64,000 nucleotides of DNA, taken from contig NC_134524.1 of NCBI RefSeq assembly GCF_027942865.1, positions 20,513,536 through 20,577,535 of the forward strand, given 5' to 3'. Made by a program: the position numbers and the translations under genes. How positions within the stretch are numbered: the first letter of the stretch is position 1; every line of letters starts with the position of its first letter. This document shows, piece by piece, positions 1 through 64,000 of the stretch. Source of the DNA: Odontesthes bonariensis. Lineage: Eukaryota > Chordata > Actinopteri > Atheriniformes > Atherinopsidae. The notes under the pieces are model-generated. The model worked only from the letters and a program-made list of their open reading frames with translations, searched no databases and was not told the origin of the DNA.

Positions 1-693
1 ATATGTTATCTCTAGTTGAAACATGTGCACTCCGTGGCCCGTACGGGGACGCGCCCAGCGGATATGTACTCAGTGAACCCAGAAAAAGGCCCTTCTCCAC
101 TGTATCAGACACCTCACTGGTTTAGTCAAAAAAGTCAATTAAGATAAGATAATGAGTGAATACTTTGAACTGAAATGTAACATCACAGCAGACAGTAAAT
201 GGCAGTAAAGAAGGACTAAAAAGAAGTAATATAGTCATTTCAAGATTCTGTTGAAGTCAGAGCATTGTCAGCTCTGTTTTTAACTTTCTGTCATTCAGTG
301 TTGACTCAGGCTTTAAACTTTATATTGTAATATTCAGGATTTAGGTTTGATCAGGAAATTACATTTTAAATCTTTACCAAAAGGACGTTTTAAATGTCCA
401 GCAGTATAAAAGTGTCAGGAAGTATCACAAGAGTCTAAAAAAACCTGTTTAGTTGTTCAGCTTCAAACAAACAATTCAGCCCCCCTTCATCAGTATTCTA
501 TCACAGCAGGTTATAAATGTTTTAGCACAGGTGATATTCCATGAAACATCCGGTTCCATCATTTCAGTTAAAAATCAACCAAACTTTGATCACAACTATG
601 AAAATATCAGTTGGTATGAATAAAGTCCAGCAGTTTTCACATTTCTGACCAACTCAGCTGCAGTGTGTGACTGAATATTTTCATTTTTTTCAG
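1..693. other. Upstream/intronic sequence of gene A
   Basis: AT-rich sequence with no exon I can recognise. The V and transmembrane exons of gene A were looked for by their family motifs (GLYFCG, LGGGT or VVRI) and not found, so this is probably the last intron. Confidence 0.4.
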
Positions 694-816
694 AATCAGG
701 CCTCAGACGATCTGAACTACGCCGCTCTAAATTTCCAGGCCAAAGCAAAGAGAAGCCGCCGGCCTGCATCAGAGAGGCAGGTGGAGCCACATGTTGTGTA
801 TGCTGCCACCAGATAG
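694..816 (+). CDS. Gene A: last coding exon of an inhibitory-type Ig receptor (partial)
   Basis: Only the final exon lies in the window. It begins after a pyrimidine-rich acceptor (AG at 692-693) and ends at a TAG at 814-816. It encodes a 40-residue cytoplasmic end with the ITIM DDLNYAALNF (L-x-Y-x-x-L), a basic stretch KAKRSRRP and the family terminus EPHVVYAATR. The same exon design ends every other receptor in the window, so this is the 3' end of a plus-strand member whose signal, V and membrane exons lie upstream. ITIMs recruit SH2 phosphatases in known receptors; that role here is inferred. A 72-bp tandem duplication (772-843 and 844-915) covers the last 14 codons and the stop. A poly(A) signal AATAAA lies at 992-997. 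Confidence 0.8.
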   Translation, partial: NQASDDLNYAALNFQAKAKRSRRPASERQVEPHVVYAATR

Positions 817-915
817 AGTCAGGAAGCAGCTGGAACTGCAGCTGAGAGGCAGGTGGAGCCAGATGTTGTGTATGCTGCCACCAGATAGAGTCAGGAAGCA
901 GCTGGAACTGCAGCT
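772..915 (+). repeat. 72-bp tandem duplication across the stop codon of gene A
   Basis: Two units, 772-843 and 844-915, differ at one base (CCACATG versus CCAGATG). The unit is 24 codons long and contains the sequence for VEPHVVYAATR plus the stop. Because the first copy keeps its stop, the second lies in the 3' UTR. Confidence 0.95.
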
Positions 916-997
916 CAGAGAGGAACTCAGACTTTATCGCGTTCGCCTGCTGATGTATTTCTGTGTCTGTTTGAAAGAGTCCTCAGCAAAAAATAAA

Positions 998-1638
998 CTG
1001 AATGTTCCCGTATTCAGAGTCTTAGTATCTTGTTCATCCTTTTGTTTTGGTCTCTGCTGCTGCCAAAGCCTGGGCCTACTTTTCAGTCTTTCTCATGAAG
1101 AGAGTCAAGTGGTCTGCTGTGGGAGGTGTGAGATACACATGAGTGTCTAACAGGAAGAAACAGCACAGTGTGGTCTGAGCTCAGCTGAGGTGAAAATCAC
1201 GAGGGCTATGAAGTCAAAGCTCTTTATGAAACTATGCAATAAAACTGCCTCCTTAAAGTTTGTATCAGTCACATATGTCACTGTTAAATCCCTCCCCCCC
1301 GTCATAACCACACACAACCCACTTTATCTTCACACTCAAACTTATTTTTCTATATTTAATCATTGACACGATGCATTCCTTACAATAACACCAAGAGCTA
1401 CAAGTGAACTGAGCTGGAATAAGTGGTATTCAGTGGAAAAAAAGGGCATTAACCAACAAGCATGGCTGCTGATAAAGAGTGCTGAGGCACTGTGGAGAGC
1501 TGTGGTCAAATGATGGCATGTTAACTTTACACTGTGTCAATGTGAAAGGGAAATTAATATAGCAGTTAATACAGAACCACTAAAGTCAGTGAGAGTCCTC
1601 CTCTGGGAACGATGAATGCCTTTACAGAATCCATACAA
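998..1638. other. 3' flank of gene A, no gene
   Basis: This stretch contains a short module near 1150 (CAGGAAGAAACAGCACAGTG) also seen after gene B near 9429 and, weaker, near 28610 and 59300. I see no coding exon. Confidence 0.5.
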
Positions 1639-1643
1639 CAGCT

Positions 1644-4600
1644 TGTGGTATTTATGTTGCTTTTATTTTCAGAATCATCAGAACTAGCATTCCACAGCCT
1701 CACATCCAGTTAGCGCTCATACTGAGCAATATGACGTAACCACGTAAGCAGTATCTGCAAGCCTATACTGGCGTGATCCGAACATTACATCCTTCTTTGG
1801 TTTTTTTTTTTTAAACTTGAACTCGAAGTTATCTGTTACATCCACTTCTGGTTACTTTGAATAATCAATAACTAAACATCCACTTGGTCAGTAAACAACA
1901 ATAAACACTATGAAGTACACAATTAGATTGCTTCAGTGTGATAACTCAAGTAAGTGCTTTCTTAAATGTCATTTCAAATACAAACCATAGAATCACTTTT
2001 TTAAACACTTTCAGATTCAGAACAGAAAAACTTGTCTAAAGATAAAGTCTCTTTGAACCAAGCACTCTTTTCAATTCCTATCTACCATGCGTTCAGCTGT
2101 GACCATAGAGCCCTGGACGGTGGTCACTGTACGGCTTGAGATTGCAAGCTGTTGTAAGTTTATTGTGCCTGGGTTGAGAGCACAACACCATGTCACCAGG
2201 TTGGAGAGGGTAAGGTGCAGCGTGACGGCGAGTGTCCGAGTACACCTTCATTTTGGCTTTGGCCTTGCGGTCTCTCCTGCGGAGATCCTCGTCCGGTTCG
2301 ATAGGTGTGCTCACTGAAGGCATCTTTGTGTGTATCCTGCGTTTGAGCAGCAACTCAGCGGGTGATGTTGTTGTTGTGCTATGTGGCGTTGCACGGTACT
2401 CACTCAGGAATGTGTAGAGGTGCTGTTTCCAGGGATGTTTTCCATGTGAGCAACACGGAGACACTTTCCAAGTGTTCTCATGAACCTCTCTGCAGTGGCG
2501 TTTGCCTGGGGCCATGGTGGTGTGATCTTTCGATGGTGAAACCCCACGTAGGCCGCAAACTTGCTGAACTGCTCACCGTTGAAAGGGGGGCCGTTGTCTG
2601 TTTTCACCGTTCTGGGGATGCCAAGCATCGAGAAGATCTTGTCCATGACTGGGATGACAGAGTTTGCAGAGGTGGAGTGCATGACCTCCACTAAAGGGTA
2701 CCGGGAGTACTCATCTACGATGACTAACAAGTGTTCACCTGTCGGCAGTGGGCCGTAGAAGTCTGCACTGATGTCTTGCCAGACTGTGTCAGGGAGGTCT
2801 GACATCCGCAGAGGTTCGTTGCGTGTTTCTGGTGTGGTGGCTTGACATGCTAAACAGTTTCTTACCGTCGCCTCAGCTCGTCGGTCGATGTTTGGAAACC
2901 ACACCTTCTCTCTCAGGAGTGCCTTTGTTTTTTCGTGATTCCCTGATGTGCCTCGTGTGTGAGCTGGAGTACCCTGTGCTCAAGTGAGGAGGGATCCAAT
3001 CCTGGAGCCCTTTAGTATGATGTCATTTTCATGTGACACTGTGAGCTTGCTTTTCACATGTTCATATTGTCTCAGCACAGTGTTCTTTGTGACTGTGTGC
3101 AATGTATTGTTGCGTATGAGAGCACTGACCTTTTGTAGTGTTTCATCTTTGAGTGTCTCACACTTGATTTCATCCAGAGTCATTGCTTTTGGTGTGTTGT
3201 TCTGCATGATGAAGTTTCTGTATTCTACCTTGAGGTTGTATGGCTGAAGCCGAAGTCCCCATCGCTCGATGCGGGCGGGTGGCTTGGACCTCGGGTTGTT
3301 CCAGATGAGCTCGACTGGCTTGTGATCTGTCACCATTGTGAACTCTTTGCCGTAGATGTAGAGATGAAAGTGTTCACAGCTCCATATGATTGCGAGTGCT
3401 TCACGCTCTGTTTGTGAGTAGCGCCTCTCGACATCGCTGAGCGCTCGGCTTGCATATGCGATGATGTGTTTCTTTTCTTTGTCTTTTTGTAGCAGTATTG
3501 CCCCTTGTCCTACTGGACTAGCGTCGACGATGAGCTCTGTTTCCCTGTTCGGGTCGAAGTATGCTATCGTGGTCTCGCTGGTGAGACCCTCTCTCAGCGT
3601 GCTCAGCGCTGCGTCCTGTTCCACACCCCACTACCAGGGAGTGTTGTTCCTTGTGAGCTTTCTCAGCGGCTCTGTGACTGTAGCGAAGTTGGGGATGAAC
3701 CGTGAGCAGTAGTTCGCCATCCCTAGGAGACTTCTTACCTCTGCTGCGTCCTTGGGCTTGTCGGCTTGGCGTATGCTGTCAACCTCTTTTGGATCGAGTT
3801 TCAGTAGCTCAGCTTCCACTTTCTCACGTACATGGAGAGGAACTCTGCGATGTGGCTGGCAGGTTGCATGTATGTCTGGGTTGATATGTAGCGTGACTTG
3901 AAAGTCCTTGAGCTTACCAATGCCATCAAACAGCTCGGGGTGGCTGTTCACAAGCTCGTCTGCCACTGTGAGGCTCATTGGGGGAGGGCTGATAGAGTGT
4001 ACAATTTTGATCAACCCCAATTCATCAGCTGTCTGGTGGCTGAGTAGGGAGCAGCCATCACCTTTGATCACGTAGAAGGTCCCATCTGTTTTGTTCTTGT
4101 TCTGTGCCTCCACACTGCCTGTGAACTTCCCTAGGATGGGCAGCGTGTCTTTGGATCCATAGGCTAGTATCCTGAGATCTGTGTGCAGGAGGCGGGGCTG
4201 GAGACTCAGATTATTATGTCTTTTCACTGATGATGTTTACTGCAGCGCCAGAGTCGATCAGAGCTGGCACTGTGTCTCCATTCAGCTTGATTTTAGTCAG
4301 TGGCTGCTTAATGTCTCTATTGCTTTTAACAGTGAACGCATAGCATTCATCACTGCTTGAAGAGAACTCACGCTGAGCTATTTCACTTTGTGTTTCTAGC
4401 TGGTTGACTTGTTTTCTGCAGCCTTTCTTGTATGTCCGTGTCTCAGTTTTCTGTTCTGTGTGTTGTGGTTTTGACCTATACTGTCTTGCAAAGTGGTTTT
4501 GCTTCCCACATGCTTTACACTGTTTGCCTCTTGCAGGGCATTCATTTTTGTGTGGCCCCCGCAGTTTCTGCACTGTGCGTTGCAGCCGCCTACTGGACGT

Positions 4601-5501
4601 TTTTGGTACGCCTTCTTCTGGGGTTGCCTATGCACTTGATTCACTGCAGCAGTGAGATTGGAACCCTTTTCTATTCCCTTTGATTGGAGTTCAGACAGTT
4701 CAAGAGTCCTGCCGTATTCAAGGAGTTCTTTTAATGTCTTGTTTGCCTCCCTCAAGCCGTATTTGCGCACCCTGGAGGACGTGCAGCTTTGTATGATCTG
4801 TGACTTAATTTCATTGTCCACATCACCAAATTTGCAGTATTTTGCTAGCATGTGAAGTCTGGTATTATAAACATCCAGATTCTCACCAGGCAGTTGTGCA
4901 GCTTTCCTGAAGACGTAAACCTCGTATTGGACGTTCTTTTTAGGCGAGAAGTATCCGTTGAGTTTTGTTTTCCCGTCTCCATACTTGTCTCCGTCTGCCG
5001 CCACTGTGTCGTATATGTCGTGCACTCTTTCGCCAGCTAGATGCAACAGGGGGGCTTTCAATCTTGAATCCCCGGTTATGTTCACAGCTGTGGTGTTGTT
5101 CTCGAATCGCTGAAGCCACTTGTTCCATCACGGTCCGATAGAGCTGGGTTCACTCTTCGTATCAAACGGTGGTACAGACGGGCCGTGTGATAGCATCATG
5201 TTGACTCTCTGGCTGCTAACTGACTAGCACACTTACTTTAGCTAGCACTGGCTTGTTAATCTCTTTCGCTCCGAACTTTCTTCCGCACGCAATATTCCGC
5301 TCTCCCGGGAACCGTCGGTGTAGTCGGTCTTATTTTTTTGATCCTCGTCGCCAGTGATGTATTTATGTTGCTTTTATTTTCAGAATCATCAGAACTAGCA
5401 TTCCACAGCCTCACATCCAGTTCGCGCTCATACTGACGCAATATGACGTAACCACGTAAGCAGTACCTGCAAGCCTTTACTGGCGTGATCTGAACATTAC
5501 A
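1644..5501 (-). mobile_element. Ty3/gypsy LTR retrotransposon fossil
   Basis: Minus-strand element with short LTRs at 1644-1789 (146 bp) and 5355-5501 (147 bp), both TG...CA in element orientation, and a 5-bp target duplication CAGCT at 1639-1643 and 5502-5506. A purine tract abuts the left LTR. A likely primer site (TGGCGACGAGGATC) follows the right LTR. Parts in order on the minus strand: Gag with a CCHC knuckle (about 5130-4390), protease with the DSGAAVN motif (about 4330-4210), reverse transcriptase region (about 4210-3640), RNase H (about 3620-3000), DDE integrase (about 2910-2400) and a downstream tail to about 2095. It is broken, with about half a dozen interruptions. The LTRs differ at about 4% of sites, which suggests a fairly recent insertion. 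Confidence 0.9.
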
Positions 5502-5506
5502 CAGCT

Positions 5507-7235
5507 GTGAGGGGATTTTAGTATTCCTGACTGAAGGTTTGGACCCAGAAAGGCAGAAAAACCACAGAGATGATTTAAAAGATTTATTTACAATACTTAC
5601 AAGCAATGAGTTGTTAATTGTGAGTGTCCTTATGAGTCCAGGTTCCATGGGAAACAGTGCTTAGGTAGAACAGGTCGATGGCCTTCCGGGTGGCAGGTAC
5701 AGCGGGAGCCTGTGGTAATGTGAGTGGGCAGGCAGGTGAGTTCTTCCAGAAAAGGGTCCAAATGTGGACACCAATGGAACGATGGATCCAAGCAGTTATG
5801 TAGCCTGGCAGGAAGCTAGAGGATTTCAATGGGATCGGTGGAGCCAAATTGTCAGGTGACTTTTTCAGGGAACTCGTGAATACCAGGGTGGATGGAGGAA
5901 CCAGGTGAGTCTTTAAGAAAGTTTGTGCATTCAACGTGGCAGAGTGTTATGGCATCTGGAGATAATTCCTTGAGCAGGTAGAGATGAAGCAGATGGCTGG
6001 TTCTTTCTGAGGAGAACATGGAGAACGTAAGGTTAGGATTTAACTTAGACTAGGTCAGAGAAAAAGATCAGAAGAGAAGAGAGAATAAACCGACATTTAC
6101 CAGAGAGGGAAACCAATCGATCTGGCGATGAGTGGAGTTCCAACCAGGACAGATAAGCAGCTGCAGTGATGAGATGATGATGACCTGCTGTGCTCAGAGA
6201 ACCTGCTGGAGAACAGAGGAAGACCACACCCAAACAAGGCTGGAAATGTATATTTGGTTAACTACACATACGCATGTTTATCATGGCTACCTCATGTATC
6301 CTGCTTTCATTTGGTGCGTTGGTCGCGCTTGTCCTCAGAAATGAATGTTATGTGTACACACGCTGTAATATGTAGGTGAGCTGTAGGGGGTGTTAAAGGC
6401 TTGTGTTTCATGTTAAGATGTTTTTCACAATCAATTTCTCGACCCATGCTTGGTTTAAGGGCCTCACATTCCATTTGCGATACCACCATTATCACTTTTT
6501 CTGTTGTGATCTGAGGATCAACATCATGTTAACCTCTTCTATTGACGCCATGTTTCCTGTTTTATCAGAGTGCTTCTGCTCACATCCTGTAAATCCGGCA
6601 GCAGCTTCCAGTCCGGGTGATCAGGTGCACCCCCTTGTGGAACCCTCTGGTACTCAGGCCAGTATGTGAGCAGTTAAACTGTGAACGGAGATGGTTGCTT
6701 ACGTGATTGCGAGGAAAAACAGGAAGTATAACTTAAGCCTGGCACTGGCACTGACTTTATGACATTTAGTCCTCTGTCAGATCAACCAACCCTTTCTAAC
6801 GTTGACATTTCTCAGGTTGGGTGCTGTTAAATAGCTGCAGTTCATAGAATAGAATAATAAATAAATAAATAAATATCACACAATATCACAATATCAGTGA
6901 TGATGAGTGATAATATGACGTATTTCCTCTAACGTTTCGTTTTGTGATAAAAATGAAAGTGAACACAGTGGATGAAAAAACCCTTCATGCTTCAACTTGT
7001 TCACACAGGCTGATAGATGTGGAGATCAGAAACAGTTGGAAGACAACTGAGGTACATTGTCACCAGCTTTAAAAACTGTTAGTTTTTCCAGTCTTTAGGT
7101 TGAAAGACATCATTTGTTCTAAGGTTCATATAATGCAGGACTATTAGTCTCCAACCACCACCTGAGAACTCTTTCATCTGTACGTCACTGTGCTTTACAA
7201 CATGAAGAAGAAAAAACACCCCGCCCCTACGGACC
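5507..7235. other. Intergenic, no gene recognised
   Basis: The stretch 5511-6040 (mini-repeats of the form ATTTATTTACAATACTT, then G-rich sequence) looks like part of a dispersed repeat but I cannot define its ends. A short AATA microsatellite lies near 6848-6875. No exon was found. Confidence 0.4.
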
Positions 7236-7237
7236 TC

Positions 7238-7245
7238 TTTATAAG
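7238..7245 (+). promoter_or_regulatory. TATA box of gene B
   Basis: TTTATAAG sits about 45 nt before the ATG of gene B. A GC-box-like CCCCGCCCC lies at about 7219 and a CRE-like ACGTCA at about 7260. Genes D to J lack a comparable strong TATA at this place. Confidence 0.5.
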
Positions 7246-7288
7246 AGCTGAGAGGATCACACGTCACAGTGACACGGTTAGACACACG

Positions 7289-9235
7289 ATGAGGATCTTT
7301 ATCCTGATAACAGCTTTGTTTCTCTGCAGCCTCAGTAAGTACTGCCACCTGTAGTCACAGGAGCCGCTGAATGTTCAGTGCGTGATGTTCTCTCTGCTGT
7401 TTGTTTCAGGCTGGATCTGTGGGTCTCACACTGTGGAGGTCCAGTCCGGTGAAGACGTCACTCTGCTGTGCTCCAACATTTCCACATCTCAGACCCAGAC
7501 AGACTGGTTCAGAGTGGTCAACGGAACCGAACCCAGCTGTATCGCCTCTACGTTTGGCGCTCACGGTGAAGCTTCATTCTGTGATGGATTTCAAGGTGGA
7601 AAATTTGAGATGAGCTCCAACATCACCACTGTCTTTCTGAAAATCAAACGAGTGGATTTCTCTGACTCCGGGCTGTATTTCTGTGGATTCTACATGATGA
7701 GACACATAGTTCTTGTCAGTGCAGCAGAGTTAATCGTTCCAGGTAAGATTGGGGTCATTTGTGAAATATTGACTTTGGTTTTTCCTTGTTATATAGAAAA
7801 ATAATCATCAGATTTATGATGATTTATCATCACAAACCAATTTTTCTCGTCATGTGAATTTTAAACCTCAAAGTTATCATCACAGAAACATGAAAACAGC
7901 CCAAAGGCAAACAGGGCATTCATATTAATCAAATTAGATCACACCAGTGTTTTTATTTGCAGGTGACGATGAATCTGATGAAGAGGCACATTTGAACCCT
8001 GAAAGTAAGGTTCCTCCTTCTCTGAAGATTTATCTCATTCACAGGTCATGATGAATCTGAAGATGAAATTTTTACTCAGAATAAAATTAAAGCTCTTCTA
8101 GATACTTTTAGAATTGTGCAGGTTTTTACAACCATCAGTAACTGTAACTTTGAAATGAACAGCGTCTTCATCTCTTGCAGAAGATGGAGAGACAAATGTT
8201 CTGACTCTAACTTTGGGCAGTCTGACGGTTTTCTTAATGACGGCTGTTGTTGGTTTGGTTGTTAAAATCGGACACCTTCACACAGGTACAGCTGACATGT
8301 GGTCTGTTGCACGACCTCAGATGTGCTGCAACAACTTTAGACAAAAACACAAACAGATGATTCTTTGTTTAATGAACGTCAATTGATCAGACTTAATGTG
8401 TTCATTTAGAAGCGAAGGAAGAACTGAACCCCGACAGAAGCAAGGTGAGACATCTTTATCAAAACTACCATGAATTTTAATCCCGTGTGCTGTGTTTCTA
8501 CACAGCTAAGTAAAAGGTTTTTCTGTATTGCACCATGTGTAACTCAGCTGTGACCGTTTCATCCAGTGAGGGAGGCCAACTCAGTCTCACGGCAAAACCT
8601 GAAATAGTCACAGAAATTTGAACTGATATTTCATTGTGCTGCACACAAACACTAGAAAAGCCTCCGTGGAGTAACATCGTGTCACCGTATTTTGTTAAAT
8701 AGTCACGTTTTGGCAGTTGTGTCACATTTTATAGGCAAACAAGTTCATGTTCAGAGGCTGAATATAAAGGAGGAGTCAAGATCAAGTTCCATCTTAACCA
8801 CAAACCAAGACTGCAGTCCTTGTGCTTTCATTCGCTGTTTCATCAGTGTTTCATACATTGTTTCAACAGTGTTTCATATATTCCAACCTATTTGGCTCAG
8901 ATCTGAACTTCCTAACAGTCCGGGGAAGCTGCCATGTTGCTCTTTGACAGAGATGGGGAGGATGATCAGATGTTGTCAAAAGTGAAAACAACCAGCAGCA
9001 ACTTTTCCCCGCATTAGATCTTCCTGAACAGAGATGGGACATGTACAGACTCTGTGCTGGTTTCCCTTTCTGATTGTGAATGATTCATTTTCAGACTCCA
9101 GGCTCCTCTGACATGAACTCTGCGACACAGAGGTTCCTGAAACAAACTAAAGGAAGCAGGAGACCTGCAGACGAGAGAGCCCTGGAGACTCATGTTATCT
9201 ATGCTTTCAGCAGAAAGACGTGCGATTCTGTGTGA
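7289..9235 (+). CDS. Gene B: single-V-domain membrane receptor, divergent member
   Basis: Six coding exons: 7289-7334, 7410-7742, 7963-8004, 8181-8285, 8410-8444 and 9095-9235. All have GT-AG introns and phases 1,1,1,1,0, giving 233 residues. The signal peptide starts MRIFILITALFLCSLS. The V domain (about 20-125) has C36 and C107 in the DSGLYFCG motif, W48, and an extra pair C59/C73. An acidic stalk (DDESDEEAH) precedes an uncharged membrane helix at about 147-167. The tail departs from the family: the ITIM tyrosine position reads DMNSATQRF, so it is lost. Only Y223 (THVIYAFS) remains, followed by an extension KTCDSV in place of the usual terminal Arg-stop. A poly(A) signal lies at 9259-9264. 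It is probably surface-expressed on leukocytes like related fish receptors; ligand and true family name are unknown. Confidence 0.85.
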
Positions 9236-9269
9236 AGCGATGGAGGAGTCCTTTTCGTAATAAAGTTGG

Positions 9270-10454
9270 CATACCCAATCCGACCAGAGTTCGTGTCTTT
9301 TTTTTCACTTTGACTCCATCTGTAAGGCACGTTTTTGATATTTGATGAGGAGGAGCCAAACCAGAAACAGATTGTAAATCTCAAAGTGAGAGAAACTGGA
9401 GGGAGGGGTGAGATACGCGTCACTGCACAGGAAGAGGCAGCACAGTGTGGTCTGAGCAGAGATGGACTCTGCAGGTCTCCAGTGTCAATATGAAGAGTCT
9501 GAAAAGAGGCAGCGAAAAGGGATTTGATATCACCCGCCTTTGTGTCGGTGCAGAATTAATGTTGAAGAAGAAATCATCCCGAACACTGAGAGGACAAACA
9601 GGATCTGTAGGAGCTTTTAACTCAGGAAGACTGCAGCACTGACCACAAACGTCAAATCTCTCTGTCGCGCTGAAGTTTTACATGAACAACAATGAACCAC
9701 TGAGTCACCCTGAAAAACATGATAGAAAACCCTGAGTTCAAAAGCAACGATGAGTCTCTACAATAGTCATGTAGTGTGCATCAGACTGTAGCTTAGCTGC
9801 AATACGAAGGGTCACAACGAATGATTTCCCTACTCAAGGCGTAAGGCTGCACCCTCCTTTTTTTATTGAACGGGTGCAGCAACTGCATAAACTCTTGCTT
9901 CAACAAGCATATCTAGATTAAAATCATAGTCAAAGCTTGTAGCGTGTTATGTTTGGTTCGGCATCTCACAACTGTGTTTGTCAGTTTCTCTCCAGTTGGT
10001 CACTGAGTGTAAACTGAACAGGAAACAACAAGTGGGAGGTGTGATGGAGGCTGAACCACCAACACACAGAGATGACTGCTGCTTTGCATTGTTTGACAGG
10101 AAAAGCACAGTGTGGTTAAACATTTATGTTTAGAATAAAACCTTTTTTTTGTCTATTTGATTGGATTTAATGACATTTTCACTCTTCTCCACTAAATCAT
10201 GACACCGCGGGTGTGTATATGACAAATACAAAGGTGTAGCTCTCTTACTTATGTGTGTTTGCATACACTTGTTGTGCAGCAGCATGCCCTAACCTCACCC
10301 CACCCCCAACACTTTGTCATTTTCCACTGCGGAGTCAACATTTTGTCAGTTAAAAATGGAACAAAAAGTCACCATGAGACTAGCCTTTGGCTCTGTATTA
10401 AAACCACATGAAACAAAAGCGGTTTTGCTTTCACACCAAGGTTCGATGCCTATC
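9270..10454. other. Intergenic between genes B and C
   Basis: The 3' module shared with gene A (AGGAAGAGGCAGCACAGTG) lies at about 9429. No exon is recognised in the rest. Confidence 0.4.
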
Positions 10455-10790
10455 CTTTGAAATTTCTATACCCACCTACTGCAATTCTGGGTCAGGGGTT
10501 GTGGGGTGGGGGATGCATAAGTGTGGTATACACCCTGGACTGATCGTCAGTCCATCACAGTGCTGTACGGAGACAAAGAACCATGCCGTCTAACACTTAC
10601 TCCAAGGGTCAATTTTAGAATCACCAAATAACCGAACATGCATATCTTTCTGCAGCGGGAGGAAAATCAAAAGAACCCATGCATGCACGGGGAGAACATG
10701 CAAACTCCACATGGAAAGGCCCCGGCTGGGGTTGGAACCGAAAACGCTCTTGCTGTGAAGCGACAGCGCCCCGTCATGAAGCCAGTTAGA
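10455..10790 (-). mobile_element. Teleost tRNA-like SINE copy
   Basis: Reverse-oriented copy of a dispersed fish repeat. It carries the complement of the common tail (...CACCCTGGACTGATCGTC) and a head that resembles a tRNA B box (GGTTGGAACC). It is quite diverged from the copy at 10853. Confidence 0.6.
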
Positions 10791-10852
10791 GATCCATCAG
10801 CAATCAATCCATCTCTTTTCAAACTATTTTTTTTTTCAAACCACAGTTCACC

Positions 10853-11120
10853 GCTTTATCTGTAGTGGTTAACACCGTCACCTCACAGCAAGAGGGTTCC
10901 AGGTTCGATCCCCACCCGGGGCCTTTCTGTGTGGAGTTTGCATGTTCTAACCCGTGTATGTGTGGGTTTTCTCCGGGTACTCCGGCTTCCTCCCACTGTC
11001 CAAAAACATGCATGTTAGGTTAACTGGTGTCTCTGTGTGGCCTTGTGACTGACTGGCGACCTGTCCAGGGTGTACCCCGCCTCTCACCCGATGACTGCTG
11101 GGATAGGCTCCAGCCCCCAC
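10853..11120 (+). mobile_element. Teleost tRNA-like SINE copy
   Basis: The head carries a B-box-like GGTTCGATCCC. The middle reads CCAAAAACATGCATGTTAGG and the tail reads GGGATAGGCTCCAGCCCC. Copies recur at 10455, 27375, 45350 and 58268. Confidence 0.65.
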
Positions 11121-12005
11121 CCCCCCATCTTAGGATAACATGGCAAAAACTAAAGACTAACCAGGAACTTAAAACTTAACAAAACTAAAGAGACAAAAAG
11201 GCACATTTTGTAAAAAAGGTTTGAGGAAATCGGTGTATTTATCCTCCACTGGCCTGTGAATAAACATAAATGAATACAATTCCTCTATCAGGTGTTAATA
11301 AATCTGAATGAGTTTCAGGCTACCTTCAGTGTTGATAGGAGCTTCACCTCTTCCTTCACAAATGATGCCAAAATCCTGCCATTACTCTCTTTTATTTACA
11401 GTATTTGGTCACAATTCTAACATACTGAAGGATACTTCTACATATTATAGATTCATTGACTGTGCCTGTGATGGTGTGGCTGTAAGGCATGTGCAGTGAG
11501 GCCTGCAAGACATTACTTGTCTCATTACTTCAACTCCCCTTGTTTGTTTGTGTCGTCTTGGCATAGACCTTTAACTTTCTTAGCTTTTAAAATGAAACCC
11601 GTTAATTTTCTAAACTCATGGTCTACTTTATGGTAGGGCCCCACTACCAATAGACAATAGCAATGTAACCTATTCATCAGGATGAACTTTCACAGCCTGA
11701 GACTTGGAGATCTATCACATGACAAACAAAACACATATTAAAACTAACCTTTAGTCCTATCCTTTAACACTGTTTAGCTTTGTTTCGCTTTTAACACAGC
11801 TGCACCAACGTTGCATTCAACATGTCACTCCATGCTATGCTCCAATTGGTTGATTCAAATAAGTTGGACATAGCATCAGAAACACTGCAGAATGATCATC
11901 GCAACAACAGTTTTTGAACTTCTCTCAGTGTCTGATGTAGCACTACTACATTTGCGCCACAATTTGCCATGACATCCCCACAATTCTTGTACATCGGTCA
12001 TGTTT
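11121..12005. other. Intergenic, no gene recognised
   Basis: Unique-looking AT-rich sequence without a V-domain, membrane or tail motif of the local family. Confidence 0.35.
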
Positions 12006-12360
12006 CATATGGGACGACCAACGATCCACAGTGTGTATCAGAGGGGTAAAAAAGAGGACAAAGTTAACTTTGAGGGAGCTGCAAAGCTCCACAGCAAAAA
12101 AATTGGAGTGTCTGTCCACTTTAAGCTTTACACAAAGCTTGAGATTATTAAAAAAAAAAGTAACTAAAAGAAGCCAATGTTTGGGATAGATAAGACTGAA
12201 TTGAACTTGAAGGTGGCACGAAGGAAAGCACCACTTGTACACTGAAGTACGGTGGTGGCAGCATCATGCTGTGGGCATGTTTTGCATTGGCAGGGTCTGG
12301 AAAATTGGTCAGAATTCAAAGAATGAAGGATGGTGCGTGAATAATGTGTGTTGGACGGAA
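12006..12360 (+). mobile_element. Tc1-like transposase remnant
   Basis: Around 12246-12315 one plus frame reads YGGGSIMLWACFALAGSGKL, matching the conserved GGGSIMxWGCF block of Tc1 transposases. Upstream words such as GGAGTGTCTGTCCACTTTAAG are typical of the fish element. It is short, without terminal repeats or an open transposase, so it is a dead fragment. Confidence 0.7.
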
Positions 12361-12587
12361 CTGTACATTTTTCTGTCCATCTCAACACATGCTCGGGCAT
12401 TTCTTTTCCGGACTTAAGTTGTAAACACGCTGTTAAATATTTTTGGTGTAAAAAAAAAAAAAAAGAAAAGAAAGACAGACCTACCTGCCCGAAACACCCC
12501 TGACTGGGCAACAGTTCACTGGGGGGGATAACATTTATTATAAGCACTTTTTGCTTATAAGGGTTGAGAAAAGTGAAAAAAAAAAAT

Positions 12588-12645
12588 GAAAGAGAGAGAG
12601 AGAGAGAGAAAGAGAAAAGAGAGAGAGAAAAGAAGAAGAAAGAAA
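12588..12645. repeat. GA-rich microsatellite
   Basis: A run of GA/AAGA units about 80 to 140 bases before the start codon of gene C. It could affect promoter spacing but nothing more can be read from it. Confidence 0.8.
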
Positions 12646-12725
12646 AGTCTCTCCGCCTCCTAATACTTAACACTGACTGGGGTACAGTTCATTGGTGGAC
12701 AGTGCTTTCTTGCAGTCAATACAGC

Positions 12726-15457
12726 ATGAAAACCTTCCCCTTGAAGACAGCTTTGCTGCTCTGCGGCTTTAGTAAGTTCTGGTTCTGAATTCCTCTCAAC
12801 TAAATTTACAACTTTGTTAACTCCAGTAAAATGTCCACTTTTAAGGCTTTGTTCAAAGCTATTTTTGTTTGATAACTTTTAAGGCTTTGTTCAAAGCTAT
12901 TTTTGTTTGATATAAGGCAAATAAAGACTGCTTCTGTCTCAGGTTGGTCTCTGCCTCGGACCTTGAAGATTCAGCCTGGTGAAGATGTCACACTGCAGTG
13001 CTCCAAGGTCTCCAAATACGATTCTATAACATTCTGGTTCAGACTGATCAACAGAACCAAGGTCAACTGTATCTCTGTCATGTTTCCTGGTGATGACAAA
13101 GCTAAATACTGTGAGGGATTTGAAAGTGGATCATTTGAAATGAGCTCCAACATCTCCACTGTGTTTCTCAAAATCAAAGAGGTGGATTTTTCTGAATCTG
13201 GACTATATTTTTGTGGATTTTACATAAATGCACGTCTGAATTTCAGTGTAATACATTTACATGTGAAAGGTAAGTTTAAGATATCATGTGTATTTCTTTA
13301 TGTTTTTGCTTATTTCTATTAACAATATAAATGTACTACATTTCATAATTCCCCTGATACGAACGGATTGTTCTCCCTCTCACTGAAAGCCACTAAAAGC
13401 CACCATGAGTTTGACGATGACATCGACGGCGAGTGTCAAAGTAAGACGTCTTTATTCAAACCATTCGTTAGCCACATCTTAATCCACCATTCAGTCCGGA
13501 ATAATGCTTTTTGTTGCAGAAAAATCTTTTGAAAGCACAAATCTGCTGAGTCTGATTCTGGGTGGTCTGACTGTTTTCCTCATAGCAGTCATCGTTGGTC
13601 TGGTTGTTCAAATCAAGAAGCTTCAAAAAGGTACTTCTTGAAAGCTACTGAATCCATCCCAACCTAAGAGTAGGGATGATGCTGACTGAGAAATGGCTAC
13701 TTTGATGAATTAATGTCCATGTCCATTCTGCAGAGACCTCCACTTGGATCAGCAGGCTACTGCCCACAAAGCACAAACCTAAAAACTCGGGCTGGGCGAG
13801 TTAACTCGTTATTATCGCGTTAACTTGTTAATTATTTAACGCCAATAAATATTTTATCGTGCATTAACGCAGGTTTTATTCTTTCCAAAGTCTGTTGGTT
13901 TCTGCTGCGGAACCACCAAACATGGGGAAGGGTACGGAACTTTTACTCGGCCATTTTCATTTTAAAGTTGGACATCACTGCTACAGGTGCCCCTCGGTCT
14001 CTGTGTGAAGCTCACGGAGCTAACCGGCGCTACTTCCTGCTTTACTTGTTTCAACATAAAAGCATGTATTTCAAAATAAATTTTTAAAAAAACTCCTGCA
14101 TATACAGCCAAGTTGAATTGTCTTATCAGTGTAGTCGTTCCAGTCTAAAATATCACTTAAAGGCAAAACACACAATTGATACAGCAAGTCATTCAACGAA
14201 ACAGACAGTGGAGCGAGGCTTCTACATAAAAACTGCATAAAAATGCTGATGTTAAAAGTGTGTTTGCACAACAAATGTTATGGCACTTTCATTCATATGG
14301 CAGTACATTTAAAATAAAGCTAAATGCTAAAAGCTATACACTACCTTTGAATTAATTTTTGGATTTTGCGTACAAATGCGATTAATTGTGATTAATCAGG
14401 GAAATCATGTGATTAATTAGAGTAAAAATTGTAATTGTTGCCCAGCCCTAATAAAAACTTAACTAATTACAGCCAAGGATGCTATCTGGGGATAACTTGA
14501 TTACTTTTGAAGATGGCTTATTAGAAAGTGAGAGAAACTTGTCACCTTCTACTCAAATAAGAAGCCACAGGCCTCCACAAAAAGAATATGGGGGACTTTA
14601 AAAACATCAGAAACTGAAATATCCCAACTTTACTTCCAACAAAGAATGGCTGAAGATTAAATATAAATGCTTGCTTCATAATGGTCCTCTTTATTGTCTT
14701 TCCTACTTTGATCAGATTATCCTTGTCTACAGCTTTGGCTGCAATCATTTTTAAAACTTTACTGAGTTTCCTCCATCGCCACAGAAGATCTTTTGTCCTG
14801 TTTTCAAATTCCGAGTTTAACTTCTATGAAGAACTATGATCCATTGTTTCCATATCCCCCTTTGATTGTGATTAAAACTATATCCATAACTGCATCACTA
14901 CTTATCTGAATGAAAAAAAATATCCCCCAAAGAATATCCAATCCTGCCCAAATCCAACTCAATTCGCCTGGTTGGGTTAGTGGGTGTGGCATCTAAAGTA
15001 ACATGACAATAACATAGTAACATGATAGCATGTAACACAAGGAAGACATTGCCTAATGTGAAGGAATTTTCATAGGTTTGAAAGTACGTGTGCCAGTCTA
15101 CAAAATAGAAATGAAGAGTAAATAATTAACCTCTGTTTGTTAATAATAGGAGCCTCTTTAGAATATGCAACTAGAATGTTTTCTTTGACCTCATGTGCTC
15201 TGTCTCTCTGTCCCTAAGCCGATGATAAACAAGATCCACAAGAGAATGGGGTGAATATTGTTCTAAACATTTTTCTTCAATCATTTAGTAGAAAGTCTTT
15301 TGTAATCAAAATATTTTTAGATGTCTTACTGTAACTGCTTTAATGTTATTTACAGAGCCCTGGCTCTGATGACGTGGACTATGCTACGGTGACGTTTAAG
15401 CAAACAGGAAGAAGAAGACAGCCGGAGTCAAACGTTGTGTATGCTGCCACCAGATAA
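12726..15457 (+). CDS. Gene C: single-V-domain receptor with ITIM
   Basis: Six exons: 12726-12771, 12943-13269, 13390-13440, 13520-13630, 15219-15250 and 15356-15457. Phases are 1,1,1,1,0, giving 222 residues. The signal peptide starts [16 protein letters not shown]. In the V domain C35 pairs with C106 (ESGLYFCG), W47 follows, and an extra pair C58/C72 matches gene B. N-glycosylation sequons are NRT, NIS and NFS. The stalk is [12 protein letters not shown]. The membrane helix lies at about 150-170 with no internal charge. The tail has the [14 protein letters not shown] (Y198) and a second tyrosine Y218 in NVVYAATR. Intron 1 holds a 38-bp tandem duplication (12837-12874, 12875-12912) and intron 4 a hAT-type element. 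A poly(A) signal lies at 15580-15585. Probable inhibitory receptor, inferred from the ITIM. Confidence 0.87.
13798..14451. mobile_element. Non-autonomous hAT element in intron 4 of gene C
   Basis: The ends read CGGGCTGGGCGAG and GTTGCCCAGCCCTAA (inverted GGGCTGGGC). The flanks are the 8-bp duplication TAAAAACT at 13790-13797 and 14452-14459. No transposase is present. The interior carries ATTAATTG/GATTAATCA words typical of this fish MITE. Confidence 0.85.
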
Positions 15458-15769
15458 GACTTGAGGAGGAAACTAAACTGCAGCTCAAAGTCGAACTGAT
15501 GCCTCGTTAATCTGCTGTTTGTATGAGACCTCTTGTAAGGGGTTGTTACCTGTATCTCTGTCAAAAAATGTCATTTTGAAATAAAGATTTTAGATATTTT
15601 TTTTTTGGTCTGGGGACTGGACTTGTGTTTGTTGAAAGAGTAGAAGCAATGCTGATATCGGCCTCTTAACTTAAAAGTTAGATTTGCACAAAGGTTTGTA
15701 ATGTGAAGGGAGTGAGGTACATTTATTTGACAAAAAGGAGACGTTAAAGGTGGAATATGAAATGTAAAT

Positions 15770-16066
15770 GGACTGTACTTGTAGGCTATAGGGCTTTTCT
15801 AGTCCAGCTGAGCACTCAAAGCGCTTTCATACTGCATGCCACATTCACTCACACAACCATACAGCACGTCTTAGTCTATAAAGGCTAAGCAGTGCTTTCC
15901 TTTATGCATTCACACACATTCATCCAATAGACGCATCCGTAGACAACGTGGGGTTCAGAGTCTTACCCAAGGAAACTTCGACATGTGGCCCAGAGAAGCC
16001 AGGAGTTTGAACCTTTCAACTGGTGTGCGACTGCTCTTCCTCCTCAGCCACAGCCGCCCCATGTGT
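15770..16066. mobile_element. Teleost SINE-like dispersed repeat
   Basis: Carries the widely dispersed fish words GGGCTTTTCTAGTC, CACTCAAAGCGCTTTCA, CAAGGAAACTTCGACATG and a terminal CAGCCGCCCC. No open frame. Confidence 0.6.
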
Positions 16067-16106
16067 CTGCTGTTAAGTTAAACACAGCATTTGACACGTC
16101 ACAATT

Positions 16107-16633
16107 AGGGCTGTAGCGATACACTAATCTCACGATACGATACGATACGATACACGATATTCAGCCAACGATACGATACGATTCGATACAATTCAATACG
16201 ATTTGATGTGATTCGATACACTTACATAATTTTCTGGGGGAAAAAAAGCGACAGTGTGATTTGACATGAATCGTCGCTGATTGGACTGGTGGTCCAACCT
16301 TTGAACCGGAAGGACAACACAGCCAGACAAACAGAAACAAACGAACATGTCACAAACGTGAGAGCTATGCACTTTATACAACATTTTTATGAACAAATTT
16401 ATCACTGTTTTGTATATTGTGACCCCCTGGCATTGTATTGTATTACCTTAATGTTCTGTGTTTTCACTAATTGTAACGTCTGACTTTTCAATAAAGTTTG
16501 CTTTAAAAAAAATATATATATATATATTAAAAAAAAAATAAAAAATCGATACTCGCGGCTGAAAAATAGATACTTTATCGGGAAACAAAATATCGATATA
16601 TATCGTAGTATCGATAAAATTGCTCAGCGTTAG
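16107..16633. mobile_element. Non-autonomous hAT element
   Basis: Flanked by the 8-bp duplication TCACAATT at 16099-16106 and 16634-16641. The ends are AGGGCTGTAGCGAT and the imperfect complement of CTAACGCTGAGCAAT. The interior is rich in CGATACGATA repeats and an AT microsatellite near 16511. Confidence 0.8.
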
Positions 16634-16641
16634 TCACAATT

Positions 16642-17510
16642 GTGGTAGATCTAGTGGGAACCGGTAGGGGGCACCTCCATCACCCCCTTGGCTGGCACTC
16701 CATCCACACACTACCAGCTTCCTCCAGAGTCCTGCTGTAGCTCCATACTGTAGTTCTCCTCTTGTTGGCTCCATAGCAGCTAGAGTGAGAACTCTTCCTT
16801 TTTTTACTTTTTCTAGTATACTAACAAATAACTTTGACAGGTGAGTGAAAGGCAAATAATTAAAAAGGCATAGAAATTCTACCCTTAAAGACATGGCTTT
16901 TCCAGTCTAAATGAGTATATTAATGAAAATGATCAAGGCTTGTTCAGTTATTTTACATTTGACTTCTTTCTTAAAACTGTCATTCAGTCTTATATTTGTG
17001 AATCAATCGTTTAGTCCAAATAATCAAGTAATTGTAGTCTTGGCTATATCATTTCTTCCACCACATTGGGTAAATGAGAATCCTTTTCCAATAACCAGTG
17101 TTGGGCATCTGGGGAAAAAAAAGCTTATTGGCAAATTTAATTAGCTAATAACTGAGCCAATAATTAAGTTATTAGCAAATATTAATACGTTTCCAAGGCT
17201 GCTGGTGTGTGTGACCTCCCAGCCTGGAGGTCAAGCTGAAAGAGAGAGTGTGGCCTATTCCTATGAAGGTAGGACAGAAAAAGAGAGATTATAAGCATTA
17301 TTGGGGCTTTGATGTGTGAACCTGAGGGTGTGGTTACCTGGAAAGGAAACAATTGACTTTCAGAGTAAAAGTTTATTCCAAAAATGCATGGTTTCAGGTT
17401 GTAAGGTTCCCAACAACCCCTCTTTGGTGTCAGGGTTGTACCTGACGTGCGATCCTGGGACCACTTGTTTCATCCAAAACTGAAAGAGTTAATTTGTTTG
17501 CCAATGTCGG
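16642..17510. other. Intergenic, no gene recognised
   Basis: AT-rich sequence with no receptor exon and no repeat that I can bound. Confidence 0.35.
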
Positions 17511-19990
17511 TTTATCAAATCAAATCAAATTTATTTATATAGCACATTTCATGTACAAACAATTCAAAGTGCTTTACATTAAATAAAAGCATTGCAGCAG
17601 GGAGTGGAAGAAGCATTATAAAGAGAAACAAATAAAATAATTTAAATTAATTTAAAAACAAGCAACAGTCAAGATAAGTTAAAAGATACCGTGCAGATTT
17701 CATGAGAAAAGAAATGTTTTTAACCTGGATTTAAAAATGTCTCCATTTTGTGAAAGTTTAAACTCCACTGGCAGTTTGTTCCACTTGTTTGCAGCATAAC
17801 AGCTAAATGCTGCTTCTCCATGTTTAGTCTGGACTCTGGACTGGACCAGCTGACCTGAGTCCTTGGATCTAAGAACTCTGCTGGGTTTATATTCTCTGAA
17901 CATATCACAGATGGATTTTGGGCCTAAACCGTTCTGGGATTTGTAAACCATCAGCAGGCTTTTAAAATCTATTCTGTAACTGACTGAAAGCCAGTGTAAA
18001 GATTTTAAAACTGGTGTGATGTGTTCAGATCTCTTAGGGGCACTTTACACGGAAACGAAAACGGGTTAAAAACGCAAAACCTTTTTGCGGCTGCACTATA
18101 TCGTTTAGATGGTAACAGCGTTTTGGGGGCATGAAAACGCAAAAAAGTGAAACCGCCCTCCAGAGTGGAATTCTTGAAAACGCTCCACTGTCACGCCACC
18201 GTGTAAAGGATGAAAAACGCAAAACTGCGTTTCTCGTCACATAGAAATGACGTGACAAGCATAATAAAGCGCCAGAAAACCGGGGGAAACACATCAGTAG
18301 GCTATCAACATGTCCGTCCCTGCGGACTTTCAACTCGCCTTAGGCGCGGTAATTGACGTTCAAGAGTCATTTCATCACATAACAGCAATGATGAGCGAGA
18401 GTAGTAAAGAACAGACCAAACTTGGTCTTGGTAGTGTTGCCACCTAGCCATCTGGCGTGTTTACTGCATCAATAAATATGAAACGTCACACACTTTTGCA
18501 TTTCCGTATGCACGCAGATTTTCACCGTAAAACGCTCGTCTAAATGCAGATTTAAAAGTGAAAACGAAACGCCACTTTTGCGTTTTGGTTTCAGATCGTT
18601 TCCGTGTAAAGGTAGCCTTAGTCCTGGTTAAAACTCTAGCAGCAGCGTTCTGGATGAGCTGCAGATGTTTAATGCTCTTTTTGGGAAGTCCAGTTAAAAG
18701 AGCATTACTGTAATCGAGTCTACTGGAGATGAATGCATGGATGAGTTTCTCCTGGTCTTTTTGGGAGAGGAAACCTTTAATTCTGTTGATGTTTCTGTGG
18801 TGGTAAAAAGCTGCCTTGGTGACAGCTTTGATGTGGCTGCTGAAAGTCAGATCTGAGTCTATCAACACTCCGAGGTTACAAACTTGGTCAGTGATTGTAT
18901 GGTCCCAAGTCTCAAGATATTTACCAACGCTGACCCTCTTCTCTTTGTTCCCAAACAGAATGATCTCAGTTTTGTCTTCATTTAATTGTAGAAAATTCTC
19001 TCTCATCCAGGTGTTTACTTCCTCCAGACACTGACACAGTACGTCTGCTGGGCTGCAGTCGTCCGGTGACAGAGACACATAAAGTTGTGTATCGTCTGCA
19101 TAACTGTGATAATTGATGTTAAAGTTCTGCAATATCTGACCCAAAGGGACCATATAAAAGTTAAACAGAAGAGGTCCAAGAATTGACCCCTGGGGGACTC
19201 CACAAGTCATGGCCACTCGCTCAGATTTATTGCTGCCAATTGTAACAAAATAACTCCGGCCTTCTGAGTAGGACCGGAACCAGTTAAGGACCGCTCCAGA
19301 AAGTCCAACCCAGTTTTCCAGCCTGTGCAACTGGATTCTGTTATCTACAGTATCAAACGCAGCGCTGAGGTCCAACAGAACCAGGACTGAAAGATTACCA
19401 GAATCAGTATTCAACCTGATGTTGTTTAACACTTTGACCAGAGCTGTTTCAGTGCTGTGATGACATCTGAAGCCTGATTGAAAGTTATCAAGACTTCCAC
19501 TTTCATTCAGAAAGTCGTTGAGCTGGTTAAATACAACTTTCTCAATAATCTTAGATATAAAAGAGAGATTAGAGACAGGTCTGTAGTTGTTCATCATAGA
19601 GGCGTCTAGAGTTCTCTTCTTTAGGAGTGGCTTAATGGCAGCTGTCTTTAGTGACTTGGGAAAAATGCCTGATGCCAGTGAGCTGTTAACTATTTGTAGG
19701 AGATCACTTTCTACTGAGGTAATAAACAGTATTTAAAAAGTCGGATGGTATTATGTCCAGAGTGCAAGTGGTTGATATCAGATGCCGAACTATTTCCTCT
19801 AGGATTTTTAAATCAACAATATTAAATTGTGACATAACGTCAGAGTTATTTCTAGGTTTTAGACACAGATTAGTTTTCTTGTTTGTCTGTGTTGCGTGAA
19901 TGTTTTGTCTAATCGTTTTGATTTTTTGGCTAAAGAAGTTGGCAAATTTGTTGCATATCTCAGTGGAGAGTGTTTAGGAGGATTTGTGAG
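17511..19990 (-). mobile_element. L2-type LINE, 5'-truncated, with a nested MITE
   Basis: The minus-strand frame at 19597-18461 gives a reverse transcriptase with NYRPVSNLSFISK, the DLSAAFDTVD motif, GVPQGSILGPLLF and the catalytic YADDTQLY block, followed by the C-terminal RLDYSNALL region. The 3' tail at about 17700-17511 carries ATTTATTTATATAGCAC, the usual end of teleost L2 LINEs. The 3' part of the frame is displaced by a Harbinger-type insertion (18037-18617). The endonuclease region is absent or too decayed to see; 19700-19990 matches the linker upstream of RT. It is dead. Confidence 0.85.
18037..18617. mobile_element. PIF/Harbinger-type MITE inside the L2 LINE
   Basis: Ends GGGGCACTTTACACGGAAAC and the inverted TTTCCGTGTAAAGGTAGCC, with a 3-bp TTA duplication at 18034-18036 and 18618-18620. 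The LINE copy at 21506 supplies the empty site, which confirms the ends. Confidence 0.85.
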
Positions 19991-20648
19991 TGATAACACC
20001 TGGGCAGCACATTAACTAACTTGGCATGTGTTGACCCTCTTTGTTTTTGCTAAGCATGAACAGTCACCAGCTGTAGTAGAAAAAGACTCAATCGAACAAG
20101 GTAAACAATAAGAATGACATAGTGAAACTAGAGTCAATGCTCTTCATTAATGAGAATAGGGATTTTTGTGATGTAAATATGTTGGTAAAGAGGTCATATC
20201 CAGTGTGTCCGGCAGTGTTTGCTTGTTCACTCGTCAGTTTTGATGACAATATTGACTCTGTCTTGATAAGGTCTTGACAGGTGCTGCTGCCAAAGGTTGT
20301 CACCATTTCTGAAAATGACATTTTCCTCTCCAAATCCATTTTGTGCAAGTACTGACCAAGTGAACAGTGGCTATCACATATCACATATCTGGAGTTTTCT
20401 TGCTTTTGCTGCAAAATATACAAGCTTGCATGTGATACTTGAATGATTGAAATCCAATAATGATTTATTATGGATGATTTTGCATATGTTGCAGCAAAGT
20501 TGAAACTGATTATGTAAAAAATTAAAAGATTTTAGATTTACCGGTCATGCATACATGCATACACACAAAATTTGCCCTTCGCTTTTAACCCATCCAGGTT
20601 GGCACCTGTTGACACACACATGCACATGTACAAGGTCACACACTCATA
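19991..20648. other. Intergenic, no gene recognised
   Basis: No receptor exon and no conserved protein motif seen. Confidence 0.3.
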
Positions 20649-21299
20649 GGCTGTGTTCTAAACCGCATCCTTCTCCTACTACTCCCACTACTCATACTAA
20701 CTTTTTGAGTTAGTATGCGAGTTCCCGGATGCATACTAGATTCGCCGAAATGTTGGATATGCATCATGAGATTACTACTCAAACTCAAACTGCCCAAGAT
20801 GCAACGTAACGTGACGTCGCCGATCGTCATTTCCTGTCAAAACGGCAGTTTCAAGCTAGCTACAACGAGGGTAGGTTCACTTCCTGTTTTCAAAACAAAA
20901 GCATCAATTGTATCGAAATGGCTTTCCCTATGATAAAAGGCAACGGGTATTTTATTTTTTGAAAATAACCAGAAGTGCGTTGCTCACTACGGCTAGCTTT
21001 AGTAGCGCCAAATTCGTCAGAACAAAATTGTAAATAGCCAGTATTTTGTCAGATTTTCAACACGTTGGGGATCTAAATGACTACTTTCTCGCCTGAAAAT
21101 GTTTCAAATGTTGCAAAAGTTTACAGAGTTTAGAGCTTAAGCGAAATCAGCTTCAGGCTGGCTGATTTCGGCTCGGACAGCAGCGAAATGCATTGTGGGT
21201 AAACACTCTGCATACTGTCTGATCGATGAGTATGCAGTATGGAAGTATGCCGTATGCAAGTATGTATGTAGTATGTAGTATGCGGTTTCGAACACATCC
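20649..21299. mobile_element. MITE with 3-bp duplication, probable PIF/Harbinger type
   Basis: Ends GGCTGTGTTCTAAACCGCAT and the complement of GGATGTGTTCGAAACCGCAT. The flanking ATA repeats at 20646-20648 and 21300-21302. The interior has GTATGCAGTATG repeats near both ends. Confidence 0.75.
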
Positions 21300-21505
21300 A
21301 TAGAGACAGATGCCAACCTGGAGCGGTGGGCAGCCATTCACAGCGCCCGGGGAGCATGGGGGTACCGTACCCCTAGTTCTAGCAAGAACTAGCATTGTCC
21401 GAGGACAGTTATTAACATTGAATAACATTATAAATGAAACTCATTAACTACAGGGCACCACAGACTGAGTTCAAAGAGTTAAAAAGTGAGAGGAGTTGAT
21501 TTAAA

Positions 21506-22192
21506 AAGACCAGGAGAAACTCATCCATGCATTCATCTCCAGTAGACTCGATTACTGTAACGCTCTTTTAACTGGACTTCCCAAAAAGAGCATTAAACAT
21601 CTGCAGCTCATCCAGAACGCTGCTGCTAGAGTTTTAACCCGGACTAAGAGATCTGAACACATCACACCAGTTTTAAAATCTTTACACTGGCTTCCAGTCA
21701 GTCACAGAATAGATTTTAAAAGCCTGCTGATGGTTTACAAATCCCAGAATGGTTTAGGCCCAAAATACATCTGTGATATGTTCAGAGAATATAAACCCAG
21801 CAGAGCTCTTAGATCCAAGGACTCGGGTCAGCTGGTCCAGTCCAGAGTCCAGACTAAACATGGAGAAGCAGCATTTAGCTGTTATGCTGCAAACAAGTGG
21901 AACAAACTGCCAGTGGAGATTAAACTTTCACCAAATGTAGACATTTTTAAATCCAGGTTAAAGACATTTCTGTTCTCATGTGTCTATGCATGAAATATCT
22001 TTTAACTTATCTAGACTGTTGCCTGATTTTAATTCATTTAAATGATTTTATTTGTTTCTCTTTATATTATTTTATGTATTTTTAATGCTTCTTGCACTCC
22101 CTGCTGCAATGCTTTTATTTTATGTAAAGCACTTTGAACTGTTTGTACATGAAATGTGCTATACAAATAAATTTGAAATTTTGATTTGATTT
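21506..22192 (+). mobile_element. L2-type LINE 3' fragment
   Basis: Truncated copy of the same LINE family as 17511-19990, in the opposite orientation. Residual frame 21730-21993 ([18 protein letters not shown]) is the C-terminal end of ORF2, followed by the tail ATGAAATGTGCTATACAAAT. Confidence 0.85.
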
Positions 22193-23261
22193 AGGGGAAG
22201 CAGTAAATGGGTCAGCATTAAAGAGAACAAGCACAAATTCGCAGTCCCACACAGGCAGTAAATGCTGCTGAATATTTGCTTCTACAATCACATGTTGTCC
22301 CACCTGCTGATGTTCCCAAGGTTTTACAAGGATTCATCTGGAAAATGTCTGCAAGAGATGTGGACCGAATACAGACATTTGCTTTTGCCCATGCCACAAC
22401 TCCAGAACAGCTCTATAACATTTGAGGACTCCACTACATGTGTGATCATTAATAGAATCATTTCACTGAGTTAGATTTACTCAACTCCTCTACTGCAGGT
22501 TGCTTGTCTTTTTTTGGGGAAAAAATCAGTCTAAAACTGCTTTACTTGTTAACAGATAACAAGTCACACTGAACACATACGATAGAAAAACATAAAAACT
22601 GCCGTCACTGCTCTGTATGAAACACTTGACTCTTGCAAAGTGACACTTTCACAACCTCAAATCAAAGCATTCACTCTGGTAAAAGCTGCACATTTGCAAA
22701 CTCAGATTCAAAACCACAGCAGGTGAAAGTTCCATCCATTTCCTGACTTAATTCTTAGACTTAAACTGCTCATACTTAAACAATTTCTTTCATAAAGTAA
22801 CTCACTGACATCAAGTAAAAAATCCGGCCACTCTGCACTTTTCAGGGTTATTGGAGAGAGAATTTATCATTATGCCGATATCATGAATAAATGAGTTAAC
22901 TGTGGCACTATAACAGGTCATTTTTAGGGGTATGATAAATTTTCCGACAAGATGATTATTACTTTTTATTATCATAATTAAAAAAGTGTCAATTTTTAAT
23001 TCAACTATCGAAATTTTCTAAGAAGTGGAGTCTTTAACGATTATAGGAATTAAAACTAAATACTCTGCACCATGTTTTAAAAAAATAAAAAACAGCAGAA
23101 AGGATCAATACAGTACACTGTATACAGTTTAATAAATATTTTCTCATGTTCAAACCTCGTGGCTAAACCGCACATGGATTAACTAAAGTGTTATCATTCA
23201 AGACAATAATCATGTCTTCCTCTTACAACTAATAGTTTGTTACTGTTTTCTTAAAATCATT
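22193..23261. other. 5' flank of gene D
   Basis: About 22560-22740 is a diverged copy of the intergenic module found between other family members (AAAGCATTCACTCTGGTAAAAGCTG, compare 27250 and, reversed, 47950). No exon is seen. Confidence 0.5.
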
Positions 23262-23383
23262 CTCAGTGTCAGCGTGAGCGGTTGGATAGCTGAAAGAACA
23301 GCCCACCTCCTTACAGTGACTACAGTAACTGGAGCACAGTTCACTTTCTAACATCACACTGACAGAGTCCTGTCGTGTGCACA
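23262..23383 (+). promoter_or_regulatory. Conserved proximal promoter/5' UTR of the D-J subfamily
   Basis: A block of about 120 bp ending at the start codon is shared, nearly unchanged, by genes D, E, F, G, H and I (and partly J before the window ends). Landmarks are CTGAAAGAACAGCCCACCTCC, CAGTGACTACAGTAACTGGAG and GACAGAGTCCTGTCGTGTGC. E, F and I read CTTATAGTG where D, G and H read CTTACAGTG, a possible weak TATA difference. Activity is inferred from conservation only. Confidence 0.55.
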
Positions 23384-24435
23384 ATGATGAGCTTCACCTT
23401 GATGCTGGCTTTGCTCTGCACCTTCAGTAAGTACACCAACATGTTTTTATTTGTACGATTTATTTTGTCCATACTGTGATCCACCAGAAATTCTCTTATA
23501 ACATGAGTTGAACTCATTGTTAGTTTCTTGTTGAATTTTGACTTCATGAATGCTTCATCTGTTGGTTTGCTTCAGGTTGGATCTCAGCGTCAGTGTCGGA
23601 GTTTCACACTGTGGAGGTCCAGCCTGGTGAAGAAGTCACACTGCTGTGCTCCAACTTTAGCAGTTTTCCTGCTCACATCGTTTGGTTCAAACTGGCCAAC
23701 GGACCCAACGTCAGCCGCATCTCATCTATGTTCAGTTCTGAGTCCAATACTTCACTTTTTGATGGATTTCCAAACAGTAAATTTAAGATGACATCCAACA
23801 CCACAAACCTTTTTCTGAATATCAAACGAGTGGATTTCTCCGACTCTGGGCTTTATTTCTGTGGAAATAACAAAGAAGGACTCTCAGTCATTTTTAGTGC
23901 AACATATTTACAGGTTCAAGGTAAGATTAATGTTATTAATATTTCAGTCAGTTTCAAATGATTCCAAACCAATGCTGCTGTGTACAAATTGTAGCTGTCT
24001 CAACAAATCCGCTGATTGTAATCCTGGGCGGTGGAACCATTTTCCTCGTAATAATCATCATCTGCCTGGTCGTCAGAATCAGGACATTTCATACAGGCAA
24101 GTTTTCATTTTAGTTGGACATTTAGAACATTTACAAACGCTGAGCTGTGAAACGAATAACCGACCAGATTAACTGTTGTTGTCATTCAGTTCAAAGTGAC
24201 AAACAGAATCCACAACACAGTGAGGTAATCACCCCCTGATTTTATTATATCTTGTTTTTTTAATAATCATATATTAGGTGGTTTACTTAGTGACTGTAAC
24301 TACTTTCATTTACAGATGCCCTCTGAGGCCCTGAACTATGCAGCAGTGGGTTTCCGTCCCAAAGCAGAAAGGAGCAGAAGGCCGGTGCACGACAGAGAGC
24401 TGGAGCCACATGTGGTGTACGCTGCCACAAGATAG
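23384..24435 (+). CDS. Gene D: single-V-domain ITIM receptor with shortened stalk
   Basis: Five exons: 23384-23426, 23576-23920, 23995-24096, 24190-24224 and 24316-24435, with phases 1,1,1,0 and 214 residues. The signal peptide starts MMSFTLMLALLCTFS. The V domain has C39, W51 and C110 (DSGLYFCG). The residues that form the second cysteine pair in genes B and C are R62 and F76 here. The membrane exon lacks the DVFN(G/W)S start seen in E, F, H, I and J. It can still splice in frame from an AG at 23993-23994, giving AVSTNPL before the helix. Its donor is GC (24097-24098), not GT. The tail has ITIM ALNYAAV (Y183) and HVVYAATR (Y210). AATAAA signals lie at 24535 and 24541. Closest relative in the window is gene G. 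Confidence 0.87.
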
Positions 24436-24848
24436 ACTCACACACCCATACTGACAGAAGCTCAGAGAGAAAATAATCCTTTGTTATACTCATCTGATTG
24501 TTGGGTTTTTTGTGTTTGGTTGAATTGCAGTGCCAATAAAAATAAAATATAGTTGAATCATAAATTCTGTGTTCATTGAAATTCTTCCTTTATCTGTGAA
24601 CATAACAACATGGCTGGTGTTTGATGGAGGAGGAGCCTGTGAGCTCTCTGATGGCAGCGCAGAGAAAGTTGAGGTCTTCTGCAGGGGACTAAAAAGAGAG
24701 TTACACGTGTTGATTAAGAGGAAGAGACAGCACAGCCCCATCAAGTCTGTCTCAGATGGACAGAAAACAATCAGTTTGGGTAGTTTTTTAAAAGCTCATC
24801 AGATCAAGTCACACTGAACATGCCCGCTGCTAACACAAGCTCACATCA
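24436..24848. other. 3' flank of gene D shared with minus-strand genes
   Basis: The 3' UTR and a conserved module (TGGCTGGTGTTTGATGGAGG) occur here and, reversed, after genes E, F, G, H, I and J. No further gene. ORFs crossing it are chance frames. Confidence 0.6.
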
Positions 24849-24856
24849 CTGCACTG

Positions 24857-25606
24857 TAGGGGTGTGACGATACACTTAGCTCACGAGAACGAGACGAGAC
24901 AAGACGAGATTTTAAGAAAACTACAGTGACAAATATATGGCTGGACCAAAAGACTTTTTTAACCGAGTTGCACATGCATTTTGAAATGTTTTATTATAAT
25001 TCTTTACATGCATGATGTAAGCATGAGCTTTTAATAAACTTCTTCTTACACAAATTGGAACTAAAACTAAAATTTATAAAAGTTCAAATAAAATATTTCT
25101 TTCTTTTTTTCAAGTGCAAAAAAGTCAGACAAAAAATATTATGTGCAAAACCAAATAGAAGTTCTACTCTGTCAATACAGAGTGCAAACAGTGCAAACAG
25201 AGCCTGACCAAGTATGTCACTGACAACTTGCTGCAACTACACAGCCATGTTCTTTTTTAAGAATATTAGTATTAATATCCACATTCTCTGGCAGCAGCTG
25301 GGATCTTTGTGCATTGACAAGATGCGCTCACCTAGCAGAGACAGAAAGGCACGCTTTGGTAAGGTAAAACAGCAACGGATATTGGGAGCAGTGTTCTTGC
25401 CACCACTTCAGAAAGCAGCCACTAAGAAGGATAGAGGCCTCTTTTCTGTAGTTTTCAACTTCCCTTTTTATTTGAAGGTGGCGGGGCATCTTCTATGGTA
25501 ACACCGGTATTTCATGACGTCATTCTGGCTGCTTGCTGGCTTCCAAATCTCGCGAGACAGTGACGAGAAAAATTTAGTTAAATCTCGCGAGATCTCGTCA
25601 CCCCTA
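24857..25606. mobile_element. Non-autonomous hAT element
   Basis: Ends TAGGGGTGTGACGAT and GATCTCGTCACCCCTA, with a perfect 8-bp duplication CTGCACTG at 24849-24856 and 25607-25614. Interior lacks transposase. Confidence 0.9.
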
Positions 25607-25649
25607 CTGCACTGTGTTGAACACTTGCCACTAACAAAGTGAACCTTAA

Positions 25650-27231
25650 AGCTGCTGTCGGCAACTTTTTTGTAGTCATATTAGTTTGAACTGTCATGGG
25701 ATTCTGGAAGTAGAATATTAAATAGGCTGTTTAAGAAAAATCCCGAATTCTGTAGCTCCCTCAAAAGCCTGTAATCGTGCTTGCAAAAATCGAGCGCTCC
25801 CGGCTGTTTTTAACCAATCACGTTAGGTTTATTATTTATCTACAGGGCTCTCAAGTCTCACGCAATGAGCGTGAGACACACGCATTTCAACAAGTTCACA
25901 CGCTCACACGCCACACATGCCATTTCTCACGCTGAGAAATGATCAACTTCGCCGCACAGAAATTCTAATGGCCGATACCATAAACGAGTCAATGGCAGGT
26001 TACTGTGCGCTCGTAAAGCTCAGAACTATAGCTCTGGTGCAGCTGTCTTGATTTAGCAACCCATCGGAAAATCACAAAATAGAATTTCTCAGCCAATCAG
26101 AAAACAGAATTTCTTGTTGCCGGGTGTGAAATAGCTTTCAGCTGCAAGCACGCGTCCCATGAATGCACAGCGGACATAGCCTATTATGCTCTGAATGCGT
26201 GCAGAAGTTGTAGACGAGCTGGAGGTGGAAGAGAACCGTCAGGATCATCAGCAGGTCATATCTTCATTTATTTGAATCTTTTATTAGTTACTATAGTTTT
26301 CCTACTCTTTGTAAAAGACCAATACCTGCCGATTAAAGTGTTTGTTGGAGTAGTAGACCTAAATATTCAGCACACACCCTTTGACGTGAGCAACTTAATG
26401 AAAAATGAAAAATATGTTGGAGTGTAATTAGGCTTCCGTGGTTAATTCTTTTCAAAGGTGACTGGTATGAGCAGATTCCCAATAAAGCTATCTACAATTG
26501 CCAAACTGGTATTAGTTCTGCCACACTGAAATGCTGATGCAGAGAGGGTTTTTTCCATGGTGGGGCTCAATAAAACCAAGACCAGGAACACGTTGGCTCT
26601 GAATGGAACTCTGTCATCCATCATGACTGTGCAAATGGCTGACATTGAGCCACAGTGCTTTAAATGGGAGCCCCCAATATCAGTCATCAAGCATCAAAAT
26701 CTGCCACAAACACTTACAACACTCATAAACAAACACACACAGAGAGGGACTGCTCAAGGGGCCCATTTGGGGTTATGTTTGTTTTTCTTAATTTAATTTG
26801 TCTGTTTTTTTGTTTGTTAAGACTTTGCATACCTAAAACAATTTATTTTAAAATATAGCAGAATTTAGTGTAAAAGTGAAGATTTGTGATTTTGGTATAA
26901 ATAAAACAATTTCTTTGTTCTTTAAGTAGCTAGTTTATGGCGATGGGATACTGCAAGGGACCCCCCCCCCCCAAAAAAAAAACCCGAAAGAAACCCCCCC
27001 ACGCACATGGCCCGGCCCCTGCCCCGCCCGAATCTCACTCCAAGCAAACTTGAAAACTTGAGAGCCCTGTTTATCTATTATCTGAGCAGAACAGTCACCA
27101 ACCACGTCTTCCATGCTGAGCGTGAGTCTGCCCCCAGCTGTGAACTCACGTGCACAACCTCGTCCACAGAGGGGGAGGGACCTGAAAGTTGTATCATTTT
27201 CCGACTTTTTGAAAACCTGCCGACGGCAGCT
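25650..27231. mobile_element. TTAA-flanked DNA element holding a hAT transposase piece
   Basis: Inverted ends AGCTGCTGTCGGCAAC and TGCCGACGGCAGCT lie inside TTAA at 25646-25649 and 27232-27235. The homologous flank at 47950-48000 gives the empty site. At 26535-26650 the plus strand encodes NADAERVFSMVGLNKTKTRN, which matches the C-terminal dimerisation block of hAT transposases. That block does not fit TTAA target choice, so it may be a nested insertion. Confidence 0.7.
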
Positions 27232-27235
27232 TTAA

Positions 27236-27370
27236 GCAGTCTCATATCAAAGCATTCACTCTGCTGAAAGCTGCACGTTTTCAGATGTTACAGAAATTCA
27301 GAACCACAGCAGGTGAAGGTCCATCCATCTCCACTGTGAAATATCTGTGAGCCTACTGGGTCTGGCAAAC
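27236..27370. repeat. Inverted copy of the F/G and I/J intergenic block
   Basis: CATATCAAAGCATTCACTC to GGTCTGGCAAACATTAATCC is the reverse complement of about 47825-47975 and 62340-62465. It continues the gene D flank after the two transposons. Confidence 0.8.
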
Positions 27371-27374
27371 ATTA

Positions 27375-27733
27375 ATCCATCCATCCATTTTCTATACCCG
27401 CTGAATCCGTCGGTTGGGTTGCAGGTGGGCTGGAGCCTATCCCAGCGGTCATCGGGCGAGAGGCAGGGTACACCCTGGACAGGCTGCCAGTCCATCACAG
27501 GTTCACACAGAGACAAACAACCACACACTCCTAAGGACAAATTTAGAGTCATCAATTAACCTAACATGCATGTTTTTGGACAGTGGGAGGAAGCCAGAGT
27601 ACCCAGAGAGAACCCACGCATACACGGGGAGAACATACAAACTCCAAACAGAAAGGCCCCAGCCAGGAGTTGAACCTGGAACCTTCTTGCTTTGAGGCGA
27701 CGGTGCTAACCACCACACCACCATGCAGCCCCT
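27375..27733 (-). mobile_element. Teleost tRNA-like SINE copy
   Basis: Reverse copy of the SINE at 10853, with the complement of GGGATAGGCTCCAGCCCACC and the tRNA-like head at the right (AGGAGTTGAACCTGGAACC). Confidence 0.7.
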
Positions 27734-27899
27734 AAAATCTATCCAATTAATTCAAATAATTTGTTTATAATTTGTGATACTATATGGTATATGTATGGAT
27801 CAACAGACTCAAGTTGTCAAATAAATGATTAAATCCTTTTTACATTTATTCTAATAATTTGGACTCCGAGTCGCAGTGAAGTTACAGCTGCTGTGAACT

Positions 27900-28356
27900 T
27901 GTAACGTTTGTCTTGTTTTATTTTGGTGTTTTTGTCTCGTCATTTCCTGTTTTATTTTGATAAGTAACTGTCCTCTCGTTTCAGGTCACTTGCCCTTCCT
28001 CATGTGTCTCCGGTCTGATATTCTCCCTGACTCCTAATGGTTTCCACCCGTTCCCTTTCCCCTGTGTTCATATAGTCTGCGTCTCCCTTTGTCTTGTGCC
28101 AGCGTGTCATCTTCGCAACCATAGACCTTGTCTTGATATTTACTCTGCTTATCTCGCCTTTTTCAAGTCACAGTTCTACAGCCTCATTACGAGTGATTTT
28201 TGGTTTTGTAATTTTCATAGTTTAGTTTCTTAATTCAAGTAAGTTTCATAGCCGTTTATGTTGCCTCCCCAGGAGTGATTTTTGTTTGGAATGAATAAAG
28301 TCTGCCCTTCCGCCAACTCTCTGCATCTGAGTCCCCTCTTATGTCCAAGCCTGACA
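27900..28356 (+). mobile_element. Solo LTR (gypsy-like)
   Basis: TG...CA block of about 457 bp ending AAGCCTGACA with an AATAAA near its 3' end. The homologous flank of gene F (about 47400) lacks it. An almost identical copy lies at 58589-59045. Fossil; no coding part. Confidence 0.6.
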
Positions 28357-28384
28357 ACTTTCTCTAATTCATGACCTGGAATAT

Positions 28385-28570
28385 TTTTAGTGTCATAAAA
28401 CGAGTTAGTGATGTTCATCTGGGGTTCATTTGTATCTGTTTTTTTAAAATTGTTCTTTGTGGCGGCGTGAGTCACTGGATAACTGAAAGAACGGCCCACT
28501 TTCTTACAGTGACTACAGTAGCTGGAGCACAGTTTATCAGCTGCACTTGAGAACACCTGTTGGTATTACA
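28385..28570 (+). pseudogene. Orphan receptor promoter with no gene body
   Basis: CTGAAAGAACGGCCCACT and CAGTGACTACAGTAGCTGGAG match the conserved proximal promoter of genes D to J in plus orientation. Just before it, 28370-28440 matches the reverse complement of the sequence upstream of gene F (47336-47410). No signal-peptide or V exon follows, so this looks like the promoter of a lost plus-strand member. The same relic occurs at about 59090-59240. Confidence 0.6.
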
Positions 28571-29225
28571 GTCAAAATGATCTTTTAGCAAGAGAGATCT
28601 GAGGGGTTTAACAGGAAGCGACGGCACAGAGTGGTCTGACTACACCTGAACATCATGAGGCCTGTCTGATAATGATATGATAATGATTTTGTAAATCTTA
28701 AATAACTGATTATTTAATCACCTGTGTCTCTGCATTCGTACATTTAATAACAAAGTGAAAAACAGAGAGATGACAATGGTGGCAGAAACCTCTGCACCAT
28801 AGCACATTGGTACTTTCCTCCGTGGGAACAGAAGCAGTCTTCAACAACAGGAAGATTGCACTTTGACCTCTGCAACATAACCACGCAGCAACACCTTTAA
28901 GTCTCAGCAGCCACACGCCCCTCAGTTTGAATTACTTGATGGTATTCGGCTGTGGTCAGACCTGTGCTGTCAAATCAACACGTGTGTCTCTCTTTTGATT
29001 CCCCATCAGCACATCTCAACTTTCTCTGCGCTGCCATTAGAGAGCTCACAGGCTCCTCCTCCATCAAACACCAGCCATGTTGTTATGTTCACAGATAAAG
29101 GAAGAATTTCAATGAACACAGAATTTAATGAGATTTTCTTTTTATTGTCCTTGTAATTACTCGAAATACACAAAACCCAACAATCAGATGAGTATAACAA
29201 AGGATTATTTTCTCTCTGAGCTTCT
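28571..29225. other. 3' flank of gene E
   Basis: Shared with 59245-59930. Contains the conserved module with CCATGTTGTTATGTTCACAG and the probable poly(A) signal of gene E (complement of TTTATT near 29137). No exon. Confidence 0.5.
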
Positions 29226-29234
29226 GTCAGTATG

Positions 29235-30228
29235 TAGCCTGGGAATTCCCATGCTGCTTTGCGCTCGATTTCATTCTCACTGCAAAGTCAGCCTGGAAAC
29301 CACCGCCCTTATTTTTGCCAGAGTTTGGGAACCAATCACAGAACGGGGGGGGGGGGGGGGGGGGGCGCGCAGCAAGACGATGACGACGTCTATGGCTACA
29401 ACGAAGCTTGTAGAGTGTTAATCCAACATGACAGCGGACACAACGTTACCGTTCGATGCAGCCTTAGAAAGTGTTTCGGAGTAGATTCACCCTGGGGTCA
29501 TTTGAACCGTGACATCCAGCCAAGTAGCCCACCCGAAGCTTTTCCGATATTGGCTGAACATCAGCTGAGTTACTGAGTTATCCCGAATAGCTTAGTACAA
29601 GCGCTGACGGACCCTGGCAGTATCTCCAAAATTACCACACTAAAATCACATGCCATGACACCAAACTTCTACAGTAGTACAAATATGGTCTGTACTCACA
29701 AAACGATGCATTTGGAAATTTGTACATAGTCCAGGAGTTTATTATTATCATCAACACAAGCCTGATAGCTTTTCTGCTGCTAAAGCTGCGTCGACGTCAC
29801 TTCTGGGAGCTGGGAGCTTCAAAGTAAGATGAGGGTTGATCTACTACTGTAGACAACAAAGCAAGGCTGCTCAATTTCTCCATTATCAAAATAAATTCAC
29901 AACTCTACAACATAAAAATTCATGTAGAATATAGCATATAGGCCTACTTTGTTGTCAATTTAAGTAGCTTAGAGCGCAAGTTTACTTTTATTTTACTTTT
30001 TTTTCTTCTTCCTCGTCGAATTTCTGTCGTCATCTGGTATAAGTGATACAATTGGCTATGAATCGCGCGCAAAGCAGCATGGGAAGAACCTGACGTCATT
30101 TGATAGACATTCGTAGCGCCCAATAAACGGCTCTAGGCATTCGTAAACCACGCCTCAAATACGAGAAAATGCACACCTAGTTCCCAGACCACCATCTCAT
30201 CGAGATTGTGGATGCGTCAGCCAGGCTA
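29235..30228. mobile_element. 994-bp DNA transposon in the 3' UTR of gene E
   Basis: The flanking GTCAGTATG occurs at 29226-29234 and 30229-30237. The ends are TAGCCTGG and CCAGGCTA, and a 17-bp subterminal inverted repeat (CCCATGCTGCTTTGCGC) adds support. Uninterrupted copies of the site exist after genes G, H, I and J. An 8-9 bp duplication suggests hAT, P or Mutator kin; I cannot choose. A run of about 20 G starts near 29345. Confidence 0.8.
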
Positions 30229-30248
30229 GTCAGTATGGGTGTGTGAGT

Positions 30249-31283
30249 CTATCTTGTGGCAGCGTACACCACATGTGGCTCCAGCTCTCTGTCTTGCACC
30301 GGCCTTCTGCTCCTTTCTGCTTTGGGACGGAAACCCACTGCTGCATAGTTCAGGGCCTCAGAGGGCATCTGTAAATGAAAGTAGTTACAGTCACTAAGTA
30401 AACAACCTAATATATGATTATTAAAAAAACAAGATATAATTAAATCAGGGGGTGATTACCTCACTGTGTTGTGGATTCTGTTTGTCACTTTGAGCTGAAT
30501 GACAACAACAGTTAATCTGGTTGGTTATTCGTTTCACAGCTCAGCGTTTGTAAATGTTCTAAATCTCCAACTAAAATGAAAACTTACTTGTATGAAATGT
30601 CCTGATTCTGACAACCAGGCAGATGATGAGTATTACAAGGAAAATGGTTCCGCCGCCCAGGATTATAATCAGCTGCTTTGTTGACCCATTAAACACATCT
30701 ACAGGAGAGACAGCTACAATTTGTACACAGCAGCATTGGTTTGGAATCATTTGACAGTGACTGAAATATTAATAACATCAATCTTACCGTCAACCTGTAA
30801 ATATGTTGCACTGAAAATGACTGAGAGTTCATCTTTGTAACGTCCACAGAAATACAGTCCAGAGTCGGAGAAATCCACTTGTTTTATATTCAGAAAAAGG
30901 TTTGTGGTGTTGGATGTCATCTTAAATTTACTGTTTGGAAATCCATCACAAAATGAAGCATTCGAGTCAGAACTGAACATAGATGAGATGCGGCTGGCGT
31001 TGGGTCCGTTGGCCAGTTTGAACCAAATGATGTGAGTAGGAAGGCTGCTAAAGTTGGAGCACAGCAGTGTGACTTCTTCACCAGGCTGGACCTCCACAGT
31101 GTGAAACTCCGACACTGACGCAGAGATCCAACCTGAAGCAAACAGGTTAAACATTTAGATGATTCAAATTCAACAAGAACGAAGCAATAACGATACAAAA
31201 AACATAAATCGTACAAATAAAAACATGTTGGTGTACTTACTGAAGGTGCAGAGCAAAGCCAGCATCAAGGTGAAGCTCATCAT
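30249..31283 (-). CDS. Gene E: single-V-domain ITIM receptor
   Basis: Five exons on the minus strand: 31241-31283, 30788-31132, 30588-30698, 30460-30494 and 30249-30368, giving 217 residues. Signal peptide MMSFTLMLALLCTFS. V domain about 23-130 with C39, W51 and C110 (DSGLYFCG), R62 in place of a cysteine, unpaired C76, and sequons at N41, N59, N72 and N89. The stalk reads DVFNGSTKQ. The membrane helix (about 139-159) is GGGTIFLVILIICLVV with no internal charge, so no adaptor pairing is suggested. The tail has ITIM ALNYAAV (Y186) and HVVYAATR (Y213). The membrane-exon donor is GT. A transposon splits its 3' UTR. Confidence 0.9.
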
Positions 31284-32990
31284 TGTGCACACGACAGGAC
31301 TCTGTCAGTGTGATGTTAGAAAGTGAACTGTGCTCCAGTTACTGTAGTCACTATAAGGAGGTGGGCTGTTCTTTCAGCTATTGGACAGCTCACGCTGACA
31401 CTGAGAATGATTTTAAGAAAACAGTTACAAACTAAAACTTGTAAGAAGAAGACATGATCATTTCCTTGTATAATAATGCTTTGGTTAATCCACATAATAT
31501 TGAGCTAAAGGTTTAAACACTAGAAAAGATTTATAAAACTGTACAGAAAATACTTCAGTTGGACATTTAATCCTTGATCTTTAATGCCGATTATTCTTAA
31601 TTCGTAACAACGAATTAAGAAAACGATTAATTAAATGATTAAGAAATCTTCTTTGGTTGTAATTTTTATAAAGCAGTTACTTTCAAACACAAGTGAGTCG
31701 ACCACACACAGATCTTTTAAAGTCCAGCAGTTAATAGCTCAAAGAAAATATTCATACCCTTGAAAATGAGCTGTGATCATGCTGAAGTTAAGTCATTCAT
31801 AGACTTGGCAACAGCAGAACTGCAGTTAGAACTTTCAACTGCTGTGGTTTTGAAAATATAACATCTGAAAATGTTCAGCCTTCAGCAGAGTGAATGCTTT
31901 GATATGAGGCTGCGCAGATGTCACCCTGCAAGAAGAAAGTGTTCAATACAGAGTAGTGATGTGAGTTTGAATGTGCTAAATGTGACGCTTTGAGGTTTTG
32001 AGGAGGTCAAAACATGTAGCTCTTCTAAGTGAATAAACAGTGTTGGCTGCTTTTAGTAGTGCGGCTCCATTGTTAGGTTGACCTGTGCTTATAATCAACT
32101 TGTGTTACTATTTCACATATGTCAAACAATATTATCTTTGGTGTTTTTCAGTCATACAACTTAAGACTAAATAAAAACAGTATAAGACCTTTAGAAAGCC
32201 TGGAAAACTATAAATACATTTTCACTCCAGATAAACTTTCGTGTAACTATTTACTTTTCTGCTTCACCACCTACTAACAGTTACAGTCAGAAGTTTTAAT
32301 CTACAGTATCGATAATTATGTTTTCATATTGTTACTGCTAGTGTTTCCTTATATGCAATCAGTAAGGTGAAACTCTTATGAACTTTTATTTTGAGTTCCA
32401 TCAATAATTTTCCAAGACTAAGATATAAACAGGACCTAAGTGCTGAATTGATACTGGATGGAGTTGCCTTACATGACTGTCAGTCACGCCAGTCAGGGTT
32501 GTTCTCTTAGCTCTTTGTTGTGCTATAGAAACATGGGCCATGATTATTGGGATGAAAATGGTGATGCTGTCTGGATTTTGGCAATTGAGTCTGGCTGGAA
32601 AAACTCGCTTTGGCGTTCACTGAGGAAAGGAGTGCCCAAGCTACACAAGTACACAAAATGGAACATAGTAAAAGAAGTACTGCTCTCAGGCTAGTGGAAG
32701 TCTGAATTCTTTGCTGACACTTTGAGAATGTCCTCTATACATTTGGAGATGATTTCTGCACATATCACCTCCTGAGGGATCATAAGCAAAAATAGAGTTT
32801 GTGCGGAAGTCCGAATTACACTGAAGAGTGTATACTTGAGAGTGGATTATTTTGGTTAGAAAGAAAAAGTCATTTTCTGGCATGAAATGATTTTTTTAAA
32901 CAAGTATGATTGAGTGTATCCTCTTCTTTCGCAAAAACAACACAACAGCAGACAGTGGATGGATCAATGTCAGCATGTTGTTCGCAAAGA
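31284..32990. other. 5' flank of gene E, shared with G and H
   Basis: 31284-31400 is the conserved promoter. 31400-32280 matches 49560-50440 and 56585-57460. 32700-33060 matches 57890-58255. A 78-codon chance frame at 32458-32694 has no known motif. No exon seen. Confidence 0.55.
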
Positions 32991-32999
32991 TCTGACACT

Positions 33000-34190
33000 G
33001 AGGGCAAACTCCATCCCTGCGCCTTTTCCTCCTAACGTCTGTCTCCAGTGGAGAAAAATTACAACGTGGGGAATAGAGAACTCTTAGCCATTAAATTGGC
33101 ATGGGAGGAGTTAAGACAATGGCTGGAGGGCGCTAAGCAACCATTCATCGTGTGGACAGATCACAAGAACCTTTCTTACATCCAAGATGGTAAATGACTG
33201 AATTCCTATAGAGCTCGCTGGTCATTGTCTTTCGGTCTTCTACCTTCTCCATTTCTTATCACCCAGGTTCTTGGAATACCAAACCCAACGCCTTGTCCAG
33301 ACAGTTTGCCTCCGAGGATGAATCTAATGAGCCTGATCGGATTCTTCCCTCGACCTGCCTGGTCAGAGGTCTGTCATAGCGAATAGACAACAAGATTCAT
33401 CACCGCCGCTTTGTTGCTGCTGTAATTCACTGGAGCCACACTGCCAGGTTTGCATGCCATCCCGAAATTCAGCACACTACCATTCTCCTTCAACGCTACT
33501 TTTGATGGCCCTCCCTGGAAACTGATACAAAGGAATGCGTTAATGCTTGTTCCATATCTAATGAAGTAAAAGCGTTAATCGTCCCTCGTCTGGCTTATTG
33601 CAACCTCCTGGTCCCTGGTCGGCCCTGGTCACACATCTCATTGGATGTTGTTACTGGATTACCCCCTATCCCAAGGTAAAACCACCATACTCACCATTAT
33701 TGATCGCTTTTCCAAGTCAGCTCATTTCATTTCCCTGGATAAACTCCCCTCTGCTGCTGAAACCACTGACCAGCTTGTTAATCATGTTTTCCGTCTCCAT
33801 GGCATCCCAGCTGAGGTAGTGTCCGTCCGGGGACCCCGGTTCGTCTCTCAGGTATGGCTAACCTTCTGCAATGCTCTAGGTGCCAAGGTTTCCCTCAGTT
33901 CTGGTTATCAGCCTCAGTCTAATGGACAGACGGAACGACTGAATCAGGAGCTTGAGGCCGCACTCCGCTGCGTTTCCACTAACAACCCCTCTTCCTAGAG
34001 TCGACATTTACCTTGGATCGAATATGCTCATAACTCTCTCACATCCACTGCCACAGGTCTGTCACCATTTAAAGCATCACTTGGATACCAACCACCACTG
34101 TTCCCTGAGGAGGAGAGGGATTTGGAGGTCCCCTCCATTCAGCATCATTTCCAGCGCATTCAGCGCATATGGACCCAGACCCGGGGACCG
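33000..34190 (+). mobile_element. Ty3/gypsy fossil fragment (RNase H and integrase)
   Basis: 33045-33200 carries the end of an RNase H domain ([20 protein letters not shown]). 33645-33998 carries an integrase core with [18 protein letters not shown] and [20 protein letters not shown]. It is partial and broken. A near twin lies at 52150. No LTRs can be assigned to it. Confidence 0.8.
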
Positions 34191-34631
34191 GGGATTTTCT
34201 TCCCTTTCTTTCCCTCTCCGTCATCTATTCAGAAGAATAAACATCAGTCTGGCTCAAAAGCTGCACTATGTACTCAAAAGTTTACTGACCTCACCTTCAC
34301 CCCCAACCCCAAAACCTGACAGAAGAACCAACCAACAATGGACGCGGCGGATTTAAAAACTGCACTTCGGCTGGCAGAGGACCTCTGTTCCTGCTTGGAG
34401 CAGGACAGCTCCTCCTGGAGGAAATTAGACGTGGCCAATGACATTATTGATTTCTTTTTAGCCAAGCAAATTCTCCAGACCTGGCCTCTGGACCTGTCTC
34501 GCATCTGGGGGAGGGCGAGGACCATGCAGCGCGCTGCAACGATGAACATTTTTGGCATGGAGCCACAGCAGGTAGCTGCACTATACTCCTCCCCCCGCAG
34601 CCACAGTTTACAGTGACCCTGCAGTGTCCGA

Positions 34632-34960
34632 GCTGGCCCCAGAGCCTGACCACGAACCTAACCACGAGGCCGCAGGGCCTGACCACGAGGCCGCAGGGCC
34701 TGACCACGAGCCTGACCACGAGGACACAGTGCCTGACCACGAGCCTGACCACGAGGCCACAGGGCCTATCCACGAGCCTGACCACGAGGCCACAGGGCCT
34801 GACCACGAACCTGACCATGAGGCCTCAGGGCCTAACCACGAGCCTGACCACGAGCCCGACCACGAGCCTGTCCCAGAACCCGACCAAGAACCTGACCATG
34901 AACCCGACCAAGAACCCACAGGGCCTGACAAAGAGGCTACAGGGCCCGACAAAGCCTCAG
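34632..34960 (+). repeat. Minisatellite encoding PDHE repeats
   Basis: Units based on GACCACGAGCCT and GACCACGAGGCCACAGGGCC, multiples of 3, giving Pro-Asp-His-Glu strings in one plus frame. It lies inside the LTR element. Confidence 0.85.
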
Positions 34961-35107
34961 AGCCCATGGGGCCCCGGCCCATGGACTCACCTCTTCAAGC
35001 CCCTCCCTCCCACCCCCAGACATTGGGGATATCTGGGATCCATCCCTTAAAGGGGGGGCTCCCCCCCCGCTGGATGTCCAGCCGACCGTCGGACGGTCCC
35101 CGGCTAC

Positions 35108-35915
35108 TCCTCCTGCCACGCCGACGGGTGTCTGGGTGCCAACCAGACCACCGCCTGCTGCCACGTCGTCGGGGGTCCGGGCGTCCGCCAGACCACCGTC
35201 TCCTGCCGCCACGCCGACGGAAGTTTGGGCGTCCGCCACACCAACGGACGTCTGGGCGTCCGCCAGACCACCCCCTCCTGCCGCCACGCCGACAGAAGTC
35301 TGGGTGCCAAGCAGACCACCGCCTGCTGCCACGTCGTCGGGGGTCCGGGCGTCCGCCAGACCACCACCTCCTCCTGCCACGCCGTCTGCGGTCTGGGCGT
35401 CCGCCAGAACACCTTCGGTTCCTGCCACACTGTCTGCGGTCTGGGCGTCCGCGAGACCACCGCCTGTTCCTGCCACGCCGTCTGCGGTCTGGAAGTCCGC
35501 GAGACCACCGCCTGTTCCTGCCACACCGTCTGCAGTCTGGGCGTCCGCCAGAACACCGCCTGTTGCTGCCCTGCCGTCTGCGGTCTGGGCGTCCGCCAGA
35601 CCACCGCCTGTTCCTGCCATGCCGTCAGAGGTCTGGGTGTCCCCCAGACTACCGCCTGTTCCTGCCACGCAGTCTGCGGTCTAGGCGTCCGCCAGAGCAC
35701 CGCCTGTTCCTGCCACACCGTCTGCAGTCTTGGCGTCCGCCAGACCACCGCCTGTTGCTGCCCCGCAGTCTGCGGTCTGGGCGTCCGCCAGACCACCGCC
35801 TGTTCCTCCCATGCTGTCAGAGGTCTGGGTGTCCCCCAGACCACCGCCTGTTCCTGCCATGCCGTCAGAGGTCTGGGCGTCCGCCAGACCAACGCCTCCT
35901 GCTGCCCGAAGCCGG
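35108..35915 (+). repeat. 48-bp minisatellite, open in several frames on both strands
   Basis: About 16-17 units of roughly 45-48 bp, with the core GTCTGGGCGTCCGCCAGACC. The unit is a multiple of 3 and has few stops in any frame. Long frames therefore stay open on both strands (for example 35104-35976 minus and 35225-35947 plus). These are consequences of the repeat, not evidence of genes. Confidence 0.85.
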
Positions 35916-37375
35916 TACCACATGCCTGTTTCTGGTCCCCCGCCTGACCGGCTTCGAGCCCCTCCCTCCCTCCCACCCTTGGGCCGTCTGGGATCCTCCC
36001 CTTGAGGGGGGGGGGGGCTCTGTCACGCCCATGGACTTAATATCATGCTTTAAGTTACGTTTTTGTGTTCAGTTCATGTCTTGGTTTTGAGTTTTGCCAT
36101 TGTTTTTCCCCTCACTTCCCTCACTCAGGTAATTAGTTCATTCCCTTCACCTGTCCATTGTCTCCAGCTGCACTCACTCTCCAATCACTCCCAGCCCTCT
36201 ATTTAGTCTCTTGTCTCCCCTGTCTGTTTGTTGGTTCTTTGTTAGTATTCATGACCTGTCTGTTGTACTGACCTGCCCGTCTTGTTATCCGTTGTACCCT
36301 CGTTTTAAGCTAAGTATTTAATTATTCCATGCCATGAAAATCTTTTATTTGTTTTGTTCTCAGTTATGTTTTTGAATCCGGCTCAGCCGCGCTTTTAGTT
36401 TGAACTTTATTTTTTGTTAATAAATCAGCTTTTACTTTTTTGAAATCCGCGTCCTACCTTCCCCACCTTCACGCCCAACCCCAAAACCTGACAACATGTG
36501 AAACCTTCCTGAATTTCAGCCACAAACAAGGAGCGAGAGATTGATTTTCTGCCCTTTCTTTCCCTCTCCGTCACCTATTCAGAAGAATAAACATCAGTCT
36601 GGCTCAAAAGCTGCACTATGTACTCAAAAGTTTACTGACCTCACTGAAAAGTTCATTTTTTTCAACACATTTTTCAATACCAATAGCAATTCAACCTGGA
36701 GAGACTCACACGGAGAGATAGGGAGACAATTGGAAGGTTTATTGTCAATATTTCTTTGGCGCTCGGGCCCCGGCGGAGGACATGCAAGCTGAACCGCTGT
36801 GAGCTTGCAAGTCCGGCATAGGGAGATAGATGCTGAATATCTTCCCCCCCCTTGGGACCCGAACCTGGTGGCGGAGTCATACGAAGGAAGGAGATGTCGA
36901 GGACTTGAGACATCGGGTGGAGATGGGGAGGTGATGGGATGCAGCTTGCTGACGAACAGGCAGAGCCCAGGAAGGAGCGCCTTATACGTGGATCTGGATG
37001 GTTGATGAGCGATTGCCAACATCTGGTGAGTCTGCCATGTTGAATTTGCGGCAAGCCTTCATTTCAACCTTGAGAGACTCACACGGAGAGATAGGGAGAC
37101 AATTGCAAAGTTTATTGTCAATATTTCTTTGGCGCTCGGGGCCCCGGCGGAGGACATGCAAGCTGAACCGCTGTGAGCTTGCAAGTCCGGCATAGGGAGA
37201 TAGATGCTGAATATCTTCCCCCCAAAAACTGAGCCGGGGCCAAGCTGGTGAGGGACTGGCTGGAAGGTGCCTGTGAGAAGGGTTGCCCCCCCCCCCCCCA
37301 AAAAAAGAGGAGTGAGCCCGCCTGGGCTGCCTGAGGAGAGAGAGAACGGGAGAGTGAGCCCACCTGGCTGCAGTA

Positions 37376-37590
37376 GATTGAGCCCGCCTGGGCTGCCGGC
37401 AAAGTGAGCCCGCCTGGGCTGCCGGCAAAGTGAGCCCGCCTGGGCTGCAGGCAAAGGGAGCCCGCCTGGGCTGCAGGCAAAGGGAGCCCGCCTGGGCTGC
37501 AGGAACAGTGAGCCCACCTGGGCTGCAGGAACATTGAGCCCGCCTGGGCTGCAGGAACAGTGAGCCCGTCTGGGCTGCAAGGAAAGTGAG
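37376..37590. repeat. 26-bp minisatellite
   Basis: About eight units of TGAGCCCGCCTGGGCTGCAG plus six bases, in the interior of the split-repeat element. Confidence 0.9.
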
Positions 37591-38464
37591 AGAACGGGGA
37601 GAGTGAGCTCACTTGATTTGCCATAGAGATCGAAAACCCCCTTTTGCTGCCAAAGAGATAGTGCTGCCAGAGAGAGAGAGAAGCGACAATTAGAGCTGAA
37701 GGACTCCACCACCAGTAGTTGCGAGAGGTTACCTATAAGCTGAGCGAGCGCTGTGCAGCGAGCACGGATTGAAGGTCTTGACGGATGTAGGAGGAGTAGG
37801 CTGCCGAAGACCAGCGAACGAGCTGTTGGAGGGACAGAGGGCGCTACTGTGGCCGACGGCCTGGCAGGAGAAGCATGGGGTTGCGTGAGCCAACATAACC
37901 AGGAGGTCGGTGTCCAGGACGGACCAGTCCAGGCGAACACCTGACTGTGACAGAACAGAGGCGGCTTTTGAGTCCAGCTCGACTCGGCGCTCGGGATAAA
38001 CAGAGCAATAACGTCCCTGTAGACCCCGAATGCAGCTACAAACTCGCCGATGAGAAGATCCCTGGACAGGCGGGATCGGCCGAGCGGAACACAGCCGTGA
38101 AATCAGAAGAGGGAGCGACCTGCCGGTCGACCACGGGAGAGGGAAGCAAACAGGGAGACCAAGTTGATATGTTGCCCCTGCAGGATCTTTGGAGCGAAGA
38201 CGAGGCGAGACATGAGCGTGAGCGGGCACATACGGCTGGCCTAGGCGAGAGAAGCAAGCGTGAAACTGGGCAAACATATTAAACCAATGAGACAGTACCA
38301 TAACTTACCCTGCGATGGGCCGGGCGGGCGTCAGCGAGGGAACATGCTCCTTTGGAAGAGCTGAGAAGCCGGCTGGTTCGGCTTGAACCAAAAAAGTCGG
38401 ATCGGAGACTGCTCGACAGCTGCTACGTCGGGCTGGAGGTGGGTGGAGAGAGCGTCTCTTTATA

Positions 38465-38640
38465 TTTACCGGGCTGTTTACTGGGCTGTTTTTCGAGCTG
38501 TTTGCCGGGCTGGTTACCGGGCTGTTTGCCGGGCTGTTTGCCGGGCTGTTTGCCAGGCTGTTTGCCGGGCTGTTTGCCGAGCTGTTTGCCGAGCTGTTTG
38601 CCGAGCTGTTTACCGAGCTGTTTGCCAGGCTGGCTGGTTT
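38465..38640. repeat. 12-bp minisatellite
   Basis: About 14 units near GGGCTGTTTGCC, encoding alternating Cys-Leu-Pro-Gly or Ala-Asn-Ser strings depending on frame. Not a gene. Confidence 0.9.
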
Positions 38641-39029
38641 CCGGGCTGCAATTTGGCTTGGCGAATCATGCAGCTTGCTGACGAACAGGCAGAGCCCAGG
38701 AAGGAGCGCCTTATATGTGGATCTGGATGGTTGATGAGTGAATGCCAACACCTGGTGAGTCTGCCATGTTGAATTTGCGGCTAGCCTTCATTACCATTAA
38801 TGGCCCCCCATATTAGACATGGGGCTTGGAAAAAAGACGGAAGGCCAGGGTTGCCCCATTTTGACTGTCATACCGAGCTCAGAGGAGTTCAGCGTCGGAG
38901 AGCTGGTCGGCAGGAGTGAGACGTTGACGTGGTCAGAGCAGGGAGTTGTGCTCGGCAAAAACAAGTTTTTCTTCACTCTATAGTATTGGAAAGCGCATTG
39001 TTCGAGGAGGATAAGTACAGAGACTGTAT

Positions 39030-40178
39030 ATGGCTGCGGCCAGGGGAAGGGAGGGGTGGGTGACAGCTGGAAGTAAGCGAGGTGCATCAGTAGAAAGGGA
39101 GCAAGCAGAAAGGAAAATGAGGAGAAACGACAGCGCTGAGTTTAAGGTAGTTTTCAAACTGAAGGACCCAAAAGGATCGGGGGGGTTTAGAGCAGTTAAC
39201 CCTCTAAAAATTGCAGCATCACTGAAAGGGGTTGGCGAAATTGATGCAAGGATACTGGCTAATGGCATGCTTATGGTGATGTGTAAGGATGCAGAAACAC
39301 AGAACAAAGCGAGTAAGGTTAAAATGATAGCTGGGTTAAACATTGAAGTGAATATCTTGAACAGAATTGAGGGAGTTAAAGGAGTCATTTATGGTGTCTG
39401 TGCTGATGTTACTGAGAAGGAAATGAAGGAGCAAATCAAGGGAGGGAAAGTTAAAGAAGTGAAGAGATTTAAAGCACGGGAGGGTAGTAACCCGAATGCT
39501 CCTGTCCTGATAACTTTTGAAGGAGATAGTCTGTCAATCAGAGTGTTTTTTGGATGTGTGTCATATCAAGTGAAAAAATATGAAAGACCGCCGCTTAGGT
39601 GCTTCAAATGCCAAAGATTTGGCCATGTTGCTGCGGCATGTCGCGGCAGTCAAAGGTGTTCAAAGTGTGATTTTTTAAAATGCGAAGTGGCTGATTCAAA
39701 ATGTTGCAACTGCGGTGGCGCTCATATGACATCATATCGGGGATGCACTCTCTTTGAAAAGGCAAAACATGTCCAGGTTATCAAAGAGCAACTTAACCTA
39801 TCATAAGCAGAGGCTCTAAAGAAAGTAGACGGAAGAAGTGTCAATGGGTCCGGATATGTCAGCTCTCAGATGTCCCCATCCTCGGCACCCCCACGTACCC
39901 CACACCCTCCTTTGCCAGCTGATTCGATTGTGGTTAATAAAGAAAGCTTATTGGCATTCATGGTTGATGTGGTGTACAGCACTAAGCGTAAGGAATCTAG
40001 GTCTGACATTATGAAGGCAGTGGTTGAGGCAGCCGGGAGGTTTTTGGGATCGGGATCATATGACCCTATTAAATTGCATAAGTTTATGCAAGGCAGTCAG
40101 GTGGAGGCTCCTAGGTTGCAGGAGAAGGAACCGGAGGAAATTGAGGTAGATGAACGGAGTGATGATGATGATGATTAA
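39030..40178 (+). pseudogene. LINE ORF1 (zinc-knuckle RNA-binding protein)
   Basis: Starts MAAARGREGWVTAG. Near the middle it has two or three CCHC knuckles (CFKCQRFGHVAAAC, CSKCDFLKCEV, CCNCGGAHMTSYRGC), typical of I-type LINE ORF1. A single in-frame TAA at 39804-39806 interrupts it; the same frame then stays open to an acidic end (DERSDDDDD) at 40178. The stop is the only lesion I see in ORF1. Confidence 0.8.
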
Positions 40179-43100
40179 TATCATCTTTATGTTCTGTATT
40201 CTGCAATGGAATGCAAGGAGTCTAATTGCAAACGGACAAGAACTAAAAAAATGTGTTGACATTGGAGAGGATAAGCCTGACTTGATATGTGTGCAAGAAA
40301 CTTGGTTAAAACCATGTCTAGACTTTGTTGTACCAGGGTATGTGGGTGTAAGGAAGGATAGGGCAGATGGAACTGGTGGTGGATGTGCTGTGTTTATTAA
40401 AGTAGGAATTCAGTACAAAGTAGTAGACAATGATTCTAGCCTTGAGTGTGTTTTAACTGAAATATGGAGTTCACAGGGAAAAATTACTGTAGTCAACTTC
40501 TACGATCCATGCAAGGTATTAGTGCTGGAGGAGTTAGACAAGATTATGGAGGAAATTAGATCCCCAGCTATTTGGGCTGGGGACTTCAACGCCCATAATC
40601 CTTTGTGGGGAAGTGTAAAGAGGGATAGGAATGGAACTGTTTTAGAAGATTTCTTAGAAAGGCACGGGTTGGTAGTCATGAATGATGGTCAGCCCACTAG
40701 GGTACAGATAGAGACAGGTAAGCTATCATGTATTGACCCAACATTTGTTTCACCAGGGTTGGGTAGAGTCTGGGAGTGGGAAGTCATGGATAGGAACACA
40801 ATGGGCAGTGATCACTTCCCTATCATGAGTGGGTACGGTAGGACTCTGATAAAAGAAGTAGAGGGCAGGCCCAAAGTGTTTAAGTTTGCTAATGCCCAGT
40901 GGGATAAGTTTGAAGAGGAGACTGCAGCCCTAGTGGGGGAAGTTGAAAGTGATGGAACAATAGATGTTTTTAATGAATCACTTAGCTCAATGATATTTAC
41001 TGCTGCGCTAAACTCAATCCCCATAAGGCAGAGTCCCAAAGATAGAGTTGCTGTCCCTTGGTGGAATAAGGAGTGTGATGCAGCTATTAAAAATAGAAAT
41101 AGGGCATATCGAAAGTTAAGAAAATGCCCCTCACAAATAAATGCTATTGACTACAAAAGACGAAGAGCAGCTGCAAGGAAAACTATTAAGGAAGCCAAGA
41201 GAAATTGTTGGAGGACGCATTGTGGTACTTTACGCCATGACACCCCCATTAAGGAAGTGTGGTCAAGAGTGCACAGGATGTCAGGTAAATTTAGTAGGTA
41301 CAAAATGTCAGTTTTTAATGATGGAGTAAGGGAGGCTGTAAGTAACATAGAGAAGGCAAATATGTGTGCCAAGGTCTTTCAGGCTGTTCACAACTCAACT
41401 GGTTTGGGGGAAGAATGCTTGAGGAAGAGAGCGGAAGTGTTGAGAAACGAGCAATGGAAGCTTAGCTATTGCCATGAAAACAGTGATCCGTTTAATTTGT
41501 TTTTCTCACGTAAGGAGCTGACAGAAGCCATTCAGGCCGGGGCCAGCACTGCCCCAGGAAGAGATAGGCTTTGCTACGACATGCTTAAACACTTGAGCGG
41601 TATGGTACTGGATGAAATCCTAGCATTGTTCAATATGATATGGCAGACAGGTAGTTTACCAGCAGAGTGGAAGCGCGGTCATAGTTCCAATACTGAAGCC
41701 AGGAAAAAATGCAGCAAAACCAGATTCATATCGTCCAATAGCATTGACTTCAGTAATGTGTAAGGTAATGGAACGCATAGTAACCAACAGGCTTGTGTAC
41801 TTCCTAGAAACAAGAGGGTTTTTGTAGATTACCAAAATGGGTTCAGGATAGGAAGAGGTACAATGGACTCTGCAGCAGTACTGGACATGGAAGTTAGAAA
41901 GGCTATGGTAAATAAAGAAGCCATAGTAGAAGTCTTCCTGGACATTGAAAAAGCCTATGACTCAATGTGGAAGGAAGGGGTAGTAATTAAATTACATGAT
42001 GCAGGAGTAAAGGGAAGGATGTTTAATTGGATCAAAGATTTTCTTCTGGATAGGAAAATTCAGGGAGAGTGGGTGGGGTTTACTCTGAAACCCTTAATAT
42101 AGAGAATGGCACCCCGCAGGGATCAGTTATCAGCCCAGTTCTCTTCAATATAATGATCAATGATATTTTTAAAAATGTTGGACGAGAATTTGGGAGGTCA
42201 CTTTTTGCAGATGACGGGGCCATCTGGAGGAGAGGCAGGAATATTGAGTATTTGCTTAAGAAAACCCAGGAAGGCTTAAATGCAATAGAAGAGTGGGCAA
42301 ATAAGTGGAGCTTTAGAATTTCTGTTGCCAAGAGGAAATACATGGTGTTTGGATTTAAAAGGAAAATCCCACGAACAGGGCTAAATCTGTATGGGGCTCC
42401 GTTAGAGCGGGTCAAGGAATTTAAATTCCTGGGTATGTGGCTTGATGAAAGACTCACATGGAAAAGTCACATAGGAAAAACTGTGAGCAAGTGTGAAAGG
42501 GTGATAAACGTTCTTCGGAGCCTGGCTGGGTGTGAATGGGGAGCTGAGAGGGAGACTATGCTCATGATCTATCAGGCAATGATCAGATCAGCAATAGACT
42601 ATGGGAGCTTTGTCATGGGTCAGCTGCTAAGTCCACGTTGGACAAGTTAGATGCAGTCCAGGCAAGAGCTTTAAGAACATGCTGTGGGGCATTTAGGACG
42701 ACCCCTATCCCAGCCCTGCTTGTAGAGATGGGAGAGAGGCCACTTAGAATTAGACGCAACAAACTAGGATTACATTATTGGTCTAAATTAAAGGGAACTA
42801 GCCAGAGTCTCTCAGCCAAGTGTCTGCTGAATGAAAATTGGGAGTTTGCAGATGGGAGGAAAAAAGGAAACTTCCTGTCTGGGGCGGGAGAATTGGCTGA
42901 GAGAGTGGGCGTAGACAAAGAAAAAGTAGGCCTAAGACACGCATTCTGGTCAGTTGTGCCAATGTGGTTGCTCCCAGAGCCTGTTGTAGACCTCACACTT
43001 TTAAACCTGAAGCAGCAGGGAGTCCTCACTAGTGCGATGGTTGAGGGGTACATAAAAGAGGAATGGGGTGCACACATGCAGGTATATACAGACGGGTCTA

Positions 43101-43942
43101 AGGACCCAGATAGTCAAAAGGCTGGGTGTGGAATATATGTGGGGAGTCCCCAAGTCCAACGAGGATTACGTATAACAAGCGGAGAATCCGTTTTTGCTAC
43201 AGAGCTAGTGGCAATAATTTGGGCACTATGGTGGATCGAACAAGTTAAGCCAGAAAAAGTAATCATATGCTCTGATTCAGCCGCTGCCTTGATGGCTATG
43301 AGGAGTGGGACATCTAGAGCTAGAGCCGACCTGATAAATGAAGCACTGATAAGTCTATATAAAATTGAAAAAGTGGGGTGTGATGTAGGATTCCTTTGGG
43401 TCCCAGGGCATGCAGGTGTAGAGGGGAACGAGACAGCTGACAAGCTCGCCAGAATAGCGCTCCGGAGAGAGGAAGTAAATGTGGAAATTCAAATGGGAAA
43501 GCCAGAATTCTATAGTGCCATAAAGGAGGGGCTAGAGAAACAGTGGCAAGAAGAGTGGAACAAGGAAGAGAGAGGAAGACTATATTTCTCAGCACAAAAT
43601 ACAGTAAAAAGACAGAGTGTGTATATGGGGGGTGACAGAAGAGACTCTGTCAAACTGTTAAGACTGAGGTTTGGGCATTGTGGTCTGGCCAGCTGCTTAA
43701 AAACCGTTGGGAAGCATCTAGATGGGCTGTGTGAATGTGGAAAAGAAGAGACTGTAGTGCATGTCCTGTTGGAATGTCAAAAATATAGAGTGGAGAGACT
43801 ACAGTTGCGAGAAGAACTGGGGAAAATTGGGATCTCCACTTTAGATTTTAAAACACTGTTCAGTCAGGGAAAGGATCACCAAGCTGTGGAGAAGAGCGTT
43901 CTGGATTTTATCCGCAGCACAGACCTCTACCAGAGGATATAG
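40150..43942 (+). pseudogene. LINE ORF2 (endonuclease, reverse transcriptase, RNase H)
   Basis: The APE-like endonuclease at 40190-40840 has QWNARSL, QETWL, AGDFNAHNPLWGS and SDHFPI. The reverse transcriptase (about 41500-42500) has DIEKAYDSMW, GTPQGSVISPVLFN and an FADD catalytic box. RNase H at about 43080-43470 has YTDGSKD, ATELVA, CSDSAAAL and HAGVEGNETAD. A C-terminal Cys/His motif (CECGKEETVVHVLLEC) follows. The frame shifts about four times, near 41676, 41825, 42075 and 42620, so the copy cannot retrotranspose by itself. Confidence 0.85.
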
Positions 43943-44051
43943 GAGCGTCAATATGATGAATAGCCCTTTGAACTGAGGAGGGCAGTAATGCGCAGCAGCG
44001 CAAACACTGCCGGAAATCCCCAGAAGAAGAAGAAGAAGAACATGGGGCTTG

Positions 44052-44576
44052 AAACAGAATCAATTCATGATGATGGTCACTGATAAATTGAAACTCAAAT
44101 ACTTTACAGTTAATAGCAAAAATAAATAAAGATGTTTTTGAGCGGTTATGTTGAAGAGAGGTGAGAGGAAATCTTCCTGTGGTTCGAATGTTGTTTTCAT
44201 TGTCTGCTGCTACCACAGTGGAAAAAAGTAATGTTTGTTGGTGAAGAGGAAAGCTTGATGGTATTCGGCTGTGGTCAAACCATACTGTGCTGTCTCTTCC
44301 TCTTAAACAACACGTGTATCTCTCTTTTTATTCCGCTGCAGAAGACCTCAACTTTCTCTGTGCTGCCATCAGAGGCTCCACCTTCATGAAACACCAGCCA
44401 TGTTGTAATGCTCACAGATAAAATAAGAATTTCAATGAACACAGAATTTATGATAAAAATGACATTGTCTTTTTATTCTCCTTGTAATTCAACCAAACAC
44501 ACAAAACCCAACAATCAGATGAGTATAACAAAGGATTATTTTCTCTCTGAGCTTCTGTCAGTATGGGTGTGGGAGT
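44052..44576. other. 3' flank of gene F, shared with gene H
   Basis: 44040-44570 matches 54914-55440 almost base for base. It contains the conserved 3' module of the family. No exon. Confidence 0.6.
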
Positions 44577-44612
44577 CTATCTTGTGGCAGCGTACACCAC
44601 ATGTGGCTCCAG

Positions 44613-46195
44613 AGGTCCGTTTCACGTAGCAGGTTTAGTGAAAACTCTGAGTAGGTTAACCCTGAAATGAGGGAAACCCTGAGTTTTCCGTTTCACAAAG
44701 GGAGGTAACTCAACCCCGAGAAAGAGGGGTAACTCTAGCCTGTTTCACAAAGAGAGGTAACTTAACCTCTCGGTCAGTTACCGGAGTAACAGACTCTCTG
44801 AACCTAACCTGGTCGGGACCAGGTTTTACTCAAGAAACCTCGAGTTTCTCTCTGTCTCCGCCCTCTTTCAGCCACACACGCCATTTGATTTCCTCATTCA
44901 TTTAGTCAGCAGAGCGAGTTCTTCTCTATAAGTCCATTAGGCACAGTAGGAGGGGACTTTTTTCACGAACATGTCCTTTTGACAACGATCCCGTGGATGA
45001 AGGTGCAGCATTATTGCGCAGAGAAATAAATATTCGTCGGAAATGGTTATCAGACCGCGCATAGATTTTTGCATTTACAGACAATTATATTTTTGAGCGG
45101 CACCATCAGAATGTGTTGGGACAAAAGAAAAAAAAGACATAAAAGACAAATAAATATTTGTATGAATAGGCTTAAAAAAGACATATATAGGCCTATTATA
45201 TTTTATAAAGGCACTCGTGTCTTGGGGGTGGATTCCCTCAGCCACTGCTCCCGTTAGAGGTGGTGGGCACCACCCGTTTTAAGGGCATCTGCCTTCTTTC
45301 TGTTGGCTCAGTAGAAGTCTGTGTTTGTTTAAATAGGCTTAATTATTTAACAGAACATGATTTAGATGATGACTCTAAATTGTCCTTAGGAGTGACTGTG
45401 AGTGTGTATGGTTGTTTGTCTCGTTTGTCTCTATGTGGCCCTGTGATGGACTGGCGGCCTGTCCAGGGTGTACCCCGCCTCTTGCCCATTGACCGCTGGG
45501 ATAGGCTCCAGCCCCCCCGCGACCCGACTGACGGATTCAGCGGTATGGATGGATGGATGGTACAGATGAGAAGACATAGTTTATGTGTGTGAAAACAGCA
45601 TTATGTTGGGAATAAAATAACTGCACAGTCAAATAGCCACTTAATATTTATTTTACAGTGTAAAACATGATCAAAATGAGGTACCTCCATGCCGAGGTCT
45701 CACCTGTTTGAACAATGTTTTTATATTTTATCTTAAACTGCTGCCAAGTGCGCTTCTCCCCCGCGAGATTGCACCTAAATTAAATAAATGAATGGGTTAC
45801 CATTCAAGCAGTTTCCCCTGTAATATTATTGTGATTGCAAAGGACTACATTTAAACTTACACTTTTGCTGCTGCAACGGTGTTGCACTTATTTTTAAAAA
45901 CATATTGAAACTCGCCTTATGAGCGAAGATTTCCAATTCGAGGTTGGTGAAAAACGTAGCCCCTCCTCTTCGCCGTTGCCATGGTGACTCGTCGAATCGG
46001 GGCTCCATTGATGCTGGCTTTTTAAAGTTGTGGTGCACGCGCTAAACTCAAGGTGAACTTACTCAGAGTTGATTAACCTCACTCAAATCAACGTTTCTGG
46101 AACCGAAAATTCAGAGTTTTCTATCTTAGAGTAGATCAACTCAGAGATCAGGAATAGACTCAGAGTTGGTTGAACCTGCTTTGTGAAACGGACCC
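44613..46195. mobile_element. PIF/Harbinger-type element inside the last exon of gene F
   Basis: Ends AGGTCCGTTTCACGTAGCAG and CTGCTTTGTGAAACGGACCC, with a 3-bp duplication CAG at 44610-44612 and 46196-46198. Intact last exons of E and G-J give the empty site. A SINE tail is nested at 45350-45565. No full transposase frame is visible. Confidence 0.88.
45350..45565 (+). mobile_element. SINE 3' part nested in the Harbinger element
   Basis: Has the tail words GTCCAGGGTGTACCCCGCCT and GGGATAGGCTCCAGCCCC, and ends in GGATGGATGG. The tRNA-like head is missing. Confidence 0.7.
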
Positions 46196-47188
46196 CAGCT
46201 CTCTGTCTTGCACCGGCCTTCTGCTCCTTTCTGCTTCGGGACGGAAACCCACTGCTGCATAGTTCAGGGCCTCAGAGGGCATCTGTAAATGAAAGTAGTT
46301 ACAGTCACTACGTAAACAATATATGATTATTAAAAAAACAAGATATAATAAAATCAGGGGGTGATTACCTCACTGTGTTGTGGATTCTGTTTGTCACTTT
46401 GAGCTGAATGACAACAACAGTTAATCTGGTTGGTTATTCGTTTCACAGCTCAGCGTTTGTAAATGTTCTAAATCTCCAACTAAAATGAAAACTTGCCTGT
46501 ATGAAATGTCCTGATTCTGACAACCAGGCAGATGATGATTATTACAAGGAAAATGGTTCCACCGCCCAGGATTATGATCAGCTGCTTTGTTGACCAATTA
46601 AACACATCTACAGGAGAGACAGCTACGATTTGTACACAGCAGCATTGGTTTGGAATCATTTGACAACGACTGAAGTATTAATAACATCAATCTTACCTTG
46701 AACCTGTAAATGTGTTGCACTGAAAATGACTGAGAATCCTTGTTATTTCCACAGAAATACAGTCCAGAGTCGGAGAAATCCACTTGTTTGATATTCAGAA
46801 AAAGGTTTGTGGTGTTGGATGTCATCTTAAATTTACTGTTTGGATATCCATCAAAAAGTGAAGCATTGGACTCAGAACTGAACATAGATGAGATGCGGCT
46901 GACGTTGGGTCCGTTGGCCAATTTGAACCAAATGATGTGTGTAGGAAGGCTGGTATAGTTGGAGCACAGCAGTGTGACTTCTTCACCAGGCTGGACCTCC
47001 ACAGTGTAAAACTCCGACACTGACGCAGAGATCCAACCTGAAACAAACAGGTTAAACATTTAGATGGTTCAAATTCAACCAGAACGAAGCAATAACGGTA
47101 CAAAAAACATAAATCGTACAAATAAAAACATGTTGGTGTACTTACTGAAGGTGCAGAGCAAAGCCAGCATCAAGGTGAAGCTCATCAT

Positions 47189-48448
47189 TGTGCACACGAC
47201 AGGACTCTGTCAGTGTGATGTTAGAAAGTGAACTGTGCTCCAGTTACTGTAGTCACTATAAGGAGGTGGGCTGTTCTTTCAGCTATTGGATAGCTCGCAC
47301 TGATCAAAAGCCTGACGATAGGAGAACATTTACAAATGACTCTCTAATGAACATCACTAACTTGTTTTCATGACCCGTTAAATATTCCAGATAATGAACT
47401 GGAGAAGATTACAAGTTTACAGCAGCTGCATCAGTTAACTCAGAACACAGAAATATCACAATAAATGTAATTGTTGATAAATCAGATGTTCAACTGTTGT
47501 CTTGAATAAAATTGTAATAATTTATTTGATTAGTAGCTGAGTCTGTTGAACCATTGATATGCTCATGATAATATCGCGTCATATTTAGTTCAATCATTTA
47601 TTCCCCTTTTTTGATTAAAAGATAAATAAAGTGTTTAATTTACCTAATTGATTTATAGAATTGGAAACATGTTTGAATATAACAAGTGTAATTCACTTTG
47701 CTACAAATCTCCATATTGTTTGATTTTTAACCAACTGCTGCTTGTAAAGTGAGTCTCAAGTTTATGACAAATGTTGCAAAAGTGAGTATATCAGCAAGAG
47801 CAGTTTGAATCTCACCTGGCGATTGATAATAACTGGATTAATGTTTGCCAGACCCAGAAGGCTCACAGATATGTCACAGTGGAGATGGATGGACCTTCAC
47901 CTGCTGTGGTTCTGAATCTCTGTAACATCTGAAAACGTGCAGCTTTCAGCAGAGTGAATGCTTTGATATGAGGCTGCTTACGGTTCACTTTGTTAGAGGC
48001 AAGTGTTCAACACAGTGCAGTGATGTGAGCTTGTGTTAGCAGCGGGCATGTTCAGTGTGACTTCATCTGATCTGATAAGCAGTGACGCAGTTAGAGGCTT
48101 TTAAAAAACTACCCAAACTGATTGTTTTCTTTCCTTCTGAGACAGACTTGATGGGGCTGTGCTGTCTCTTCCTCCTTATCAACACGTGTAACTCTCTTTA
48201 GTCCCCTGCAGAAGACCTCAACTTTCTCTGCGCTGCCATCAGAGAGCTCACAGGCTCCTCCTCCATCAAACACCAGCCATGTTGTTATGTTCACAGATAA
48301 AGGAAGAATTTCAATGAACACAGAATTTATGATTAAACTATATTTTATTTTTATTGGCACTGCACAAAAAACACACAAAACCCAACAATCAGATGAGTAT
48401 AGCAAAGGATTATTTTCTCTGAGCTTCTGTCAGTATGGGTGTGTGAGT
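47189..48448. other. F/G intergenic block, shared with I/J and inverted after D
   Basis: The promoter of F (47189-47290) is followed by sequence matching 61740-62940 and the reverse complement of the gene D flank. The right part holds the 3' UTR of gene G with poly(A) signals (complement of TTTATT near 48344-48355). No exon. Confidence 0.7.
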
Positions 48449-49456
48449 CTATCTTGTGGCAGCGTACACCACATGTGTCTCCAGCTCTCTGTCTTGCACC
48501 GGCCTTCTGCTCCTTTCTGCTTTGGGACGGAAACCCACTGCTGCATAGTTCAGGGCCTCAGAGGGCATCTGTAAATGTGACAGCCACTAAGTAAACAACC
48601 TAATATATGATTATTAAAAAAACAAGATCTAATTAAATCAGGGGGTGATTACCTCACTGTGTTGTGGATTCTGTTTGTCACTTTGAGCTGAATGACAACA
48701 ACAGTTAATCTGGTCGGTTATTTGTTTCACAGCTCAGCGTTTGTAAATGTTCTAAATCTCCAACTAAAATGAAAACTTGCCTGTATGAAATGTCCTGATT
48801 CTGACAACCAGGCAGATGATGATTATTACAAGGAAAATGGTTCCACCGCCCAGGATTATGATCAGCTGCTTTGTTGAGACAGCTACGATTTGTACACAGC
48901 AGCATTGGTTTGGAATCAATTGACAGTGACTGAAATATTAATTACATCAATCTTACCTTGAACCTGTAAATGTGTTGCACTGAAAATGACTGAGAGTCCA
49001 TCTTTGTAACGTCCACAGAAATACAGTCCAGAGTCGGAGAAATCCACTTGTTTGATATTCAGAAAAAGGTTTGTGGTGTTGGATGTCATCTTAAATTTAC
49101 TCTTTGGAAATCCATCACAAAGTGAAGCATTGGACTCAGAACTGTACATATATGAGATGCGGCTGGCATTGGGTCTGTTCGCCAGTTTGAACCAAAAGAT
49201 GTGAGTAATAATGCTGCTAAAGTTGGAGCACAGCAGTGTGACTTCTGCACCAGGCTGGACCTCCACAGTGTCAAACTCCGACACTGACGCAGAGATCCAA
49301 CCTGAAACAAACCAACAGATGAAGCATTCATGAAGTCAAAATTCAACCAGAACGAAGTAATCACGATACAGAAAAAATAAATCGTACAAATAAAAACATG
49401 TTGGTGTACTTACTGAAGCTGCAGAGCAAAGCCAGCATCAAGGTGAAGCTCATCAT
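48449..49456 (-). CDS. Gene G: single-V-domain ITIM receptor with shortened stalk
   Basis: Exons 49414-49456, 48957-49301, 48781-48882, 48653-48687 and 48449-48568, giving 214 residues. V domain with C39, W51, C110 and an unpaired C76; R62 replaces the partner. The membrane exon has lost its usual start and the usual acceptor, as in gene D. It can splice in frame from an AG at 48883-48884 (minus strand) to read AVSTKQL before the helix. Its donor is GC. The tail ends ELETHVVYAATR with ITIM ALNYAAV. Chain ends and flank show it is the sister of gene D. Confidence 0.88.
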
Positions 49457-50743
49457 TGTGCACACGACAGGACTCTGTCAGTGTGATGTTAGAAAGTGAA
49501 CTGTGCTCCAGTTACTGTAGTCACTGTAAGGAGGTGGGCTGTTCTTTCAGCTATCCAACCGCTCACGCTGACACTGAGAATGATTTTAAGAAAACAGTTA
49601 CAAACTAAAACTTGTACGAAAACATAATCATTTCCTTGTATAATAATGCTTTGGTTAATCCACATAATGTTGAGCTAAAGGTTTAAACACTAGAAAAGAT
49701 TTATAAAACTGTACAGAAAATACTTCAGTTGGACATTTAATGCTTGATCTTTAATGCCGATTATTCTTAACTGGTAACAACATTATTGATGAGTATTGAG
49801 TTTTAATTTCATCATTGTAAAATTAAACTATTAAGAAATCTTCTTTGGTTATAATTTTTATAAAGCAGACTTACTTTCAAACACACATGAGTCGACCATA
49901 CACTCAGATCTCTTAAAGTCCAGCAGTGAATAGCTCAAAGAAAATATTCATACCCTTGAAAATGAACTTTAATAGTGCTAAAGTTAAGTCATTTATAGAC
50001 TTGGCAACAGCAAAACTGTATTTAGAACTTTCAACTGCTGTGGTTTTGAAAATATAACATCTGAAAATGTTCAGCCTTCAGCAGAGCGAATGCTTTGATA
50101 TGAGGCTGAGCAGAAGTCACCCTGCAAGAAGAAAGTGTTCAATACAGAGTCGTGATGTGAGTTTGAATGTGCTAAATGTGACGCTTTGAGGTTTTAAGCT
50201 CCTGAAGACTTCAGTACATGTTGCTCTTCTAAATGAAATAACAGTGTTGGTAGCTTTTAGTAGTGCAGTTCCATTGTTAGGTTGACCTGTCTTTATAATC
50301 AACTTGTGTTACTATTTCACATCTGTCAAACAATATTATCTTTGGCATTTTTCATTCATACAACTTAAGACTGAAGAAAAGCTATATAAGGCCTTCAGAA
50401 AGCCTGGAAAACTATAAAAACATTTCTCGGATCAACTATCATGCAGCTCAACTTTCATGCAGCTGCAGCCCTCTCCTCCCCATTTCCACCTCCTCCAGAT
50501 GCCAGAGGAACCTTCTCTAAAGTCTCTGTCAACTCCTAACTGCTCATCCATCACCAGATTCCACAACAAACCAAACTCATTAGATCTGGGATTACCCAAC
50601 ACCGGTGGAACAACTATTTTGTGGTACTATAATTTGTAGTTTATCTGGTCTACGATGACACCAAACATCTTTCAGAGTTCAGCAGCTTACTCCATTTGTT
50701 TTTTACGATCTGGCTTGTTGGATGCAAAACATAAAAGGGAGAC
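49457..50743. other. 5' flank of gene G, shared with E and H
   Basis: The conserved promoter is followed by sequence matching 56484-57775 closely. Ends at a TTAA where a transposon has inserted (50744-50747). No exon. Confidence 0.6.
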
Positions 50744-50747
50744 TTAA

Positions 50748-52135
50748 AGGGATAATCCGGAGTAAAATGCACTTTAGATCAATTTACGGGATGTTGGGAG
50801 TACATACGTTGAGTTGACATCAAAATCATGTCATGTTTTGAGAATTTCGATTTGACCGTTTTTGGCAAAAAGTCGTTAGCCTGGAAGTGATGAGGGCATA
50901 TCGTATCGCCGCTACAAAACGCTATTTTTATACCTCTTCTACAGCTCCAAACAACATAACACTTACGTGGTAGTGAGTAGAGGGTCCCTAAAGCCAAAGC
51001 GAAGTGTCCAGAGGTCTTCATGTGGTCGGACATAGAGTCCAGAATGAATTTAATCAAGGCAGTACCTTTCCGGAAATGTTGCTGCTGCACCTGCCGCTAA
51101 GACCGTGGTGAAGTTGGTTTGATATTGGACATTCGACAGAAATGAATACAAAATAGAGTGTGCATTCAATTGGTGTACAAAAAGGTGTGTGTGGTTGGTA
51201 CTAAACTCACTAGGTCACAAGGCTTGGGAGGTATTGGAAAAAAAAGACACCTTATTTCCTTATTGTGAATATCTGTCGAATATCCAATATTCGATCCAAA
51301 AGCAGACAGTGAAAGCAAAAAACATTGCCTGTGGATGGAGAGTAAACTAGCCAGTCCCTCGGGACATGCTCTCCGTTGCGCATGGAGTGAGTGAACAGGG
51401 CTTTACTTAAGCGTCGCTTATTTGACTTAAAGATACGCTAAGATGCGGCAAAGGAGACATCTTTATTTTGACACTGAAGTGATGCTTTCACACCCTTGTC
51501 AACCCAGTAGCGTTGCAAGTCCCCCTTTACTGAACCCCAGCATGCAACATCAGTAGATGGAGAAGTGGATGATAATGATACTGACTCTGGCTCATTTGTG
51601 TCACTGTCACTGATGGCATCATCGTTAACAGATGTGGAGTCGTGTTCGCATGCTTTTTCTACCGACACTGTGTTGGTGGCAGCAGTCAAAGTTGCATCGG
51701 TCTCGGAGTTAGCATTAGCAGGCAAACTCGTGTCAATAGATGTACCAGGTTCAGGTTGATGGTCATCATCCTTGCAGGAGACACTTTTGAAAAAACTTGA
51801 TAGTTTCGGAATTTTGTTGATTATTTCATCCTGTCGCTCTCTTTTATGCTGTGCTTGCTTTCTTTTTTTTGCGCCGCTATCATGTTTTCTAATTGCCTCA
51901 TGAGACATGGCGAATAATTGTATTCTTATTGGCAGTGGGGAATGCTTAGGGGACAGTGGCTGCACATGGTAGGCTTCCATACGGGTGGCGAAAAGTATCA
52001 AAATTATGATCAGACAGAACGAACAATGGAATCGATGGTTCTATAATTAGAACGTCTAAAAATAGCGTTTCATATTTCCTGATCTCGCTACGTCCGAGGC
52101 CCCCCCTAGTGTCAAGGCCCGGGGCTGCAGCACCG
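50748..52135 (-). mobile_element. hAT-like DNA element fragment with a TTAA end
   Basis: Starts AGGGATAATCCGGAGT directly after TTAA; the sister flank at 57770 (GAGACTTAACATGAG) is the empty site. A minus frame at 52001-51438 (187 codons) reads KHDSGAKKRKQAQHKRERQD then IPKLSSFFK and an acidic Ser-rich stretch, like the N-terminal leader of TTF-type hAT or ZMYM-like transposases. The right end is not defined because a gypsy fragment follows. Confidence 0.5.
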
Positions 52136-52149
52136 CCTGCACCATAGGA

Positions 52150-53030
52150 TAATGCGTCCTTGCTGGTCGGCCCTGGTCACACATCTCATTGGATGTTGTT
52201 ACTGGAGTGCCCCCTATCCCAAGTTAAAACCACCATACTCACCATTATTGATCGCTTTTCCAAGTCAGCTAATTTCATTCCCCTGGATAAACTCCCCTCT
52301 GCTGCTGAAACCGCTGACTTGCTTGTTAATCATGTTTTCTGTCTCCATGGCATCCCAGCTGAGGTGGTGTCCAACTGGGGACCCCGGTTCGTCTCTCAGG
52401 TATGGCTAACCTTCTGCAATGCTCTAGGTGCCAAGGTTTCCCTCAGTTCTGGTTATCAGCCTCAGTCTAATGGACAGACGGAACGACTGAATCAGGAGCT
52501 TGAGGCCGTACTCCGCTGCGTTTCCACTAACAACCCCTCTTCCTAGAGTCAACATTTACCTTGGATCGAATATGCTCATAACTCTTACATCCTCTGCCAC
52601 AGGTCTGTCACCATTTGAAGCATCACTTGGATACCAACCACCACTGTTCCCTGAGGGGGGGAGGGATTTGGAGGTCCCCTCCATTCAGCATCATTTCCAG
52701 CGCAGTCACCGCATATGGACCCAGACCCAGGGACCCACTGTGGAACGTCATCGCTGTCTTGCGGACCGTCACCATATTCCTGCTCCTCAATACATCCCCG
52801 GCCAAAGAGTCTAGTTAGCCGCAAAGGACATACCACTAAAATCCACCTCCAAAAAACTGGCTCCCAAATACAATGGCCCCTTTGAAATACACTCCATCAT
52901 TAACACTTCGGCCATTTGCCTTAAGCTCCCTGCTTCCATGCGCATCCATCCCAAGTTCAATGTTCCTTTGATTAAACCATTATCTTCCAGTCCAGTAGCC
53001 CTTGCCCTCTCTCCCTTCGTACTGTTTTCC
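52150..53030 (+). mobile_element. Ty3/gypsy fossil fragment (integrase and downstream region)
   Basis: Integrase core at 52160-52546 with [10 protein letters not shown] and [19 protein letters not shown] post-integrase stretch around 52830-53000 (LAPKYNGPFEI, SMRIHPKFNVPLIKP) is typical of Ty3/gypsy. Near twin of 33600-34190. Broken. Confidence 0.8.
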
Positions 53031-54890
53031 ACGTAACTGCCTCGCCTTTATCCTGGATATCCCCGCCGGCTATTTCCAACAACCTGCCTGCTCGGCTCCA
53101 AAACCGACACAGCCAGCCCCATTCCCTTATTCACGGACTTCCTCCTTCTCATAAATAAAGACTATTTACTTCTTTTGGATTATCTCCCACCATTACGGAG
53201 GATCCCTCTAATCCTCTCCCTCTTCCTGCAGAATCTCCAAGTGTCTGGATCCTACCCCGACTATCTACCCCAACTAATTCTAATAAATCCTTTTACCCGC
53301 ATCTTATCCAGTCTGTAGTTGAGTCCGAATTCTTTGATGGCCTGGGATAAAGCCGTGACAGAAACGACACCTGACATGACGTCTTACTCTTCCACGGGCA
53401 AACCACCTGTACACCCTTCAGTGCTGTCTGCCCCTGCTTTACACCAACAGGCAACTCCTGTCTCTCGGTGAGAGAGAAATCTAGCAAAAAAAGTTTTGAG
53501 GGGCTGATCGACAGTGAACAAGGACTTCTGTGGCAGACTCTGGCGGACAAAGCCCCGCAAGAAATGCAACAGGTTGGAAGTATTGAGCCTTCCTCTATCG
53601 TCTGGGCTTAACCAGTTTTCATGGTCCCAAAAAAGGTGAAAGTGTCATGTTGCCTTTAAGTTTTCAGACCCACATGCAGAATCAACACGGAAAACCAGTA
53701 GATTTGAATGCTTTATTGCTGGGACAACAGGGATCCCGAAAACAGGACAAGGGATGTTAAATGGTGGTGAAGTCTGAGGAAGGGAAGCAGACGGATTAGC
53801 GGTTGTAGATGGGTCTTTAGCAGATGACTGAAGGATAAGCTTACTTGGTTGTTGAAGGGGGGGAGACGTGGACGGGGTAGAAGATAGATGTGGAAGGTCT
53901 GCAGAAGGTTCCCTTGGTGGTCCAAGGAGGGGTGAGAGGAGTCCGGGAGGATAAGGTCTGCTGGAGGCGTCGCGCTGGAGAGTGGGCAGACAGAGGAAGG
54001 AGGTATGAGACAGCTGTTTGCTAGTTGCGTCTTTGCGGGAAGGTTGAGGACAGACTGGGCTCTCGGATTGTTCTGGAGGAAAAAAACAGGTTCCACATGA
54101 AAGTGCACAAGAAGTTCAGGATTCACAAGAATGCAAAAATCTTATTCGACAACTCGATACAGGTTCTGGCTGGAAGTACCGTCTGGGTAAATCATCTGGC
54201 GACGCGAGGTGATCATCCTTCTTCTTTTAAGCACCAGCCAGCTTGATGATGGATTGGCCTCAGGTGTGCAACCACTCAGAACTGGCTCACTCTCCAGTGA
54301 AGATCCTCTCTACAGCCAGATCGCTCACTCACCCAAAAACATCAAATCCTAACAGAAAGATGACTAGAGGTTCTGTGTGCACTTTAGGCCACTTGACAAG
54401 GTGACAGAAAAAGATCAATTTCCCCTCACCCGCATAGATGAGACGGTAGAAAACTGTTGAGGGAAAACTGTACAAGGAATCCTGCTCTTAAACCTGTGAA
54501 AAGACAGTAATATACTCCATGCTGGTGTTACCACTATCTCGGACAGGACCCCTAGATCTGGCCCCGAAACAAGCTGGTCTGACAGACAGAGGCGAATTGC
54601 GACCAACTTCTTTACATACATGCTTGAGTTCGTTGAGAAGAACATTGCTGCTTTCGGGATGCAGTTTCTTTCATGTAATGGCCATTTACCACATAATGTG
54701 GGATCAGTTTACATATGAAACCTTCCTGAATTTCAACCACAAAAAAGGGTCGAGAGATTCATTTTGTGCCCTCTTTCCTTCCCTCTCCATCACCTATTTA
54801 AAAGAATAAACATCAGACTGGCTCAAAAACTAAACTATTAACTCAAAAGTTTACTTTTTTTTGCATGTTTTTGAATACCAATAGCAATAC
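53031..54890. other. Repeat-derived sequence, no gene
   Basis: About 53640-54350 may be an LTR-like block on the minus strand (starts TGTTAGGATTTGATG), without a confirmed partner. 54710-54890 matches 36497-36690 and gives the empty site of the split-repeat element. No receptor exon. Confidence 0.4.
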
Positions 54891-54892
54891 CA

Positions 54893-55444
54893 TTAATGGC
54901 CCCCCATATTAGACATGGGGCTTGAAACAGAATCGATTCATGATCATGGTCACTGATAAATTGAAACTCAAATACTTAACAGTTAATAGCAAAAATAAAT
55001 AAAGATGTTTTTGAGCGTTTATGTTGAAGAGAGGTGAGAGGAAATCTTCCTGTGGTTCGAATGTTGTTTTCATTGTCTGCTGCTACAGTGGAAAAAAGTA
55101 ATGTTCGTTGGTGAAGAGGAAAGCTTGATGTTATTCGGCTGTGGTCAGATCATACTGTGCTGTCTCTTCCTCTTAATCAACACGCGTAACTCTCTTTTTA
55201 TTCCGCTGCAGAAGCCCTCAACTTTCTCTGCGCTGCCATCAGAGGCTCCACCTTCATGAAACACCAGCCATGTTGTTATGTTCACAGATAAATGAAGAAT
55301 TTCAATGAACACAGAATTTATGATTAAACTACATTGTCTTTTTATTGGCACTGCAATTCATCCAAACGCAAAAAACCCAACATCAGATGAGTATAACAAA
55401 GGATTATTTTCTCTCTGAGCTTCTGTCAGTATGGGTGTGTGAGT
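54893..55444. other. 3' flank of gene H
   Basis: Matches 44052-44576 after gene F and carries the uninterrupted LINE target site (ACATGGGGCTTG at 54915-54926). No exon. Confidence 0.6.
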
Positions 55445-56483
55445 CTATCTTGTGGCAGCGTACACCACATGTGGCTCCAGCTCTCTGTCTTGCACCGGCC
55501 TTCTGCTCCTTTCTGCTTTGGGACGGAAACCCACTGCTGCATAGTTCAGGGCCTCAGAGGGCATCTGTAAATGAAAGTAGTTACAGTCACTAAGTAAACC
55601 ACCTAATATATGATTATTAAAAAAACAAGATATAATTAAATCAGGGGGTGATTACCTCACTGTATTGTGGATTCTGTTTGTCACTTTGAGCTGAATGACA
55701 ACAACAGTTAATCTGGTCGGTTATTCGTTTCACAGCTCAGCGTTTGTAAATGTTCTAAATCTCCAACAAAAATGAAAACTTACCTGTATGAAATGTCCTG
55801 ATTCTGACAACCAGGCAGATGATGATTATTACAAGGAAAACGGTTCCACCGCCCAGGATTATGATCAGCTGCTTTGTTGACCAATTAAACACATCTACAG
55901 GAGAGACAGCTACAATTTGTACACAGCAGCATTGGTTTGGAATCATTTGACAGTGACTGAAATATTAATTACATCAATCTTACCTCGAACCTGTAAATGT
56001 GTTGCACTGAAAATGATTGAGAATCCATCTGTCTTACATCCACAGAAATACAGTCCAGAGTCGGAGAAATCCACTTGTTTGATATTCAGAAAAAGGTTTG
56101 TGGTGTTGGATGTCATCTTAAATTTACTCTTTGGAAATCCATCACAAAGTGAAGCATTGGACTCAGAACTGTACATATATGAGATGCGGCTGGCATTGGG
56201 TCTGTTCGCCAGTTTGAACCAAAAGATGTGAATAATAATGCTGCTAAAGTTGGAGCACAGCAGTGTGACTTCTTCACCAGGCTGGACCTCCACAGTGTGA
56301 AACTCCGACACTGACGCAGAGATCCAACCTGAAACAAACCAACAGATGAAGCATTCATGAATTCAAAATTCAACCAGAACGAAGTAATCACGATACAGAA
56401 AAAATAAATCGTACCAATAAAAACATGTTGGTGTACTTACTGAAGCTGCAGAGCAAAGCCAGCATCAAGGTGAAGCTCATCAT
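55445..56483 (-). CDS. Gene H: single-V-domain ITIM receptor
   Basis: Exons 56441-56483, 55984-56328, 55784-55894, 55656-55690 and 55445-55564, giving 217 residues. V domain: C39, W51, C110, R62, and C76 in SLCDGF. The segment after YFCG reads CKTDGFS, which adds a cysteine right after the canonical one. Stalk DVFNWSTKQ, membrane helix GGGTVFLVIIIICLVV, GT donor. Tail with ITIM ALNYAAV and HVVYAATR. The V domain shares NRPNASRISYMYSSES with genes G and J. Confidence 0.9.
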
Positions 56484-58255
56484 TGTGCACACGACAGGAC
56501 TCTGTCAGTGTGATGTTAGAAAGTGAACTGTGCTCCAGTTACTGTAGTCACTGTAAGGAGGTGGGCTGTTCTTTCAGCTATTGGACAGCTCACGCTGACA
56601 CTGAGAATTATTTTAAGAAAACAGTTACAAACTAAAACTTGTAAGAAGAAGACATGATCATTTCCTTGTATAATAATGCTTTGGTTAATCCACATAATAT
56701 TGAGCTAAAGGTTTAAACACTAGAAAAGTTTCATAAAACTGTACAGAAAATACTTCAGTTGGACATTTAATGCTTGATCTTTAATGCAGATTATTCTTAA
56801 CTGGTAACAACATGACATTATTGATGAGTATTGAGTTTTAATTTCATCATTGTAAAATTAAACGATTAAGAAATCTTCTTTGGTTATAATTTTTATAAAG
56901 CAGACTTACTTTCAAACACACGTGAGTCGACCATACACTCAGATCTCTTAAAGTCCAGCAGTGAGTAGCTCAAAGAAAATATTCATACCCTTGAAAATTA
57001 ACTTTAATAGTGCTAAAGTTAAGTCATTTATAGACTTGGCAACAGCAAAATTGCATTTAGAACTTTCAACTGCTGTGGTTTTGAAAATATAACGTCTGAA
57101 AATGTTCAGCCTTTAACACAATGAATGCTTTGATATGAGGAGGCGCAGATGTCACCCTGCAAGAAGAAAGTGTTCAATACAGAGTAGTGATGTGAGTTTG
57201 AATGTGCTAAATGTGACGCTTTGAGGTTTTAAGCTCCTGAAGACTTCAGTACATGTAGCTCTTCTAAGTGAAATAACAGTGTTGGTAGCTTTTAGTAGTG
57301 CAGTTCCATTGTTAGGTTGACCTGTCTTTATAATCAACTTGTGTTACTATTTCACATCTGTCAAACAATATTATCTTTGGCATTTTTCATTCATACAACT
57401 TAAGACTGAAGAAAAGCTATATAAGGCCTTCAGAAAGCCTGGAAAACTATAAAAACATTTCTCAGAACAACTATCATGCAGCTCAACTTTCATGCAGCCC
57501 TCTCCTCCCCATTTCCACCTCCTCCAGATGCCAGAGGAACCTTCTCTAAAGTCTCTGTCAACTCCTAACTGCTCATCAACCACCAGATTCCACAACAAAC
57601 CAAACTCATTAGATCTGGGACTACCCAACACCGGTGGAACAACTATTTTGTGGTACTATAATTTGTAGTTTATCTGGTCTACGATGACACCAAACATCTT
57701 TCAGAGTTCTGCAGCTTACTCCATTTGTTTTTTACGATCTGGCTTGTTGGATGCAAAACATAACAGGGAGACTTAACATGAGAAGTTTAGTTCCTTGTTT
57801 AATTTTAAAAGCCAGCCGGCATTAACTTTCAACACACACTACCAGCAGTGTTGAACTCCCACTTTCAGGTATGCTTTATGCACACCTTTGCTGACACTTT
57901 AAGAATGTCCTCTGAACATTTGGAGATGATTTCTGCACATATCACCTCCTGAGGGATCATATGCAAAAAAAGAGTTTGTGCGGAAGTCCGAATTACACTG
58001 AAGAGTGTATACTTGAGAGTGGATTTGGTGAGAAAAAAAAGTCATTTTTTTTTTATCATCATTTTTTAAACAAGTATGATTGAGTGTATCCTCTTCTTTC
58101 GCAAAAACAACTCAACAGCAGACAGTGGATGGATCAATGTCAGCATGTTGTTCGCAAAGATCTGACACTGAGGGCAAAATCCATCCCTGCGCTTTTTTCT
58201 CCCGACGTCTGTGTCCAGTGGAGAAAAATTACAACTTGGGGAATAGAGAACTCTT
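56484..58255. other. 5' flank of gene H
   Basis: Conserved promoter, then sequence matching 49490-50743 and 32700-33060. Near 58180-58255 a short gypsy RNase H piece (VEKNYN) matches 33000. No exon. Confidence 0.55.
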
Positions 58256-58267
58256 TTAAACTCCATT

Positions 58268-58413
58268 AAATGAAGCTGGAGTACCCAGAGAGAACCCATG
58301 CATACATGGGCAGAACATGCAAACTCCACACAGAAAGGCCCCAGCTGGGAGTTGAACCTGGAACCTTCAAGCTGTGAGGTGATGGTGCTAACCACCACAC
58401 CACCGTGCAGCCC
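58268..58413 (-). mobile_element. Truncated teleost SINE copy
   Basis: Left-truncated version of the SINE at 27375, with GGAGTTGAACCTGGAACC and the end CCACCGTGCAGCCCC. Confidence 0.65.
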
Positions 58414-58588
58414 CTAACATCAATCCAATTAATTTAAATAATTTGTTTATAATTTGTGATACTCTATCGTCATTGGTATATGTATGGATCAACAGACTCA
58501 AGTTGTCAAATAAATGATTAAATCCTTTTTACATTTATTCTAATAATTTGGACTCCGAGTTTCAGTGAAGTTACAGCTGCTGTGAACT

Positions 58589-59045
58589 TGTAACTTTTGT
58601 CTTGTTTTATTTTGGTGTTTTTGTCTCATCATTTCCTGTTTTATTTTGATAAGTAACTGTCCTATCATTTCAGGTCACTTGCCCTTCCTCATGTGTCTCC
58701 GGTCTGATTGTCTCCCTGACTCCTAATGGTTTCCACCCGTTCCCTTTCCCCTGTGTTCATATAGTCTGCGTCTCCCTTTGTCTTGTGCCAGCGTGTCATC
58801 TTCTCAACCATAGACCTTGTCTTTATATTTACCCTGCTTATCTCGCCTTTTTCAAGTCACAGTTCTACAGCCTCCTTACGAGTGATTTTTGGTTTTGTCA
58901 TTTTCATAGTTTAGTTTCTTAATTAAAGTAAGTTTCATAGCCATTTATGTTCCCTCCCCAGGAGTGATTTTTGTTTGGAATGAATAAAGTCTGCCCTTCA
59001 GCCAACTCTCTGCATCTGAGTCCCCTCTTATGTCCAAGCCTGACA
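58589..59045 (+). mobile_element. Solo LTR (gypsy-like), twin of 27900-28356
   Basis: Same TG...CA block as at 27900-28356 with the same flanks, so it was copied with the segment and did not insert twice. Fossil. Confidence 0.6.
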
Positions 59046-59089
59046 ACTTTCTCTAATTCATGACCTGGAATATTTTTAGTGTCATAAAA

Positions 59090-59943
59090 CGAGTTAGTGA
59101 TGTTCATCTGGGGTTCATTTGTATCTGTTTTCTTAAAATTGTTCTTAGTGGCAGTCACTGGATAACTGAAAGAACAGCCCACTTTCTTACAGTGACTACA
59201 GTAGCTGGAGCACAGTTTATCAGCTGCACTTGAGAACACCTGTTGGTACTGATGACAGTCAAAATGATCTTTTAGCAAGAGAGATCTGAGGGGTTTAACA
59301 GGAAGAGACGGCACAGAGTGGTCTGACTACACCTGAACATCATGAGGCCTGTCTGACACGCACAGAAAAGGATAATGATTTTGTAAATCTTAAATAACTG
59401 ATTATTTAATCACCTGTGTCTCTGCATTCGTACATTTAATAACAGGGTGAAAAACAGAGAGAGCCGATTCAATGGTGGCAGAAACTTCTGCACCATAGCA
59501 CATTGGTACTTTCCTCCGTGGGAACAGAAGCAGTTGTCTTCAACAACAGGAAGATTGCACTTTGACCTCTGCAACATAACCACGCAGCAACACCTTTAAG
59601 TCTCAGCAGCCACACGCCCCTCAGTTTGAATTACTTGATGGTATTCGGCTGTGGTCAGACCTGTGCTGCGAAATCACACGTGTGTCTCTCTTTTGATTCC
59701 CCATCAGCACATCTCAACTTTCTCTGCGCTGCCATCAGAGAGCTCACAGGCTCCTCCTCCATCAAACACCAGCCATGTTGTTATGTTCACAGATAAATGA
59801 AGAATTTCAATGAACACAGAATTGAATTAGATTGTCTTTTTATTGTCCTTGTAATTACTCAAAATACACAAAACCCAACAATCAGATGAGTATAACAAAG
59901 GATTATTTTCTCTCTGAGCTTCTGTCAGTATGGGTGTGTGAGT
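59090..59943. pseudogene. Orphan promoter relic and 3' flank of gene I
   Basis: 59155-59225 repeats the receptor promoter words (GATAACTGAAAGAACAGCCC, GACTACAGTAGCTGGAGC) without any exon after it, as at 28385-28570. The remainder is the 3' flank shared with gene E. Confidence 0.55.
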
Positions 59944-61702
59944 CTATCTTGTGGCAGCGTACACCACATGTGTCTCCAGCTCTCTGTCTTGCACCGGCCT
60001 TCTGCTCCTTTCTGCTTTGGGACGGAAACCCACTGCTGCATAGTTCAGGGCCTCAGAGGGCATCTGTAAATGAAAGTAGTTACAGTCACTAAGTAAACAA
60101 CCTAATATATGATTATTAAAAAAATTAGATATAATTAAAGGGATAGTTCGCCTCTTTTTACATGAAGCTGTATGACATCCCATATTAGCAATATCATTTA
60201 TGAACATTGACTTACCCCTGCTGCGTCCTGTGAGCCGAGTTCCAGTCTCGTTTTGGCGTTGACAAAGGTAGTCCGGCTAGTTTGCTAGGGTCCCCAAAAT
60301 AAAGCGTTTTGCTTCTCAAAACAATATGCATTCAAAAGAGTAATACATTTGCATCACAAAATCGTTCAACAGAAAAAGTCAGACCTCACAATCGCTTGGT
60401 GCTATTTTCTCTCCCTTCGTATCACTGCGTGCTGTGTAAACCGTGCAGACCGAAGTGCAGACCGAGCAGTAAACACCGTAACAGGTGCGGCTATCGCTAG
60501 GTGGCTGAACAAATTGATATGAAGGGAGGCAAAAATAGCGCCAAGCGATTGTGAGGTCTGTCTTTTTCTGGCTAACGATTTTGTGATGCAAATGTATTAC
60601 TCTTTTGAACGCATATTGTTTTGAGAAGCAAGACGCTTCATTTTCAGGACCCTAGCAAACTAGCCGGACTACCTTCGTCAACGCCAAAACAAGTCTGGAA
60701 CTCGGCTCACAGGACGCAGCGGGGGGTAAGTCAATGTTCATAAATGATATTGCTAATATGGGATGTCATACAGCTTCATGTCAAAAGAGGCGAACTATCC
60801 CTTTAAATCAGGGGGTGATTACCTCACTGTGTTGTGGATTCTGTTTGTCACTTTGAGCTGAATGACAACAACAGTTAATCTGGTTGGTTATTCGTTTCAC
60901 AGCTCAGCGTTTGTAAATGTTCTAAATCTCCAACTAAAATGAAAACTTACCTGTATGAAATGTCCTGATTCTGACAACCGGGCAGGTGATGAGTATTACA
61001 AGGAAAATGGTTCCACCGCCCAGGATTATGATCAGCGGATTTGCTGACCCATTAAACACATCTACAGGAGAAACAGCTACAATTTGTACACAGCAGCATT
61101 GGTTTGGAATCATTTGACACTGACTGATATATTAATTACATCAATCTTACCTTCAACCTGTAAATGTGTTGCACTGAAAATGACTGAGAGTTCATCTTTG
61201 TAACGTCCACAGAAATACAGTCCAGAGTCGGAGAAATCCACTTGTTTGATATTCAGAAAAAGGTTTGTGGTGTTGGATGTCATCTTAAATTTACTGTTTG
61301 GAAATCCATCACAAAGTGAAGCATTGGACTCAGAACTGAACATAGATGAGATGCGGCTGGCGTTGGGTCCGTTGGCCAGTTTGAACCAAATGATGTGACT
61401 AGGAAGGCTGCTAAAGTTGGAGCACAGCAGTGTGACTTCTTCACCAGGCTGGACCTCCACAGTGTGAAACTCCGACACTGACGCAGAGATCCAACCTGAA
61501 ACAAACCAACAGATGAAGCATTCATGAAGTCAAAATTCAACAAGAAACTAACAATGACTTCAACTCATGTTATTAGTGAACAGTTTGTATCACTTCTGTT
61601 GGATTACTACAGACAAACAGCTAGAAAGTTTTCAAATAAAAACATGTTGGTGTACTTACTGAAGGTGCAGAGCAAAGCCAGCATCAAGGTGAAGCTCATC
61701 AT
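59944..61702 (-). CDS. Gene I: single-V-domain ITIM receptor with a foldback MITE in intron 4
   Basis: Exons 61660-61702, 61151-61495, 60951-61061, 60823-60857 and 59944-60063, giving 217 residues. V domain: C39, W51, C110, R62, and unpaired C76. Stalk DVFNGSANPL. The helix contains a proline near its inner end (LITCPVVRI versus LIICLVVRI in E). GT donor. Tail ends ELETHVVYAATR with ITIM ALNYAAV. Intron 4 is lengthened by a 664-bp palindromic element. Closest to E in its V domain (KDELSVIFSAT). Confidence 0.88.
60139..60802. mobile_element. TTAA-flanked palindromic MITE (foldback)
   Basis: TTAA at 60135-60138 and 60803-60806. The arms, each near 300 bp, are inverted copies: AGGGATAGTTCGCCTCTTTT at the left faces AAAAGAGGCGAACTATCCCT at the right, and pairing continues inward past GTCCGGCTAGTTTGCTAG and CAATCGCTTGG. 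The loop is short (about 60420-60520). Confidence 0.9.
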
Positions 61703-62012
61703 TGTGCACACGACAGGACTCTGTCAGTGTGATGTTAGAAAGTGAACTGTGCTCCAGTTACTGTAGTCACTATAAGGAGGTGGGCTGTTCTTTCAGCTAT
61801 TGGACTGCTCGCACTGATCAAAAGCCTGACGATAGAAGAACATTTACAAATGAATCTCTAATGAACATCAGTTCAATCATTTATTCCCCCTTTTAAATAA
61901 AAGATAAATAAAGTGCTTCATTTACCTGATTGATTTATAGAATTGGAAACATGTTTGAATATAGCAGAAGTGTAATTAACTTTGCTACAAATCTCCATAT
62001 TGTTTGATTTTT
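61703..62012. other. 5' flank of gene I
   Basis: Conserved promoter and sequence matching 47189-47715 upstream of gene F, with an internal part shorter than there. Confidence 0.6.
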
Positions 62013-62208
62013 TTTGGGGGGGGGCTTTTTATGCCTTTAATGATAGGACAGTTGGAGAGAGACAGGAAGCAGGGGCCAGAGAGAGGGGGAATACATGCAG
62101 CAAGGGGCCATCCGGTGCAGGACTTGAACCAGGGATTGCTGCAGTGAGGACTGTAGCCTCTGTACATGGAGCGGCTGCTTAACCCACTACGCCACTGACC
62201 GCCCCCAC
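62013..62208. mobile_element. SINE insertion with 14-bp target duplication
   Basis: Flanked by ATTGTTTGATTTTT at 61999-62012 and 62209-62222; the F flank near 47716 is the empty site. Body words: GATAGGACAGTTGGAGAGAG, GACTTGAACCAGGG, and CTACGCCACTGACCGCCCCC. Confidence 0.85.
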
Positions 62209-62222
62209 ATTGTTTGATTTTT

Positions 62223-62944
62223 AACCAACTGCTGCTTGTGAAGTGAGTCTCAAGTTTATGACAAACGTTGCAAAAGTGACCACATCAGCAAGAGCAGTTT
62301 GAATCTCACCTGGCGAATGGTAATAACTGGATTAATGTTTGCCAGATCCAGAAGGCTCACAGATATGTCACAGTGGAGATGGATGGACCTTCACCTGCTG
62401 TGGTTCTGAATCTCTGTAACATCTGAAAACGTGCAGCTTTCAGCAGAGTGAATGCTTTGATATGAGGCTGCTTACGGTTCACTTTGTTAGAGGCAAGTGT
62501 TCAACACAGTGCAGTGATGTGAGCTTGTGTTAGCAGCGGGCATGTTCAGTGTGACTTGATCTGATGAGCAGTGACGCAGTTAGAGGCTTTTAAAAAACTA
62601 CCCAAACTGATATTTTCTTTCCATCTGAGACAGACTTGATGGGGCTGTGCTGTCTCTTCCTCTTAATCAACATGTGTAACTCTCTTTTTAGTCCCCTGCA
62701 GAAGACCTCAACTTTCTCTGCGCTGCCATCAGAGAGCTCACAGGCTCCTCCTCCATCAAACACCAGCCATGTTGTTATGTTCACAGATAAAGGAAGAATT
62801 TCAATGAACACAGAATTTATGATTAAACTACATTGTCTTTTTATTGGCACTGCAATTCATCCAAACACAAAAAACCCAACAATCAGATGAGTATAACAAA
62901 GGATTATTCTCTCTCTGAGCTTCTGTCAGTATGGGTGTGTGAGT
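62223..62944. other. I/J intergenic block and 3' UTR of gene J
   Basis: Matches 47720-48445. Holds the conserved 3' module and poly(A) region. No exon. Confidence 0.65.
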
Positions 62945-63975
62945 CTATCTTGTGGCAGCGTACACCACATGTGGCTCCAGCTCTCTGTCTTGCACCGGCC
63001 TTCTGCTCCTTTCTGCTTTGGGACGGAAACCCACTGCTGCATAGTTCAGGGCCTCAGAGGGCATCTGTAAATGAAAGTAGTTACAGTCACTACGTAAACA
63101 ATATATGATTATTAAAAAAACAAGATATAATAAAATCAGGGGGTGATTACCTCACTGTGTTGTGGATTCTGTTTGTCACTTTGAGCTGAATGACAACAGT
63201 TAATCTGGTCGGTTATTCGTTTCACAGCTCAGCGTGTGTAAATGTTCTAAATCTCCAACTAAAATGAAAACTTGCCTGTATGAAATGTCCTGACTCTGAC
63301 AACCAGGCAGATGATGAGTATTACAAGGAAAATGGTTCCACCGCCCAGGATTATGATCAGCGGATTTGTTGACCCATTAAACACATCTACAGGAGAGACA
63401 GCTACAATTTGTACACAGCAGCATTGGTTTGGAATCATTTGACAGTGACTGAAATATTAATGACATCAATCTTACCTTGAACCTGTAAATATGTTGCACT
63501 GAAAATGACTGAGAATCCATCTGTCTTACATCCACAGAAATACAGTCCAGAGTCGGAGAAATCCACTTGTTTGATATTCAGAAAAAGGTTTGTGGTGTTG
63601 GATGTCATCTTAAATTTACTCTTTGGAAATCCATCACAAAGTGAAGCATTGGACTCAGAACTGTACATATATGAGATGCGGCTGGCATTGGGTCTGTTCG
63701 CCAGTTTGAACCAAAAGATGTGAGTAGGAAGGCTGCTAAAGTTGGAGCACAGCAGTGTGACTTCTTCACCAGGCTGGACCTCCACAGTGTGAAACTCCGA
63801 CACTGACGCAGAGATCCAACCTGAAACAAACCAACAGATGAAGCATTCATGAAGTCAAAATTCAACCAGAACGAAGTAATCACGATACAGAAAACATAAA
63901 TTGTACAAATAAAAACACGTTGGTGTACTTACTGAAGCTGCAGAGCAAAGCCAGCATCAAGGTGAAGCTCATCAT
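62945..63975 (-). CDS. Gene J: single-V-domain ITIM receptor
   Basis: Exons 63933-63975, 63476-63820, 63276-63386, 63151-63185 and 62945-63064, giving 217 residues. V domain C39, W51, C110, R62, unpaired C76, plus a cysteine shortly after the canonical one (YFCGCKTDGFS), as in H. Stalk DVFNGSTNPL. Helix GGGTIFLVILIICLVV then RVR. The donor of the membrane exon is GC. Tail with ITIM ALNYAAV and HVVYAATR. Its promoter runs off the right edge of the window. Confidence 0.9.
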
Positions 63976-64000
63976 TGTGCACACGACAGGACTCTGTCAG

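Follow-up and report, generated by a model that had tools for sequence, protein, structure and literature searches.

The window analysed here (the whole 64,000-nucleotide stretch, C24:20513536-20577535) holds part of a tandem array of single-V receptors, most of them ITIM-bearing, which we assign with moderate confidence to a lineage of inhibitory germline receptors that is related to NITRs but lacks the I domain. Read from the sequence, their topology comprises a leader, one V-set domain, a short stalk or none, an uncharged helix, a short C1 segment and a last exon with an ITIM and a second tyrosine. An earlier note on this DNA had suggested that inhibitory receptors may have expanded here, and the tandem arrangement of these single-V genes bears out an expansion.

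Using three V queries in tblastn, we recovered nine V exons in the window (44-100% identity), the remaining matches being short and weak; the same nine were obtained by six-frame reading, and all three V domains submitted to Pfam scored above the V-set cut-off. Nine genes of the window have one V exon each and the tenth, gene A, has its V just upstream, in agreement with the single-V plan previously described (Table 1; letters A to J follow the + strand order). The array had been described as ten-membered: its tandem nature stands, but the figure of ten is an effect of the window, as at least 13 V exons lie on contig C24 between 20,493,679 and 20,590,951, within an array spanning 20,493,553 to 20,591,138 (~97 kb). 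Searches of the 945-Mb genome added at least two further V matches on C24 at 5.76 and 5.85 Mb, ~15 Mb from the array, accompanied by three tail matches of the same tail type. In the 5.85-Mb relative (C24:5848001-5850000), the strand-F cysteine of V is replaced by Y (GLYFYG) and a stop interrupts the tail match, so that this copy may be a pseudogene.

Table 1. Array genes and the neighbouring NITR gene. Positions refer to the window unless given on C24.
Feature	Position	Strand	Leader	V	Stalk	TM	C1	C2	Remarks
V-I NITR neighbour, ORF	C24:20484681-20485628	+							Pfam V-set E 9e-24
Gene A, leader to C1	C24:20511688-20512793	+							upstream of window
Gene A, last exon	694..816	+						694-816	NQASDDLNYAALNF...HVVYAATR; ITIM LNYAAL
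Gene B	7289..9235	+	7289-7334	7410-7742	7963-8004	8181-8285	8410-8444	9095-9235	open frame
Gene C	12726..15457	+	12726-12771	12943-13269	13390-13440	13520-13630	15219-15250	15356-15457	ITIM VDYATV
Gene D	23384..24435	+	23384-23426	23576-23920		23995-24096 (upstream acceptor)	24190-24224	24316-24435	ITIM LNYAAV; both extra cysteines lost
Gene E	30249..31283	-	31283-31241	31132-30788		30698-30588	30494-30460	30368-30249	ITIM LNYAAV
Gene F	44577..47188	-	47188-47146	47037-46697		46607-46497	46403-46369	split, 46282-46195 + 44612-44577	pseudogene
Gene G	48449..49456	-	49456-49414	49301-48957		48882-48781 (upstream acceptor)	48687-48653	48568-48449	ITIM LNYAAV
Gene H	55445..56483	-	56483-56441	56328-55984		55894-55784	55690-55656	55564-55445	ITIM LNYAAV
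Gene I	59944..61702	-	61702-61660	61495-61151		61061-60951	60857-60823	60063-59944	ITIM LNYAAV
Gene J	62945..63975	-	63975-63933	63820-63476		63386-63276	63185-63151	63064-62945	ITIM LNYAAV

Seven genes (C, D, E, G, H, I and J) are complete, open and ITIM-bearing inside the window. Exon models with splice sites gave D, E, G, H, I and J a leader of 43 nt, V of 345, TM of 111, C1 of 35 and C2 of 120, with the intron phases 1,1,1,0 previously claimed; in D and G the usual TM-exon acceptor is deleted and an upstream AG preserves the frame, yielding a TM exon of 102 nt (both counted by hand, on the printed sequence). B and C contain the additional stalk exon noted before (42 and 51 nt, phases 1,1,1,1,0; that of C carries a cysteine), but this exon is not exclusive to them, being found also in A and in two genes upstream of A; it is absent from the models of D to J. 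Donors are GT, except that the TM exon of D, F, G and J is followed by GC, and the gene models read show an uncharged membrane helix, as claimed. The C1-C2 intron of gene I contains a 0.67-kb inverted repeat (window 60135-60806) matching its own reverse complement at 85%. The end of the last exon of gene A is tandemly repeated (window 764-920, 72-bp period, 2.2 copies), and its upstream sister at C24:20495626 has more copies of this repeat.

The ITIM exon is intact in 8/10 window genes, with the canonical motifs listed in Table 1; the statement that every member has an ITIM thus applies to these eight, and fails for B, which has lost the ITIM tyrosine (MNSATQ) and kept the second one, and for F, whose last exon is broken. 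The second tyrosine of the eight lies in VVYAATR and is therefore present as described, although not in a strict ITIM (V at -2, T at +3). Within the V domains, C23 and W41 equivalents occur in all eight sequences aligned. No FGXG J motif was found in the array V domains, as had been noted; in D, E, G, H, I and J, all of them open, F-S-A-T-x-L-x-V is retained, which corresponds to a J-like G strand lacking one residue. The common ending DSGLYFCG reads ESGLYFCG in C. A CX13C pair is present in 6/9 array V sequences (the two upstream genes, A, B, C and the 5.85-Mb relative), CX3C, CX6C and CX7C are absent from the V domains read, and WF(R/K) stands there in place of a WCR motif. No I exon lies between V and TM in any gene model.

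On the same strand as gene A, a NITR gene starts ~9 kb and ends ~6.4 kb upstream of the array. Its V carries a J-like FDEGTTVNV, and the exon continues into an I-type domain that contains seven cysteines and FGNGNKPDF; passages of PMC2442602 describe V and I sharing one exon in pufferfish NITRs and likewise in the medaka two-domain NITRs of chromosomes 18 and 21, except NITR9. The C2 exon of this neighbour contains DNLHYAAVRTQRFKRPRSQRNETLNQCVYSTVRS, and the tail of gene A resembles its tail. Three NITR I-domain queries detected no other NITR at E 1e-3 in the window and 194 kb next to it; more NITR loci lie on C24 at 27.56 and 27.64 Mb, and 8/8 NITR loci fetched from C18 contain an I-type domain bearing the strand CAV(A/V)TCG(E/Q)ILFG. 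As NITR-type genes are described from bony fish only (PMC2442602), their presence marks this genome as that of a bony fish. MEN1, whose linkage to the main NITR cluster of zebrafish and medaka is given in the cited part of PMC2442602, is located at C24:30.45 Mb. On both flanks of the array, all seven TRIM-like ORFs picked by eye were identified by Pfam as RING (some with B-box) or SPRY. The window further contains a LINE-like retrotransposon with interrupted frames (39015-43942, +; zinc-knuckle ORF by eye, Exo_endo_phos_2 and RNase_H by Pfam), broken Ty3-like remains (2093-5127, -; integrase, RNase H and gag-like frames, by eye) and a 504-codon open frame in a G+C-rich island of tandem 48-bp and related repeats (34576-36090), which is probably repeat-driven and not a gene.

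As the neighbour combines a J-like strand and an I domain with a tail like that of gene A, a NITR-related, I-less family is probable. The array genes share with NITRs a V-type Ig ectodomain on a type I membrane protein and, except for B and F, an ITIM tail on C1-C2 behind an uncharged TM; two NITR genes read through in the same genome have the same TM/C1/C2 layout. Location in a NITR cluster is provided by the neighbour, yet this is a single NITR in the window and the surrounding 194 kb. The J strand FGXGTXLXV, in its canonical or a J-like form the V terminus of nearly all medaka NITRs in the account drawn on here (PMC2442602), is lacking in the array V domains, as is the six-cysteine I domain, the I queries having matched nothing but the neighbour within the searched stretch. 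The same source, as far as cited, presents the I domain as optional (many NITRs, not all) and groups most I-less NITRs of medaka, zebrafish, catfish and Tetraodon together (PMC2442602). The array accordingly fits NITRs in location, layout, tail and nearest structures and fails in J and I, and we term it NITR-related rather than a proven NITR. A tree of V domains that included NITRs and a second single-V family from contig C4 returned p-AU values of 0.091 for array plus NITR and 0.285 for array plus C4, with NITR V rows that are divergent and weakly supported.

Two genes of the array document rearrangement and loss. The 5' module of gene B (window 6793..8037, +), which runs from upstream sequence through leader and V to the stalk, shares 94.2% identity with gene A over 1.27 kb (C24:20511196-20512458), and the similarity ends in the stalk-TM intron at about window 8037, the chimera junction. 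Leader, V and stalk of B are 95-100% identical to three A-type genes, whereas its TM reaches only 60-61% to the same three and its C2 64% to one, the C2 exons of the remaining two giving no match at E 0.01. High 5' and low 3' identity indicate that a V-bearing front was joined to another back half; judged by sequence comparison, gene B is a chimera of an A-type front, from promoter to stalk, with an unrelated TM and tail. Gene F, in turn, is a pseudogene because its V is frameshifted by a 4-bp loss and its last exon is interrupted by a 1,582-bp insert (window 44613-46194, -) that is likely a DNA transposon, its ends being inverted (GGTCCGTTTCAC/GTGAAACGGACC).

Pooled pN/pS over six intact copies was 1.15 in V and 1.16 in TM plus tail, and the V exons of the G/H/J trio showed 28 non-synonymous versus 0 synonymous differences, summed over the three pairs. 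Mean divergence among seven copies was 0.007 in the 5' flank, 0.013 in the leader, 0.055 in V, 0.046 in intron 2, 0.051 in TM, 0.025 in intron 3, 0.016 in C1, 0.033 in intron 4, 0.016 in C2 and 0.046 in the 3' flank. Truncation of F inflates the C2 mean; with this copy left out, 13 differences over 15 pairs of 120 bases give 0.0072 (counted by hand). The intron 1 mean (0.139) comes from a gappy alignment and is unreliable. V diverges among the copies and the ITIM exon is nearly invariant, which fits a constrained ITIM exon with V changing freely or diversifying. However, conservation is about as high in the 5' flank and in the leader, and uneven recency or gene conversion could partly explain the pattern.

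The pN/pS values near 1, together with dense transposon debris, the double damage to gene F and the missing ITIM tyrosine of gene B, would also be expected of a mostly decaying cluster, in which recent copies arose by duplication and transposon activity and few or no genes are expressed. We regard this as improbable in view of the open exons and splice sites of C, D, E, G, H, I and J (D and G by way of the upstream acceptor) and of an ITIM exon that remains nearly unchanged whereas introns 2-4 differ. Closer to the evidence, and still unlikely on the whole, is the view that these single-V ITIM receptors make up an unnamed teleost family in its own right, recognisable by its V signature and an extra CX13C pair. 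It would have only a widespread YAA(L/V) tail in common with NITRs and would lie beside one by chance or local shuffling. The V tree separated the nine array V domains, as one side (84/88, not starred), from the rows of NITRs and of the C4 family; the CX13C pair, a TM unlike that of NITRs and the similar ITIM tail of the C4 family point the same way. Against this, the array adjoins a NITR on the same strand, the tail of gene A scores as NITR-like, and the tree draws the NITR V domains themselves in three places with weak support; these are so divergent that a missing V grouping says little. A more specific version, a non-NITR teleost family defined by CX13C and KFxM(S/T)SN...DSGLYFCG and evolving by swaps of ectodomain and signalling modules, is doubtful; if true, it would make gene B a natural V-tail chimera that shed the inhibitory tyrosine but retained the ligand-binding half, e.g. 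to act as a decoy for the inhibitory copies or to compete with them.

That the array consists of divergent NILTs or of divergent CD300/pIgR-type receptors is very unlikely. The stalk-exon plan and phases 1,1,1,1,0 are identical to those of NILTs, for which the cited part of PMC3022915 gives a stalk exon, phase 1 for introns 1-4 and phase 0 for intron 5, and zebrafish NILT1 has a single-ITIM last exon of similar length (132 nt). The salmon NILT V domains described there, however, carry CX3C, CX6C or CX7C (PMC3022915), and CD300 the WCR motif (PMC3031540, in the portion cited), all absent from the array V domains read. Where the array has an extra cysteine pair, its spacing is CX13C. Expanded PD-1/CD28-family inhibitory receptors would share the single V, the ITIM with a second tyrosine and, as in PD-1, a short exon preceding the tail exon. 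This reading is nonetheless exceedingly improbable: the cited description of bony-fish PD-1 portrays a very divergent V without canonical C23 and W41, both of which the array V has, and mentions no array in that part (PMC11599192).

Returning to the NITR-related reading, the receptors probably switch immune cells off, as their sequence motifs suggest. By analogy with their class, they would reside on the leukocyte surface, where ligand binding by V may bring them beside activating receptors; a Src-family kinase would then phosphorylate the ITIM, and the phosphorylated motif could recruit SHP-type phosphatases and damp the cell. Birth and death, combined with exon-module exchange as in gene B, may create new pairings of ectodomain and tail. 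The array would enlarge the set of germline inhibitory receptors that this fish carries next to a NITR gene, and it offers a natural series of at least 13 copies in which V diverges, the ITIM exon barely changes, one tail has been swapped and one copy is dead. Such a compact series is a usable system for how inhibitory receptor families gain or lose signalling, and also for asking whether I-less NITR-like receptors form one lineage.

Overall, the suggestion that the array fits no known family cleanly is correct insofar as none of NITR, NILT, CD300 and PD-1 is matched on every defining feature, but the plan itself is known: the stalk plan is the NILT plan given in the cited part of PMC3022915, and TM/C1/C2 are those of the two NITRs of this genome. 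Like NITRs, which are restricted to bony fish in the passage cited (PMC2442602), the array genes have a germline V, an uncharged TM, C1 and C2 exons (phase 1 then 0), a YAA(L/V) ITIM in most tails read, a second C-terminal tyrosine and tandem birth-and-death clusters, and their nearest single-V solved structures are catfish NITR10/11; they differ in lacking an I domain and a canonical J motif, in their TM and in the CX13C of some members. With NILTs they share the leader/V/stalk/TM/C1/C2 plan and intron phases (B and C) and an inhibitory tail, but not CX3C, CX6C or CX7C, and salmon NILTs have several ITIMs. The CD300/SITR/MDIR group resembles the array in its inhibitory members and, for CD300, in the single V and the YxCG of strand F, and differs by WCR and its second disulphide, which the array lacks. 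The unnamed C4 family (8.47-8.51 Mb, three loci, V motif WFRNCSHENQPTL) likewise has a single V and a second tyrosine, with a CYAALEI tail seen in one of the two genes fetched, but another V framework and TM and a long insertion after strand F. Mammalian KIR-type receptors, whose domain type is not homologous, provide the working analogy of a clustered, fast-evolving, ITIM-bearing family.
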